Assembly (NCBI RefSeq): GCF_018143015.1
Contig: NC_054752.1
Coordinates: forward strand, 6,559,216-6,623,215
Source: Lytechinus variegatus
Lineage: Eukaryota > Echinodermata > Echinoidea > Temnopleuroida > Toxopneustidae
Length of the DNA: 64,000 nt
Reading direction: 5' to 3'
The position numbers and the translations under genes are program-made. The notes under the pieces were generated by a model, which searched no databases, had not been told where the DNA came from, and saw only the letters and a program-made list of their open reading frames with translations. Positions 1 through 64,000 of this stretch are shown here, one piece after another (the first letter of the stretch is position 1; every line of letters begins with the position of its first letter).

Positions 1-11
1 TTGAATAAAAT

Positions 12-238
12 CATACACTCTAAAAACAAATCAGTCAAAAATGACTAGTTAATAGGGTCAGCTGGGAGCAACTGTTATTCTAGTCATATTTGACTATTTT
101 CTAGTCGTATTTTACTAGAACATAGTTATTTCTGACTAGAATATACGTCAGAAATGTGATTATCAGGATTGTCATATCAGTTGCACCCAGCTGACTACTG
201 GTCTAGTCAATTTGACTGATTTGTTTTAAGAGTGTATG
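12..238. mobile_element. Short inverted-repeat element (MITE), CTAGTCA keyword
   Basis: The two ends are inverted copies: CATACACTCTAAAAACAAAT on the left matches the reverse complement of the right end (ATTTGTTTTAAGAGTGTATG), and the match continues inward through GTCAGCTGGG. The interior repeats CTAGTCA or its complement TGACTAG many times. No coding capacity. This looks like a non-autonomous DNA transposon; the family was not identified. No clear target-site duplication was found. Confidence 0.75.
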
Positions 239-2864
239 GGATAAGATTCTTGTACTTCAAAAAGCAGTGAGTTATGCTTAAACATACATGCAATCTTCTC
301 CCAGATGGTCTTATAACCTATAGAAATAGCAGTGCGTCCCAGAAAAAGGAAACCGGGATTTCCATGTGCTTTTTTCTTCAAAGGCAAATACGCTATATTT
401 CATTTACATAATCTTTATAATTCAATTATACCTCTTTATTTTGATACCTAACATGAGACGAACACTTAACGCATTAATGAGCAAGAAGAGTTTGAAATTT
501 TAATGTAAAAACGGTTGCTCAGAAAAAAAAATGGGACAAGATTTGTTCGAGATACGACGACCGTGCTTATTCGACGATTGGCTCATAAGCATTTCTATTT
601 GGGGGGGGGGGTTAAAATTCTCTTAATGTTCTCTGAAATGAAAGTGGATTCAGATTCACAGGTGAGTTTCTGCACAAGTAGTTGCCTGAATATTTATTGT
701 TTGTAATATGCCATGCGTGAACGATTTGCTTAGCTATTGGTTTCAAATTCGAGATGAGATTCCACTCTTGCCAAGAGTATCAAATTTATAGCAAAAAACA
801 TATTATATAATTGTGAAATCTATCTCTTAAAACGGTTCTCTTTTTTGCGGGACGTACTGTATATGAACTTTATTCTGAATACTATTCGAGGGATATATAT
901 CATGGATGCGTTGAGTTTCATTTTATTGTATACACCATTCACGTTGTACACATAAACTTGTTCAATATCTTAAAATCGTAATGTATATAAGATTCATTTT
1001 TATTCTCATGATTGAGATGATCATCTTTTTCAAAGATTTATATTAATTGTATCATTATTCAGTCTAGAATTATGCATATTCAACGATTTTCTTGTATATA
1101 CAATCATACGATTTTACAAAAAATGACATCTTAAAATTTTGAGTACATGTGTTCATTTTGGTGTCCTTTCAATGATTTTTACTATCATAAAGAAGGAATC
1201 AAACTCCATGAATAATTAGCGAACGAGAGAAGAGAATTTGCTGCAAAGTGGGGGAGGGAAAGGGGTGAAAAAAAAACGAAAGAGGATGGAATAAAGAAAG
1301 AGAAATTGAGGAGGGGCAAAAAGGATGGATAGATGAGTAAAGAGTGCTGAAGAGAGGGAGAGAGAGGGGGTTGAGAAGGAAGAGAAATGCTAATATGAAA
1401 TAAAAAGGAAACACTTGTGTAATGAATCAAGGGTTCTCCCCCAATTCCCCGGTCTCACAAAGAAATGCGAATAGACCAGTAGACGTCTTAAGTGTAGAAG
1501 ACTTCGAGAAGCTAAGTACAGGCTTTTTTGTTGATTTGTCTTTTAAATGGGTATTGAAGTAAAGTCAGCTTGGTTGCCACCTTGACAACCTTAAGCATTT
1601 CTTTTTCTTTGCATAACCGCGTAAACATCTAATTATCATGTACAATATGATATGTAATATGCAATCAATTTTACACCAGAAAGTCTGAAAATCTGAAAAC
1701 AAAAATAAATGTAATACCATTTTCTAAAGGCTCCTGTGACAAAAATGTATCCATGTAGGACACTATCAAGGAGGACTTCATCAAGGACACTTTCTCTTAT
1801 CTAACCCCCTTTTCCACTTTTCCACCCCTTTTATTCCATCTTCTCTCCATCTTACTCCTCCTTTAATCTCCTCCCCTCCTTTTCTTCTGTCGTCCTTTCA
1901 CCCTCTTATATTCCTCCTCCTTTCATGTCTTCCCCTTCTCTTCTTTCACCCCTTTCATCCCCTGTCTCTCCATCTTCCTCCTCCTTTCATCTCCTCCTCC
2001 TCTCCATCCACCCCTTTCAACCTCTCATCTCTCCATTATTCTCCTCCTTTCATCTCTTTCCCTCCTTTTCTTCTTTCATCCTTTCACCCCTCTTATCTTA
2101 CCCCCTCCTTTCATGTCTTCCCCTTCTCTTCTTCCACCCCTTTCATCCCCTCTTCTCTCCCTCTTCCTCCTCCTTTCATCTCCTGCCCTTGTTTTGGCCC
2201 TTTCTTGTTCATATCCAATCATCTAAGCGCCAGACTGCATGCAATCAATCTTCTCACAACCAATCAGAACCAATTGACCATCCTTCAATTCGTCCAAACC
2301 TGATTAATCTATATAACATGAATTGAACAAATGAACATGATGTTCAAAAGAGGGCAGAATTTATCCATCCAAGGAAGGTAACGATCTTAAATTTCCTAAA
2401 GCATCCCGTTTGTGGGTCTTTAATTTGAAAAAAAAGTGTTAATATTCAAAATAAAACGAATCCCCCAATTTCAGATATGAATATGCATCTTAATTTGTAT
2501 TAACTTGACATGTTTGACAAAGCGAGAAAATGGGAGGGGGGTACTTTAATTTTGTCCGGTGTTTTTTTTTTTCAATGTTAATTTTTATACAGAATCGCTC
2601 CCAGGGACAAGATTGTCTGTATTCTTTGATAAAAACAGGAGTCGTTGGAGAGAAATTAATTTTTATGATTATTTAAAACATTAAAATTTTTATGAAATTA
2701 ACTTTTTAAGCTATGAAATCCATAAAGCTCCTTTCTACTAGTATGCAAAACATACGCTTCCCTAATTTTAAAATTAGTTTAGTTTAGTGAGACAGTCCCT
2801 GTCCAGTTGGCTGCATCTCCCTGTAGTGCGGTTCCTTCATCCCCTCCCCATCCTATTTACCTCT
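239..2864. other. Intergenic, no gene seen; purine- and pyrimidine-rich tracts
   Basis: AT-rich sequence with no believable exon. It contains a G-run at 601-610, a GA-rich strand at about 1200-1440, and a strongly pyrimidine-biased block at about 1795-2200 made of degenerate CTCCTTTCATCTCC units. The open frames here are produced by these low-complexity tracts and are not read as genes. Confidence 0.6.
1795..2205. repeat. Pyrimidine-rich degenerate minisatellite
   Basis: About 400 bp that is almost only C and T on the plus strand, with a repeated theme of CTCCTCCTTTCATCTC and CCCCTTTCATCCCCT. Copies are imperfect and the period varies. Homopurine/homopyrimidine tracts of this kind can form triplex DNA; that role is not shown here. 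Confidence 0.8.
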
Positions 2865-3369
2865 TAAAGGGGAAGTTCACCCTGAAGAAAAGTTTGTTGT
2901 AAAAATAGCAGAAAAAATAATAAAAAATATTGGTGAAGGTTTGAGGAAAATCCGTTAAAGATTAAGAAAGTTATTAGAATTCAAAGTTTTGGATTTGTGA
3001 CGTCATATGCGAGCAGCATTCCTACATAGCGAATGGTAAAAAATCAATGAATTTCAAATTTTGTACGGTTCCTGATAACTTTATTTTGTTTTCTATTTAT
3101 GATCGGGTGTGAAATGATTTGTCTATTGATATACAAAAGGCACAGTAAAAACCATTTTCAATTTTCTGAGAAAATGACATTTCATATATTTTTTACCATT
3201 CGCTTTGTAGGAATGCTGCTCGCATATGACGTCACAAATTCAAAACTTTGAATTCTAATAACTTTCTTAATCATTGAAGGATTTTCCTCAAACCTTCACC
3301 AATATTTTTTAATATTTTTTCTGCTATTTTTACAACAAACTTTTCTTCAGGGTGAACTTCCCCTTTAAA
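2865..3369. mobile_element. Fold-back MITE, ~505 bp, long near-perfect arms
   Basis: The left arm starts TAAAGGGGAAGTTCACCCTG and the right arm ends with its complement, CAGGGTGAACTTCCCCTTTA. The arms stay nearly identical for about 175 bp, through a shared TGACGTCATATGCGAGCAGC segment, leaving a spacer of about 150 bp. The high arm identity suggests recent activity or arm homogenisation. No coding capacity. Confidence 0.9.
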
Positions 3370-4253
3370 CCATTTCAGATTATCCGTGGATTATTCTAAA
3401 TTGTAGCACGAAACCTGCCATGCTTGATGGGCTGCAATTAGAGAAATTCAACTAAAACTTCATGTTTAGATGAAGAGTAACTCAAAACGAAATTGAAAGG
3501 GATGTTCGTAACCAATCAAGTTAATGGGGGTAGTTTCTACAACGACATGATCGAACACGACATTTTGGCGTATGGTTTTCCAATCTCTCTTCGCTGGCGT
3601 GGCTATAGGGTATTTCTCTGCTTTTGTTACATGTACGTGTGTATAATAAACCAAATTTTGACAGGGGGCCGGGAGCGGTCACCCCCTTAAGACTTTTAAA
3701 ATAATATAGTATAAAAAAGAGGAAAAAGGGAGGAGGTGAAAGAATGACATGGGACATAGAAAAGGGCTATTTTAACACTACAATTCTACCCTTATATATA
3801 AATGAGAAATAGCATCAGCTTTAGATTGTTTTGCCCCCTTTATCAAATATCCTGCTGTCGCCCCTAGGTTTGCTCAAAATCTTTTTTCGGGGGGGGGTTC
3901 TATCTTACTTTCAATATTTTTCCGTGAGATACGAAGATCAGTAAGTCAGGACAGGCTGTCCAGAACGACAATAATTACTTCATCTCGTGATTCAAGAGTC
4001 GATGCAATTAGAGTTGGTTCATTTGTTCTAATATATCAAAGAGATCTTTTTATATAAGACGGGGCTGTATAACGCTTCATGCATCACTTTGGAAATGGTG
4101 TCGAAAATATTTGAGAATTTTATAACAAAATATTTTTTTCTTTTGGATAAGTTGTATATGGGCTCCTGCACATCAAATATTAATCAACTTATATTTGTGC
4201 TGACAGCAAGCACTGCCGGAAAGATTGCCGGTTCGAAAGCAATGCCCCCCCAA

Positions 4254-4284
<31 letters not shown>

Positions 4285-4989
4285 TTTAATAATAATAAGT
4301 AAGCAAATAAAACTATAACCAAGGGATGGAAACTTTAGAGAAAATAAAAGTAAGGAAAAGTAGAATAGCATGAAATAATATGAAAATATATATAATTTTT
4401 TAGATTTTAAATAATTAGATTTTCATTTTAAAAAGATCAGAATTTTCGCTCCCTCGCGAAATAGATATCTTCCCATACGCCATATCTTACCCCCTAGTAA
4501 AATTGTTGGTATATACTGCGGTATAAGTACATGTTTGGTGCTCAGTGAGGCAAGCGCTCTACCGAAATTGCGAAATTGCGTGTTGACCGCTGATTAAAGA
4601 ATACAACAGCGATTCCATTTTGAATTTATACGGTCCTTATCTTTAAAGCGGAAATAACGCTAATGGTAATGGGGAAGATGCGACGGCCAAAGTTAAACAA
4701 TATTAAATATATCCTTGGCTTAAAAGCGCCAATAAATTACCTGAGAGGTAAAATCGCAAACCGGCGCCGCTCGTTACTTTGTCTGTAATGGCACGTGCAT
4801 TAGCGATGACCATTACGGCGAAGGCCTAATCGTTTTGCGGAGTATTCATTTGACCCAATTCAAATTTTATAAAATGCTCTGTGTTTGGTCAAAATGTCGA
4901 AAGGGCACATGAAGGGCTATATGCTCTTTCATTATGAGGTCTAAACAAGTCTAAAGAGCGGTGTATCCAATTTCTTTATTATAGGTTAA
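3370..4989. other. Intergenic, no gene seen
   Basis: AT-rich sequence with several homopolymer runs and an (AT)n microsatellite at about 4259-4285. No exon, RNA gene or clear element boundary was recognised. Confidence 0.55.
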
Positions 4990-6605
4990 CAGGGGCGGAT
5001 CCAGGATTTTGAAATAGGGGGGGCGCCAGCGGCAAGGGAGCGAAGCGACCGAGCGGGGGGAGGGTGTGGGAGGGGGGATACCCCCCTCCCACGGCAAGGA
5101 CTTTTTCAAAAAATCATGTCCAAAAGTCGTATTTTGAGAGCACCTTTAGAAGAAAAATGCACACTTAAATCACTGTAACTTCATGAATAAAAGACACATA
5201 CTGACTCATTTAGGAGCTGGTTTCCAGTCACACACCGTATAAGCGGTCATTCAAAACATACATTTGGCAAAGGCTCTTCACTTGCTTGCATCGTGTGATT
5301 GAAACGTCAAATTTAAATGATACGAAACTGAGACTTGTAATCGATAAGTTCCGAATAATCCATTCTGTTTATTGTCATTTGTGTATTTACATTGTGTGTT
5401 TTAAACGAGAATTGTTTAGTCGTATGGCAACATGCATAAAATTTGGTTCTTTTTTCCCCAAAATGCACAGTAAATTGTTACAAACTACAGAAAAAAACGA
5501 CATCATCTTCTGGTAATCAACCTTTTCCCTCGTATTATTTTCAAATCATCTTCAATAATCCAGTCATTCTGCACAACCTCAAAGTAATATAATGCTTCTT
5601 AAGGGGATTCTCATCATTTTTATTGTTTACGTTTTCGATTTTGCTGGCAATTTTTTTTAAAGATATGTATATTGTAATCAGCAAACCTATAGATTATCAA
5701 ACATTAAAAATGGGGTAAGGGGGGGTTAATGTCACAATTTCTACTTTTTAACAATACACAATGTGTCCTCGGGACGTTTTTCCCCAGCACGAAAGTATTT
5801 TTATTCTCCCCCCCCCCCCCCCCCCCCCCCCGTCACATAAAATCTTCGCTCCTTACGCTGACATATAGCTGCCTATAAACAGCAAACGCGGAGTGGGGTC
5901 GACTGGTGATTGAGAATATACAATTTTGCTCCTTGATAATTCGTTGGAATGATTGCTTCGGCGAAACTTAGTTGGGGCGCCCTGGATAATATGCCTCTGA
6001 ATCTACCAGAAAGTGTAAAAGTTAGTTTACATTAAATACAAATATGTCTGACCTATACATTTCAGTGAAAACGTACATGACCAAGGCAGAATGATAATGC
6101 TACGCACGTGGCGCCCGATATAGGGCTTCATCTTTGAGTGAAGATTGAAGAATAATCAGATAATCTCGGGGATAGACATTATCATTCGCATCGTTGACAC
6201 TTTCTCTCGCGATCTGTTACTTACAATTGACATGTATTTGCCATAAAGATGGACAAACGCATGTTACAAAAAACACAAAATTTCGGGAAAAAATGATATC
6301 CAATCCAACATCTTCACACTGGTCACTGCACTGCAACTCCCGATTACAAGTGGTGCAACTTTCCAACCAATCGACTTGCGCGCCCTGGAATTCCGGAATT
6401 TACATATTGCAATACAGTATGACAGAGGTGCATTTGTGCGAACACAAAGGCCATGAGCGTAAGTTAAAATATAGTTTTGACTAGATCTAGCCCTTGAAAT
6501 TGACTACATTGTACCAATCCAGTAAATATAACCATCAAAAAAAAAAAATCCGGCGAAAATAGGGGGGGCGCGCGCCCGGGGCGCCCCCCTCTGGATCCGC
6601 CACTG
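4990..6605. mobile_element. hAT-like non-autonomous transposon
   Basis: The left end reads CAGGGGCGGATCCAG and the right end reads CTGGATCCGCCACTG, so the ends are inverted repeats beginning CAG(G/T)GGCGGATCCAG. Both ends are followed inward by G-rich or C-rich tracts, as is common in invertebrate hAT elements. No transposase frame is visible inside. The flanking 8 bp (TAGGTTAA and CTTAAAGA) do not form a clean duplication, so the insertion is old or one boundary is off. An interior run of about 22 C lies at 5810-5831. Confidence 0.65.
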
Positions 6606-9506
6606 CTTAAAGACCCTTTTTCTTTATATTGTGTATTGTATTGTATTTTTGTCTACAGGCGTATCCCGCCACAAGCCTTAGCTTTTAGGGTATACGCCTT
6701 CTTCCTTAAACCTAATATGTACATATTTATATATAGATATTTTTTTGAACAAATTGATTTATGTATGAATTTATGTTATGAAAAATGTACTGAAATGGAA
6801 GAAAATAAATGTTTTATTTGAATTGAATTGACCTACATGGGCGGAAATCACAGGGGGACAGGGGGACGCGTCCCCCCCCCCCCCCCCGTACCCAATAATA
6901 GGGGGACACATTATCAAATGCCCCCTACTATTTTTGGTCTTTTAAGATGTAAAAAAAATACATCATTCAAAACTGAAATAAACATTCTGGACGAGATGAG
7001 CTTATTTTTGGGGTGATAGCCTTTTTTTTTTGCTTGTCAAATTTGGTCGAAATGACCTGACCTTAGAGGTAATAAACTTTTTTTGTTCATTTGTTTTATT
7101 GCTTGTTAAATTTTCCAGCCCCTCGTCCCTCTACCTTTGAAGAAAGATTTTCACGTTCATTAAGCATGCATGCGCAACGAAGCCGCACTTTACTTACAGT
7201 ATTATACAACACATACATAACCCCTTTTTTCTTTTCTTTTATCTTCTAAGTTTTCTTTTCAATCTCTTGGTCCTAAGACATTGGTGGTCCATGCTACAAG
7301 CCCCCCCCCCCCCCCCATCTTTACCCCAGTAACTCAAATCAAATGAAAACTTGAGATCGGGAACACGCCATGCACCCCATCCCCTTCCTTTCCTCAGGTT
7401 AAACGACCTTAAATGTTTACCAGATCAATATCTGGATGAGTACAAAAGGAACAGGTGTTTTCTGATCCCAGAGGGGCGTTTATGTATTGATTCATTTTGA
7501 ATATAGAATCAAGATCGATTTCAAAGAAATATGAATCCAAAGATGATCTTGTATCGAGCTTCATGCGTGGCTATTATTTGTATATGAACGCCAGAAACGA
7601 TCGCGAAATATAAAGGAACTCTTTCGACTAGTACTCCCTTCCCACAATAATTGTTTTTATCATTCGTATTAGTTACAGGTAATTTATCCGATCGCTCAGG
7701 TGGGGGATTACTTTTAATTCAATTTACGAATATTTTGTATAAATTTATTTAAATACAATCCCAATCTGAAAAGTAATCCCTAAATACACGATATGCCATA
7801 TAATTATGGATCAAAGTATGGAAATTTTAGATTTACCAGTTTGAGAAAATAAGAAAATAATGGTATATTATTTACATAGCATGACTAAAAGACAACAACA
7901 GCAATTGCAATTGTTTATTACTACTGCACATTTTTAATAGTTTATCTGTGGTTGATTTGTAATCATATTTGATTCATATTTGATTGCGTAAATTAAATAA
8001 TAGCTTGAACTTGATCACCATAATGAATTAAAGAGAGAGAGGGCGAGAAAGATTTTTTAGAAGGGCAAAGAAAGGCTAGAGAAAGAGTAAGGGATAGATA
8101 GTGGGGAGGGATGAGGTAGATGTGATGGTGGAGAAGTGGAGGAGAGGGAAAAGGAGTGAGAGGGAGGGAGAGGAGAGGAAAGTGGGAAAGTGATAAAGAG
8201 GGGGGAGGGGGAAGGGGAAGAGAGAGAGAGAAAGACAGCGCGGATACAGACAAGAGGGTGAAAAAAAAGAGTACCTTAATTGTCTATAAGGGATTTTTTC
8301 ACTGGTTTACTTAGATGTGCAATCATATGCAAAACAAAAAAATACTGATTACCTGTCAACAGATGAAATTATTTAAACCGAGGTTTACATAAAATATTCA
8401 CTACACAAAAATTAGGATTATACTTGTCACAGGCTAGCAATTAATTCTGCTTTAAGAATTATTCGTGATGATATTATTGTTGGTTGTGGTTATCGGCAAA
8501 AAGCTTTGACGAAAAGAATGAAAGAAAGAAAGTGTGATGCAGAGTCTGAGAGAGGGGGTATACTGGGAGAGAAGGGGGCAGAGAAGGGGAAAGAGAGAGA
8601 GTGTGTGTGTGTGTGTGTGTACATAAATATATATAGAGAGAGAGAGAAAGATTCACGAATCTTCCCTGTAGAAGGTAGAGGTCTACCGAAAATTTGGAGA
8701 GTGAATAATATAACTTAATTGTTAATTGTTGGCATTATTATTAACAATACATATGGATTCATTAATGTGAAATTGACAAAAACGGAAGGATGGCCCTACT
8801 CAGAAGCAACAACCATGGTGCTATCTACTGGTCTACCAAGGTATCCCCATAGAGCTTAAAAGAAAAATACACAAGCACAAATAAACATAAATTATACATA
8901 ATAATATAAAAATGAAATACCAAGACAGCAAGAAATCAAGCTAATCGGTCATAACCCTCAGCCCCCTCCCTCCCCTCCCCCTATAGTAGGAGACGGAAAG
9001 AGAGATAGAGATGGAGGGGGGTGAAAGAGGGAGAGTGTGAATGCAAGAAAATGAAAGAATAATTATGGCTCTGACGAGAAAGAACCAGTAGGGTTAAAGA
9101 ATAGAAGTCTGGAAAGAAATAATGATATCAGAGAGACTGCAAGCAATTAATACCGTTCTGTCTGAATCTACATAATCTCTCTGGAGAGAAAATTAGAAAC
9201 TAAGCTGCTCCGATCATATTCCTATCAAGATATGTCTCTTCTGACACTAGATACAGATCACCGATAAGGGATGATTTTTAATGGATTTGTTTTAAAGGAC
9301 CTGTTTATCGCAGTTTATTATTGCACTGCGAGCGTATACTGCCGCGTGTACAATGCATAATTTGGATAGGTAAACGGAAGCGTTATACCTAATTCTTCAA
9401 GGATTACAAATATATTTTACAGGTTCCATGAAATCTGCTCCGGTGACAATTGCTCAGATGGAAAATCCGCACATTTAGCCAAACATAGAATCTATCTTCC
9501 AACACT
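6606..9506. other. Intergenic, no gene seen; low-complexity tracts
   Basis: Contains C-runs near 6872-6887 and 7302-7316, a GA-rich strand at about 8030-8260, a (GT)n next to (AG)n at about 8598-8648, and AT-rich filler. A sequence at about 6838 (GGGCGGAAATCACAGGGGGA) resembles a hAT-type terminus but no matching far end was found. Confidence 0.5.
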
Positions 9507-9924
9507 AAAGGCCTGGGGGGTGTTTCACAAAGATTTAAGCATGACTTAAATCGCACTTAAATGCCGACGCGTACATGATATGCAAAGCGCGATCTTATTG
9601 ATAGATACGCATTAGTGCGCGTCCTCATGACACGATCTGACCAATGCGGTCAAGCCTTTCATACCGTACGCAACTCGGTATTTAAGTGCGACTCTAAGTC
9701 ATACTTAAATCTTTGTGAAACACCCCCCTGGTCACACCGCCCGAGCGTTGTTGGAGCTGTCGTGGAGCGGAGAGAAAAAAATCATCACCGCTCGCTACTG
9801 TTCACCATTTTAGATTTCGATTGTTTTGGGGTTTTTTCGATTTTTTCCCCCAGGTTTGTGAGCGAAATTCGACCCTCTCTCCCTACCGCTCCAACAACGC
9901 TCGGGCGGTGTGACCAGGCCTTAA
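9507..9924. mobile_element. GGCCTGGTCACACC MITE, copy 1, interrupted
   Basis: The left end AAAGGCCTGG is separated from its continuation TCACACCGCCCGAGCGTTG by a 210-bp insertion. The right end is CGGTGTGACCAGGCCTTAA, the complement of the rejoined left end. The interior has GAGCGGAGAG and GCGAAATTCGACCCTCT, as in copy 2. Without the insertion this element is about 200 bp. Confidence 0.85.
9517..9726. mobile_element. GGGGTGTTTCAC MITE inserted in copy 1
   Basis: Starts GGGGTGTTTCACAAAGATTT and ends with the complement AAATCTTTGTGAAACACCCC. It is flanked on both sides by CCTGG (9512-9516 and 9727-9731), a perfect 5-bp target-site duplication. Removing the element and one duplicate restores the GGCCTGGTCACACC end of the host MITE, which confirms the boundaries. 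Confidence 0.9.
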
Positions 9925-9932
9925 ATAAACCC

Positions 9933-10142
9933 TAAAGGCATGGTCACACCGCCCGAGCGTTGTTGGAGCGGTCGTGGAGCGGAGAGTAAAAAATCATCAC
10001 CGCTCGCTACCGTTCACCATTTTCGATTTCGATTGTTTTTTTTATGTTTTCGATTTTTTCCCCCAATTTTGAAAGCGAAATTCGACCCTCTTTCCCTATC
10101 GCTCCACGACCGCTCCAACGACCCTGTGACCAGGCCTTTATC
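9933..10142. mobile_element. GGCCTGGTCACACC MITE, copy 2
   Basis: Begins TAAAGGCATGGTCACACCGC and ends GACCAGGCCTTTA. The body is closely similar to copy 1, about 10 bp away and in the same orientation. It is not interrupted. The two copies are a tandem or near-tandem pair. Confidence 0.85.
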
Positions 10143-10624
10143 CTTGACATTATTCTATTACAACCCAACTCCGACATGTCTGTGATATTAAGACCGGAGA
10201 AAATGTCACAGGAGCAAATGTCATGTGACTATTTTCACAACATTATTTTATTTTTCAAATTGGCAAAAACAGCCCCCCCCAGAAAAAAACAAATAGTGGA
10301 TATAGTTTATTTTGAGTCAAACTTTCATCAAGCGCGATCATTGACTTTAACAAAAGTACGTCTTCTTCATAATATTAGATTTATCATATACGTATATAGG
10401 AGCGTTTGATAAAACTGCGATTATGTTACACACGACTGATAACCCTTTCTTATACGTCAAACATTTTTATTCCCAATTTAAAATCCAATCTTCGTACACT
10501 GAAATTTAACAAGCATTCGATTGCGAAGTTCATAATTGTCAAGTTTGATTATAGTAGTTAGATAAAAAAGAGTATTTCCAGGAAAAGTGAGGTATTTCGT
10601 TTCGAGTAAGGAGGAATAGCTAAG

Positions 10625-11590
10625 CAGTATTGTTACGATACTGCAACAAATAATAATAAATATTGAGTGTTGAATTTGATTTCCTTTTTTTATTACAGGA
10701 TATTGATTATACATTAACAATCATAAATAAAACATAAATAAATATTGATCTTACGTCTCTTGAAATTGTGATAATAATCCAAAGTAAAATCCAGTATTTA
10801 ATCCAAGTTGGTTGGCGAAGGTTCCGCAAATTAAAGTTCACAATGCTGGCGAGTGGCGACGATGAAACCGATGTTGAAGCACGATGAATAACAAGAGTCA
10901 CTGTAACGAGTTGAAATGTCCATGAAGAAGATGTTGATGATGATTAACAGTCAATTTCAGCAATCCATGGGTTGAAAAGCGTTCATTAAAACAGGTTGAC
11001 GATCTCGATGAGAACTTAGAATTCCTCTCTCAAAGTAACTGCAAACAGTTCATTGATGGCGGCAAATAATTCCACAGGGTGAAGATAAATATTCCCGGTG
11101 GAAATAAAGTCTGCTCTGACATAAAGTCTGGCGTGAAACTCTGAGTTCTGATCTGATATGATGATGTGATCTGGTATGATGTAATGTTGTCCTTGAAGAA
11201 ACTGCAGCTTATATATACAAATTTCAACTATTCTAGAAACTTCTAGTATTCACCATTCTGGAAGCTTCTGGTATTGTCTTTAAAAATAACATTCTCCTTC
11301 TTTCTGGAGCAGTCTACATTTAGAAGATTCTTGAATGACTCAGTGAAATTAACATGTCAACAACATAGCTAAGCCTATTGTTCTTTTCACTACTACTGGG
11401 AGCTCTATTGTCTGCCTTACCCTATTCAAAAATAAAATTCCTTGGCCTTTAAATAGGCGAGAGGCCCGCATAACAGAAGCTTTACTATCAGGACATTCTG
11501 GAATATTCTTTATCATTCTATGCTATAAATATCCTTAAAGAGGAAATAACTAAATAAATGAATGTAATTGCTCTTACAACTCTTATTTTA
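10625..11590 (-). mobile_element. Possible solo LTR with heat-shock promoter
   Basis: Read on the minus strand, the block starts about TGTTAAAATAAG (near 11590) and ends CAGTATCGTAACA (near 10625), so it has TG...CA ends. In between are two heat-shock elements, a TATA box at about 11208-11217 and an AATAAA near 10690. This arrangement of promoter and polyadenylation signal in one ~1-kb unit fits an LTR. No target-site duplication was found and no internal region is adjacent, so the LTR reading is tentative. It could instead be a promoter of an unrecognised short transcript. Confidence 0.35.
11225..11272 (-). promoter_or_regulatory. Two perfect trimeric heat-shock elements
   Basis: On the minus strand the sequence holds GAAGCTTCCAGAA and, about 15 bp further, GAAGTTTCTAGAA. 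Each fits GAAnnTTCnnGAA, the three-unit heat-shock factor site. A TATATATAAG box follows closely downstream on the same strand. Spacing and order match classic heat-shock promoters. Confidence 0.7.
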
Positions 11591-11834
11591 ACAGTAACGT
11601 GTGTTATAGCATAAAGACAGTTAGGAGGGAGTTTTGACGCACGACGAATTGAAGAATACTTTAAATGTATTGAAAATGCCTGAAAAACGACAATGGACAG
11701 CTGGGAGGTCTTTGTCGAAAATTGGTGAACGGGGAAAAAAACTCTTTCTTCCTAAATTTCGAAGCTGAATAAAAATGGCAAATCTATTTCGTTGTCAGTG
11801 GTCCAGTAAGAAAACTAATGTTTTATTCAGCAAT

Positions 11835-14012
11835 TTTCGACAAAGACAGTGGCAGTTCCGGGGGGGCACATCCGGCCCCACGCCCCCCCCTTGAAAGTTA
11901 CAGCATATATTTCAATGATATAATTTTATGACAATATTTCGTTCAGACGCAACCGATTACGCTTTAAATATATTTCATTTTTACTTGTCAAATTGTTCGT
12001 GGACGTTATGACCTTTAATTTGTGATTAAAGCTTTTTATTTATTATTTTTGCTTGTCAAATTTTCCTTTGGAAATGTGCCCCCTTCTTTTGGAAAATCTG
12101 ACTTCTCGGTTCTTCATTGTCATGAATGAATGATGAAGATTATTTGACAATATGTTTTCTATGCTCTTGAGTCAATCGTGCGTCGGTGAAGAGAAAAAAA
12201 ACCTATAGCATTTGTGGGGGGAAATAATCTGAATGAAAATTCGACTGGTCTTGAACACGAGATGGCAGCATTTCATTCAATGATTCGTTTGGTAACACAC
12301 CACTAACTATTTCTTCATAGGCTCATGTGGTAATGAGATTTTATGAAATCATTAAAAACAAGTGTTAATAATGACACGATTCATACCTTTGTCATGAAGA
12401 GATCCCATCAAACATCCTTCATTTCTGAAAATATGATGATGTTTAGCTCTTTTTGTAATAGGGGGTTTGAAATCCAGCATACTCTGAAATTTAAAGGACA
12501 CCAAAACCCAAGAGGTGCAGCAATCATATTGGAAAGAGTGAAATGAGAGGAACAATTTAAAAAAAAATATCACCAAAATCGGTTATGAAACAAGCAAGTT
12601 ATGGACGTTTTAAAAGTCTTGTTGTACTTCTATGGGGATCCTCAAAATAATGTGCAAACGTGCTTCAAAATGGGTGATTTTGTGGACAACTCTTTATCTG
12701 TTTTGCACACATTTTCAGATTTTCCTCATTATCTTTAAAATCGCTTCTTGCCTCCTTCTGAGCACAACATATGTCATATGAAAATATGATTCACACCATG
12801 TATGTCAAGGTCAGGGGGAGATAATGTGAAATATGTAAAATACAGGGGAAAATCTGAAAATATGTGTACAAAACTAATGGAGAGTTGTCCACAAAATCAG
12901 CCATTTTGAAGCATGTTTGCCAATTTGAGGATCCTCATAGAAAGTACGATAAGACTTTTTAAACGTCCATAACTTGCTTATTTCACAACCGATTTTGATG
13001 AAACGTTTTTTAATTGTTCCCATCATTTTACTCTTTCCAATAAGATTGCTGCTTCTCTTGGGTTTTAGTTTCCTTTTTTAAGTGCAGCAACGTACAATGA
13101 TGGTAGGTATTATTGGGCAACTAATAAAGTCCCCATAGAATACGAAAAAGATCAAATGATACTACTTATCTAGACTCGTAACAACAAGTTTAGGAAACGA
13201 AGACTGGGGACCTGTGTATTGTCAGTGGCAGTAAAATTGCAAATGCCAGCTGATCTAAGCACACATTCGGACGTACCATCAGTCAGTGTTGTAAAAAAAA
13301 ATGAGAGGGCCAGATTCGCGGGTAAAGATTTTGAGCTTCTAAGTACAAAAATCGAATTATGAATAGATTTTGACGTATTGTTCAGAAAAAAAATATAAAG
13401 GCCTAATATTTCACTCTTTCCGGCCTTTAATTCCCTTTTCTCTCTTTTTCTTTTTTTTGGGGGGGCTGGTGTCATGGTCTTGAAAACTTTTGGGGGCATC
13501 AGCCCCCGCCCCCTATTTGTACGCCAGCGCATTTCTCCCTGATGAAGCACCTCCTGCTGACAAATATTTTTTATAAATGTTTGACAACACAGCACACACC
13601 CCAACCATACAAGATCAATTCTCATTTTTAACACGAACGACATGAGCATATAGAGAAATAGTTACTGGTGTGTTGCCCTGCGAATCGTTGAATCAAAATG
13701 CTGCCATCTCGTGTTAAAGAGTAGTCGAATTTCCATTCGCAGGAATTTTTCCCGCGTTGTAGGGAGCTTTCGCTTCAACGACGCAAATTCAAGGTCATTA
13801 CGTCCAAGGTCCAAAAATAGGTAATCATATTCTCATTTAAAATATACGCTGGAACTTTCAAAGGGGGGCACACTTGCGTAAGAACGACATATTTACATTA
13901 AGATACTGACTATGGCTCTCAAAAGGGGGCACGGGCCGGATGTACGTGCGCCCCCCCCCAACCCCCCCCCCCTCCCCCTCCCGGACCGCCATCGTCTTTG
14001 TAGAAAATTTTG
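11835..14012. mobile_element. Long-armed fold-back element, ~2.2 kb
   Basis: Left side: CAATTTTCGACAAAGACAGT then GGCAGTTCCGGGGGGG. Right side, complemented: ACAAAGACGATGGCGGTCCG. The match continues inward: CTTGAAAGTTACAGCATATA and the stretch around GGACGTTATGACCTTTAATT on the left have counterparts at about 13770-13870, and CACGAGATGGCAGCATTT at 12257 pairs with AAATGCTGCCATCTCGTG at about 13700. The arms are diverged, so it is old. No transposase is visible. A younger fold-back sits inside. Confidence 0.7.
12490..13081. mobile_element. Fold-back MITE, ~590 bp, nested
   Basis: Left arm starts TTAAAGGACACCAAAACCCA; right arm ends GGGTTTTAGTTTCC followed by a T-rich TTTTTTAA. The arms pair over about 210 bp, including GTTATGGACGTTTTAAAAGT and GAGTTGTCCACAAAATC. 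It lies inside the 11.8-14.0 kb element. The start TTAAAGG resembles the fold-back elements at 2865 and 16766, so they may be related. Confidence 0.85.
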
Positions 14013-14978
14013 GTTCGGAGAGCTTGCTGTCTTGTAAATATTATGTGTAATTTATAAAGCTAGGGTTACACCAAAACCGAATTCTCCCGAATGAATTCGG
14101 AATGATTCTGCCCGAATATGGTCCGATTCGGAACCTATTCGCCTCTGATTCGCGGAACTCCCCGAATAGAGACGAATGGATCCGGAATAGGTCACGATTC
14201 AGCGCAGAAACGCAAAAAATAGACCAGTTCCGAGTTACTTCATGGGCGAGTTCGGTCAAGTTAATAACCTTTCATTTTTTTTCATTATGATAGGTAGATT
14301 TCATAGCAAAATATAATACAAGCATGCCTTACATAGCAGGATGCAGAAATTGCATAGACCAGGCGACTAGAATAGCACACCAATGAACACTCCTTTAAGG
14401 TAGTTGCATCTCTACTTTAAATGTATTAACATCTACTTGGCCAACTGTGAAATATACCAGTCGCTAATGAGTATTATTTTGTTTTGTTTTGTTTTTGTAG
14501 ATCTAATGAAAAACACGATTCAAAAGAATATATGAATAATCAAGACATCAAAGTTGGTGCTTATCTTATTGAGCATTAAACAGTCAGACTGCAGGTCCCA
14601 AGAAAGTGGCTTCTTTCGGTAGGTCCATGGTGATATTCATGACTTGAGTTGTTTTGCATATGTAATGAGCTTGATGCGGACCAAACACCTCTTTTCATTC
14701 GGTCATTGCTGCTCTAATTGTGCATCGAATTTCATGAATTTGGTACCATTGTAAAGAAGAAGAATCATTCTTTCAGGTCATGTGTTTGGATTTATTCAAA
14801 GATTTTGTAATATAGGTTAAAATTTTGATCTAAAATATGCTACAAAATAAATATTTTCACCTGACAAAAGCTGCTATTTTCACACTTTATTTATGTTTGA
14901 GCCCAAATGATTTTTATATCATGATAAAGCTGAATATGTATGCTTTGAAATGATATAGGTTTCAAAATAAGAATTGGT

Positions 14979-15272
14979 TTAATCGGGTCAAGATCACACT
15001 TTTCATTTGCCAAGTACATAAAGCAGTTTGAAAACAAGAATACTGCACTCTGATTGGTCAAAGAGACCACCCAGTGGCAAATTCCAACGGTTCCAGTACC
15101 TGGGTTCGTGGGAAGGTCATACTTCCCATGTGGTAATCTCCTCAAATACCCCGCGCCTGTTGTTCTGTGAACCTTATCCAGCCAATCAGGACTCTGGATT
15201 TCATGCAAGTACAGAATTTCAGAAATCTCGTCTTGTACCTTGGTGGGAAAAGTGTGATCTTGACCCGATTAA
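14979..15272. mobile_element. MITE with TTAATCGGGTCAAGATCACA ends
   Basis: Left end TTAATCGGGTCAAGATCACA and right end TGTGATCTTGACCCGATTAA are perfect complements over 20 bp; the weaker match continues through CTTTTC and AAGTAC. About 294 bp, no coding capacity. Confidence 0.85.
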
Positions 15273-15901
15273 AAGATGCCGCATATCAAGAGTGGCATTG
15301 TGAGAAAGTACAGAAGTTCAGCGTTATGGTGATATAGATATCATTGAGGCTCAAAATAAAAAGTTTTGCACAATTTGCAAACGAAAACAGAGGAAGAAAA
15401 TTCATTTTTGAGGCACACTTTCAGGCCAGAAATTTACTTTTTTTAACAAAATATTGTATACAAAATAAATGACCAATATGAAAGAGTAAGAAAAAGAGAA
15501 TAAGAAAATATCACGAATCACGAGATTTTGCAAGGAGGATTCAGCCACGAGATGATTTGGATGAATCTGGCCTTTTTGCTCATTAGCATAGGGACCTGCG
15601 GTCTGACTGTAAATCACCATGTCACTTTAGTACGAATGACCTTCTTCTGACCATGCGCAGAATGGACTCCGAACTGGCTTATTGACGCGAATAAATTTTG
15701 GCCTTCACGAATAAAGCCGAATGCCACCCGACTAGTGGCGAGAATGCCAAAGGTGCCCATAATTGAGCCGAATGTGACCTGATTGCTCCGATTACAGCCA
15801 AATGATGACCCGAAATTCAATGTTGACCCGCCAGTTGGAATGAATATGGCCGTATGCGCCGAGCTCGGACCATTACGCCCCGAATGATACGATAATTTAT
15901 A

Positions 15902-17459
15902 CAGTGCGTATCCAAAAAAAAAGTTTACACTTTGAAAACCCATGGGAATTAAAAAATATACAACATGTGGGTAAATGTTTACATATAATCTTGGGTTTGG
16001 GTCTCATCTATCCAAGAAAGTAAAAGTTTTGGCAGAATGTTGCACTTGAGTGAGCACTGTCCATTTTTGTAAAGCTCGCAGAAATCTGTTTGCGGATAAA
16101 TGCTTGTTTTCACGCGAATTCAAACTTACCCTGCGAAACATATCACATATACATTTCCCTTGCACTTTTAGTTAGTTGAAATAAAACGGATACATTCAAG
16201 CGTTTTGTAACAATTTTGCCACCCAAATTGAAATTTGAACATTAGTATAAGCACAACCTTTACCCTTTTTCATGTTTTTGTGCCAGCTGGATCTGAGGAC
16301 ATAACTGAATCTGAACAAAAGTTTATATCAGACATCTCCAGCACTCCTTCACAAAGTTTTTATCCTTTAAAGTTGGTTTACATTTCAATTATCATTTAAT
16401 ACTTCTCCACCATTTTCCTAAGCTTGACAATGATTAAAAGATAAAAATCAAGCCTAAGCAATTTCATGGTAATCACAGCTGAGTGTAAAGCAAATATCTT
16501 TTCGATGGCCTCGGTGTGTGGGGAAGTGTGGTGGGGCGCAATGCACTCTTCGAAGTGTTTTGGGCAAAGAAACCAGTTTAAAAAGGTAAAATATATCTCA
16601 AAATCAATTTCACGAGCTAAATTTCATGATTAAGGTTCGCATAACTATTTCAAGGCTCTGCGCAAATCATTTTACACTAGCTTTTCAAAACTAAGTGGTG
16701 CTCACTCAAGCGGAAATATTTTTCGACAGTTATATCGTCATTAGCTTAAATGGATCTGTACCAATGTTAAAGGATAAGCCCACCCCAACAAAAAGTTGAT
16801 TTAAATAAAAAGAGAAAAAGACAACAAGCATATTACTGAAAATTTCATCAAAATCGGATATAAAATAAGAAAGTAATGACATTTTAAAGTTTCGCTTCAT
16901 TTCACAAAACAGTTTTATGCACATCCATGGTCGGTAGGCAAATGAGGAGACGGATGATGTCATCCATCACTCACTATTTCTTTTGTATATCATTATATGA
17001 AATACGAAATATTCTCATTTTCTCCTCATTGTAAAGTGAAAGAACAATTAATTCATCCATGAACATGTAGAATTAGCATGGTTTGATACTATATGGTTCA
17101 CTTAAGTTGGTCCTTATTGTTAAATCTGTAGAAAAATGAAATATTGTATAATTCTTACAATATAAAACAAATGAAATAGTGAGTGAGGGACATCATCGAA
17201 AATCTCATTGGCATGACACTGAATTGTGCATATCACTCTTTTGTGAAATATAAGCGAAAATTTAAAATGTCATTACTTTCTTATTTCACATCCAATTTTG
17301 ATGATATTTGCAGCGTTGCGCTACTTTCATTTTCTCTATTCATTCAAATCAACGTTGTTCTAGGGTGGATTTGACCTATAAAATGTGGAAAATCTTCGGG
17401 ATAATGTATGATTTTACAGGATTTTTTTCTAAGTGTAAACTTTCTTTTGATACGCACTG
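15902..17459. mobile_element. Tc1/mariner-type non-autonomous element
   Basis: Ends are CAGTGCGTATCC at the left and GATACGCACTG at the right, each followed inward by a purine run and GTTTACACTT or its complement. TA flanks both sides (15900-15901 and 17460-17461), the target duplication expected of the Tc1/mariner superfamily. Length is 1558 bp but no DDE transposase frame is seen; a fold-back at 16766-17381 makes up much of it. A related single end (ACAGTGTGTATAAAA) and interior sequence occur at about 46114-46280. Confidence 0.8.
16766..17381. mobile_element. Fold-back MITE nested in mariner-type element
   Basis: Left arm begins TTAAAGGATAAGCCCACCCC and contains TTTCATCAAAATCGGATATA; right arm contains CATCCAATTTTGATGATATT and ends GGGTGGATTTGACCTATAA. 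Arms are diverged. Partial relatives occur at about 21670-21920 and 50098-50290, giving a family of at least three. Confidence 0.75.
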
Positions 17460-17939
17460 TATAGGTTCGAATCTGCCCAGAATACTCCGAATGCCTCCCT
17501 TAATCCATCTGAATGCCATTCGAATGCATCCAGGCGCGTACGCAAGGGGGGGGGGTTCGGGGGTTCAACCCCCCCCCTTTCGTTTCCTTTTTTTTTTGCT
17601 TGTCTCCCCAGAGGTCGGTCTGGTCAAGGAGATATCGGGCAAGCGCCTGATAACTCCTTGGTCTGGTTACGGACAGTTCCCCTACCCAATAATGTATATG
17701 ACAGCAATAATGAACAGAATCTCATGTTTCCGACGAAAAATACAGAAAAAATTTGCGCTCGCTTAGCGCGCTCCAATTTATTATATCTTTTATTTCCGCA
17801 TGTCGCCGACATGATCACGGTATCGCCATTAACAAGGCCATACATGATTATCATGATGTATACTTATGAATACAAGTGAACCAAGACAAAGACATACGTT
17901 TTCTTACAAAATATGTTTTACCAATATGAAAACAAAAAT

Positions 17940-18394
17940 GACGGAGAACGCTAAAATGTCGGTTAGCTCGCTCCGCTCGCTCGTAATAATTTATGAAATT
18001 CCATTAGTATCTAGTCTCCTGTTCAAGGCCGTATTATGAGTGTTACGAATAGAAGGACATGTAGCATCGACTAATACTTGATTTACTAACAAACTATTGA
18101 CAAGAAATGTATGTTTTGACGGGAAAACGCGAAAATTTCGGCTCGCTCACTCCGCTCGCTCGTAATCATTTATGAAATTTCTTAAGTTTCTAGTCTCTTG
18201 ATCAAGGCCATATCATGAGACTTACGAGCAGAAGGACATGTATCATCAACTAATATGTAATCATTACCAACAAGCTATTGAGAAGAATTGTATGTTTTGA
18301 CGGAAAAACGCAAACATTTCGGCTCGCTTGCTCCGCTCGCTCGTAATTATTCATGACATTTATCAAGTTTCTAGTGTTCTGATCAAGGCCATAT
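17940..18394. repeat. ~180-bp tandem repeat inside hAT-like element
   Basis: The landmark CTCCGCTCGCTCGTAAT recurs at about 17971, 18150 and 18331, a period near 180 bp. Shared sequence in each unit includes TATGTTTTGACGG, GAAGGACATGTA and GATCAAGGCC. The last unit is split by the insertion at 18395 and resumes at 19802, extending to about 19920. Confidence 0.85.
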
Positions 18395-19801
18395 CCAGGC
18401 GCGTAGCCAGGGGGCGGTCGCCCCCCAAAAAAAGTCCCCAAAAAGAAAAAAAAAGAAGGGAAAAAGGAGAGGAGAAAAGGAAAAGGGAAGGAAGGAAAGG
18501 GAAGAAAGGTAGCTTTGTGTTTTTTCTTTTTATACTTTATTTTTTCTCAAAAGAGAAACTCCTTCACTCTTCTTGCTTTAAATTCATATATGAATTTTGC
18601 TTCCGCGCTGCACGCGGTTAAATGACAATTTAGAAGTTCTCCATTGTTCCCCACCTTTTCTCTAACCCTGTTTTTCCACCTCAGCTATGTGCTTCTTGCC
18701 AGTTAAAGTTAAAATTGTATACATTAGGGCATGAATTTGAGTAAGGTTAGGCCGAAGTAAATGTATGAAGTTATCTTTTTTTTTCAATTGATCGCGCAAC
18801 TTCTGGTCTGGTCGGCTCCGAGCGGGTAAAATCTTTATATCAGTTTCTGCCGTCACCTCCATAAAGTCAGCTTCTCCCGCTTTTCAGCTCATTACTATAA
18901 ACAACCATAATTTGGGGGCAAACAGGTTCCTAATTTAAAAAGAGGAAGGTATGGAATTCGTGTCGTATTAAATAAAAAAGTACAATATTTTTTTTTATCA
19001 AATTGTATTAAACTTCATGTCATTTCCCTGTATACATTCATCTCCTGTCCTGTTTTGCGCCCTCAGTTTGAAATTTTGAATGACACTTAAGTTTCTTTAT
19101 ATTCAAAATGAAGCGCTTCAGGATAAGTCAAAATAAATAATCATCCTTTATTATATAGATAGATAATTTCAATAAATCACAGAAGTTTCAACTTTATGCG
19201 CAATGTTTTCCTTGTAATGAAGTTCAATAATCTTAGAAAATCAATTGAATTAGAGACGATTGGGTATTAGAGATATCTACATTTGATGAAACGTCCGCCC
19301 TTTGAAATTTCAGAGTTTCACTGCTCATCGCGGGGAGGAATATCTTCCTCTACCAATCTTCTCCTCTGTTTTGCGAGTTAAAAATATGCACTGATGCTAA
19401 ATTGTTTGTAATCAAATCTGATCTTTCCAAAGAAAGTTTCAATATATCTTTGAGAATACCCTTTTCATGGGACCCTTTTTATGGCAAGAAAAATTGATAA
19501 ATCACTTTAGCTTCCGCGCTTCGCGCGGAGTTATTATCATTTTAATTTCCTCCATTGTATACCTCTTTTGTGCGTTTACAATCACTTTTGAAAACAAGGT
19601 TCAAAATCGCAATATAGTCAACCGAATTGGAGGTACTAGAGACAAGAGAAACGGCTCCTTTTCATTTTAATTTATGAAACACTAAAAGCTTCCCTCCCTG
19701 CACCCACCCCCTAGGGAGCGCGCTTCGCGCGCTCTGTAAGTGTTGGCACGCTTCGCGTGCATTTACCGCCCCCTCCAAAATGAAATCCTGGCTACGCGGT
19801 T
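18395..19801. mobile_element. Second hAT-like element, nested, 8-bp TSD
   Basis: Starts CCAGGCGCGTAGCCAGG; the right end complemented reads AACCGCGTAGCCAGG. Flanked by GGCCATAT at 18387-18394 and 19802-19809, a perfect 8-bp duplication. Interior has a GA-rich block (about 18440-18510) and several TTCCGCGC..CGCGCGG palindromes. Its termini resemble those of the outer element, so both may use the same transposase. Confidence 0.92.
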
Positions 19802-20301
19802 GGCCATATCATGAGTGCTACGATCCAAAGGACATGTAGCATCGACTATGATTCCAACAAACTATTGACAAAAAGGTTATGTTTTCAACGCAAAAACGAG
19901 AACATTTCTGCTCGCTCGCGGGTCATGACCGCACTGTTACATACCCATCCCCACTTAAATGTTATTGTCTTATTTGCAGATCCTCACCCCCCCCCCCCCC
20001 CGCTCATCACTTTTTAGAGACTGGGCGGGAGATTTAAAAAAAAATCAGCTCGAAACCCCCCCCCCCTTTCAAAAATCCTGCGTACGCGCCTGAATGCATC
20101 CCAAATGTGGCCCGAATGAAATTTGTTGTGGTCATATTCGGAAGTAATTTGAAGTGTATTCGGCTGGTTTTGAATATTTCAAAACGAGCCGAATCCCTCC
20201 CGAATTTTCTCGCGGAGGGAGAACGGAATACCCCCGAAACCACCCGAATGAGTGTTCGGTTGGATTCGCGCTGATTCGGTTCCGATGTAGCCTTAGCTTT
20301 A

Positions 20302-23300
20302 TATTAAACAGAACATTTCTTTTAAGCTATAATGAGGATCCCTTGGTAGACCGGCGACATGACTGATGCTTCGGAATAGAGCCATCCTCCCGCTTTAATT
20401 TCACATGAATTATTTTGTATGTAATGTTTGTTAACGGAAATAAATTCAATTTAATATAACTCTTTCACTCTACCCCTCTCTCCTTCTCTCCTTCCTTTTC
20501 CTTCTTTTTTTATATTTTCTTTGAGTCACTCACGACCGCTTTCTGTCTCCCCTCCCCTATCTCTCCCTCTCTCTCTCTCTCTCTATCCTCCAAGTCATCC
20601 CCTCTCTTCTCTCTTTACAGATTGCAAAGAAAAATCATCTGAAAAAAAAAAACAAATCACCTTGGTTTCCTGATTTCCTAAGAACAAAAATAACAAAAAG
20701 AAAGCATGTCCGCTTTTAGCGCCATATTCGCTGGTGTAAAATGTTAGCGGTTACGCCACTCCTTTAAATCAATTTATCAAAATAGAACGGAAAACACATT
20801 GATTCTCACCGCTTTATTCTCTTTCCTTGACATTTGAATTCCATACAACTAAATTTCGTAACCAAAAATCCTAGGGGTAAAAAAAACACCTAAGAAAATA
20901 TGTTTTTTATATTATATTTGAGAAAACCGTATAATTGATTTCCAATGATATTATGCAAAGCAAGTGCCTATTTCAACACATGATATTACCAAGCTCATTG
21001 GAGAAAATGAGTTCAGGGCTAATAATAGGCAATTTTGATGTATGATCATGGTGATGTTGATACATTGCGCGCTAATGCAGAATTTTTCACATTTTAATTT
21101 CGGCTGAGTTTGCGTTTGGAAATCCTGCGTTCGCCTTAATGCATGATTGTAAGAAAATATCATCGACTAATATGGAATTTGAAAGGATAGAAGTGAACAT
21201 TCAAGGACGGTTTGTCAATTTATTGGCATAATAAAACCGATTATACTAGAAGTACGTAGAAATAGATATGAATTCCATTCGTGTTTCCATGGATACCGAT
21301 GGACTCTTTTATTAGTTTGAGACTTCTCATGTTTCGAAGTATTATCACTTCATTTCTGACCAAAACGATGAGTAAATCACTCTTTGGGGGAAAAAAATCG
21401 TACAAAAAAAATCCCTTCAAGACACACGTGTACACACAAACAGCGAACTGAATCACCTCGATCCGCAGCTCTCTTCTCCCGATAGGGGTAGTGCAAATGG
21501 ACCACTGCTCTTTTACGAATGGGGTGGTGACTCCTCTCTACACGGGGCCTCCATTTAACGCCCTATCCGAGGGGCGGAGTGTTTTCTACTTTAACATAGC
21601 CTGCGTCTAGTGAACACAACAGACAATTTAGTTGAACACAAAGAAAATCCAAAACAATCTGAACACCGAAAAGTTTCAGCTTAATCGGATGGAAAATACG
21701 AAAATAAGAGAGTCGATGATGTCACTCAATCACTCATTTTTTGTTTGTATTTTATGACACGAATTTTGAAATATTTGAACTTTAACAGATATGACAATCT
21801 GAAGACTCTTCATGAGATCACGATATATATAGGTAACAATAATGTAAATTTGACTTGTTCAGTGTTTGTTTCACTCTCTTATTTTACATCCGATCTTGAG
21901 TGTTATAATTATTCTCTTTTCATTCGTATTAGGCTATCTTTTTGCTGGGATTTATACCCCTTTCCCTTTTTTTAGTGCTTCTTGGTACCTCATTCTGCTA
22001 TTCCCATACGTCTTCCTGACCCACATCTACCCCACCGCCCAGCCACCACCCCCCCCCCCTCCCCCCTGCTGACGACTCTCTTGATATTTGTATGTTCTAT
22101 TGAATCTTAAAGTCATAACCAAGGTAAAATTACAATATTAATAAATTATTGTGACAGATCACAATTATTGCAACAAAAAAGCAAACACAAAGACATAATT
22201 TAGCAAACAAAACAATAAAGTAATACAAGTCAAATACATCAACAACATAGCATTGTACAGTTGCTATGTGCTGTATATGACTGAGTTAAAGAAATACTTT
22301 ATCAAAGAAAATATATCAACGTATATCTTTAAATATCAAGGTAACACCTCAAATTTCCATTTTTTAAAGTGGATGGAAAGGTTATTTCTTTTTTCTGGGG
22401 GGCGCTAAAGATTATTCCAAATCATTCTGTTTTTTGTAACAAACAACTTAAAAGCCTCGTTGTTTGGTAAGAGATCCCTGACTTTTCAAGCTGAATGTGA
22501 CTCTGCTTTGTACCTATGAAAAGACATAATATTTATTAAAACAAATTTCTGTCATGGCGCGAACAAGGTTATAAGACAACAGAGATATCAAGTAGCATTC
22601 TATACATATGTGTCTTACCGCCATCAAACCTTCAACATGACTATTCTCCTTCTAACATTCTTATTATGATAAAAAGAAACCATGTCACTTTGGCATTTCA
22701 ACGTCGAAAGCAAGCCAATTTAAATATCGAATCATTCCTTCTTCAATAAGGAAACAATACAGCAATATGTGCGTGATCAAGCAATGATTACATCGAAGCC
22801 ATGACCATTTCCAACGAAAGTCGTCAACTCATGACTGTAAAAAATGAATGCTTCTTATTTTATCACTATTACGAATCAGACACATGTATATACAGCTCTT
22901 TTTAATCAAGTTTGATATTAGCTCATGTGAGTTTGACAAGAACTACAACCTTGCTTTCAAATTAAACTAATATTTTGGATGAAATTAAATCCTCTGAAGG
23001 GAGCGAGGCTGTCACCGCAGCATATTTTTAATTTCCGCGTCTTTGACAAAAAAGCTTATACTGGAGAATCTTCCGAACAAGGATCTTGGCCGCACCAAAA
23101 ATAGCTTAGTTTTAGTTGAAATTATGAAGAAGGTGTTGTTTCGTCATCAATTAATTCAATCAAAGACCTGGGCACACACAATGCCTACAGATTGATCGAG
23201 AGGTTGATTTGTACCCATGATCATTGCAATCAAACTCAGACATCTAGCCCTGCGATTGATCGCTAAGCAATATGCTACGGGGCACGGTTTTGTAGTGACG

Positions 23301-24200
23301 CGCAATACGTAAACGTTTTGACCAATAACCTGTTAAACCAAGCTTAAAATTGATTAGGCCTAAGCCTGGAAAAATCAACAAAAACAATTTCAAATTTGAT
23401 ATACTTTCATCATCATTATTTATATAAGCATTCATGCTGTATAGATTTTCTTTCTCAACTTATTGAAAATATCGGGAAAAGAGGTAGTTATTAAAAGACG
23501 TTGATCCTCAACATATGGGGTCTAGTTATTGCGTGAAAATAAGAAAAAAACTCTCTTGGGTGAGGTTAATGCCGTATCCCCTACCCCCCCCCCCCATCTC
23601 CCCCCCTCCTCTCTTATCCTTCTTCCCATTCCCTCTTCTCTCTCGTTTTCTCCTTCTATCTACTATCTCCCCATCTCAACTCATTTCTCCTTTTATTCTA
23701 GTTTTGACCCTTTTTTCTTTTATTCCCAGTTTCATTCACGCTATCTCGTTATAGAATAATATCATACCTCTCACTCCCCCCCCCCCTCTCCCTCGTTCCT
23801 ATCTTCCCTCTCTCTTGCTCTTTTTCTTTCATAATATTACATTATCATAAACTTTTGATTTTGTCATGTTAAAAGCTCCAATTCAGCCTCTATAAATCGC
23901 ATGAGATATTAGAAAAGCCGTTTCATAAAGGGGTACAGTCTTATCATAAAAAAATAAACCTTTTGCCGACGGGTATCGTATAGGCCTATTCAATCATTTG
24001 TGTTTTTTACGTCATTCTATACATTTTATATACGCCTTTTTAATATTTCTTGGCGATTCAAGAATATCAATCAAATCAAAGAGGAGCGTAGTATCACAGT
24101 GGAAATAATTATGGCGCCATGCATTACCTTAGTACACCTCTGTCCATATCATAGTTCATCTATAGAAATGAAAACCGAAGGCCTATAATATCCGGTATAA
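20302..24200. other. Intergenic, no gene seen
   Basis: AT-rich with CT-rich tracts at about 20460-20600 and 23580-23830. A fold-back relative of the 16766 family is present at about 21670-21920. The 21450-21600 stretch matches the body of the SINE at 46960-47315 (see separate entry). No exon or RNA gene was recognised in the rest. Confidence 0.5.
21440..21630 (-). mobile_element. SINE fragment (body only)
   Basis: CTCTACACGGGGCCTCCATT and the following TATCCGAGGGGCGGAGTGTT segment match the body of the SINE at 46960-47315 on the same strand. The tRNA-like head is missing, so this is a truncated copy. Confidence 0.7.
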
Positions 24201-24635
24201 TATACCAGTGGATTGTTGTAGTTGTTGTTGTAGTTGTTGTTGTATGTTGTTTTATATCATATCCACCATGTCCACAGATTTCACAAAACCGCGATTCAAA
24301 ACACATGTAAGTGCAATGTGGGCGAAAATCAAAAGCAAACAAAATTCATCAAAACAAAATTTCAACAACAGCAACAACGGGTCAATATTTGTCATTCAGT
24401 TCTCTAATAATCAATGTCACCATGGCAACGACTGATAATCTGCACTCATCTTCAGTTTACTTGCATTTTCAAAAAGAGGGGCAAAAACATGCACGAGGAA
24501 AAAAAACGGCTAATGCATATTTCGTGAATTACCAAACCCTGCTCAATATATCCTGCACCTCAGCCTTGAAGCTGGCTACTAAAGTGCAGTTAACTGTAAT
24601 GGCAGGGAAAATATTCCACAGTCTAATGTCATCAG

Positions 24636-24739
<104 letters not shown>

Positions 24740-24867
24740 AAGAGTTCTGCGTCGGCGTCATAATGTAAAAACAAAAGAAGACTTAATAGGAACGCCGTGA
24801 GGAGAATCTTCCAAATTTTCGGTCATAGACCTAATTCTTCAGGGATGATGTTATTAAATCCAAAACA

Positions 24868-25033
24868 GGGGAGCGTTTCATAAAATGACTTGTCGGACGT
24901 TTTATCCGACAAGTCTTGTTTTATCCGACAGTTACTATTGTAACAGTGCTTCTCAACCAATCAGAATCCAGGAAAGTTGTCAGATCTGTCAACTTGTCGG
25001 ACGAAAATATTGATGAAACATCCCCCCCCAGGT
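24868..25033. mobile_element. MITE with TTTCATAAAATGACTTGTCG end
   Basis: Left GGGGAGCGTTTCATAAA and right TTGATGAAACATCCCCC are imperfect inverted repeats; internal CTTGTCGGACG is present near both ends. It includes a CCAATCAGAATCCAGG segment similar to other short elements in the window. A partial relative may be at about 58948-59060. Confidence 0.7.
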
Positions 25034-25242
25034 TGCATCATTTGGTGATGATACCAACGCGCAATAAATACATTGCGCAACAACATCACGCGACAGGTGC
25101 ATTGTTATAATATATTGTGACGTAATTAGTAGTCCATGCAACTATTATGACGTAGAGTAAAAACGACAAATAAGTCTATCGATTCATCGGTATAAAGTAA
25201 GAAAGAAAGGTTCACTTGGTCTCAGGCGCGAAAAGGCACATT

Positions 25243-26415
25243 CATTCCGTGGGGGCGAGGGTCCCGAGACTGTAGATCAGCTTCTCTTCTCTGAGTTTGC
25301 GATCCGTCTCATTGTCGCAAGACATGGTAACGCATTCCTGTAGACCGTTGATGAAATGTCCAGGATGGTTGCAATGCGTTGCCACTGGAAGGCCAGGTGT
25401 GTTAAGTCGAATCGAACGCATGCAGGTTCTCTGTTACTTTGTCTGCCAGACGTCGTTTAGTCTCTCCGATGTATAGGCCTAAAGCTTAGAGCAGCGAGAG
25501 CATCTTACAGCATATACGACGTTTCTGGTAGTGCCCGGGGGTAGTGCACTTAAAGAAGCCTTGACGCGCCAAGTGCTTCTGGGTCCTTGGATGACATCTC
25601 CCCTCATGACGTAGGGACAGGTATTACATCTCGGCCTGTCGCATTGAGATGTACCAGGTGCATCTGTGGGTTGATCAGTCGGCAATTTGGAACGAACGAG
25701 ATGATCACGCAGAGAACGGTCTTTCCTATATGCCAGAAGTACGGGGTTGTCTCCAAAGATCTCCTTTCAAAAAGATGACAGGAACAGCTTGGCGTTGTTT
25801 TTGATTGATCTTGTGATGAGTGCAGACGTGGGATAATGAGTCATCACTAGTGGAACTCGACGACTCTTGTTGTTATTTATCTTCCCAGTCAAAGCTTCGT
25901 CCTGCGAGATCAAACTAGACCTTTGAATGGAGTGTTGAATGAGCTCCTGAGGATAGCCTCTCTTCACAAAGAAATCACCCATCTCGGCAGCCCGTTGTTT
26001 AAAACGAGCATCATAGCTGCAGATTCTAGGTAGCCTGGTCATCTGGGAGTAGGGGATCGCATTTTTACAAGCCGCTGGATGGGAGAAGTCATATGATATC
26101 AGTAGAAAGACCTAAATCTTTGAGAGAGATGGAGATGTCTAGAAAGTCCACACTGGTGCTAGAGATACAAGGCGTGAACCTAAGAGATGGATGGTAGTTG
26201 TTAGCATATGCGATGAAATCTTGAAGATCCTCCTCTGAGCTGGTGCTTATTCCAAGATAGTCATCTATGTATCGCTTTAAACAAGACAGGCTTATAGGCC
26301 CATGATATGATTGCAACATCTGCTCCTCCATGAACCCAACAAAAAGACAAGCATAAGAAGGGCCCATTTTTGTTCCCATAGCTACACCTTTATGTTGGTT
26401 GTAGGAGCGTCCATC
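25243..26415 (-). pseudogene. Penelope-like retroelement, 5'-truncated and broken
   Basis: Minus-strand translation shows, in order, a reverse-transcriptase core with GVAMGTKMGPSYACLF (about 26390-26330) and KRYIDDYLG (about 26280), a spacer with KNSRRVPLVMTHYPTSALI-like sequence (about 25850), a Cys-rich motif CDRPRCNTCPYV (about 25640), and the start of a GIY-YIG nuclease domain (VVYAVRCSRCSKL, about 25490). After a stop, GIY-YIG tail sequence such as PVATHCNHPGHFINGLQ follows in another segment (about 25385-25330). RT plus C-terminal GIY-YIG is the signature of Penelope-like elements. At least two frame breaks and the missing 5' part show it is dead. The 5' boundary abuts an AT-rich tract at 26416. 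Confidence 0.9.
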
Positions 26416-26941
26416 AAATTATATTAAATTATATATATATATACAATAATTGAGATAAACAGGATTTTTAAAGGACTATCCTTCCATGTTTAATTTTAGC
26501 GATTGATTTTTTACAATCATTTATAAAACGATATAAATGATGGACAAGTGTTTGATAGCGTACTCCTTTAACAATATAGTGGTCTATGATGTCATTATAT
26601 ACATGTACGGATCCTGCAAGCTCGTTAGTAATACAAAGGAAAAATAAAAACACTCCAGTTCTGGAAATTTTTGTTCCGAAAATTGTCTGTAACTCACAGA
26701 GCATATTTTTTTAACGAAGGAAAGTTTCTGTTATGGAGAATTTTGCTTTTGGACTCATACACCGATTTTCTGTAATTTCACAGTCTTCCTCAGTTTCAAC
26801 GATGACAAAAACCCTTTCTACTTGTGAAGATTCCGAGAGGATCACTTCACTGTCCTACAAGAAATACCCTATTTTCCGTTATTTAACAGAAATTTAATAG
26901 AGTTCTTTCTTAGTTTTTGAAAAAGAGGTTTATCAAATACG

Positions 26942-27190
26942 CATTGGGTAATTTCCAGTTCAGTGTTGACCTTTTGGTGTTGGTGTTAGGTCAATTTTTA
27001 CACGATTATTACACCAAACATAGAATGAAGATGGTCCTGAAAAGTCACTCACTGGTTGTTGAGATGTCAATAATGTGATCTGGATCAGTTTTACATACTT
27101 AGAATAGGTTTTGGAGCTAGGGGAAGCAATCCAAATTCCAACATTAGCACTAACACCACGGCCAACACATGACTTGAAATCACCCATTGT
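26942..27190. mobile_element. CATTGGGTGATTTCA MITE, copy A
   Basis: Ends are CATTGGGTAATTTC and GAAATCACCCATTG. About 249 bp. The body (GATCTGGATCAGTTTTACAT, GGGGAAGCAATCCAAATTCC) matches copy B at 35126-35366 in the opposite orientation. The frame that crosses it is not a gene. Confidence 0.85.
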
Positions 27191-27639
27191 GTTATCAAAT
27201 AGAATCAAATAGAAGAAGTGTAAATTATGTTTATAAAATGATAATTATAATCACAACATTTATTGTGCGCCATCTATATCTCGTGAACTATTCTGGGGCG
27301 CAGAGGTTATACAAAAAAGGTAGAGAAGCGGAAATGGATAACTTAGAATGTGTATTTTATTTGTGGGTGCAAGAATACATGAAAATAGCTAACATAATTA
27401 TATTGAAACATATACAGCAGATTTACCATGCGTAGAGTAAGATTTGAAAAATAATGATAATGACGACAACAACAATCGTAATACAAAGCAAAAAAGGGCA
27501 CCTACATGTCAGAAAGGGCATTTTAGTGCAGTCGGATTTTTCCACCATGAGATTATCACCTGCGTGAAGTAGATGTGCATTGTGTACTAATTAAGTTGAG
27601 CCAAGCCATTTTGAAATGATTTCTGATTGAAAAGATATG

Positions 27640-28351
27640 CAATAAGGCTCATCCGTTACGCGAGCGAGCGGTTTGAAAAAATATCAAATCTGAGGTTGTA
27701 AAACTCGCTTTTGGCCTATTATAGCCCTAATATCTGTTAAAAGGGCATCATTAATGCGAGATGTTGCAAGCATGAACCGCGAGTTCAAACTTTGAAAATT
27801 TTCACGTAATAAGATATATGTATTTTTTATATCCTGACCAGAAAAGTAACCTGTTAAGGACGGAATTTATTGACTCATGCATAGGAAACACATCTCACCA
27901 ATCAAATGCGAGCGCGAAGCGCGAACTTAAAATTTATGATATTACAACCTGAAAACTGGACATTGTAAGTATTTTTGAAACCAGGAGCAGAATGAATACC
28001 TTACTAAATAATAATTAATACGAGTGCAAAGCGCTAGCTAAAACTTTGTGATATTCCAACCTTAACACTGGACATTCTAACAATGCCCATATTCCATGAA
28101 CAGGATGAGTAACCTACTAAACATTTATTGATGCGAACGCGAAGCGCAAGCCAAAAATTGTGTGATTTCCTAACATGAAATTATTGTTTTACTTAAAAAA
28201 TAAATCGTTTTTCATTTTGAAAAAAAGGCATATTTCATTTTGAAAAAAAAGACATTTTTCGTTTTGATAAAGTGCACTTTTTTCTACGGGGGATTTTTTT
28301 GGGGGGAGGGGGGCAAGTGCCCCTCCCCTGCCCCCGGTTTCGCCGCCCCTG
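27640..28351. repeat. ~114-bp tandem repeat ending at a hAT-like terminus
   Basis: Units carry the landmark GCGAGCGCGAAGCGC or variants at about 27908, 28022 and 28136, with weaker units upstream near 27660 and 27780. Each unit has a TGATATTACAACCTGAA-like segment and ACTGGACATT. The block runs into CCCCCGGTTTCGCCGCCCCTG, whose complement CAGGGGCGGCGAAACC looks like a hAT terminus. The opposite end was not found. Confidence 0.6.
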
Positions 28352-28383
28352 ATCAAGTCTAATTACCTCCACCAAAAATAATC

Positions 28384-28665
28384 ATATTATTTTGGCACAG
28401 GTGGATCTCGCTCGACAAAGTAATCGGGGTCAGAATAACAGGTGAGGTCTAAAAAATGATATCCGAACTTTTCGCAATAACTGCGCAAAAACTTTCTACA
28501 ACGGACCAGTTCCTTACCAAATGCAAGAAAAATTGTAATGAAGAGCTGAGAGGCTATTGTCGAAAGTTGTTGGGCCGGGACAGCATCGGAATCTCTTGAC
28601 TCTGGACATTTGCAATTGTTCGTCCGGTGCAAATCTTCGGATGATCTGCTGTCTGAGTCCACCAA
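28384..28665 (-). other. Unrecognised 92-codon open frame
   Basis: A minus-strand frame of 92 codons, rich in charged residues and Cys (for example NNCKCPESRDSDAVPAQ and RKFLRSYCEKFGYHFLDLT). It is not low complexity and not obviously repeat-derived, but no family was recognised. It lies between the retroelement and the receptor gene, on the same strand as both. It could be an exon of an unrecognised gene, a decayed element, or chance. Confidence 0.2.
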
Positions 28666-29508
28666 TTTCCAACCAAAGCCTCTCAGCTCTCTATTGTGAT
28701 TTTAATTGCCTCTTCAAAGGAATCGATGCGTTGTAGAGACACTCAAAGACTATCTATTGGGTGGTCCTTTTCAGGACCAACACTAGCCCAAGAAAGATAC
28801 ATGGTGTACCGTGAAACCTACTACACTAAACTATCTATTATGTAACCAGAGTGGTGACGATCAAGGTAGATCAACAACGATCTGTAATAATTTGATACCA
28901 ATCATGATATAGAATCCGATCACCTATCGCCGAAATAGATCGACCAAGCAAAAAATATATTTTGAATTCGGTACACATGGCGCAGGGAACCCTTATTAGC
29001 AGGATCGATCAATTCTGTCGGCTTCTCTTAAAAAGATAAATCGTGTTCATTGAAAAGCTTGGGGCTATCGACAACACTTATGTTGCAATCGTGTTTGACC
29101 TACGATGGGCGTGCGGCGACTCAAAAACAGCCGTTTTTTAGAAGTTTTGTACCAGCTTCCTGTATCTGGTTCGTACAGAAATCCGTAAAGCGGCTGTCCA
29201 CGACTCGCCTTGCGGACATCACGGGGGAACGCGACTGCAGCATTAGTCTCGGTATTTGATCATTTTGGCATGTTTAAAATATTGTGCAACACGACCGTTG
29301 TCAAACAATCCTTGTTACCTTGCTCAGCTAGGATGGCCAGGCGTCGACGGAAAGTATTTTGATCTAGTTTAATTAATTAATTAAATTGATTACAGTGCAA
29401 AAGTGGGACCGTAAAGGCTGAAACAGCTGCATCCTCAAGCAAATCGTTCCAGCAGTGGGAATCTCAATTAATGATATAGCAATTATTATCTCTCTAGGCG
29501 TATGTGGT

Positions 29509-30465
29509 CTATGCTTTCATTCTGAACAATTTCTTCAAACCCTTTTGGAACTTCCGATATTTGAAGGTATAAATCACCGGATTGATACACATATTCACGA
29601 AGGCAATGTAGACAGACGCGTAGAATACTGGACCATTTAGATCAATTGGCCCACCGAGATTATAGTACAAAAATACAATCTGATTCGGGGTCCAGCAAAT
29701 TACGTACGTTATGCAGACGATAAGGAGAGTTTTTATCACGTTCTTTCGCGCCTTTTCTCGGTAGTTGGGCAAACCTGGCTCGGCGGTTGTTACGTCGGAT
29801 CGGGTTTCTGTGGATGGGTTGCCGACGTCCTCAACTCTCTGTCTCATCAGCTTTCCGATTCTGATGTAGACGTAGGCAATGATGATGAGAGGGATTACGA
29901 ACTCAACGATCACGGTTAGACAACCGATAAAACCCCTGATAAAGTTGCTTTCGTATTTGACGATGCATCGACCATCGACGTGCTGGTTGACGACCATCCA
30001 ATGGATGCCGTACCCGAAGCCAACGATCCAAGGAGCAACAGCGACTCCAGCTGCACGACGATAACTGAACTTATTGCGGTAAGCCACCGGATACATGACT
30101 GCGAAGTATCGCTCGAGTGCTAGCATGACCAGATTGTACGTCGACGAGATAATGGTCCCCCAGAATATATAACCCGAGTTCCAGAAAGAGCAGATGAAAT
30201 TGGCAGCCATCTTCTGCTTCGGTACGGCGGGATGTGGAGCGATGAACGTTATGAAAAGAAATATCGATGTCGTCATGTCGATGATGGATTGGTTGGCGAT
30301 GAAGAGGTTGGTGATGTTTCGTAGATCCTTGACGGCAATCATCACGACTAGGACAAGACCGTTGCCGATGATTCCAATGGAGCCAAGGATGGAATAGATG
30401 GCCACTGCTACAAGTCTGGACGATCCTGGGTCGGTGAGCGGAGGCGGTTCCGAAGTAATATTCAT
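29509..30465 (-). CDS. Rhodopsin-class (class A) GPCR, single exon, orphan
   Basis: A complete 318-residue seven-helix receptor of the plasma membrane. Seen features: an N-terminal N-glycosylation site (NIT, residues 2-4); TM1 with GN at 34-35 (N1.50); TM2 with D63 (D2.50); Cys92 at the top of TM3 and Cys167 in the second extracellular loop, the usual disulfide; ERY at 118-120, a variant of DRY; CWTP at 257-260 in TM6; NPVIY at 295-299 in TM7; then a short basic tail (KGLKKLFRMKA). The third intracellular loop (about 205-243) is hydrophilic. This set is what class A receptors coupled to G proteins carry. The short extracellular N-terminus fits a small-molecule or peptide ligand, but the ligand cannot be told from sequence. 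The start codon has A at -3. Intronless class A receptors are common in large lineage-specific expansions in echinoderms; no neighbouring paralogue is present in this window. Confidence 0.93.
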   Translation of the reverse strand: MNITSEPPPLTDPGSSRLVAVAIYSILGSIGIIGNGLVLVVMIAVKDLRNITNLFIANQSIIDMTTSIFLFITFIAPHPAVPKQKMAANFICSFWNSGYIFWGTIISSTYNLVMLALERYFAVMYPVAYRNKFSYRRAAGVAVAPWIVGFGYGIHWMVVNQHVDGRCIVKYESNFIRGFIGCLTVIVEFVIPLIIIAYVYIRIGKLMRQRVEDVGNPSTETRSDVTTAEPGLPNYREKARKNVIKTLLIVCITYVICWTPNQIVFLYYNLGGPIDLNGPVFYASVYIAFVNMCINPVIYTFKYRKFQKGLKKLFRMKA

Positions 30466-31272
30466 TTTTATCGTTATTCTGTAAACCTTATAAGCAGAGT
30501 ATTTCGTTGCTGAGTTGATTAACTGATTAGGATGGCGAGTATTAAGATAGTTTAATAGGTTTTCTAACTTCTCCCGGTAAGACTGTCGAAGAAACTACGG
30601 CATTACAAACTTGTGCTCATTTTGAAAAATATGAACGCTTGTAGAGCGGGATCGCATAAACTCGATTATTGTAGAATCAGTGACGATGATTTCGAACACA
30701 TGAGAGAACAGTGATCATGATGACAATGAGCTTCATCACGTGACACTGCTGAACATGAGCAAATTTCATTGCGAAGAGAATTCCATGTTTATCAGCCGAT
30801 GATTGTAAGATTGACTCGAGGGCGAGAGCGTGCATCTGATAATGAATGACAACTAGAATAGAAACTCGGCGATCGAGAAGACACTTGGCGTTGAAGAAAG
30901 CACTGTCATATTTTGTAGTCGTTCTCGCGATATGGTTTGAAAAGCGATTGCGTACGTTTAATGGGTTTACTTTGTACTGTGCTGGTTGTTGCAGAAAGGA
31001 GTTTCGTTTAAACGGGAGTCATAATATCAAACCGGTATCAAGCACAAGTCAGGAATGAGTGCTTTTGATTGGTCGAAAATCCAAGTGCTTATGAGTTTTA
31101 GAGTTAATAATAATAATGTTCCGCATTTACCCCGGTCGGATACTTGCATGCCCGCATGCAATGTATGCACCTTCTCCACTCCCTTGGGACCATTCCAACA
31201 AGAGTTCCAGGACTCAATTGCTAGGCATACTACACAGGCTTTCGCATCCTACCGGGTACCCATTTAACACCT
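30466..31272. other. Upstream of the receptor gene, nothing recognised
   Basis: This stretch would hold the 5' leader and promoter of the minus-strand receptor gene. No TATA box or clear regulatory motif stood out. The sequence is less AT-rich and less repetitive than most of the window. Confidence 0.4.
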
Positions 31273-31430
31273 GGGGCCTGTTGCATAAAGCTTTTACCTG
31301 AGCAAGCTCTGGTAAAAACTGAAAACTAAGGTTAGTCTGATCTCTGCCATTGACTTTAACACAGGGCAAAAACTCAAGGTAAAAAACAACCTGAGATTTT
31401 TCAGGTAAAAAGTTTTATGCAACGGGCCTC
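31273..31430. mobile_element. MITE with GGCCTGTTGCATAAAG end
   Basis: Left GGGGCCTGTTGCATAAAGCT and right TTTTATGCAACGGGCC are imperfect inverted repeats; inside, TTTTACCTGA pairs with TCAGGTAAAA. About 158 bp. The end type GGGCC-GTTGCA/TTTCAT is shared with MITEs at 37398, 58189 and 58339. Confidence 0.85.
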
Positions 31431-31431
31431 T

Positions 31432-31562
31432 GGGTGGAGAGTGGCACATTGAGGATTGACGCCTTGCCAAAGGACGATAAGCCATGGTGGGATTCGAACA
31501 CAAGACCCTCTGATTACAAGGCGAGTGTCAGAACCGCTACGCCGCGGCGCTTCCACTATTCT
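31432..31562 (-). mobile_element. tRNA-derived SINE
   Basis: On the minus strand the head reads GCGTAGCGGTTCTGACACTC (A-box-like) followed about 30 bp later by GTGTTCGAATCCC (B box), the internal RNA polymerase III promoter of tRNA-derived SINEs. Downstream, CCTTTGGCAAGGCGTCAATC matches the body of the SINE at 46330-46505. The cloverleaf is imperfect, so this is not read as a working tRNA. Confidence 0.75.
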
Positions 31563-32399
31563 TCCACAGAGTTGCGTTTGATTGTAATTCATTATACAAA
31601 CTGGCTTTTGTCTCAGCCACACCAAAACAACCGACTCGGTTTCGATCGATTGTACATCTATGAAAATAGCGTAATACTTCTTATTGGTCTTCATTCGGTT
31701 TCGTGGGTATGACTGAGCGTACGATATATCTAGACATTAACTACATGAAAATTATTATACGGGGGTATATCGTAACACGGCATTGAAAGGACCCTAAAGA
31801 GTTAGAATGCTGGCTCACATGAACGACTTTTAGAAAAGTATCCAGGGTTTGTGTGTTGCGATGGGACATGAAAAGAGAATGGAGCATGAGGGGGAGAGAA
31901 AGAGAGATCTCTATGGAGTGAGAGAGTAGGGAGAGAGGAAGCAAGATTGATAGAAAAAGAAAGGGGATGGAGAGCAACATGATAGATGACGACTGTAGAA
32001 GTTCATGTTAACATGCTGATCAATATTGTCAGCTATATATTCATAAATAGCAAGATATAATTATGCCTTCGTTTTAATTTAGACACCATCTGTCACTGGC
32101 GTCCGCCCAGTCTTCACGACCAAGAAAAATAAAAAAGAAGATAGAAAAGAATAGGGATAAGGGAGAACTGTGATATTATTTTCTGAATATTATGTCTAAA
32201 TCTATCATATTTTTGGTAATATAAATGTTGTTTGCTTTGCTCGCTCGCAACTTTTTTAATTTCATGCCCCCTCAAAATTTTTGGCTCATTACGTCACTTC
32301 CTTTTCTCTCTCATTCCATCATTCTTTCTGACCCTCCTCTCTCCGACAATCACTCACTTAATCTTTCCCTCTCTCACACACTCTTTAACTTCTATCCAT

Positions 32400-32592
32400 T
32401 CAGCCATCCAGCTATATTTCTCTATCTATTTATCTATCTATCTGTCTGCCTGTCTGCTTATCTATCTACCTATCTATCCATCTATCTTTCGATCTATGTA
32501 TCTATCTCTCTATCTATCTGACTATCTATCTGTCTATCTATCTTTCTCCCTCTTTATCAATCTATCTATCTGTATATCTATCTTATCTTATG
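32400..32592. repeat. (CTAT)n/(TATC)n tetranucleotide repeat
   Basis: About 190 bp of degenerate CTAT units with CTGT and CTTT variants. It creates Leu/Ser/Tyr-rich open frames on the plus strand that are not genes. Confidence 0.95.
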
Positions 32593-32804
32593 AAAGGATG
32601 ATGAAAGGAGCGATCTTTTGAATACACAAAAATGTGAAGTCCTGAACGGGCTTTCTCTGTCGCAGGCTCGCAGCACCTCTTTGGAACTAAATGCAATTAA
32701 ATCTTAGGAAAATTTATCATACAATATAATCGTTTTGATAGAGACTTTCAAACCTAATTTCAAGTCTTAGATATATTTTCTATAAGAAGCAGTTCTTGGC
32801 ATTA

Positions 32805-33125
32805 ATACACCAATTCACTCTCGTCCACTCACAACATGGTCTACCTCCATTTAGTCTGTCATTCCATTTGTCTAACATTTGGTCCAATGACCATTTGGTC
32901 CAATCATCATGTTGTCTAATCACTAGTTTGTCTATGACCATTTCGTCTCATAACCAGTTGGTCTATTATGTGTTTTATTTTCATTCATTTTACCCAATTT
33001 TAGACCAAATGGTATATGGACTAAATGGCCATTGAACCAATTGGTTATTAGGCAAAATGGTGAGTGGACGAAATAGCAATAAGACCATGTGGTAATTGGA
33101 AGAATTGGTATTGCACCAAATGAAA
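32805..33125. mobile_element. TTTGGTCTAAT-keyword element, copy 1
   Basis: Short units such as CATTTGGTCCAAT, TTGTCTAATCAC and their complements ACCAAATGG, GGACTAAATGG recur every 15-25 bp. The left half carries mostly TTGGTC forms and the right half the complements, so the whole is a large imperfect inverted repeat. A second copy is at 41615-42390. Confidence 0.75.
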
Positions 33126-33129
33126 ATAA

Positions 33130-36100
33130 ACCACAAAAAGCAGATTAATAGCAAAAAAAATTATATAAACTGTGCTTGTGCATCTTCGGCTCCCTATAAT
33201 TTTGGCATAAAATTGGACCACAAATACATTTTAACCAGAGCTCAGAATTATGATCATTAAAAGTAAAAAAAAATCTGCCAATCATCAATCAAAATAAACA
33301 AACCATCACTCTTTTTAACTATATTTCCCAGTATCTTTTAATACCATCATCCGCCGTCTCATCCATTTTTCGCAAATGGAAAAAAAAATTATAAATCTTG
33401 ACATGCTTGTCATTATAAACAATACATCTACCTGTACATAGTTATATGCAATGTTCCCACATCCCAGTGAAAGCAAACTTTTACATGGTGGTACATGGTA
33501 CAATCAACTCTTTCTTATTAGGCAATATTTTCATAAATATCAAACGATCCATTACTGTAATAACTCTTATCACATACATGTAACAGAGATATACCTTAGC
33601 ATACAGAAGGAACTTAAAATGCAGTTTAGGAAAGACTTCTTAACAGTTTAAGGAATAATCAATGGTCCATTACGGTAAAATAGAGCAAAGGAAATGTACA
33701 GAATAAGATTGCGGAAAATGGAGTTCAAGGAAAGACTTATCAAATAGTATTGTGATTGGATAAATTATATTGAAGTCCTAGCTACTGACAAAGACATTGA
33801 AAATTCATATGATTTTGCTCAAAATTAGGTAATGAACAGCAGTTTCAATAGAAGTGTGTAAATATTATCAACAATTAAAAAAAAAGGAAATTCTTAGAGA
33901 GGAGCTTCTCGGAATGGTCAAATTTTAAAATTGTTTCCTCCAAATTGACAATGATTGATAAAAGGTACTGAATGAGCAATTTTCCACACAAAACATTTTA
34001 TTTTTTGTAATTTGAATTTAAACAACCAGGAATTAAATTATGATTTTTTTCCCCTGGATATTAGCAACCTAATTCACAATATCTACACATCTGTATATCA
34101 TTACAGTATTAAGTCTCTATGGTGATAAATTCGGTGCAAAAATATTACTGCTAGAATACAATATGTGATCTTTAACACAAAACTGTATCCCTAAACAAGA
34201 CAATTCACCTCTTCTGATTAAGTATCGACTAAAAAAATATACTTCATGCAGAATGACAGTTTATTTCTGCAAATCAATTACTTGCTTAATCCAAATGAAA
34301 CATCAGTTTATTTTTCAGTCACAGTGCTTCTCTTTTGTACTTCCTTTCACTTTGCAGCATGGCTTACATGAATTTGAACATTCAATTATTTTCTTTTTTG
34401 CTTGAAAAAAGCTCATGTAATGCTAAGAAACTACATAATTCTTTCCATAAAGGGGGATACACAAAGTAGTGCTTCGGAGGGGAGACTCAACCCTACTATC
34501 CAAAAGCAATGCTTATTATTCAAGGAAATACATTGTACAAATGATAACTTTGCAGATTGGAACAAATAAGATGGCAAAGTAATTCAAAAAAAAAATAATG
34601 AGTTGTGTGTACATATTTGATACAATGTATATTTTTCATAAACAAGTAGGATTTCACAGACAGAAAGCCTTTGCAGGAACTTGCATACAAGAAAACAAGC
34701 TTGAGGCACCAATCACCAAATTTGCTCATGTGATCAAAATTTCTAAACTGTAAATATAGCTTGATTTTCATACAGTATTTTTCTGCAGTTTAAAATATGA
34801 TCTGCTGCCTTGAACACATAACGTTATATGGATGTTTAATTGAGGGTTCTGCTCACCTCTTTCTAGGCTTATTCACTGTATTTCAAATTCATCTTGCCTT
34901 TTTCACTATTAAGGAGACGCACAGCTTTATCTCTTGAATTACTGAATTTTTTTAAAATTCAAACAATAACATGGGTGGCATCCTGATGAGGATAACATAT
35001 TTTACCTCTAATAATAAAGAATCTTAATCCACAGTTCTAAGGAATGCTTGCTGTCATCATACATGTACGTATTCAATATTCATGACAGAGATAATTGACT
35101 CAATGAAATTCATTGTATGTACTCACATTGGGTGATTTCAAGTCCGGTGTTGGCTTTGGTGTTGGAAGCACAATTTGGATTGCTTCCCCTAGTTCTAAAA
35201 CCTATTCTAAGTTTGTAAAACTGATCCAGATCACATTATTGACATCTCATCATTGGTGAGTGACTTTTCAGGACCATCTTCATTCTATATTTGGTGTTAT
35301 ACTCCTGTAAAATTAACCTAACACGAACACCCAAAGGTCAACACTGAAATTGAAATCACCCATTGTGCCTTCCTTCCCATTTCATAACAAATCATTTTTT
35401 GGAAAACTTTGAACACAAGACTACACAAGTTTGTAGTTTAAATGAACTGGCAACCGGCACTCCATAAGAGAGTATGAATCGTTTAACCTATCAAGGAAAA
35501 AAAAAATTGAAGTTCTTTTGCTACCTGCAGCATGCTGTGGAAACTAGGTACTTGATTTTTACATATTTTGAAAGATATATTGGGTTTTTAAATTCAAACT
35601 CTTTTGTTATTGCAGATCTATCTTTAAGTACAAAATGTTGTTGAATACAATAGATTTGGTCTTTACAATAAAATCATACACAGATACAAAAATATCGATT
35701 AAATTTGACTAGGCTAATTTCTCAATAAACGGCCCTTGATTGGGCGGTGTGTCATTATAAATCTGTACATTATCATTATGGATGTAACACCCCTTGTAAA
35801 ATGAACACTGTAAGTAAATAAATACAATTCATTAAATGGGAATATACAGTGACTTCTTACGCTTTTAATATTGTCCATATAATAGATTCATTTCACATAA
35901 TCACTATCATATTATAGGCTAACGAGTATAAATTGTGATGTTGCAATGAATGCAAACGTCATGAATCGTTTCGAAAGTTTCAGAAGCGTGCAATGAGTCA
36001 TATTGTCACTTATCATTCAGAATGTATAGATATGCCTTGTATTAAGAAAATTATGTAAATTGCATTCAGTCCATGATCTTTTTAACTATAAGTTCTTTCA

Positions 36101-37136
36101 TTATCAGTCCGCTCATTTGTGGAGAAAGCCCATTGATCTTCTTTGCAAAAGTGAGAACCATTGTTTTTTTTTCCAATTTAGATAAATTCTGACCATTCTA
36201 CAAACTAATTTAAGACTAAAATTCCCATGTATCATCATCACTTGAGATTAATCAAATCGATTACAAACTGTTTGTGATTTAATTTCTTGTTCTTGACGCA
36301 GAACACATGCAGCTACCAATGAAGGCCATAAAATCTCTCTGTGTTATATTCATTACTATTAACTGAAAAAAGCAGGGAAATATTAATTACTAACGCCTCC
36401 CAGGGCTGTCTAAGCTATAGCTATATGTAAGCAAACAATATAGGGAATTTAGGGATGCAGAGGGAAATAATACATACTATAAAATAGAAAACACATATTC
36501 AGAACCTGTGTAAAGTTATTCATACATGTACTTAAAACATAAAATGGAATAAATCTGTGAATATAATACCCTTTGTATGTGAGTAACTAAAGAATTACAA
36601 AAATAGAATTGAGAATATATGCTTAATAGAACTTATAATGCAAAGAAAAAAAACAATATGTCACATGATTTACATCAGATATATTTTCCACTGAATGGAA
36701 TTTCTTGAAGACATTGCAGAAAATAAAGAATGCAATGCATTGTGGGGAGGATAAATCCCGTTCATGCTGCTTTAAACATAAAATATGATGAAATAAATCT
36801 CTATTGAAAGACATTTTCATATAAACATACATGTAGGATTATTAATGGAAGCAATCAAAACATAAACTGTTCTGTCATTCACAGAAATAATATGCAGAAA
36901 AAAATGTATAAAATTACATGCATTACTGTTAGCAGAGCTGAAATTATTACTCTTTGAGAAATGAACTATTTTCTGGTTTAATTCATAACCACATTGTTGA
37001 TACATGTAAATGCAAATCAGTCGCAGAAATTGTCAGTGAAGTATAGATTAATGATAAGCGTGTAGTTGGCTAATTTCTTGACCAATGGACTCACTTCCAG
37101 AAACACTATAGCCATGTACACATCTGTGTGATCTAA
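33130..37136. other. Intergenic, AT-rich, no gene seen
   Basis: About 4 kb with no recognisable exon. It contains one MITE copy (35126-35366). The lack of stacked inverted repeats over most of this stretch contrasts with the first 20 kb and could reflect a long untranslated region or an unrecognised non-coding transcript. Confidence 0.4.
35126..35366. mobile_element. CATTGGGTGATTTCA MITE, copy B
   Basis: Ends CATTGGGTGATTTCAAGTC and TGAAATCACCCATTG. The body is the reverse complement of copy A at 26942-27190 (shared GGAAGCAATCCAAATT in complement). The two copies lie on either side of the receptor gene. Confidence 0.85.
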
Positions 37137-37397
37137 ACCGTGTCTTACAAAGAGTTGGAGTAGATCATTCAACCATAACTATGGAAAGCCAGCAACATCA
37201 ACATCTAAAATGCATGTTTGTTCAAAATGTTTTAGAGATATGATGTATATTCACACATTCATTGTTTCTTGACGATTCAGTATGCTCCTCCTTTTTTTTA
37301 CAAAGATATTATACAAATATCCTGTAGGAAAAATTATGACAATGATGGCTTTCCATATAGTTCAGGTTGATTGGATCAGTCACAAGTCTTTAAAAAA
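37137..37397. mobile_element. TCTTACAAAGAGTT MITE, copy 1
   Basis: Starts GTGTCTTACAAAGAGTTG, contains ACTATGGAAAGCCAGCAAC, and ends CAAGTCTTTAAAAAACAGGG. Same family as 40587-40858 and 43119-43462, whose ends are GGGCCC-type plus CTTACAAAGAG. It abuts the next MITE. Confidence 0.75.
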
Positions 37398-37555
37398 CAG
37401 GGTCCAGAGGCCCGTTGCAGAAAAAGTTGCAATCAATCGCAGCTCTAAATATCATGCGCAACTTGATTTTCAACCAATCAACAGAGCGCGTTTGGGACTT
37501 GGGTTTTATTTTTTGGCTTACGTTTAAACGCAACTCTTTCTGCAATGGACCCCAG
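37398..37555. mobile_element. MITE with GGCCCGTTGCAGAAAAAGTT end
   Basis: Left GGCCCGTTGCAGAAAAAGTT and right AACTCTTTCTGCAATGGACC are imperfect inverted repeats. About 158 bp, with an internal CCAATCA. It sits directly next to the previous MITE. Confidence 0.8.
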
Positions 37556-37779
37556 ATCAAGTAAAAAATGGTCATAATTTACAATGACTGATCCAGCAAG
37601 GTGGCTGATCAATATTTGTGGTCTGACAAGATGTCCAACCTGCCAACTTTCCTTGATGTTGACTAACTGAGCACAGAGGTGTCTCACTGTTATTGTGATG
37701 GTAACTTAAAAAAAAAATAGACCATTGGATTAAACGTCTGACAGGCCATTTCATGGACCACTCTCCAGGTTGGTAGATG

Positions 37780-38370
37780 TTCTCCAAGGGATGTTTGCAA
37801 GGCCTTTCTTTCGTTGATAATTAGGCGTTCCATTCGCTCTCAGGACCATGCTATGATCTATGTGAGCCCTGGTAACCGGACGCCATCTAAGGGATGTTCC
37901 CAAGGTCTTTCTTTTATTGACAGTTAGGCGTTCCACTCGCTCTCCGGACCATACTATGATCTATGTGAGACCTGGTACCCAGACGCCATCAAAGGGATGT
38001 TCGCAAGCTCTTTCTTTTATTGACAGGCGTTCCATTCGCTCTCAGGACCATGCAATGATCTATGTGAGACCTGGTAACCAGACGCCATCAAAGGGATGTT
38101 CGCAAGGTCTTTCTTTCGTTGACAGTGAGGCGTTCCACTCGCTCTCCGGACCATGCTATGATCTATGTGAGCCCTGGTAACCAGATGCCATCTAAGGGAT
38201 GTTCACGAGGCATTTCTTTCGTTGAGAGTTATGCGTTCCATTCGCTCTCAGGACCATGCTATGGTCTATGTGGGACCTGGTAACCAGATGCTATCCTAGT
38301 GATGTACACAAGGTCTTTCATTCTTTGATGTAGGCGTTCTAACCGCTCTCTGGACCATGCGTGGTGATCA
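37780..38370. repeat. ~103-bp minisatellite, about six units
   Basis: The landmark CTTTCTTTCGTTGA or a variant recurs at about 37804, 37907, 38010, 38109, 38212 and 38315, giving periods of 103, 103, 99, 103 and 103 bp. Each unit also has GGCGTTCCATTCGCTCTC and ACCATGCTATGATCTATG. The 99-bp unit keeps frame and creates a repeated 33-residue open frame, which is not read as a gene. Confidence 0.95.
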
Positions 38371-38439
38371 GATCTCATACTTCATCAACAATATCCATCA
38401 TTGCAAATAACAGTCATGAACGGACAGATCGGAATGCTT

Positions 38440-39062
38440 TGTGTAAGTAAAGCCATCAAAAGCCAATCCATGATTTCATGAAAAGCTGCTGTAAATTGGT
38501 CTCCTTCTATAAACATACATTCTATAACCATACAAAAGCCTCGACGATTGAAATGGATGTATTATCATACATTCACTTTTGTGCACACTTAATAGAAGTT
38601 CTGTCTTGCAGATACATGGGCAATGTCATCTTTTTGTCCTGCCTCAGCTATACTTCATGTGAGTTGTCTGGTTCGAGGAAGATCTGGAATTATCCATCAA
38701 AGACACTTCCATGCCAAAGAATAATGTTACATAATGATGCTCAAACATCTCTGAAATGGTTTGGGCTTACTTGGTAACACATGAAGTCACAAAGCTGATA
38801 ATGTCACTTTGCAAACATGATACACATGGTGATAACATTTCCAAATAACTCTTGCATATCTCATCAAGTGTGTGATGATATGTGAGCAACTTGATTCATA
38901 TTTTTAAAGATCATTTTAACACACATCTTCAGGTACAGAGAGAGACAGAAGTTGAGCAAATGTTGCTGTAGTCCAATGCCCAGGTTTAGCCAGACTCTTA
39001 GTTGCAGTCCCACCTGCTGTTTTCTGTGCAGTTCTATAAAACAATGTCTATGGGGTTATAGC
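38440..39062 (-). other. Likely 3' untranslated region of the RhoGAP gene
   Basis: Directly downstream of the RhoGAP stop codon on the minus strand. No splice or coding signal is seen. The polyadenylation site was not fixed. Confidence 0.4.
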
Positions 39063-39237
39063 TCATGACCGAAAGATATTGTCAAACTCTAATAAGACAA
39101 ACTCCATGACTTGGTTCTGATAGACGGTAGCCATGGTCATGTTCATACTCTCTCTCTCGGGCCACATCAGGGTCGGGCCGAAGACCGTCGCCAGATTCTT
39201 GGCCGGCATACGGTTGTGCTGGACATTATCCATCACC
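39063..39237 (-). CDS. RhoGAP gene, last coding exon
   Basis: Encodes [20 protein letters not shown] and [20 protein letters not shown], then ends [10 protein letters not shown] and TGA (stop 39063-39065). This is the C-terminal part of the RhoGAP domain, with the conserved [10 protein letters not shown] and [10 protein letters not shown] stretches. Acceptor CCCCAG precedes it; enters in phase 2 to finish an Arg codon. The protein stops right after the domain, as in this subfamily. Confidence 0.93.
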
Positions 39238-42200
39238 CTGGGGAGATAGAGATGAAAGAGAATTGATGATCATACCATGGCACTTAAATATTTGTAGAAA
39301 TTACTTTTCTCATTAAATATATCATGGTTACATTTATTTTGACAATTTCAGCTCTCCTTTTCATTTTGGTTGTTTGTTATTTGAATCTCCATTTCAGTAC
39401 ATTTTAATTTTTCTAAGTATGAAATATGGTCTCTATAAAGATCTAGTGAAAACAAATTAAAGCAATATAGCACATATTCATCACCAAGAATTTTAGCATG
39501 TCTTGAAATTGTGTGGTACTTTTGCATATAACACAAAAGTTGGCGATTGATTGCTTAAAGTGATTGGTTAACATTGGTTTGACTTTTAAAAAATCTGGGC
39601 TAGAAAGTCACACTTGTCACCTGTGTCTGTGATATGTTACAAAAATGAAGCCCAGAAAAAATTGCGTTCAAAAATAATCATTTAGTGCTTCAAAAATTGA
39701 AATATAAAGTGACCGGAAACCCCATCTTAATTTCATCCAATACACTTATATGTACTATTTAGGCTTCTATAAGACCCCTCTTTACAAAATGGGGGTTTGC
39801 CTTGTAGTTTTAGCTTTTCATTCTCAATAATGGTTGTTTTCAGGGTTTATTAGTTCTAATACATGCACTTGTATGGTAGGGGGTCCTAAGGCTGCGCGGG
39901 TCCTAAAGCTACGCACCACTCATCGCGCATGCAATTTTTATGGCAAATGCGCACTCTGTGTGTGGAACTGTGACTGCAGAGTGACGAACGAATCCTATTC
40001 ATTTTTTTTCTACAGAGGCTGCCGTAAACCTCTAAATGCAGATAAAACCAACAACTGTTGGTATTTTGGAGTTATATTCGCTTTAATTTTATTTTATCCT
40101 ATAATAATTTGAATATATTTTAGAAATTGAGGCACAGGAAATACTATTTTTTTGCATGATAAATCGAGTGCGTAGCTTTAGGACCCCTTCTACATCGGGC
40201 GACAAAATCAAGAGGTGTTTGGAAAACATGGCGGGATTTTCGTATTAGTGAGTGTTGCGATATTTTCCTCTTGGTAAATGATCTTTAGAATGTTTGCCAC
40301 AAATTAGTGAAATATAATTTGTTGAAATATAAAAATTGGGACAGTTTTTATTGTTTGAAAACAAAGTGCGCAGCTTTAGGTCCCCCCATCACATGTTTCA
40401 TCTTGGTTTGAGAATTTTTTAAATCGGCTGCTCACAAAGTTAAACAATACCTTTAATGAAATAGCCTATCAAGACCACCATTGCATGCGCATTTTGCTCC
40501 ATAGATTGACTAGGAACCAAACAGAAGTTTTCTTTCAAATTAGTGATTAATCACTAACCTTTATGTTGCATTGCCCAGAGTACAGGGCCCTGTCTCACAA
40601 AGAGTTGCGATTGATCCAATCAACCACAACTATGAATGGCCAGCAACGTAGACATCTAACATGCAAATTTGTTCAAAATATTTTCTATATATGATTTATA
40701 TTCATGCATTCATCGTTCTCTAGAAGATTCAGTGTGATTCTCTTTGTTTTCTAAGGAGATTGTGTAAATTTCTTGTAGAAAAAAATTATGATATGGATGG
40801 ATTTCCATACAGTAGTAACTAATTGGATCAATCGTAACTCTTTGTAAGATGGGGCCAAGAACACAGTCCATAAGATTGATCCTGACTAACCTTTTGAGAT
40901 GTGAGAAGAGTGTGAAGATTGTATCTTGATTTACCCGAGGCATCTCACTAAACAGGGCTCGGAATGCCAGGATCTTCTGATCTAGAATAGGTATTTGAGC
41001 TGTTAAAACAAATTGATCAGAAAAGATGATAGTTAGGCTTCCTTTTTCCATTTCCATTCAATGTCTACTGTTGAAAAAAAAAATATCAAGGAAAAATAAT
41101 CAGACACATTTTGAACATCTAGGGTCACTGTAGGTTTTCCATTCTGATTATTGTTCGGCTTAAAGGGACATGTACATGTATTTGCTAACATTGATTTGAC
41201 TTTTAAAAATCTGAGCTGCGAGGTCCCACTTGTCACCTGCACCTGTGATTTGTTACAAAAAGAAAAAAAAGAAAAAATCGTGTCCGAAAATCATTATTAA
41301 GTGCTTCAAAAAAGGGAAATACAAAGTGACCGGAAAAACCATCTTAATTTCATCCATACACTTATGTGTTCTATTATTATCGGCACGATAGAAATTGCAC
41401 AAAACCATCAATTATAACGTATATCAAAAGGATTTCTTTCATTTAGGTTTAGGTTGACAGAAAGGCATTCATGTACATTTTTCATCTCTCCTTTGATATT
41501 TTTTACATTACATGTCTACAACGTTAGCATATGCCTTTAATAGGCACAATTTCCATCACAGTAATTGCAAGCAGAACAAAATAAAATAGGCTCAAGGTCC
41601 TGTTGTATAGTGGTCACGGTTAATTACCATTTCGCCTATTGCCAACTCATCCACTCATCACATGGTCTACCTTCATTCAGTCTGATGCCATTCCGTCCAT
41701 CAACATTTTGTCTAATATACAAATCATGCATGCAGCCAAGTGCGTTAGTGGAAATGCAGAGCACGCGAGGTTTCTTTAGATAGGTGCCGCACTGTGCAAG
41801 AGCTGCTTGCGGCGAGTGCCCAGTGTTCATCATCTGAAGAAACCGAGCTTTCTCTGCATTTACTTTTACGCACGACAGAGCAAGTGCATTATTTGTTTTA
41901 TAAAATAGCAACACAGAAAAAAAATTCTTAAAATGTTACAGTAAAGTTTTGTTGGACTTCTACCGCACTGGTTACCTTGAGAGTGCAATATCAATTTTCG
42001 TTGCGCGCTTTTTGCACTGCCGTGCAGTGCACAAAAAAGTTGGATGTCATGTGACTCGTATTGGCCAATCGCGATGCTTGAAATAATACACCTATTTTAT
42101 AACAATTACAGTTATTTTATCATCACTTCGTCTATTCACCAGTTTGTATATGACCACTTTGTCTCATAACCCCTTGGTCTAATATCCATTTTATTTTCAT

Positions 42201-45200
42201 TCATTTTGCCCGATTAACACTTAGAACAAACAGTATATGGACTAAATGGCTATTGGACCAGCTGGTTATTATATGAAATGGAGAGCGGATGAAATGCCAA
42301 TTAGACCATGTAGATAGTGGATGAAGTGATGGTAGACCAAATGATAGTCTACAACTTGGTAATTGGACAAACTGGCAATAGACTGTGGTAACTAACAATC
42401 GTAATAAGCCAGTTCATGACCTTTGTAATTTTTCATTAGGATAAGCACTATCATTTATTTTCAAATGTAGATGCTTTATCGGTAGAGTAGAGTATTCAAA
42501 TTCTACGAACAAAAGGCATTGTATAGACCAGGTGACTAGAATAGTACATCAGGGATAGTTTGGAAATCTGTTTTATTGCCTGCCTCTGGCACATTTGACT
42601 ATTGTTTAGGCTACTGTCAAATACCAGTGATAATGAAGACTTTTGTTTCTCTTCAGCTTGGATGTGATGAAAAGAATATTTCAAAAGGAATACACGAATA
42701 ATCATCAAATCACAAATGCCTATGTCAGTGAATTTGAAAACCACCTTCATGGTTATCTCAAATGATCTTTTACTGCGTGTGCGCAGCTAACAACCGTGAA
42801 CAGGCTTATTACATGGTCCAACTGAAACCAAGATCACCACTGATTGGCCATCTTAGCATCAAAGTTGTAGAGTTAGTGGAGTTTCATGGCCCATTGGATT
42901 AGTCTCCTGATTTTGAAACAGAGGGTTGTTGGTTCAAATCCCAGCCATAGCATAATATCCTTTGGCAAGAAATTGATCCACATTGCACTGCACTCGACCC
43001 AGGTGAGGTAGATGGGTACCTGGCAGCAATTTAGCTCTGCTACAGCCAGTAATTATGGTTCATTTATTGTGGAGCCCTTAAATACTTCTGAATATAGGTG
43101 TTAAACATTACACAAGCAGGGCCCCCATCTTACAAAGAGCTACAATTGATCCAATCAATCACAACTATGGAAAGCCAGCAACGTCAACATCTGAAATGCA
43201 TGTTTGTTCAAAATATTTTAGAGATATGACATATAATGTATTTTGCGCGATACAAAAACGTTTCATTATTATTATTATAATCATGAATCCTTGTAAACAA
43301 AGGAGAACACACCAAACTGTCAAGAAATCAATGAATTTATGGGTATACATTCATATCTATGAAAAATTTTGAGCAAACATGCATTTCATATGTTGACTTT
43401 GCTGGCTTTCCATAGTTGCAATTGATCGCATCAATCGCAAGTCTTTGTAAGTTGGGCCCCAGGTGTAAATAGTGTTTTCATTACCGGTTCAAAAAGTCGA
43501 AACATGACTTACTTATTGATGCAATAAACTTGTCAAATGTACTAAAGGTGAACAGAGGCTCGGGGAGTTCCCTGAAGTAGAGCTTGAGAGCGCCGGTTAT
43601 AACATGAATGTCATCTTTCCATGGCGTTGAGTCTAGATCTACTGGTTTCTCTGTTGGTCAAAAACAGGAAAATTTGTCATATATAGATATTATTTCCTAT
43701 AGGTTTAATAACATTGGTTTTTACAAATCACAAGAAAAAAGTGTAAACCTATTTACTTTTGTTTCAAAAGAAATCATATATCATATTACACACTGCAGTT
43801 CCTTGTATATCAATTCAGTTCCTATGTCAAGTAAATCTTAATCTACATGTAATACTAGAGAAAGAATTGCTAATGTCAGAAACATTATTCCAGACAAGTT
43901 TCTTTTTCAGTCTACTACAGTATACATGTAAACCACTCCTTGAAACATGCTCAGTGAAAAAAAAATCCATGTAGTTTTTTCCCTCATTACGGCAAAAAGA
44001 TAGGGAAACAAAATATACCATGACAATGTCTTTTCGATTCCATCTCAGTTACATTGGGTCGTGGTTGACCAGATGATTCATAAAAATTATCATCAATATG
44101 AAACACGTATTCTTACATCTAATTTATTTTCAAAGAATTGTCAGATAGTTATTACATGATGTCCATTCACCTTCGGCTTTACGATAACTTACTCGGCCTG
44201 GAAAAAAAATTGAATAGCCATGAATTTCATCCACCATTAACATGTCTGTACCTACAACAGTGAATGAGACTGACAGCAAAAACCTTTCATAGAAAATCCC
44301 CAGTTGAAAGAGCACTTTTACTCACCTTGATCAACTTGGAATCTTAATTTCTGTATGAGAGATAGATTCCCACTGACCCTGTATATCCCATCACACTCCA
44401 GTCCTCTCCTGTCGATATACTTGATGCATTGGTTGACAAAGTTCGGCACAGTAGATCTCTCCTTCTCACACAGCTTCCTGATGTCCTTCCCAAACACATT
44501 CTCCTCTGAGGGTGAAAGGCAAAGATAACAATACATGTGCTTGTTAGATCCCTGAAAATGTTCCCCAGAGCCCCATCTTACAAAGACTTATGATTAATCT
44601 GATCAACCTTAATTATATGAAAGTCCATCAGTGTCATAATTTTTTCACACGAAGTTTGCATAATGTACTTTGTGACCAAATACATGTAAAAGCACACAGA
44701 ATTTTTAAGAAAATTATTAATGTATGATTCTGGTTTATGAGGTCGCATAAATGCAGCCACATTGCTTTGACTGGTCTGGGGTCAGTGTCATTCAAGTGAC
44801 CGCACCTTGATCCTTCCAAGTAAAATGAAAAGTTGACAAACCTTGTAAGATGCCCTTTCGTCTGAGGTCATCCTTATCGGGTCTGGAGTTGAAGAAAATC
44901 TTGAGTTTGCCTCTGATTTTGCTGTTGTTCTTCTTCATGGCATGGACATCATTGCTAGGTGGAGAGACTGAAAAATATAAAAGGTAGTCAGGACATAAAC
45001 TCATCAATATATACAAACAGCGAACAGGCATGAGCGTGATGCTACACCACTGAAAGATGCTCCATTCAACAAGTTCTAACAGACTTGTCTTTTTCGTTGA
45101 CTGAATGGAAAATGATGTGCCATTGTACCTGTAAGAATATTGCCTATTTATTGTACAACGCCTCAGAAGTTTACTAAAAATTACAACGATACGTGTGCAA

Positions 45201-48200
45201 CTGTACGAATGATGCACATTCAGCCTCTCATTTGCTTGCATTCAAGCAGCTAAGTAGATGTACAAAAGATTATAATTAATTGATTATTTATGAAGTAACC
45301 TACCTGTCAACCCTGAAACCCAATGAAGTAGCAAGTGGAAAATAAATGTAGAGGCTGAAAATATGGACATTGCAGAATTTCCCATATATTAGCCAAAACT
45401 TTTCTTTTTTTTAAATAGGGACACAGTTGCTAATACCCTTTTCATAAACTCATCCTCCAATTAGCCGCCTAAGAGTAATGCGGATAATTCAATAAAATTT
45501 TTCAATAATCGTCATAACTGGACACGCCCCCTGCGATGCGATGGTGTTGGAAAAGAGTGACCTTGTGACCGCACCATGGCAACTATCCGCATTATTTGGA
45601 AATGCATTCATAAAGTCAAAATCTGGTCCCGATGCTGCTATTATGCGGATAATAGCAGCATCAAAATAATGCGGATAACTCTGGTCCTCCTCTGATTTTA
45701 AGACCAAATTATGCTGCTATTAGCCGCATAATTGGGTTTATGAAAGGGGTATAAGTGGCATTGTCTTTAACCACGAATCAGGACAGTAAGCAAATATGAA
45801 GTAGCCCCACACAAAGTTAAAATGGTCTGCCAAGGACCAATCGCAATATCACACAATATTGTGTTAACATCAATATAACATACAGTATATATATATATAA
45901 ATCTGTATGATAGTCCAATGATAAAAGATGAACACAAGAATTTAATTGTTCAACTTACATCCAGGGCTGGGTGTGAGAGGTGAAAGGTTATCATCATTAT
46001 CATCAGGACTGGTTGATGTCCCCGTTCGACCCTGTTCATACACAAAAATGAATGAAACATACCAAATGGTCAGATCTGGCTATTTGCAATACCAACAATG
46101 GGTGACATTATACAGTGTGTATAAAAAAAAAGGTTACACTCAGAAATAACCCTGTAAAATTATATATTTGTAATATCCTGAAACTTTTTTCCACATTTAC
46201 ATTGGTACTGATCTCTTTAAGCAAATGACGATATAACTGTCAAAAAATCTTTCCGCTTGAATGAGCACCACTTACTAGTTATGGTGGTAATGATGGTAGT
46301 AGTGATTTTGTACCTGATTGCTAAGAAAGCATGAATGCTTGTAAGCAAGCAACCAGAGGACCGACGGCTTAAGGTCCTCTCCGAAGGACTTGGTACTGAG
46401 GATTATTGCCTTACCAAAGGGCACTAGCGCACCAAGTGGGAATCGAACCCGGGTCACCGGAATACGAATCCCCTGCTTTACCGACTGAGCTATTGCTATT
46501 GAAAATCTCATAAAAATATTTGGGCAAAAATTGAAAATAGTTCTATGAATGATAGTAGACATTAATCATGAAGAACACATGGATTTGGCTAGAAAGATTG
46601 ATTTGAAAATATTTTTTACCTTTTCAAACTTATTACCTTGCCTAAAAAACCTCATAGAGAGCCACTACCCCCCCCCCCCCCTTCCCCACACACCGAGACC
46701 ATCTCGATGATATCTGCTTTACACAGAGCTGCCATGCACATGAAATGGCTTTGGCTTGATTTTCCTTTTGTTTATCCTTGTCAAGCTCTGGAAAATTGTG
46801 GGGAAATAAGTATTGAATTAAATATGAAATGTAAACCCACCTTAAAGGAATAGTGATGAAACCCCTGTGTGAACCCCCCCCCCCCCCCCGATAGCATGAA
46901 ACTGTTGCCAGTCAGCATTTGCCAGGTTATTATTATTATTTGTTTGGCGTCACCTGTGCCTGGGAGGCGAAAAGCGAACTAAATCACTATGACCCACAGG
47001 TCTCTCCTCCCGATATAACTGATTGGGGGGAATGCAGGTGGACCACTACACCGGGGTTTCCCCCTACTCTTATACGAATAGTGCAATGGGTTCTTAACGT
47101 GCAAAGGTGGTGACTCTCCTCTACACGGGGCCTCCATTTAACATCCTATCCGAGGGACGGAGTGTTTTCCATTGTAACATAGCCTGCATCTATGAAACAT
47201 GGGAGAGACGTTTACACACAACGCACTGGCTTCAGTCATCCGCCCGGGGTGGACTCGAACCCACGATCTTTGGTTCGACGGGCAGACGCGTTACCGACTG
47301 AGCCAACACCGCTCTCTGATGTTCATGATATAGAAAAGTTATTTGACTTACTGCTACTGCTCCTTTAATGGCTTCATACCAGGACTGGCTTGTTGTCTCA
47401 TCTTCACCTTGCACTAGGTATATACCTTGATCAGTAGACAACTATAAGAAGAGAAGATGGCATGAAAAAGAAGGAATTAAATTGAAGGTTGATTAATCTG
47501 TAAACGAAGTAAGGTTCATTAATTAAAAAATGATAAAGGTTCATTATTCCAAAGTTCCAGAGTTCAAAAATGAAATAAGGATTGTACTGTTCACTCGTAT
47601 TAATGATCGTGTAGGTTTCACGGTGCACCTTGTCCTGAAAAGGACCACCAAAACTCGACGTTTGGACAAGTGTGTTTGTGTCGTCTTCAGGAGCATGATG
47701 ATCGTACTAATGATCGTTATTTCATTTTTAAACTATCATACCTTCGGGAACAACAAAACCTATTGCATTGTTGGATTAACAATCCTTCGAAATAACCAAC
47801 CCTGTTGTCTTTTGGATTAATGAACTTCAGAATAATGTCATAAAAGTTAATTTTCAGCCCATTCGACATCTTTGTTTATGCAAATTAGATGATTGGGAAT
47901 AATGCAGGAGTTCAAAATCTCTGGAATAACAGATGTCACCCGATATCTTACCTCAAAGATTAGCTTCTTTCCTGGCGTTCTGCTTCTTGTCCAACCAACC
48001 TCTGTTCTCCATAAGTTCAGGCTCACTTCAGGGTTGCTTGCATCCCGCTGTTATAAATGAGATTAATTTATAATAGTTGTACATTTATACTGCGCAATTT
48101 TTATATGTTTATACTCAAATGCACATTACAATAATGTTATTATTATCATAAATCTGGCTAAAACTGTGCTAGTGACAGGCACACTGGCATATGAGGAATT

Positions 48201-51200
48201 TCTTCCTATTGGGTACTAATTAGGCCCGTTTCGGGTACACGTGTACACGTGTACACGCACGTTCAAGTCAGTGCACGTGTACTAAATTCCATCACCGTGT
48301 ACACGGTAGCATCTGCATAAACAAGCTCACAGCCTCACATTAAATCTTAGTTCTCAGACACTGCACACGTTTTAATTACTAATATGTCAACATATTTCAA
48401 TTAATCCAGAGTGAGTTCACTTCCAAAATCGCCAATTTAATCCACATTCTTTCTGGAGACTCACGTTTTTGTACCACGAAATCGGCACGAAATGGGTCTG
48501 CTCCGGTCTCAAAAGCTCGAAAGCGTTGCTCAATCACACTCAGAGTCAATTTGAGAATCACAAATTGCGATAGCGATCATCGCTACAACTTACGTGTTAT
48601 ACGCTCGCACACAAGCCTACAAACAAACGCTCTTCAAATTGGCAACATAATAATGAAAATTAATCGATAACTTCAGTTACACTTATTCTGCAGTGATCTG
48701 TGCATGCATGTACGGTACAGTATACAAAATGCGCATCCACCGAGCGTCGGCGATAGCTAGGGCCCTGCACTGATTTTCTTTTGCATTCTTTATTAATTTA
48801 ATGCGCTGCTAAGCCGAGTAAACTTTTAATTTGCACCAATTTTTGTGGATTGATACTTCAAACTTCTCAGGTAAGCTTTAAAACCGTGACTTAGGCTATA
48901 TAGACCCCTTTTTATGACATATTGATGCGGGTCCGTGTCGACATGAAAACAGAACTCGCTCTCACAGTGTTTACAACGTGTACACGTGTACACGACCGAA
49001 AAACACGCCGTGTACACGTGCATCTAAAATGGACTTTCAAAACCGGCCTAGTACTCATTCACCTTATCCAGGTTGAGTGGAGAACAATATGGGTAAATTT
49101 CTTGCTAAAGGAAAACACGCAATGGCTGGGAATTAAACCCACGTCCCTCAGACTGAAAGTCAAGAGTCACAACCACTAGACCACAACACCCCTATAGGCA
49201 TAAACTAGTGTTACAAAGGTCAATTTTTTTTAATAGTGAAATTTGATGTACGTTGTATTTAAGAAAGTCCAAATGGATTATTAATGCAAAAACACCAGGA
49301 AGAAAAGAAAAATGAATTATGCAGATTCTGACAAGCTATCTGTGTTTGAAAAATTATCATTTATTAAACCGTCTGGACAGGACAGCATTTACGCTTTTTG
49401 GAGAGTACTTCTTCAAGGTCAAGGTCTAAGGTGAGTAATAAAACACATGTTGGTGCATGGAATGAGATTAAGATGGCGTTTCTGGTCATTTTGTAACTAA
49501 TTTTTTTTTTAAAGCACTACATAATCATTTTTTTCCGGCGCCAACGCAAAAGCAGTGCCCACAGTCTCGCTCTGCTATGCAGGCGAGACAAAATAATACC
49601 TCAAAGTTCTTGTGATCCTTGTAGTATTTGAGTTGTGAACCTGCCAGGACTGCGTACCCAGGCCGACCTTTCTTCTGGCGCCCTCTATCTTTCATCAGCA
49701 TCATCGTCAGCATGCCTTCTTTCTCCCTCACCTCCATATCGTAGGGACTCGGGTTGCCGTAAACACTTATCCTCTGCAAGATGAGCAAAATACGAGTAAA
49801 TATTAGCCTTGTCACTTTAATAGCACAAACATTTTAAAAACACACACAAAAATATACTCATTTATGAAATGAATACATGTGTTAATCTGGGAGCATGCAC
49901 AAAATGTTGGTAATTTGTTTTAAACAAAAAAAAAGTACATGAATGAATAATGATTGTAAAACAGGGTGGTATTTCTAGTACATTGTAAAAAACAAACAAA
50001 ACAAAAAACATACATACATGTATGAAAAATGACTGTAAAACAAAGTGGTATGAATGACTATGTATTTAGAACCACTTTATAAAGTTCATGAGGTTGGTTT
50101 AAAGGACAGGTTCACCCCAACAGAAAAATTATTTGAATAAAAGAAAAATCCAACATGCATAACACTGAAAATTTCATCAAAATCGGATGTAAAATAAGAA
50201 TGTTTGAACATTTTAAAGTTTTGCTCATTTCTTTGATTCAAATCAACCTTTTTTTTCTTTAGATTATAAAAAAATATTAAATTTACAAATGATGTCAAAT
50301 CAATGAAATGGTATACATTCTAATAAAGCCCTGACCTTCCATACATTTTTGTACACAATGATATTCATGCAAATGGGAAATTGAATTGTACAAACTTTCA
50401 ATGAGAAAGGATGCTTAAAGAGCCTTTTGATATACACACAATATCTTGTGCTAAATTCAAACAATTAATTACATGTAGGTAATCACATGTTACCATACTT
50501 AGTTTCACATCATATTTGGTTGTATATTTGGTGGGATGATGAGCACTATTAGAGAATGGTTTCACAACTGACTTGAATCAATAATACTTCAAATACTACA
50601 AACATTAATCGCTAGAGGGTATTCATTTGTCTCGCAATCTACTATGGTCAACAAGGAAATTCGTGATCACTCTCGCAAAAAGTGTTCACTGGCTTTCTAG
50701 GAAATTCGTGATCACTCTCGCAAAAAGTGTTCACTAGCTTACAAGTTCACGAGCTTTCGAGTGCCGCTGCAACTCTTTATCAAGTGACAGAGATTTATCC
50801 GATATCGTACTCTATACTAATCTCCAAGACCGTACGCACCCATGCGAGAACAATAGGTGGGCACTGATCCGTTGTGTGATTGGTCAGGAGTTATGCAAAT
50901 AAGCCGGGGGTATATGCAAATACGCCGTGGGTCGGCAATATGCAAATGAATACCCTCTAGCGATTATTTCAATCCGCAATAATGAACCTATTTAGTACAA
51001 ACATTGCTCATATAAACAAGATATTGTGCACTAATGTACGATACAAGTGCAGTGGTTTTTCTCTTGCAGTTGTAATCGTGACAATTCACATCTTCAGCAT
51101 AAAGTGGATATGAGAATTGCCATAATTATCATTATTACAAAAGAGCAAACGCTGAAATGAGATGATAAAATTGGTTACATACTTCTCCTTTATAGGGAAG

Positions 51201-54200
51201 ATTGTTTTGTGTAATCACAGAGAACAACACAAAACATATACACAGAAGATACATGGAAGTTTTATTTCTTCCGTAATGGTGGTAGAACGGGTAGGAGTTA
51301 GAAATGGGTTCACGGATGAGAAAAAAAAAAGGATATAAGAAGGAATATATGACTGTAAATGTCATTCAGAATGCTAGACACAATATATATATTTAAGAAC
51401 TAAAGATAAAGGGAAACATTCATTAGATTAAAGTACACATACATGTATGATTAGGTAGGGGAGGAGAGGATAGAGGAAAGGATGTTCAAAGGAGAATAAT
51501 GAGGATCAAAAGAGTAGAGTGAAGATTATCTGTTATAATATAATATATATCTGCCAACAGATTAGTCGGTATCAAAAGGGTTAATTAGTACAAAAATTGT
51601 CGAGTACAATAGAATATGAAGAATATACATGTAAAATGGCAAGAGCTGAAGTATCCCATAAAGATGTAAAATAGACAAGATTTATAACTGGAATACACAC
51701 AAGTTCCTATAAAGGTGAATTAATCATGGACAATCTGTATCCCAATAGTTCAATATGTTGATCAACCCCCCCCCCCCCCTCCCCTCCCCCCCTCAAAAAA
51801 AATTGTATACATGATTATAAGGATGATGTTACTATAAAAATGATGATGCAATGTTTCTATCATTGACACAAGTTATCATCAATTGATATCACAACAAATA
51901 AACAATAACTTTCATGAGTGACACTCTTTTACTTTCAAACTCATACAGCACCACATTCAATTGGCAATGGACTGAAAACTTGTGGATGTGACGTCATGGT
52001 GATGACAGGTTAATACAATATGATTATAACCAGTTGATATAATGTGGTTATGGGGAAAAATTAACATTAGGTCAATTCCAGCGTAACGGACATGACGTTC
52101 AGACAAATTTTTGTAATTCAAAGGTTTATACAGTAGAATAAGCAGTCTTTTGATAATTGTTACTGAGCTTATCAGACACATTTAAGTATCAGTTACATAC
52201 ACATGAAATTTCAAATTGTTTCATTGAACAGTTGTTGAGATATTGCACTCTTTGTGAGCGTAACGGACATGACACGAAATGGACGAAGCATTTTTACCTC
52301 CAATTGCCTATCAAAATTCCTGTGAATTCTTATATTGCATGCACCTGACATTGGTGTTAATTTAACCTTAAAATCATGCTTTATCCATAAAATGGTGTTT
52401 AACAACAGTTTTGAAGTGCATTCTGTATTCATAGCTCAAAATGTAGCGTAACGGACATGACACACGAAGCGTAACGGACATGACAGTTTCGTCCACTTTT
52501 TGTAAGCGAATATAATTTTTTTATTACAAGATATGGTACAAGTCTAATTGTTTACATGTTAAGGCTAGAGGTTAGAGACACACATCATAACTGGTAATCA
52601 GTAATATCTCCCATTATTTTGCAATTTAAGAGGGGGGCTTTCCATACAATATTTATAAAACAAAAAAATATTTAGAAAAAATTATTTTACACCCGTGAAC
52701 AACAGATAGAGGGTATTTTCCAGTTACTACCATCCTCTACACCTAATTAAAAGAGAAAAAGTTGATAGTAAAGATTATTTTTTATTCATGGCTTACCATT
52801 TGATAATATACACTAGCGTAACGGACATGACACCCTTACGAAGTGAACTTCATTAGCACTTCTTAGTTTCAAAATGAAAGAAATATGAATAATGAATGTA
52901 ATTATGTAGCAGCTAAGTACCTTTACTAACATTCTATGTAGAAAACTATGTAGATATTATTGGCAGGTATCATTAATTTAATAGCTATAGCCTCCATGAT
53001 ATTTTTTATAGAATACAATGTTTATCGTACCACTACGGCACACTGAGAAGATCAAATCTCATTTTTTGTTAGAAGAAAACAAATGTACCAGACCTATATA
53101 AATCCAAGATGAACATATTATGAAATGTATTTTATGATAAAGAATATGTACTGTAGTAGTATTAATGTCAGTTTTAAGATTTTAAAAAATGACATTAAAA
53201 AGTATTTTAAAATTTAATAGCAGTACCTGGAAACCAATCTTTCATCATCGATTATGTATGAGTTGAAAGGAAATCGGAATGTTTGTAAATTGCTTCTGAA
53301 ATTATTTTTCATTTGAATTAAATATCATCCTGAGTATAATCATCCTTTCATCAAATCTTGGATGTTCTAAATCTTACGATGTTACTTGCTGACAAATGTG
53401 GCTGTATCTAATTTCGTTGCATTGTCCGCGCTGCTTGTGTACAAATGAAGATACATCATTCAAATCGTGATTATGGCTGACAAAAATACTATGATGACAT
53501 AATTTATTGATCGCGCCACATTCCTTCCACAGCCCCTTTGCTTTGTGATATTGCAAAGAAGTGCCACTGTAGGTTCATGGATTCATAGAGCTACACCATG
53601 TAACACAGACATCTGATTCTGAATTTACAAACTTGTTTTTTTTTAATGTGAGCCTGTGCCATCACTGATGAAGTAGAGGTTGGTGAAAGTCAGATAGTTT
53701 GAAGCAATACATGTATCATCAATGATCTCATGAATTCACACAAGTTGAAGTTTTATCATGCTCCAAACTGTCAGTGCAAACACCTAAGATAATCAATTGC
53801 ATTGTTCAAACGCAAATGATGCAGATTGTGATCTAAGTATGTTGCCAGATCTAGCTGCATCTTTCCTAATATTATGTGGCATACCGTTAATTCTCAGAAA
53901 AATATACCAGAACAAGAGCTGAACTTTCATCATTCACTAACTTCTAAAAATGGCTTGAATGACATGCAGATTCTAGGAGTTATTACATCCAGCTATCCTC
54001 AAGCAATTGAGACTGACCTCAGTCTGCCACACTGAGCCTAATATTTTGTTTTTGTGAATGCTGCCTTTTGTCATATATAAGGCGTCATGTCCGTTACGCA
54101 AATTGTCATGTCCGTTACGCCATTTTTATGAAAATGAGGAGAGGTAAGGGAAAATGATCGCTACCCATGGTAGGGAGTTTAATTCTAACATAGAATCTGA

Positions 54201-57200
54201 ATCTGCAGTACCTTTAGACAAATTTCCTGTAAGCTATGAAAACTTTAAGTGAAAAACGTAACGGACATGACACTGATAATGGTAAAGAAATCACACAAAT
54301 CTGAAGACAGATTTCTCTAAAATTGATGAATGGCATAAAATTTAACGATGATTTTCTGTTGATTTAAACATTAATCAACTATTCAAAAGTTAAAAGAGAC
54401 CTCTGGGACCTTGTTTGCTTTTAGTAGAGACAGGAAAGATGAATTGTTTAAAAATAGCCACATTTTTACATTTTGAAATTTACTATTCTATTTTTTTGAT
54501 GATGGAAAAAAACTACAAAATTTTATCAATATTGCGATTATTCTATTGGAAATTGGTACTTTATAGATTACTTTTTAAGAAAATTTGACTGCTTAAGTGA
54601 AATCTGAGACTTCATTTTTCCTCTAAAGTGAACATTTTCCATGGAATTGCCCATTAGCATTCACACAAAGACATACTTCAAACTATAACAACATCTCAGA
54701 TTCTGTTGGATACTTTTTGAGCTATGCAGAATAACCTTTACTTCAAACCAATTGGCAAAGTGTCCACATTCTGAACTAGACGTACTTTCAACATCGTCTC
54801 AAAACTTTTTATTTAATTCTCAGCTCTTTCTGTGCGTTGAGCACTCTACAGAGTGGATTTGTTGCTTCATAAGTCACATTTATGAATGCGAATAAAGTAA
54901 ACGGATGTAACTAAAGAGAATTTGAATTTTAATAATGATCAATATTCCCTAGTGGAAAGAATGCAGTGACCCACAGTGTGTTGACAGTGTGGTGTACAAT
55001 GTGATATCACCTTCACACTGTCAACTTTGAGCAGTTCAACAGTGTGAATCCCATATTCACATAGTTGACCATGTGAAAGCGCTGTAAACAATCACACTGT
55101 CGAGGTGTGAAAATACCTGTCACACTGTATGTGAACACACTTTGATCACACTGTGTAACACACTGTCATCACTGTGCATTACACTGTGATCACACTGTGT
55201 AACACAATGTGTAACAATGATCACACTGTGATCACACTGTGTAACACTGTGAACACACTGAACACACTGTGTAACACTGTGTAACACTGAACACACTGGG
55301 AACACACTGTGAACACACTGTGATCACACTGTGTAACACTGAATGCGCTGTGATCACACTATAACACAATGTGTAACACTGAACACACTGTGAATACACT
55401 ATGAAACACAGTGTGATCACAGTGTGTATCACTGTGTTCTTTCCAGCAGGACAATTTGAAAAACTTCTCAACTCATTACTGTTCTATAGAGATGCAAGAA
55501 ATGGTCCTGTAGTACAAAGCTTTAATCATTCATAAGATTTATTAGATTGTGCATTGTGTTAAATGCAATCATACATGAAAATTTATACTACGATTAATAG
55601 CTTAGCTTTGTGTAATGGGGCCCAGATCAATCAGCAGAAACCACTCTTTTTTATTTTAGAAACACTGCATTCAATTCATCAACTGGATTTTGAAAATTAA
55701 AAAAAAAAGTTTATTTGTTTGATAATTCTAAAATTGCAGCCTTTTGACAGTTAAAAACTGATTTGTTTTGAAAAAAACGTCTTGAAAAATGTTGTTACTG
55801 GAATTAACCCTTCTTGCGATTTCATGAACAAGAATATTGTCCTTACAAACCATATGTTTTAATGGCTTTATAACACTTCACTTATCTCTAACCAGAGACT
55901 TTCAGAAAACTCTTCTTTTGAAACAATTTTTAAGAAAATCAACATCGCTGAAAACTTTCTTTTTTTTGCCAGAGGTTGCCATGGTTTTTTATAATCACAT
56001 GTGGCTTTTTCATGCTATCAAGTTGTTAGCAAAGTTGTTGATCAAGGGTTTATCAAAGTAACGCACCAAAATCATCATTACACTCCAAATGTTTGTTTGC
56101 TTTCATCATACATTACACAGCACAACAAGATAGTTCTTAACCACAAACAAATGAGTTAACTCAAACAATCAAAATGAAAAGCAAGATACTTCTTAACCAC
56201 AAACAAATGAATTATTTCAAACAATCAAATGAAAAAACCTTCAAACTCTGGGACTTACATTATTAAATTTTCTCTTAATTTCTTCTTTCTGTGAGAGAGG
56301 AAAGTTCAGAAAATATAGTTAGATTTGTTCCATTATGGTATTGATTAAATGAGATGAAAACAATATATCATCAATCAATATCTGATGAATGTTGTTTAAT
56401 GATCGAGGATGAAAAGTTCACAGAGATGGGCAAATCCACAAAACGGACATGGCATTTCGTTCATTTTCACAAAGCATAGCCCTTTTAAATTTACAGTATT
56501 CAAACAATACTTGCTGTGTTTTATTAGACACCATCTACATTCAGTTACTATACCCAATGGATTACATGTATATGGATTTTCATTGAACAATTTATAGAGG
56601 ATTGGTGACTTGTGATTTTTTTTTTCATTTAATGAAATCATGAAAAGGTTATGTCTATTTCACTCAATGAAAGTCATCAGTGACCAGATCTTTGTAGAAG
56701 TGCATGGCATGATCTTTCAAATGAATATACTGTATGAGGAAACTGGTATCATTGTTGTGAGAGGTATGACTTTCATATTATGATAACAAAAGAATTTATT
56801 TCATGATTAGAAATATATTTAACAATTACAGAAACAACAATATTATTACATTATGATTTGTTAGTGGTCAGGTCTTATCAATGAAGGATATTAATACAGA
56901 TGGTGGATTGGTCCTTGTCGTGCATGCGATCAAACAACTTAAATTCAAACAATTTTATCTTAAAAAAACGCGGATGATATAAAGCTCATGGCAGACATGA
57001 TTCTAAAACCTTGTTCCCACCGTCGAGCAATCTGTTATGAACGCCACAATTGACTTTTCATAGCTGATCACAATAAAATTGAAACCTTTCGACATTTTTT
57101 CAATACAATTTTCACGGCTGATCTGATAAGATCTGATAAGATAGATCACTACGACTGTTTCATGATGAGGACCATGGTTTCAATTATGAAATGAATTGTA

Positions 57201-60200
57201 GCAGTGGGAACTATCAAATAGGTGTAACATTACTATCAAAACTATTCAACACTTAAATTTCATTAGCTTAAAGAGACTGAAACATATCATATATGCATGC
57301 ATTGAAGTAGAATCCTGAATTCAATTGGGGTAAACGCTGACTCTTTGGACAGTATTCTGATTTACAATTTAAACCTAGGTTTAACCCTCGTCTAAACTAG
57401 ATTTTTAAACCACAGTTCCATGGAAAGCTGGGCTTCATAATATTTTGTCCATATTGGTGACGATTGCAATGTATTATTAATCCATTGAAATTAATGATAG
57501 TTTTGTATTTTCAGATTCTTCGCATTTAACAAATCAATTATTTATTGACAACTTTTTGCAAGGGGATAACAATAATTTTTAATTGGTGGAACAAGTTGAC
57601 TACTGGCAATTCATAAATGTGTGGTCAAAGTAACCCAGGTTTCATAATAAATACAGCCATGGCAGTTGGTGGTTTGTGTGTTCAATCAAAATGACATTGA
57701 AACAATTGAGGTTAATGCTGATTTGTTTCAATATGTTAAAGGGATGGTTTGGGTATTTTAATTAAAATGTTAACAGCTTTTAGACAACACAAGGGGTATC
57801 TGCAGTATATATAACGTATCATGGTCCACAGTCCACACAATCCACAAACTTGGCACTCTTGTGTTCTAGATTTTGAAAAAGTCTTGTAAAGAAATGCAGT
57901 AAAGAGCTAAATCCAAATAAGATTTATATAGATTTTTAATCTTCTCTTGGATTCGTCACAATCCTTTTCGATGAAGCTTTTATTTAAACTACGAAATTCA
58001 GAGTGTACTAGTATGAACCGAGCAAAACAAGGGGATTTTTTTTCTTTAAATAGTTGATTCAAACAGGGTAAGAATGTCACAAATTTTGTGGCTTCAAGAG
58101 GATTGAAGAAAGGACTGTTCCAATCATACTCTTGCAATGATCACTGCCAAATCTAAAGGGCACTTATTTCTTGCAAGGAAATGAGCCTGGGTCAAGTTGC
58201 ATAAAAATTAGTTTTGCCATTCAGCAGTGTCTTCCATGGAATCCTTGATTTTGATTGGCTGGTAGGTCGTGTTACCATCAATGTGAGTTACCTTTGGATG
58301 GCAAATTTACTTAGTAACTTTTATGCAAAGTGGCCCTTGGGCCCGTTTCATGAGGGACATGCAACTGTTGAACCTTTGCCAAGATGGCAACTACAGTACC
58401 ACGGTAACCTTGATTTTGATTGGCTGCTGAGCCCTGTTGCCATGGTAGTTGCAAGTCCTTTATGAAACAGGGTCCCTGGTTTTGCTTCAATCCTAGTTTT
58501 CAGTAAGGGGGTACGATGACAAGGGTTTTTCTTAGGGTTTTTTAGTGAATGCATGCATGGAGGTATATATATATACATGTAACTTGGGCATGATAATGGT
58601 CACAGCAAATATACCTTTTTTTCATAATCCCAATCCTGTATGAAAAAAAAAAAAACAGATACATTGTAAATATTTTGGATAAAGAAACAAATAGATGAAC
58701 ATCGGTAAAGTAATATGGCTGGCCGAACCTTAAAAACTATTCTAAATAAGGTTGTGTTCGTTTGCTTTAATTTGAACCAGCTAAATGTAATTCATTTGAA
58801 AAATTAAAAAAAATATATTTGGGGAAAGTTTGAGAGCTGTAACCTGCCAGGCTAAGGTCAGGATAGTAAGTACTATCTATTAAGTCCTTTAGAATGGCAT
58901 AGGGATGCTAGATTTTAGGTTTCATAACAGGATATTTTGTGTAGTCTAAGGAAAGGTTTCACAAAATGTCCGACAATGATATTTAATCATCAGATTAGCT
59001 CTCAGCCAATCAAATGCATGGATTAAAGATGTCACTGACGGCAAACGGCTTCATGAAATACTACACAGTTTTTAAAGATGTTGTGAATAGAGAGGCCCCT
59101 TTTTCCGATCTCGACAGAGGCACCGTTACAAAATTGCAATCCTTGTTAATGTGAACAGGGTCTTTGTTTAAAGTTCTTAATTTCAAGTTTTTTTTCTCAA
59201 GAGGACGTTTGGGTTTCAGTTCTGACTGTACAGAATACAAGAATGGGGAAAGAAGCAAATTACATGTAGACGCCTCATCAATCAAAATCTCTCTGAAAAA
59301 ATTGTCACTTCTGAGCTCTTATTAGTATGTATGCTTCTACCAAAAGTGAAGGATGAAAACCACTAGAAAGTATACCTCTATACTGATGCAAAGTCTTTAA
59401 CGGCCACTGACACAACACACAAAAATATTTCCTGGTTTCATCTTATTTTTTCAGTTTGCATTTCTGTGCAGTCAAAGTGCAGTTGGTTATGATCTAATAC
59501 CCCTTTCATAAACCCAATTATGCGGCTAATAGCAGCATAATTTGGTCGTAAAATCGGAGGAGGACCAGAGTTATCCGCATTATTTTGATGCTGCTATTAT
59601 CCGCATAATAGCAGCATCGGGACCAGATTTTGACTTTATGAATGCATTTCCAAATAATGCGGATAATTGCCATGGTGCGGTCACAAGGTCACCCTTTTCC
59701 AACACCACCGCATCGGAGGGGGCGTGTCCAAGTGTCATGACGATTATCCACCTTTATCAAGACGGGCGCTCGTAAAAATAGTGCGGATTATTTTCGGAGT
59801 TTGTGAACGCAATTATTATTGAATTATCCTAGGCGGCTAATCGGAGGATGGGTTTATGAAAAGGGTATAAATGATAAAAGCAAAAGACTCCCTTATTGTC
59901 ATGACGTAGCCATGATTTCTCACGAGTGATGTAATATTTTATATACAAGCAAATGTTTGTAGCTAATGAATTGCGTTATTTTCAGGATTTTAGGTCAACT
60001 TGGGATTTGTTTACATTTGTAGCATGTTTATATCCCAGAGAACTGTTGCTAAGCTGGCGCCATGAGCGTCTTAGGATGATATGCGTGCTCTACAAATCCA
60101 CAATATCATTATTTATATTATTATTTATTTCGCTATTTGTTTTCCTCCAAATCCTCTCCCTCCCTACATGATCCTACATCCTACACGACTGGTCTGAATT

Positions 60201-62024
60201 GGGGAAGCATCATCAATCGCAACTCGCTAGAGTTAGATTTCATGCCTCCTCTTGCTCCTCAGTCTCCTTCTTCCTCTACTTTACAAAGTCATATGGTGAG
60301 CGTGCTTTTACTCATGCCTCTGCTGTCCTCTGGAATGCTTTACCTAATTCAATGAGATATCAAAGTGATTTATGTAGGTTCAGGAGATCCCTTAAAACAT
60401 ATCTATTCAATGCATAAAATACCAACTTTGAACTAATGGTCCAATATAAATAACTTGATTACTTTATTCTTACCTTACTATTTCTTCTTTAAGTGCATAG
60501 GGACATGCTATGCTATGTGTGATGCGCTATACAAGAATTGAGCATTATTATAATTATTACTTCTTGGTAGTCTGCTTGTTTGTCTCCTTGTTTTTCTATC
60601 CATTCAAAACAACTGAATCTTTTTCTAAAGCCATACCTCCTTTCATTCTTCCTCTAAGGATTGCTCCTGTTAAAGTTGTTAAACGTTTCTATCAAAAGTA
60701 TGTCAATTTCAATTCAATTCAGTTTATTTTTCTCAGTATAAAAACAATATAAATAGTACAAACATGAAATAAATCAGACATAGACATAAATGAAGTATTA
60801 CACTGAAAGGGTAGCAGCCAAAAAAAAGGTGAACTTATGTACGGCCGACCCAATTGAATTCCAATCATTCATTTGATGGCTCAATCCTTGATTATTCTTA
60901 CTTTCACAGTTTCACATTGTAATCATCAGATCGTGTGTTCAAATCCCTTCATGGCTTACGGTCCTTCGGCAAGACATTAATCTTCACCTTGCCACTCTAC
61001 ACCCAGGTTTCGAATCGGTGCCTGGTGTAACATGCAAGCAAATGTAGAGGGAACAGCGTTCAGGTTTGGTACATAGCTCCAGTAGAAATGCTTTATACCG
61101 GGCATCATCTTCTCTGTATACCTTGATTCTTCTAATTCCGCAACAAGGAGCTCAAAAGAAACAAATTGAGACATCTTTGAGAGCAATTCTCAAAGCTTTG
61201 AAATTCTTTATTTCCTACTTGCATCATAAAAGCTCAAAAAAGTGTAGTGACCCTTCAGCAGTAGTAAGAGCCACATTTGCACTGAAACTTGAATCCCAGG
61301 AGGGTCCACCACCGACCTTGATCCTTGTTAGGGATATCTTCTAAAATGATCCCCACCAATTTGAAATTCCTAATTTCCTATCAGGTAGTCCCTTTGCCAG
61401 TACGAGCCATCTTTGCTGCTTTGCTGACACCTGAATTACTGGAGGGTCCACCCCAACCTTGGACCTTGTTTCAAGTTGTTTGGGACATCTTTGAAAATGA
61501 TCCCCACAAATTTGAAATTCCTAATTTCCTATCAGGTAGTCCCTTTGCCAGTACAAGCCATCTTTGCCGACACCCTAATTAATAGAGGGTCCACCACCGA
61601 TCTTGGACTTCCTTTGGGAAATCTTCAAAACTGATCCCCACTAACTTGAAATTCCTAATATCCTATCAGGCAAACTCACCATAGAACTTCTAGGTAGAGT
61701 CCCCTTGCCAGTACGAGCCATCTTTGCCGCTCTGCTGGCTCTGGAATCACTGAAAGTCCGCCACCGAAGACCTCGGTCTTGCTTCTTTATGCTACACTGT
61801 TGAGCATTCGTGGCTTTGGCCAATGCTTCCCATACCCCCTCCCGAGTAGCCATGTTATTGTCCATGTTTCCGAACCCCATCTGTTGCAGATTGACATACA
61901 CTGGGTGCTGCTCGACATCAATTGGGACAGGTTTATTCCTAATGTTTCCTCCGTTTGGATCTGGCTCACGTTGTGTTGACATAAGTTTTCCCATATTCCT
62001 TCCTACTTTCCTCCATGTCCTTGC
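39063..62024 (-). CDS. PH-RhoGAP protein, ARHGAP9/12/15/27 group (spliced, 5' partial)
   Basis: Joined minus-strand exons: 61680-62024, 58615-58635 and 56259-56288 (two tentative micro-exons), 49600-49773, 47952-48047, 47352-47441, 45959-46031, 44842-44967, 44326-44505, 43513-43650, 40891-40981, 39063-39237. All junctions have GT/AG and phases agree, giving 512 residues to a TGA stop. The last nine exons give 380 residues: a PH domain ([15 protein letters not shown] to [12 protein letters not shown]), an acidic Ser/Pro linker, and a whole RhoGAP domain with the arginine finger in GIYRVSGN, then [17 protein letters not shown] and VFGPTL. RhoGAP domains speed GTP hydrolysis on Rho, Rac or Cdc42; the PH domain binds phosphoinositides, so the protein should act at membranes on actin and adhesion. 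The entry [18 protein letters not shown] and VDQ after LRF match the ARHGAP9/12/15/27 group. No WW or SH3 exon was recognised, so an ARHGAP15-like layout or missed 5' exons are both possible. Confidence 0.9.
39875..40390. mobile_element. GTGCGTAGCTTTAGGACC-keyword element
   Basis: Two complemented copies lie side by side at the left (39879-39897 GGGGGTCCTAAGGCTGCGC and 39898-39916 GGGTCCTAAAGCTACGCAC); two direct copies are at 40168-40187 and 40366-40387 (GTGCGCAGCTTTAGGTCC). The outer copies form inverted ends with GGGGG at the borders. About 510 bp, no coding capacity. It lies in the last part of the RhoGAP gene, between exons. Confidence 0.75.
40587..40858. mobile_element. TCTTACAAAGAGTT MITE, copy 2
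   Basis: Left GGCCCTGTCTCACAAAGAGT, right ACTCTTTGTAAGATGGGGCC; inside are TTGATCCAATCAACCACAAC and its counterpart GGATCAATCGTAACTC. About 272 bp in the intron next to exon 40891-40981, about 30 bp from its donor. Confidence 0.85.
40891..40981 (-). CDS. RhoGAP gene, internal exon (RhoGAP domain)
   Basis: Codes [20 protein letters not shown] followed by [10 protein letters not shown]. The P-x-x-NQDT-x-x-LF-x-HL signature is the mid-RhoGAP helix that follows the LPEPL loop. Acceptor TTCTAG, donor GTTAGT. Starts with 2 bases and ends with 2 bases of split codons, matching its neighbours. Confidence 0.92.
41615..42390. mobile_element. TTTGGTCTAAT-keyword element, copy 2, interrupted
   Basis: Left part (41615-41722) and right part (42119-42390) match copy 1 at 32805-33125, with units like ACATGGTCTAC, TTTGTCTAAT and GGACTAAATGG. 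Between them is about 395 bp of unrelated sequence (41723-42118) with a TTGCGCGC..GCAGTGCACAAAAAAG stretch, probably a later insertion. The ends TTAATTACC...CTATTGCC and GGCAATAG...GGTAACTAA are inverted. Confidence 0.65.
42880..43110 (+). mobile_element. tRNA-derived SINE
   Basis: Head has GGCCCATTGGATTAGTCTCC (A-box region) and GTTGGTTCAAATCCC (B box). The body includes CCTTTGGCAAGAAATTGATC, CACTCGACCCAGGTGAGG and GGGTACCTGGCAG. Related copies, both truncated or interrupted, are at 60905-61030 and around 48180-49195. Confidence 0.75.
43119..43462. mobile_element. TCTTACAAAGAGTT MITE, copy 3
   Basis: Left GGGCCCCCATCTTACAAAGA, right TCTTTGTAAGTTGGGCCCC. ACTATGGAAAGCCAGCAACG and its complement GCTGGCTTTCCATAGTTG occur near both ends, so the arms are at least 90 bp. 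It ends about 50 bp from exon 43513-43650. Confidence 0.85.
43513..43650 (-). CDS. RhoGAP gene, internal exon (RhoGAP domain)
   Basis: Encodes [20 protein letters not shown] then [20 protein letters not shown]. The [18 protein letters not shown] run is the most conserved RhoGAP block after the arginine finger. Acceptor CAACAG, donor GTAAGT. Phases fit both neighbours. Confidence 0.95.
44326..44505 (-). CDS. RhoGAP gene, arginine-finger exon
   Basis: Encodes [20 protein letters not shown], then [20 protein letters not shown] and [18 protein letters not shown]. The Arg in GIYRVSGN is the catalytic arginine finger inserted into the GTPase active site. FG-x(4)-LCEKE-x-STVP at the domain start is characteristic of the ARHGAP9/12/15/27 group. 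Acceptor CCTCAG, donor GTGAGT; length 180 bp. Confidence 0.97.
44571..44790. mobile_element. TCTTACAAAGAGTT MITE, fragment
   Basis: AGCCCCATCTTACAAAGACT and TTAATCTGATCAACCTTAAT match the left end of copies 2 and 3; the right end is not clear. Lies in the intron between the arginine-finger exon and the one before it. Confidence 0.55.
44842..44967 (-). CDS. RhoGAP gene, exon before the RhoGAP core
   Basis: Encodes [40 protein letters not shown] and [11 protein letters not shown](5)-L-x-x-KGI leads directly into the RhoGAP domain, as in this subfamily. Acceptor TTTCAG, donor GTTTGT (weaker than consensus). Phases fit. Confidence 0.93.
45432..45753. mobile_element. AATGCGGATAATAGCAGCAT MITE, copy 1
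   Basis: Ends are TACCCTTTTCATAAACTC and GGGTTTATGAAAGGGGTATA, an inverted repeat. The core AATGCGGATAA / TTATCCGCATT recurs several times in both orientations, and GCAGCAT is common. About 322 bp. A second copy, inverted, lies at 59497-59869. The frame shared by both copies is discussed in the findings. Confidence 0.88.
45959..46031 (-). CDS. RhoGAP gene, linker exon
   Basis: Codes [20 protein letters not shown] and SPG, a Ser/Thr/Pro- and Asp-rich linker between the PH and RhoGAP domains, likely disordered and open to phosphorylation. Acceptor AACAG, donor GTAAGT; 73 bp, phase 0 in, 1 base over at the end. Confidence 0.85.
46114..46290. mobile_element. Fragment related to the 15902 mariner-type element
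   Basis: ACAGTGTGTATAAAAAAAAA then GGTTACAC resembles the left end at 15902, and CGATATAACTGTCAAAAAAT followed by TTTCCGCTTGAATGAGCACC is the complement of sequence at about 16690-16735. The central part is missing or rearranged. Confidence 0.55.
46325..46510 (-). mobile_element. tRNA-derived SINE
   Basis: Minus-strand head: ATAGCTCAGTCGGTAAAGCA (A box) and GGGTTCGATTCCC (B box), followed by CCTTTGGTAAGGCAATAATC and GGTCCTCTGGTTGCTTGCTT. The head is close to a tRNA but the anticodon arm is not well formed, so it is read as a SINE. Confidence 0.8.
46960..47315 (-). mobile_element. tRNA-derived SINE beside PH-domain exon
   Basis: Minus-strand head: TTGGCTCAGTCGGTAACGCG (A box) and GTGGGTTCGAGTCCACC (B box), an excellent pol III internal promoter. 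The body contains AACACTCCGTCCCTCGGATA and CGTGTAGAGGAGAGTCACCA, matching the fragment at 21440-21630. It starts about 35 bp past the donor of exon 47352-47441. Confidence 0.85.
47352..47441 (-). CDS. RhoGAP gene, PH-domain C-terminal exon
   Basis: Encodes [20 protein letters not shown] then [10 protein letters not shown]. The G-x-YLVQ strand and the Q-x-WYEAI helix with its invariant Trp are the end of a PH domain. Acceptor TTATAG, donor GTAAGT; exactly 30 codons, phase 0. Confidence 0.95.
47952..48047 (-). CDS. RhoGAP gene, PH-domain middle exon
   Basis: Encodes [20 protein letters not shown] followed by [12 protein letters not shown]. This is the middle strands of the PH domain (the PE-x-S-L-x-L and KKLIFE strands). 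Acceptor TAACAG, donor GTAAGA; 32 codons, phase 0. Confidence 0.9.
48180..49195 (-). mobile_element. tRNA-derived SINE split by a MITE
   Basis: Minus-strand head at about 49195-49110: GTTGTGGTCTAGTGGTTGTG and GTGGGTTTAATTCCC. The body continues CACTCAACCTGGATAAGGTG to 49051, is interrupted by the 48221-49050 element, and resumes with TTAGTACCCAATAGGAAG below 48221. The body matches the SINE at 42880-43110 (CACTCGACCCAGGTGAGG, GGGTACC). Confidence 0.7.
48221..49050. mobile_element. GTGTACACGTGTACAC-keyword element
   Basis: Left TAGGCCCGTTTCGGGTACAC and right end complemented TAGGCCGGTTTTGAAAGTCC share TAGGCC(C/G)GTTT. Just inside both ends are runs of overlapping GTGTACACGTGTACACG palindromes, each with CACGTG cores. 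About 830 bp. The flanks (TGAGTACT and TTAGTACC on the minus strand) may be an imperfect 8-bp duplication. Confidence 0.75.
49600..49773 (-). CDS. RhoGAP gene, PH-domain N-terminal exon
   Basis: Encodes [40 protein letters not shown] and [21 protein letters not shown]-x-L at the first strand, the basic [10 protein letters not shown] turn and LKYYKD are the first four strands of a PH domain; the basic loop is where phosphoinositides bind. Acceptor TTGCAG, donor GTATTA; 58 codons, phase 0. Confidence 0.93.
49816..52080. other. Large intron, no exon seen
   Basis: AT-rich intron sequence. It holds a partial relative of the 16766 fold-back family at about 50098-50290 and a duplicated 45-bp block with GGAAATTCGTGATCACTCTC at 50657 and 50700. 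C-runs lie at about 51766-51790. A WW or SH3 exon was looked for by eye and not found. Confidence 0.45.
52081..54273. mobile_element. GCGTAACGGACATGACA-keyword element
   Basis: The keyword appears on the plus strand at about 52081, 52258, 52446, 52469, 52816 and 54257 and on the minus strand at about 54084 and 54105; a weaker match (AAACGGACATGGCA) is at 56441. The exact core CGTAACGGACATGAC is kept in all eight while the sequence between copies shows no relation. No coding capacity. The boundaries are the first and last copies and may be wider. Confidence 0.6.
54953..55445. mobile_element. CACACTGTG-keyword element with TGGAAAGAA ends
   Basis: Left TGGAAAGAATGCAGTGACCC and right, complemented, TGGAAAGAACACAGTGATAC are inverted ends. 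Between them CACACTGTG and its complement recur dozens of times, mostly as ATCACACTGTGTAACACTGT-type strings in the right half. About 493 bp. Because of its ends it is read as a transposon with internal repeat growth and not as a plain satellite. Confidence 0.8.
56259..56288 (-). CDS. Candidate 30-bp micro-exon of the RhoGAP gene
   Basis: CTCTCTCACAG then 10 codons ([10 protein letters not shown]) then GTAAGT: a strong acceptor and donor around exactly 30 bp, phase 0 at both ends, in phase with the PH exon. Highly charged, so it would add a short basic-acidic linker. Micro-exons of this sort are often alternatively used. Confidence 0.5.
58189..58338. mobile_element. MITE with GGGTCAAGTTGCATAAAAAT end
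   Basis: Left GGGTCAAGTTGCATAAAAAT, right AACTTTTATGCAAAGTGGCC; an internal TTGATTTTGATTGGCTGG is shared with the next element. About 150 bp. Confidence 0.75.
58339..58480. mobile_element. MITE with GGGCCCGTTTCATGAGGGAC end
   Basis: Left GGGCCCGTTTCATGAGGGAC, right TCCTTTATGAAACAGGGTCC; GCAACT / AGTTGC pair just inside. Contains TTGATTTTGATTGGCTGCTG as in the adjacent element. The two lie end to end in the same orientation. Confidence 0.8.
58615..58635 (-). CDS. Candidate 21-bp micro-exon of the RhoGAP gene
   Basis: A T-rich tract and CATACAG precede 7 codons (DWDYEKK), followed by GTATAT. Phase 0 at both ends. Read with the 30-bp micro-exon it joins smoothly to the PH exon with no stop. 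The shortness makes this less certain than the main exons. Confidence 0.4.
59497..59869. mobile_element. AATGCGGATAATAGCAGCAT MITE, copy 2
   Basis: Ends TAATACCCCTTTCATAAACC and GGTTTATGAAAAGGGTATAA. Inverted relative to copy 1 at 45432-45753 and about 50 bp longer through an extra segment near 59750-59800 (TTTATCAAGACGGGCGCTCG). Confidence 0.88.
60030..60560 (+). mobile_element. L2/CR1-type LINE, 3' terminal fragment
   Basis: One frame at about 60270-60417 encodes [20 protein letters not shown] then [20 protein letters not shown] and LFNA before a stop. The (K/R)S-x-GERAF-x-x-A-(S/A)-x-LWN-(A/S)-LP...FRRSLKT-x-LF run is the usual C-terminal tail of CR1/L2-type reverse transcriptase proteins. 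The 3' end GATGCGCTATACAAGAATTG followed by ATT repeats is the usual tail of these LINEs. Upstream frames are shifted; the element is 5'-truncated and dead. It lies in a RhoGAP intron in the antisense direction. Confidence 0.8.
60905..61030 (+). mobile_element. tRNA-derived SINE, truncated
   Basis: GTGTGTTCAAATCCC (B box) then GTCCTTCGGCAAGACATTAA and CACTCTACACCCAGGTTTCG match the body of the SINE at 42880-43110. The A-box half is weak. Confidence 0.6.
61235..61679 (-). repeat. Decayed tandem copies of the next exon's 3' part
   Basis: Three partial copies of the exon-end plus intron-start unit lie in the intron just after exon 61680-62024. The landmark CCTTTGCCAGTACGAGCCAT recurs at 61391, 61542 and, in the true exon, 61702. 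The copy nearest 61391-61450 can be read in the exon frame ([14 protein letters not shown]) but ends in stops, and none has the donor site. Confidence 0.8.
61680..62024 (-). CDS. RhoGAP gene, upstream 115-codon exon
   Basis: Codes 115 residues in phase 0 between a GATTTAG acceptor and a GTGAGT donor, including [40 protein letters not shown] and [20 protein letters not shown]. It is polar and has no folded domain that was recognised. The PVYVNL stretch looks like a phosphotyrosine-type linker motif. Placement in the RhoGAP gene rests on strand, phase and distance, not on a domain match. A Met at codon 11 or 15 could be a start if this is the first coding exon. Confidence 0.6.
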
Positions 62025-63480
62025 CTAAATCAAATACTTGCTCCTCCAACAACGGGGTGCATCCAGAAGCGGGAGTCTTTGCCACTTGCCACAGAGCACA
62101 GGTACTAATCCTTGTTGCTTCTCATACAAGCATGGGTATGTTTCCAAGGAATTTTTCAATTTTCAAATTCGATGAGCTGATTTGCTTGATCGCGAAAATG
62201 AATGCAACCGATTTCTGTACAGTTCTCTGTAGAAACTACATGTACATGTAGCTACACATAGTTTGTAGCAGCATTTGAATGGAAAATGCATAGCAATTCC
62301 AGTACGAAACTAGAGAAATTATTTCCTGACATTTCTGAAACTGCTAGTTTTGCACATATACCTGTATAGTCAAGGACTATTCCTGGTAGAATTTGAGGAA
62401 GTATAGAAAATGCAAGAATATGAAAATATTGCTCATTTTGTGTTAGACACAGTGTACGAGCTGAAGTGTTTACATAAAGAATATGATTGTTTTTATCATG
62501 GCTGTGCTCAAATAGATATGTCTATTCACATCAGGAGAGCATGAAGACATCGAGAAATTATTTAGGAAGAAGTACTTTTGTACCTCAAATACTTCATGCA
62601 GAAGCCTTCTTTATAAATAACTACTACTACTATAAATGCAACTGTCAAATATAATCAATGAAGTTAAACTTGGATTGAATTCATATGGAAATTTGCTTTT
62701 TTATACTGGATGTAAAAAATAAAATTCTAATCATTAATTTCACGGATAATTTTAAAGACATATACATGTAGGCATTCAAATGATACATACATGTATAGAA
62801 GTGGGAAATTGGAGATCTGCTAGTACTTCCTGATAATGTCTTTCCTGTTAATACATGGACATACTTCTTCAAGGACCCTTGACAGTGACAATCAATATTT
62901 TATCAAGTTGAGACCCCTGAAAATTGAAATTTACAAATGCCAATATTGCTGTTACCATCATGGTGTACTTAACCCAACTAAAAGGTATGAATAATCACAA
63001 GCATTCAAAAGTAGAATCAAGATTTAAGGCTCATATTCTAAACTCTGGTTTCACGTAGGATGTGGCCTTAATAATCGTTGTAAAACTATATTTAGGTGAG
63101 ATACAAGTCTGACACAGGTCATACATAATTTCAGTTCATAAGTTTATAAGTTTGATAATCAAATTATTAAAGTTGTATATGAGGAGGCTGAAAAAATATT
63201 CCTCCATCATTAAAGCCTGAGAAAAGAGCCCAAAAGGTGCACATACTTTATACGAAACAGGCAGCATTCGCAAGGCTTTATATATTGGACTTCTCAGCAC
63301 TGGATCAAGGATTATAAAATTACCAAACTTAAAGATATATGAGCATTATTCATTAAAAAAAATTGGAAGGGTGAAACAAGACAACTTCCTTGGATTGGCA
63401 ACACTCACCCACCCCCCCCCCTAAAAAAAATCTCTCCCCGAGGAAGAATCCTTTATTATAGGGCCTACATAAAAATTGAT
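62025..63480. other. Upstream intron or flank, no exon seen
   Basis: AT-rich sequence. Upstream RhoGAP exons, if any, were not recognised here. Confidence 0.4.
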
Positions 63481-63484
63481 AAAT

Positions 63485-63985
63485 AGGGGAAGGCGGGGTA
63501 AGTTGTGACAGTTTTTGCTTTTTGCATGTTAGAATTGATATGATTAATAATCTTGTCGAAATAAGTACCTTGCCTTGAAATTTAACTCTTCTGAAATATT
63601 TTCCACCTATATATAACTTTCTATCCCCACACTGAAAGTCATCGTGACCTTTGAAAAAAACGATGTCAAATGGCTCAACTTGCCCCATATATGGGGTAAG
63701 TTTGAGCCACCTTCTGGGGTAAGTTGAGCCACAAAAACTTATGTACAAAATGTATGAAGGGAGAACCAGCATGTCAATTTTTTGTTTAAAGTCTTTTCAT
63801 TTGCTAATTCTCTATAAATACTAACATCCTTTAAAAGGAAAAGAGCAGCCATGTAAATTTACTCCTTTCAGCCAGCATTTCAATCGATTTTTATGGTATG
63901 TTTGTTTTTTAAGATACATTACCATAGGAATTACCATGGCTCAACTTGCCCCATGCTGTTTGGCTCAACTTACCCCAGTCCGAAC
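63485..63985. mobile_element. TGGGGTAAGTTGAGCCA-keyword element
   Basis: Copies in both orientations: GGGGTAAGTTGTGAC at 63495, TGGCTCAACTTGCCCC at about 63671, TGGGGTAAGTTTGAGCCA at about 63692, TGGGGTAAGTTGAGCCA at about 63716, GGCTCAACTTGCCCC at about 63939 and TGGCTCAACTTACCCC at about 63961. The pattern is the same as in the 52-54 kb and 40 kb elements with another keyword. The right border may lie beyond the window. Confidence 0.6.
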
Positions 63986-64000
63986 TCAGTGCGATAATTT

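Follow-up and report, generated by a model that had tools for sequence, protein, structure and literature searches.

A stretch of 64 kb from the genome of Lytechinus variegatus (the window) is crowded with small transposons of several kinds, and many of these seem to carry a short word, iterated in both orientations, that differs from one element to the next. This raises the question of whether the words belong to one superfamily with a quickly changing binding motif, whether they are by-products of repeat growth (both proposed in an initial annotation of the window), or whether they serve a function in elements of separate origin. The reading we prefer, with a probability of about 0.6, is that the loci are mostly non-autonomous cut-and-paste transposons from several lineages, and that each keyword is a putative iterated docking site for a family-specific DNA-binding module.

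Results

Word iteration in the listed loci

Iteration was analyzed with a main null model that preserves the inverted arms of each element (each locus was run with three word settings and 100 shuffles per setting; p values uncorrected for multiple testing). Seven of the nine listed loci tested (E1, E2, C1, C2, F, H and I) reached p ≤ 0.03 in at least one setting, whereas iteration was not significant for A (best p 0.06) and D (best p 0.69). The proposed excess of keywords over shuffled sequence was thus obtained for most listed loci, but not for these two. Among six further inverted-repeat elements that served as controls, only the one at 50606-50966 reached p 0.03, in one setting. Some TIR elements of the window, among the controls of this test, carry no keyword.

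G and the core of B, which lie outside the arm-preserving test, passed simpler shuffle tests. A 12-mer is present in G in 8 exact copies (no more than 2 in any of 100 shuffles); when two mismatches were tolerated, the excess was small (8 versus at most 7 in 20 shuffles), and iteration was not significant in the halves of G taken alone. Across the whole 6.2 kb of B no significant iteration was obtained, while three core parts, picked by us around nested elements, were above all 300 shuffles (6 versus 5, 7 versus 5 and 7 versus 6). Of the 25 window copies of CCGAAT, 19 lie inside B. An unbiased word scan returned 12 loci, namely C1, E1, E2, G, H, I and six others, four of which are tandem or simple repeats; its low-complexity filter removes words like those of F. 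Keyword searches of viral and prokaryote collections yielded 0, 0, 1 and 10 stretches with a single match each, by estimate chance level for a 17-mer, and in the literature the keyword letters matched only an unrelated pig study.

The remaining listed loci are diverse. A (16..234) is a palindromic MITE with TA or AT flanks, in which iteration is not significant beyond the arms, and D (39877..40388) is bounded by the inverted end GGGGGWCCTAARGCTGCGC. C1 (32805..33125) consists of inverted arms with degenerate 16-bp units of the ACCATTTGGTCTAAT type and has a relative in C2 (41613..42392; 78% across 226 bp), the borders of both being provisional. The exact keyword TTTGGTCTAAT that had been reported is absent from the window, and the actual word is a degenerate unit of ~16 bp. 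In its arm structure C resembles Galileo/Foldback elements, in which long inverted arms of repeated units hold transposase binding sites (PMC3688188). In H (54953..55445), units of the ACACTGTG type are arrayed in tandem and enclosed by inverted ends, and growth by slippage, as had been suggested, is evident here. In F (48222..49050) the word CGTGTACACG lies near the two ends only and is not spread through the whole element as claimed. The F flanks can be read as an 8-bp duplication (GTACTAAT/GTACTCAT, 7 of 8 bases matching) or equally well as TA. The position of the words and the possible 8-bp duplication are reminiscent of hAT elements with subterminal repeats such as Hermes (PMC10368747); since the TA flanks fit too, we did not retain F as an established hAT element.

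Borders and target duplications of E, G and I

E1 (45434..45751) is a PHIS-like MITE with the end TACCCYTTTCATAAAC, the keyword ATGCGGATAA/TGCGGCTA and a TAA duplication. The second copy, E2 (59498..59867), is inverted, shows 95.7% identity across 254 bp and is likewise flanked by a TAA duplication. An exact 3-bp duplication was found in 12 of 19 readable E copies, compared with a mean of 4.3 and a maximum of 10 in a control with mispaired flanks. Eleven of the 12 conform to TNA; C stands before the target in 9 of the 19 copies and G after it in 12. I (63486..64000) is the left portion of an element of 862-864 bp, which continues beyond the window end; it has the end GGGGAAGGCGGGGTAAGTTG, contains the word GGGGYAAGTT 7-8 times per copy and duplicates TA. 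All 19 left flanks that were read show TA, as do both flanks of all seven complete copies, and where one I copy is nested in another, the empty site shows a single TA. G (52070..54652) is a 2.6-kb element with the end GGKCAATTCCA, eight GCGTAACGGACATGAC-type words and ATTA on both sides. Its duplication, in a first reading the 6-bp CATTAG, was replaced by 4 bp on the basis of ten other copies, and an exact 4-bp duplication was observed in 7 of 10 copies. Several borders given initially were therefore incorrect, as G does not span 52081-54273 and I is longer than its part in the window. The ends of E, I and G are unrelated to one another. In all three the words are dispersed and in both orientations with unrelated sequence in between.

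A common end in elements outside the list

Eleven unlisted elements (T1-T9, T11 and T12) share an end of ~17 nt, GGGCCCGTTTCATAAAG, which typically adjoins CAG or CTG. The CWG duplication is exact in five of the nine two-ended elements, all NuwaI-like: T1 (9516..9727; MITE, word CTTAAAT, duplication CTG), T3 (43120..43459; CAG), T5 (31274..31429; MITE, word TTTTACC, CTG), T7 (37408..37552; CAG) and T12 (24869..25028; MITE, CAG), the last a blind end-matrix match with four copies of TGTCGGA in both orientations. It is one base off in the NuwaI-like T2 (40586..40856; flanks CAG/AAG), T8 (58190..58336; CTG/TTG) and T9 (58340..58475; TTG/CTG), and no duplication was seen in T11 (55503..55622), an end-matrix match flanked by AAT on the left and CAG on the right. 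T4 (37136..37404), a NuwaI-like relative of T2, has CTA as left and CAG as right flank. For T6 (44569..44727) the left end with CAG was identified but not the right end, and its right coordinate marks the limit of similarity to T2 and T4. No iteration beyond the mirrored arms was detected in T2, T3, T7, T8, T9 and T11, i.e. in six of the ten T and K elements tested.

CWG occurs at fixed spacing at 11 of 16 window ends (background 0.023), and the TIR start shows weighted G frequencies of 0.81, 0.86 and 0.61 at positions 1-3 (16 ends). In a leave-one-family-out analysis of the terminal 18 nt, CWG families ranked 1-65 of ~128,000 and E ranked 132-414, the ranks of T7, T8 and T9 not being independent because these were located by a pattern of the end core; T1, T2, T3 and T5 had been identified by scanning for inverted repeats. 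With the next 30 nt the ranks ranged from 551 to 109,726, and this zone is mostly without similarity between families. When the end matrix was run blind on 200 kb elsewhere, CWG was found at 16 of the 29 best sites (score ≥15), which include relatives of window families and therefore do not represent 29 independent families; column-permuted matrices gave a mean of 0.7 and a maximum of 3. T11, T12 and the 200-kb sites were blind with respect to the matrix. Below the top matches it gave no signal: the 70 best window sites included 54 new ones, of which 2 had CWG.

Both the CWG duplication and the GGG-type start recall NuwaI of the PHIS superfamily, for which a CWG duplication and TIRs usually starting with GGG were described (Han et al., 2015, PMC4482050). 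NuwaI hosts named in the portion of that paper considered here are 12 bony fish, a beetle, a crustacean, a mollusc and an anthozoan, but no echinoderm, and the same portion does not mention iterated family words. NuwaII, also of PHIS, targets C|TNA|G, and most of its TIRs start with GG (PMC4482050). The E target fits, but E starts with TACCC and was therefore not filed as a NuwaII member. We regard E, B and elements outside the list as PHIS-like (PIF/Harbinger-type) transposons.

B, K and transposase-bearing copies

B (14058..20298) has the end AGCTAGGGTTACACC, carries CCGAAT in its core and is filled by nested elements; its flanks, judged by eye, are TAA/TTA. K1 (9509..9921; end AGGCCTGGTCACACC, word TGGAGCG, flanks TAA/TAA by eye) is interrupted by T1, which sits in its end, and joining the T1 flanks restores an uninterrupted K end. 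K2 (9936..10137) is a K1 copy (87%) with four TGGAGCG words and the flanks TAA/TTA by eye. A TA duplication for K and B was dropped in favor of TAA after two transposase-bearing copies, L100 and L101, had been seen; the TAA reading leaves one mismatch for K2 and B.

L100 and L101 encode PF13359 (DDE_Tnp_4; E 4.9e-33 and 2.5e-32) and have 3-bp TAA flanks, read by eye from one copy each. L100 has the inverted end GCCTAGGTCACATAGCCCGGCCG, and its non-coding sides contain CCGGCCGA six times (left) and CACCGGCC four times (right), each versus at most 3 in shuffles, while its coding DNA gave 2 versus at most 3. On the right side of L101 and in L102 words were not above shuffles, and the coding control of L101 exceeded its own shuffles at k8 (4 versus 3). 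Iterated words of their own in the non-coding ends are hence clear for L100 and weak for L101. The proposed search for full-length relatives with a transposase thus yielded PF13359 copies with own words, but none with CWG or TNA flanks or with T-type ends: the genome has at least 150 PF13359 matches, and none of eight loci fetched was shown to have CWG flanks. A Pfam scan of ten window ORFs revealed no DDE domain. The transposase and the TWA-type 3-bp duplication of L100 and L101 are like those of PIF/Harbinger elements (PMC9710019, PMC9179366), and in one of these, Harbinger3_DR, a subterminal motif of 9 bp is bound by a Myb-like partner protein (PMC9710019). Unlike in these, a second Myb/SANT ORF was not seen among the scanned ORFs of at least 120 aa, comprising two extra ORFs in or overlapping L100 and L101 and one beside L101.

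Discussion

Target duplications for E, G, I, T1, T3, T5, T7 and T12, common ends with mostly differing insides, and the iterated word in the non-coding DNA of L100 are direct observations. Building on these, the keyword may be read by a DNA-binding module of the transposition machinery of each family. In PHIS-like elements the outermost ~17 nt would be kept across families, presumably as the cut site of the DDE transposase, while the zone inside would turn over such that each family acquires its own word, probably as the DNA-binding domain of the transposase or of a partner changes. Repetition in both orientations, found in several families, could gather many protein copies on a short element. 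The proteins of L100 and L101 are predicted to recognize CCGGCCGA and a CGTTGTACGA-type site, respectively, with neither binding the site of the other.

A single superfamily for all listed loci, with a binding motif that changes quickly, is highly improbable. By the criterion set in the initial annotation it is refuted for the full set, because the target duplications differ (TNA in E, TA in I, 4 bp in G), and the unrelated ends also speak against it. The idea does hold within the PHIS-like subset, where ends and duplication type are common and words differ. Most PHIS-like elements behind this narrower version were absent from the earlier list. A reading in which the words are by-products, multiplied through slippage, gene conversion and mirrored arms with no protein reader, is unlikely but has more in its favor: H is a plain tandem array, A is mostly accounted for by its palindrome, and six of ten T and K elements lack iteration beyond their arms. 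It does not readily account for the dispersed words of E, G and I, nor for the L100 words lying in the non-coding ends rather than in the coding part.

It also appears rather improbable, more so than the by-product reading, that the partner drawn to the words is a regulatory protein, such as an anti-silencing factor of the VANC type, instead of a transposition complex. In Arabidopsis, VANC, with a demonstrated role in anti-silencing, binds family-specific, quickly changing short motifs accumulated in non-coding parts of VANDAL elements (PMC5735166), much like the family-specific words described here, which differ between related families. However, VANDAL belongs to another superfamily and its motifs have one orientation, in contrast to E, I and T12; moreover, words are also found in elements of 150-370 bp with no gene to de-repress.

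Within the docking-site reading, we tentatively consider a further step, which we regard as possible but hold with less than even confidence: sea-urchin PHIS transposons may be modular, combining a conserved catalytic end of ~17 nt with an exchangeable keyword zone, which would serve as the family address for a fast-evolving DNA-binding reader. New families would swap the address and keep the cut site, giving many keyword families per genome. A constant end next to a changing inner word makes it testable how transposase families with alike cut sites stay specific, because each word is visible in the sequence and can be paired with the DNA-binding module that its own family carries. The end matrix also has a practical use in annotation, as it gave T11 and T12 in the window and the 29 high-scoring sites elsewhere.

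Iteration of short words within the elements

The initial annotation listed loci A to I, with the pairs C1/C2 and E1/E2, each claimed to carry its own iterated short word (keyword). Because inverted-repeat elements supply each word twice for free, iteration was evaluated against a null model that preserves arm pairing, using three word settings per locus and counting an uncorrected pass in at least one of them. An iterated word was obtained for E1, E2, C1, C2, F, H and I, corresponding to seven of the nine listed loci tested in this way, and A and D did not pass in any of the three settings. In G, a 12-mer was present in eight exact copies versus at most two in 100 shuffles; the excess was small once mismatches were allowed, and the two halves of G taken separately were not significant. 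For B, only core parts selected around its nested elements passed. Among six control elements, a single one passed, in one word setting. Ten further elements found in this analysis were also tested, of which T1, T5, T12 (short NuwaI-like MITEs) and K2 (one of two copies, K1 and K2, of a TGGAGCG-word element) passed and T2, T3, T7, T8, T9 and T11 did not. The keyword design is thus real, as seven of nine listed loci pass, but neither universal nor always spread throughout the element, and the exact word TTTGGTCTAAT proposed earlier does not occur within the window. An inverted-repeat element at 50606-50966 with the end TAATCGCTAGAGGGTATTCATTTG, which served as control, shows some iteration of TTTGCAT and CTCGCAA and may be an additional keyword element.

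Borders and target duplications of E, I and G

Genome copies, all from one genome, were used to determine element borders. For element I, 40 of 1557 candidates were scored, and full-length matches among these showed 98-100% identity. Eight loci were examined and yielded seven complete copies of 854-865 bp, which had one 20-nt end common to both sides, the keyword 7-8 times and TA flanks on both sides (7/7). At 20 further loci the end pattern was matched in 19, with TA closing the left flank in 19/19. In L017, one I copy is inserted into another, and the sequence without the insertion shows a single TA.

For element E, 19 of 20 fetched copies were readable, and 12 of these carried an exact 3-bp duplication (TNA in 11, GAA in one), whereas 2000 flank mispairings averaged 4.3 and never exceeded 10; six more readable copies were one base off. 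The whole G query (52071-54651) was spanned by 33 rows besides the window's own copy. An exact 4-bp duplication was found in seven of ten G copies and a one-base difference in three, and mispaired flanks reached at most 7 (mean 3.0), the G targets being ATAT-like and much alike. As the duplications of E, I and G differ and their ends are unrelated, a single superfamily for all listed loci, one of the explanations offered at the outset, is refuted.

A common end in the T elements

Nine short elements (T1-T9), none of them listed before, were obtained by inverted-repeat scan, similarity and core pattern. Their ends gave the weighted consensus GGGCCCGTTTCATAAAG; of 16 ends, 12 show AAA at a distance of 13 nt from the border, and 11 carry CWG at a fixed spacing from AAA (window frequency 0.023). 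Since T borders were placed with the duplications in view, blind tests with a weighted profile of the end (matrix) carry more weight than this count. When each family was left out in turn, the CWG families had ranks of 1-65 among ~128,000 positions for their terminal 18 nt, and E had ranks of 132-414. The 30 nt inside ranked 551-109,726, the best of these being the T2-type and T7 families, to which GATTGAT-like words are common. The matrix located two additional elements in the window, T12, with CAG on both flanks and four copies of TGTCGGA, and T11, with CAG at the right flank only. In a blind sample of 200 kb drawn from 20 other places in the genome, 29 sites scored >=15 and CWG was found at 16 of them, versus an average of 0.7 and no more than 3 among the best 29 sites of each of 40 column-permuted matrices. 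Several sites lead into words absent from the window, and others are members of families already represented there.

Rapid turnover of the binding motif within one superfamily, as initially suggested, therefore fits the unlisted T group, in which a common end adjoins a mostly dissimilar inner zone, but fails for the list as a whole. Compared with the description of the PIF/Harbinger-type superfamily PHIS (PMC4482050), the duplication and first bases of the T elements agree with the NuwaI group. E agrees with NuwaII (C|TNA|G) in its target but not in its first bases there, and was therefore not assigned to that group.

Transposase-bearing copies

For the PHIS transposase domain PF13359, at least 150 genome matches were scored, out of 458 candidates. 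A score of 116.4 bits was common to 27 rows, 24 of which have a 340-aa frame, so that recent activity of this family, which includes the locus L100, is likely in this sea urchin. Eight transposase loci of 4.5 kb were fetched, with one locus representing each of eight length groups. L100 has the inverted end GCCTAGGTCACATAGCCCGGCCG and, by eye, TAA flanks. Its left side contains CCGGCCGA six times and its right side CACCGGCC four times (shuffles at most 3 for both), and no word enrichment over shuffles was seen in its coding DNA. In L100, CGGCCGATG is found 7 times and CGGCCGGTG 8 times. Neither is present in the loci L101 and L102 or in the window, and the 200-kb sample contains no copy of CGGCCGATG and one of CGGCCGGTG. 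L101 has ends (AGCCCSTTTCACAATTGGCGCC) close to the T end, TAA flanks, again by eye, and CGTTGTA six times on its left side (shuffles at most 3). Its keyword case is weaker than that of L100, because its right side was not enriched over shuffles and its coding control exceeded them as well at k8 (4 versus 3). Word counts in L102 were not above shuffles, and no element ends were seen at the other five fetched loci. The ends of K and B resemble those of L100 and L102 (AGGCMTGGTCACACC, AGCTAGGGTTACACC; comparison by eye).

The constant end would be the site of the transposase, and the keyword would be the docking site of the variable module. In Harbinger3_DR (PMC9710019), a 9-bp subterminal motif is recognised by a Myb-like protein and both proteins are required; mPing mobility is influenced by internal sequence in addition to the termini (PMC9921582). 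As no Myb/SANT domain was detected in the extra ORFs scanned at L100 and L101, which speaks against a Myb-type reader, the keyword may be read by the transposase's own N-terminus or by a protein supplied from elsewhere. The closest precedent for a family-specific, fast-changing iterated word is VANDAL/VANC (PMC5735166) and that for arms made of binding sites is Galileo (PMC3688188), whereas coral MITEs are described (PMC2872659) as having conserved insides and less conserved ends, opposite to the pattern here.

Nested insertions and neighbouring features

T1 has inserted into one end repeat of K1 (9506-9924), which adjoins its copy K2. The joined flanks of T1, representing the empty site, differ from the K2 end by 3 mismatches in 59, and their alignment to the other end of K1 runs unbroken across the joint. 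The pairs T4/T7 (37404-37408) and T8/T9 (58336-58340) each have a single copy of the 3-bp duplication between the neighbours, CAG and TTG, respectively, as if one member had inserted into the other's duplication. Nested inverted-repeat elements are stacked at 11884-20301, partly within B, including 12493-13076, 14580-15610 (containing 14978-15273) and 15915-17448 (containing 16836-17313).

A MITE without iterated word lies at 2864-3368 (188-bp arms, 96% complementary, TTAA flanks). Visual inspection suggests a Penelope-like nature for the reverse-transcriptase fragment at 25767-26418, whose RVT_1 match is weak and falls short of the curated cut-off. 103-bp units form a tandem array (~5.6 copies) at 37786-38360, and a ~150-bp unit containing AGTACGAGCC is present in four diverged copies at 61263-61710. 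A receptor gene on the minus strand (29509-30594) matches a galanin receptor 2b-like protein from Lytechinus pictus, with 97% identity across 88% of the gene's length.
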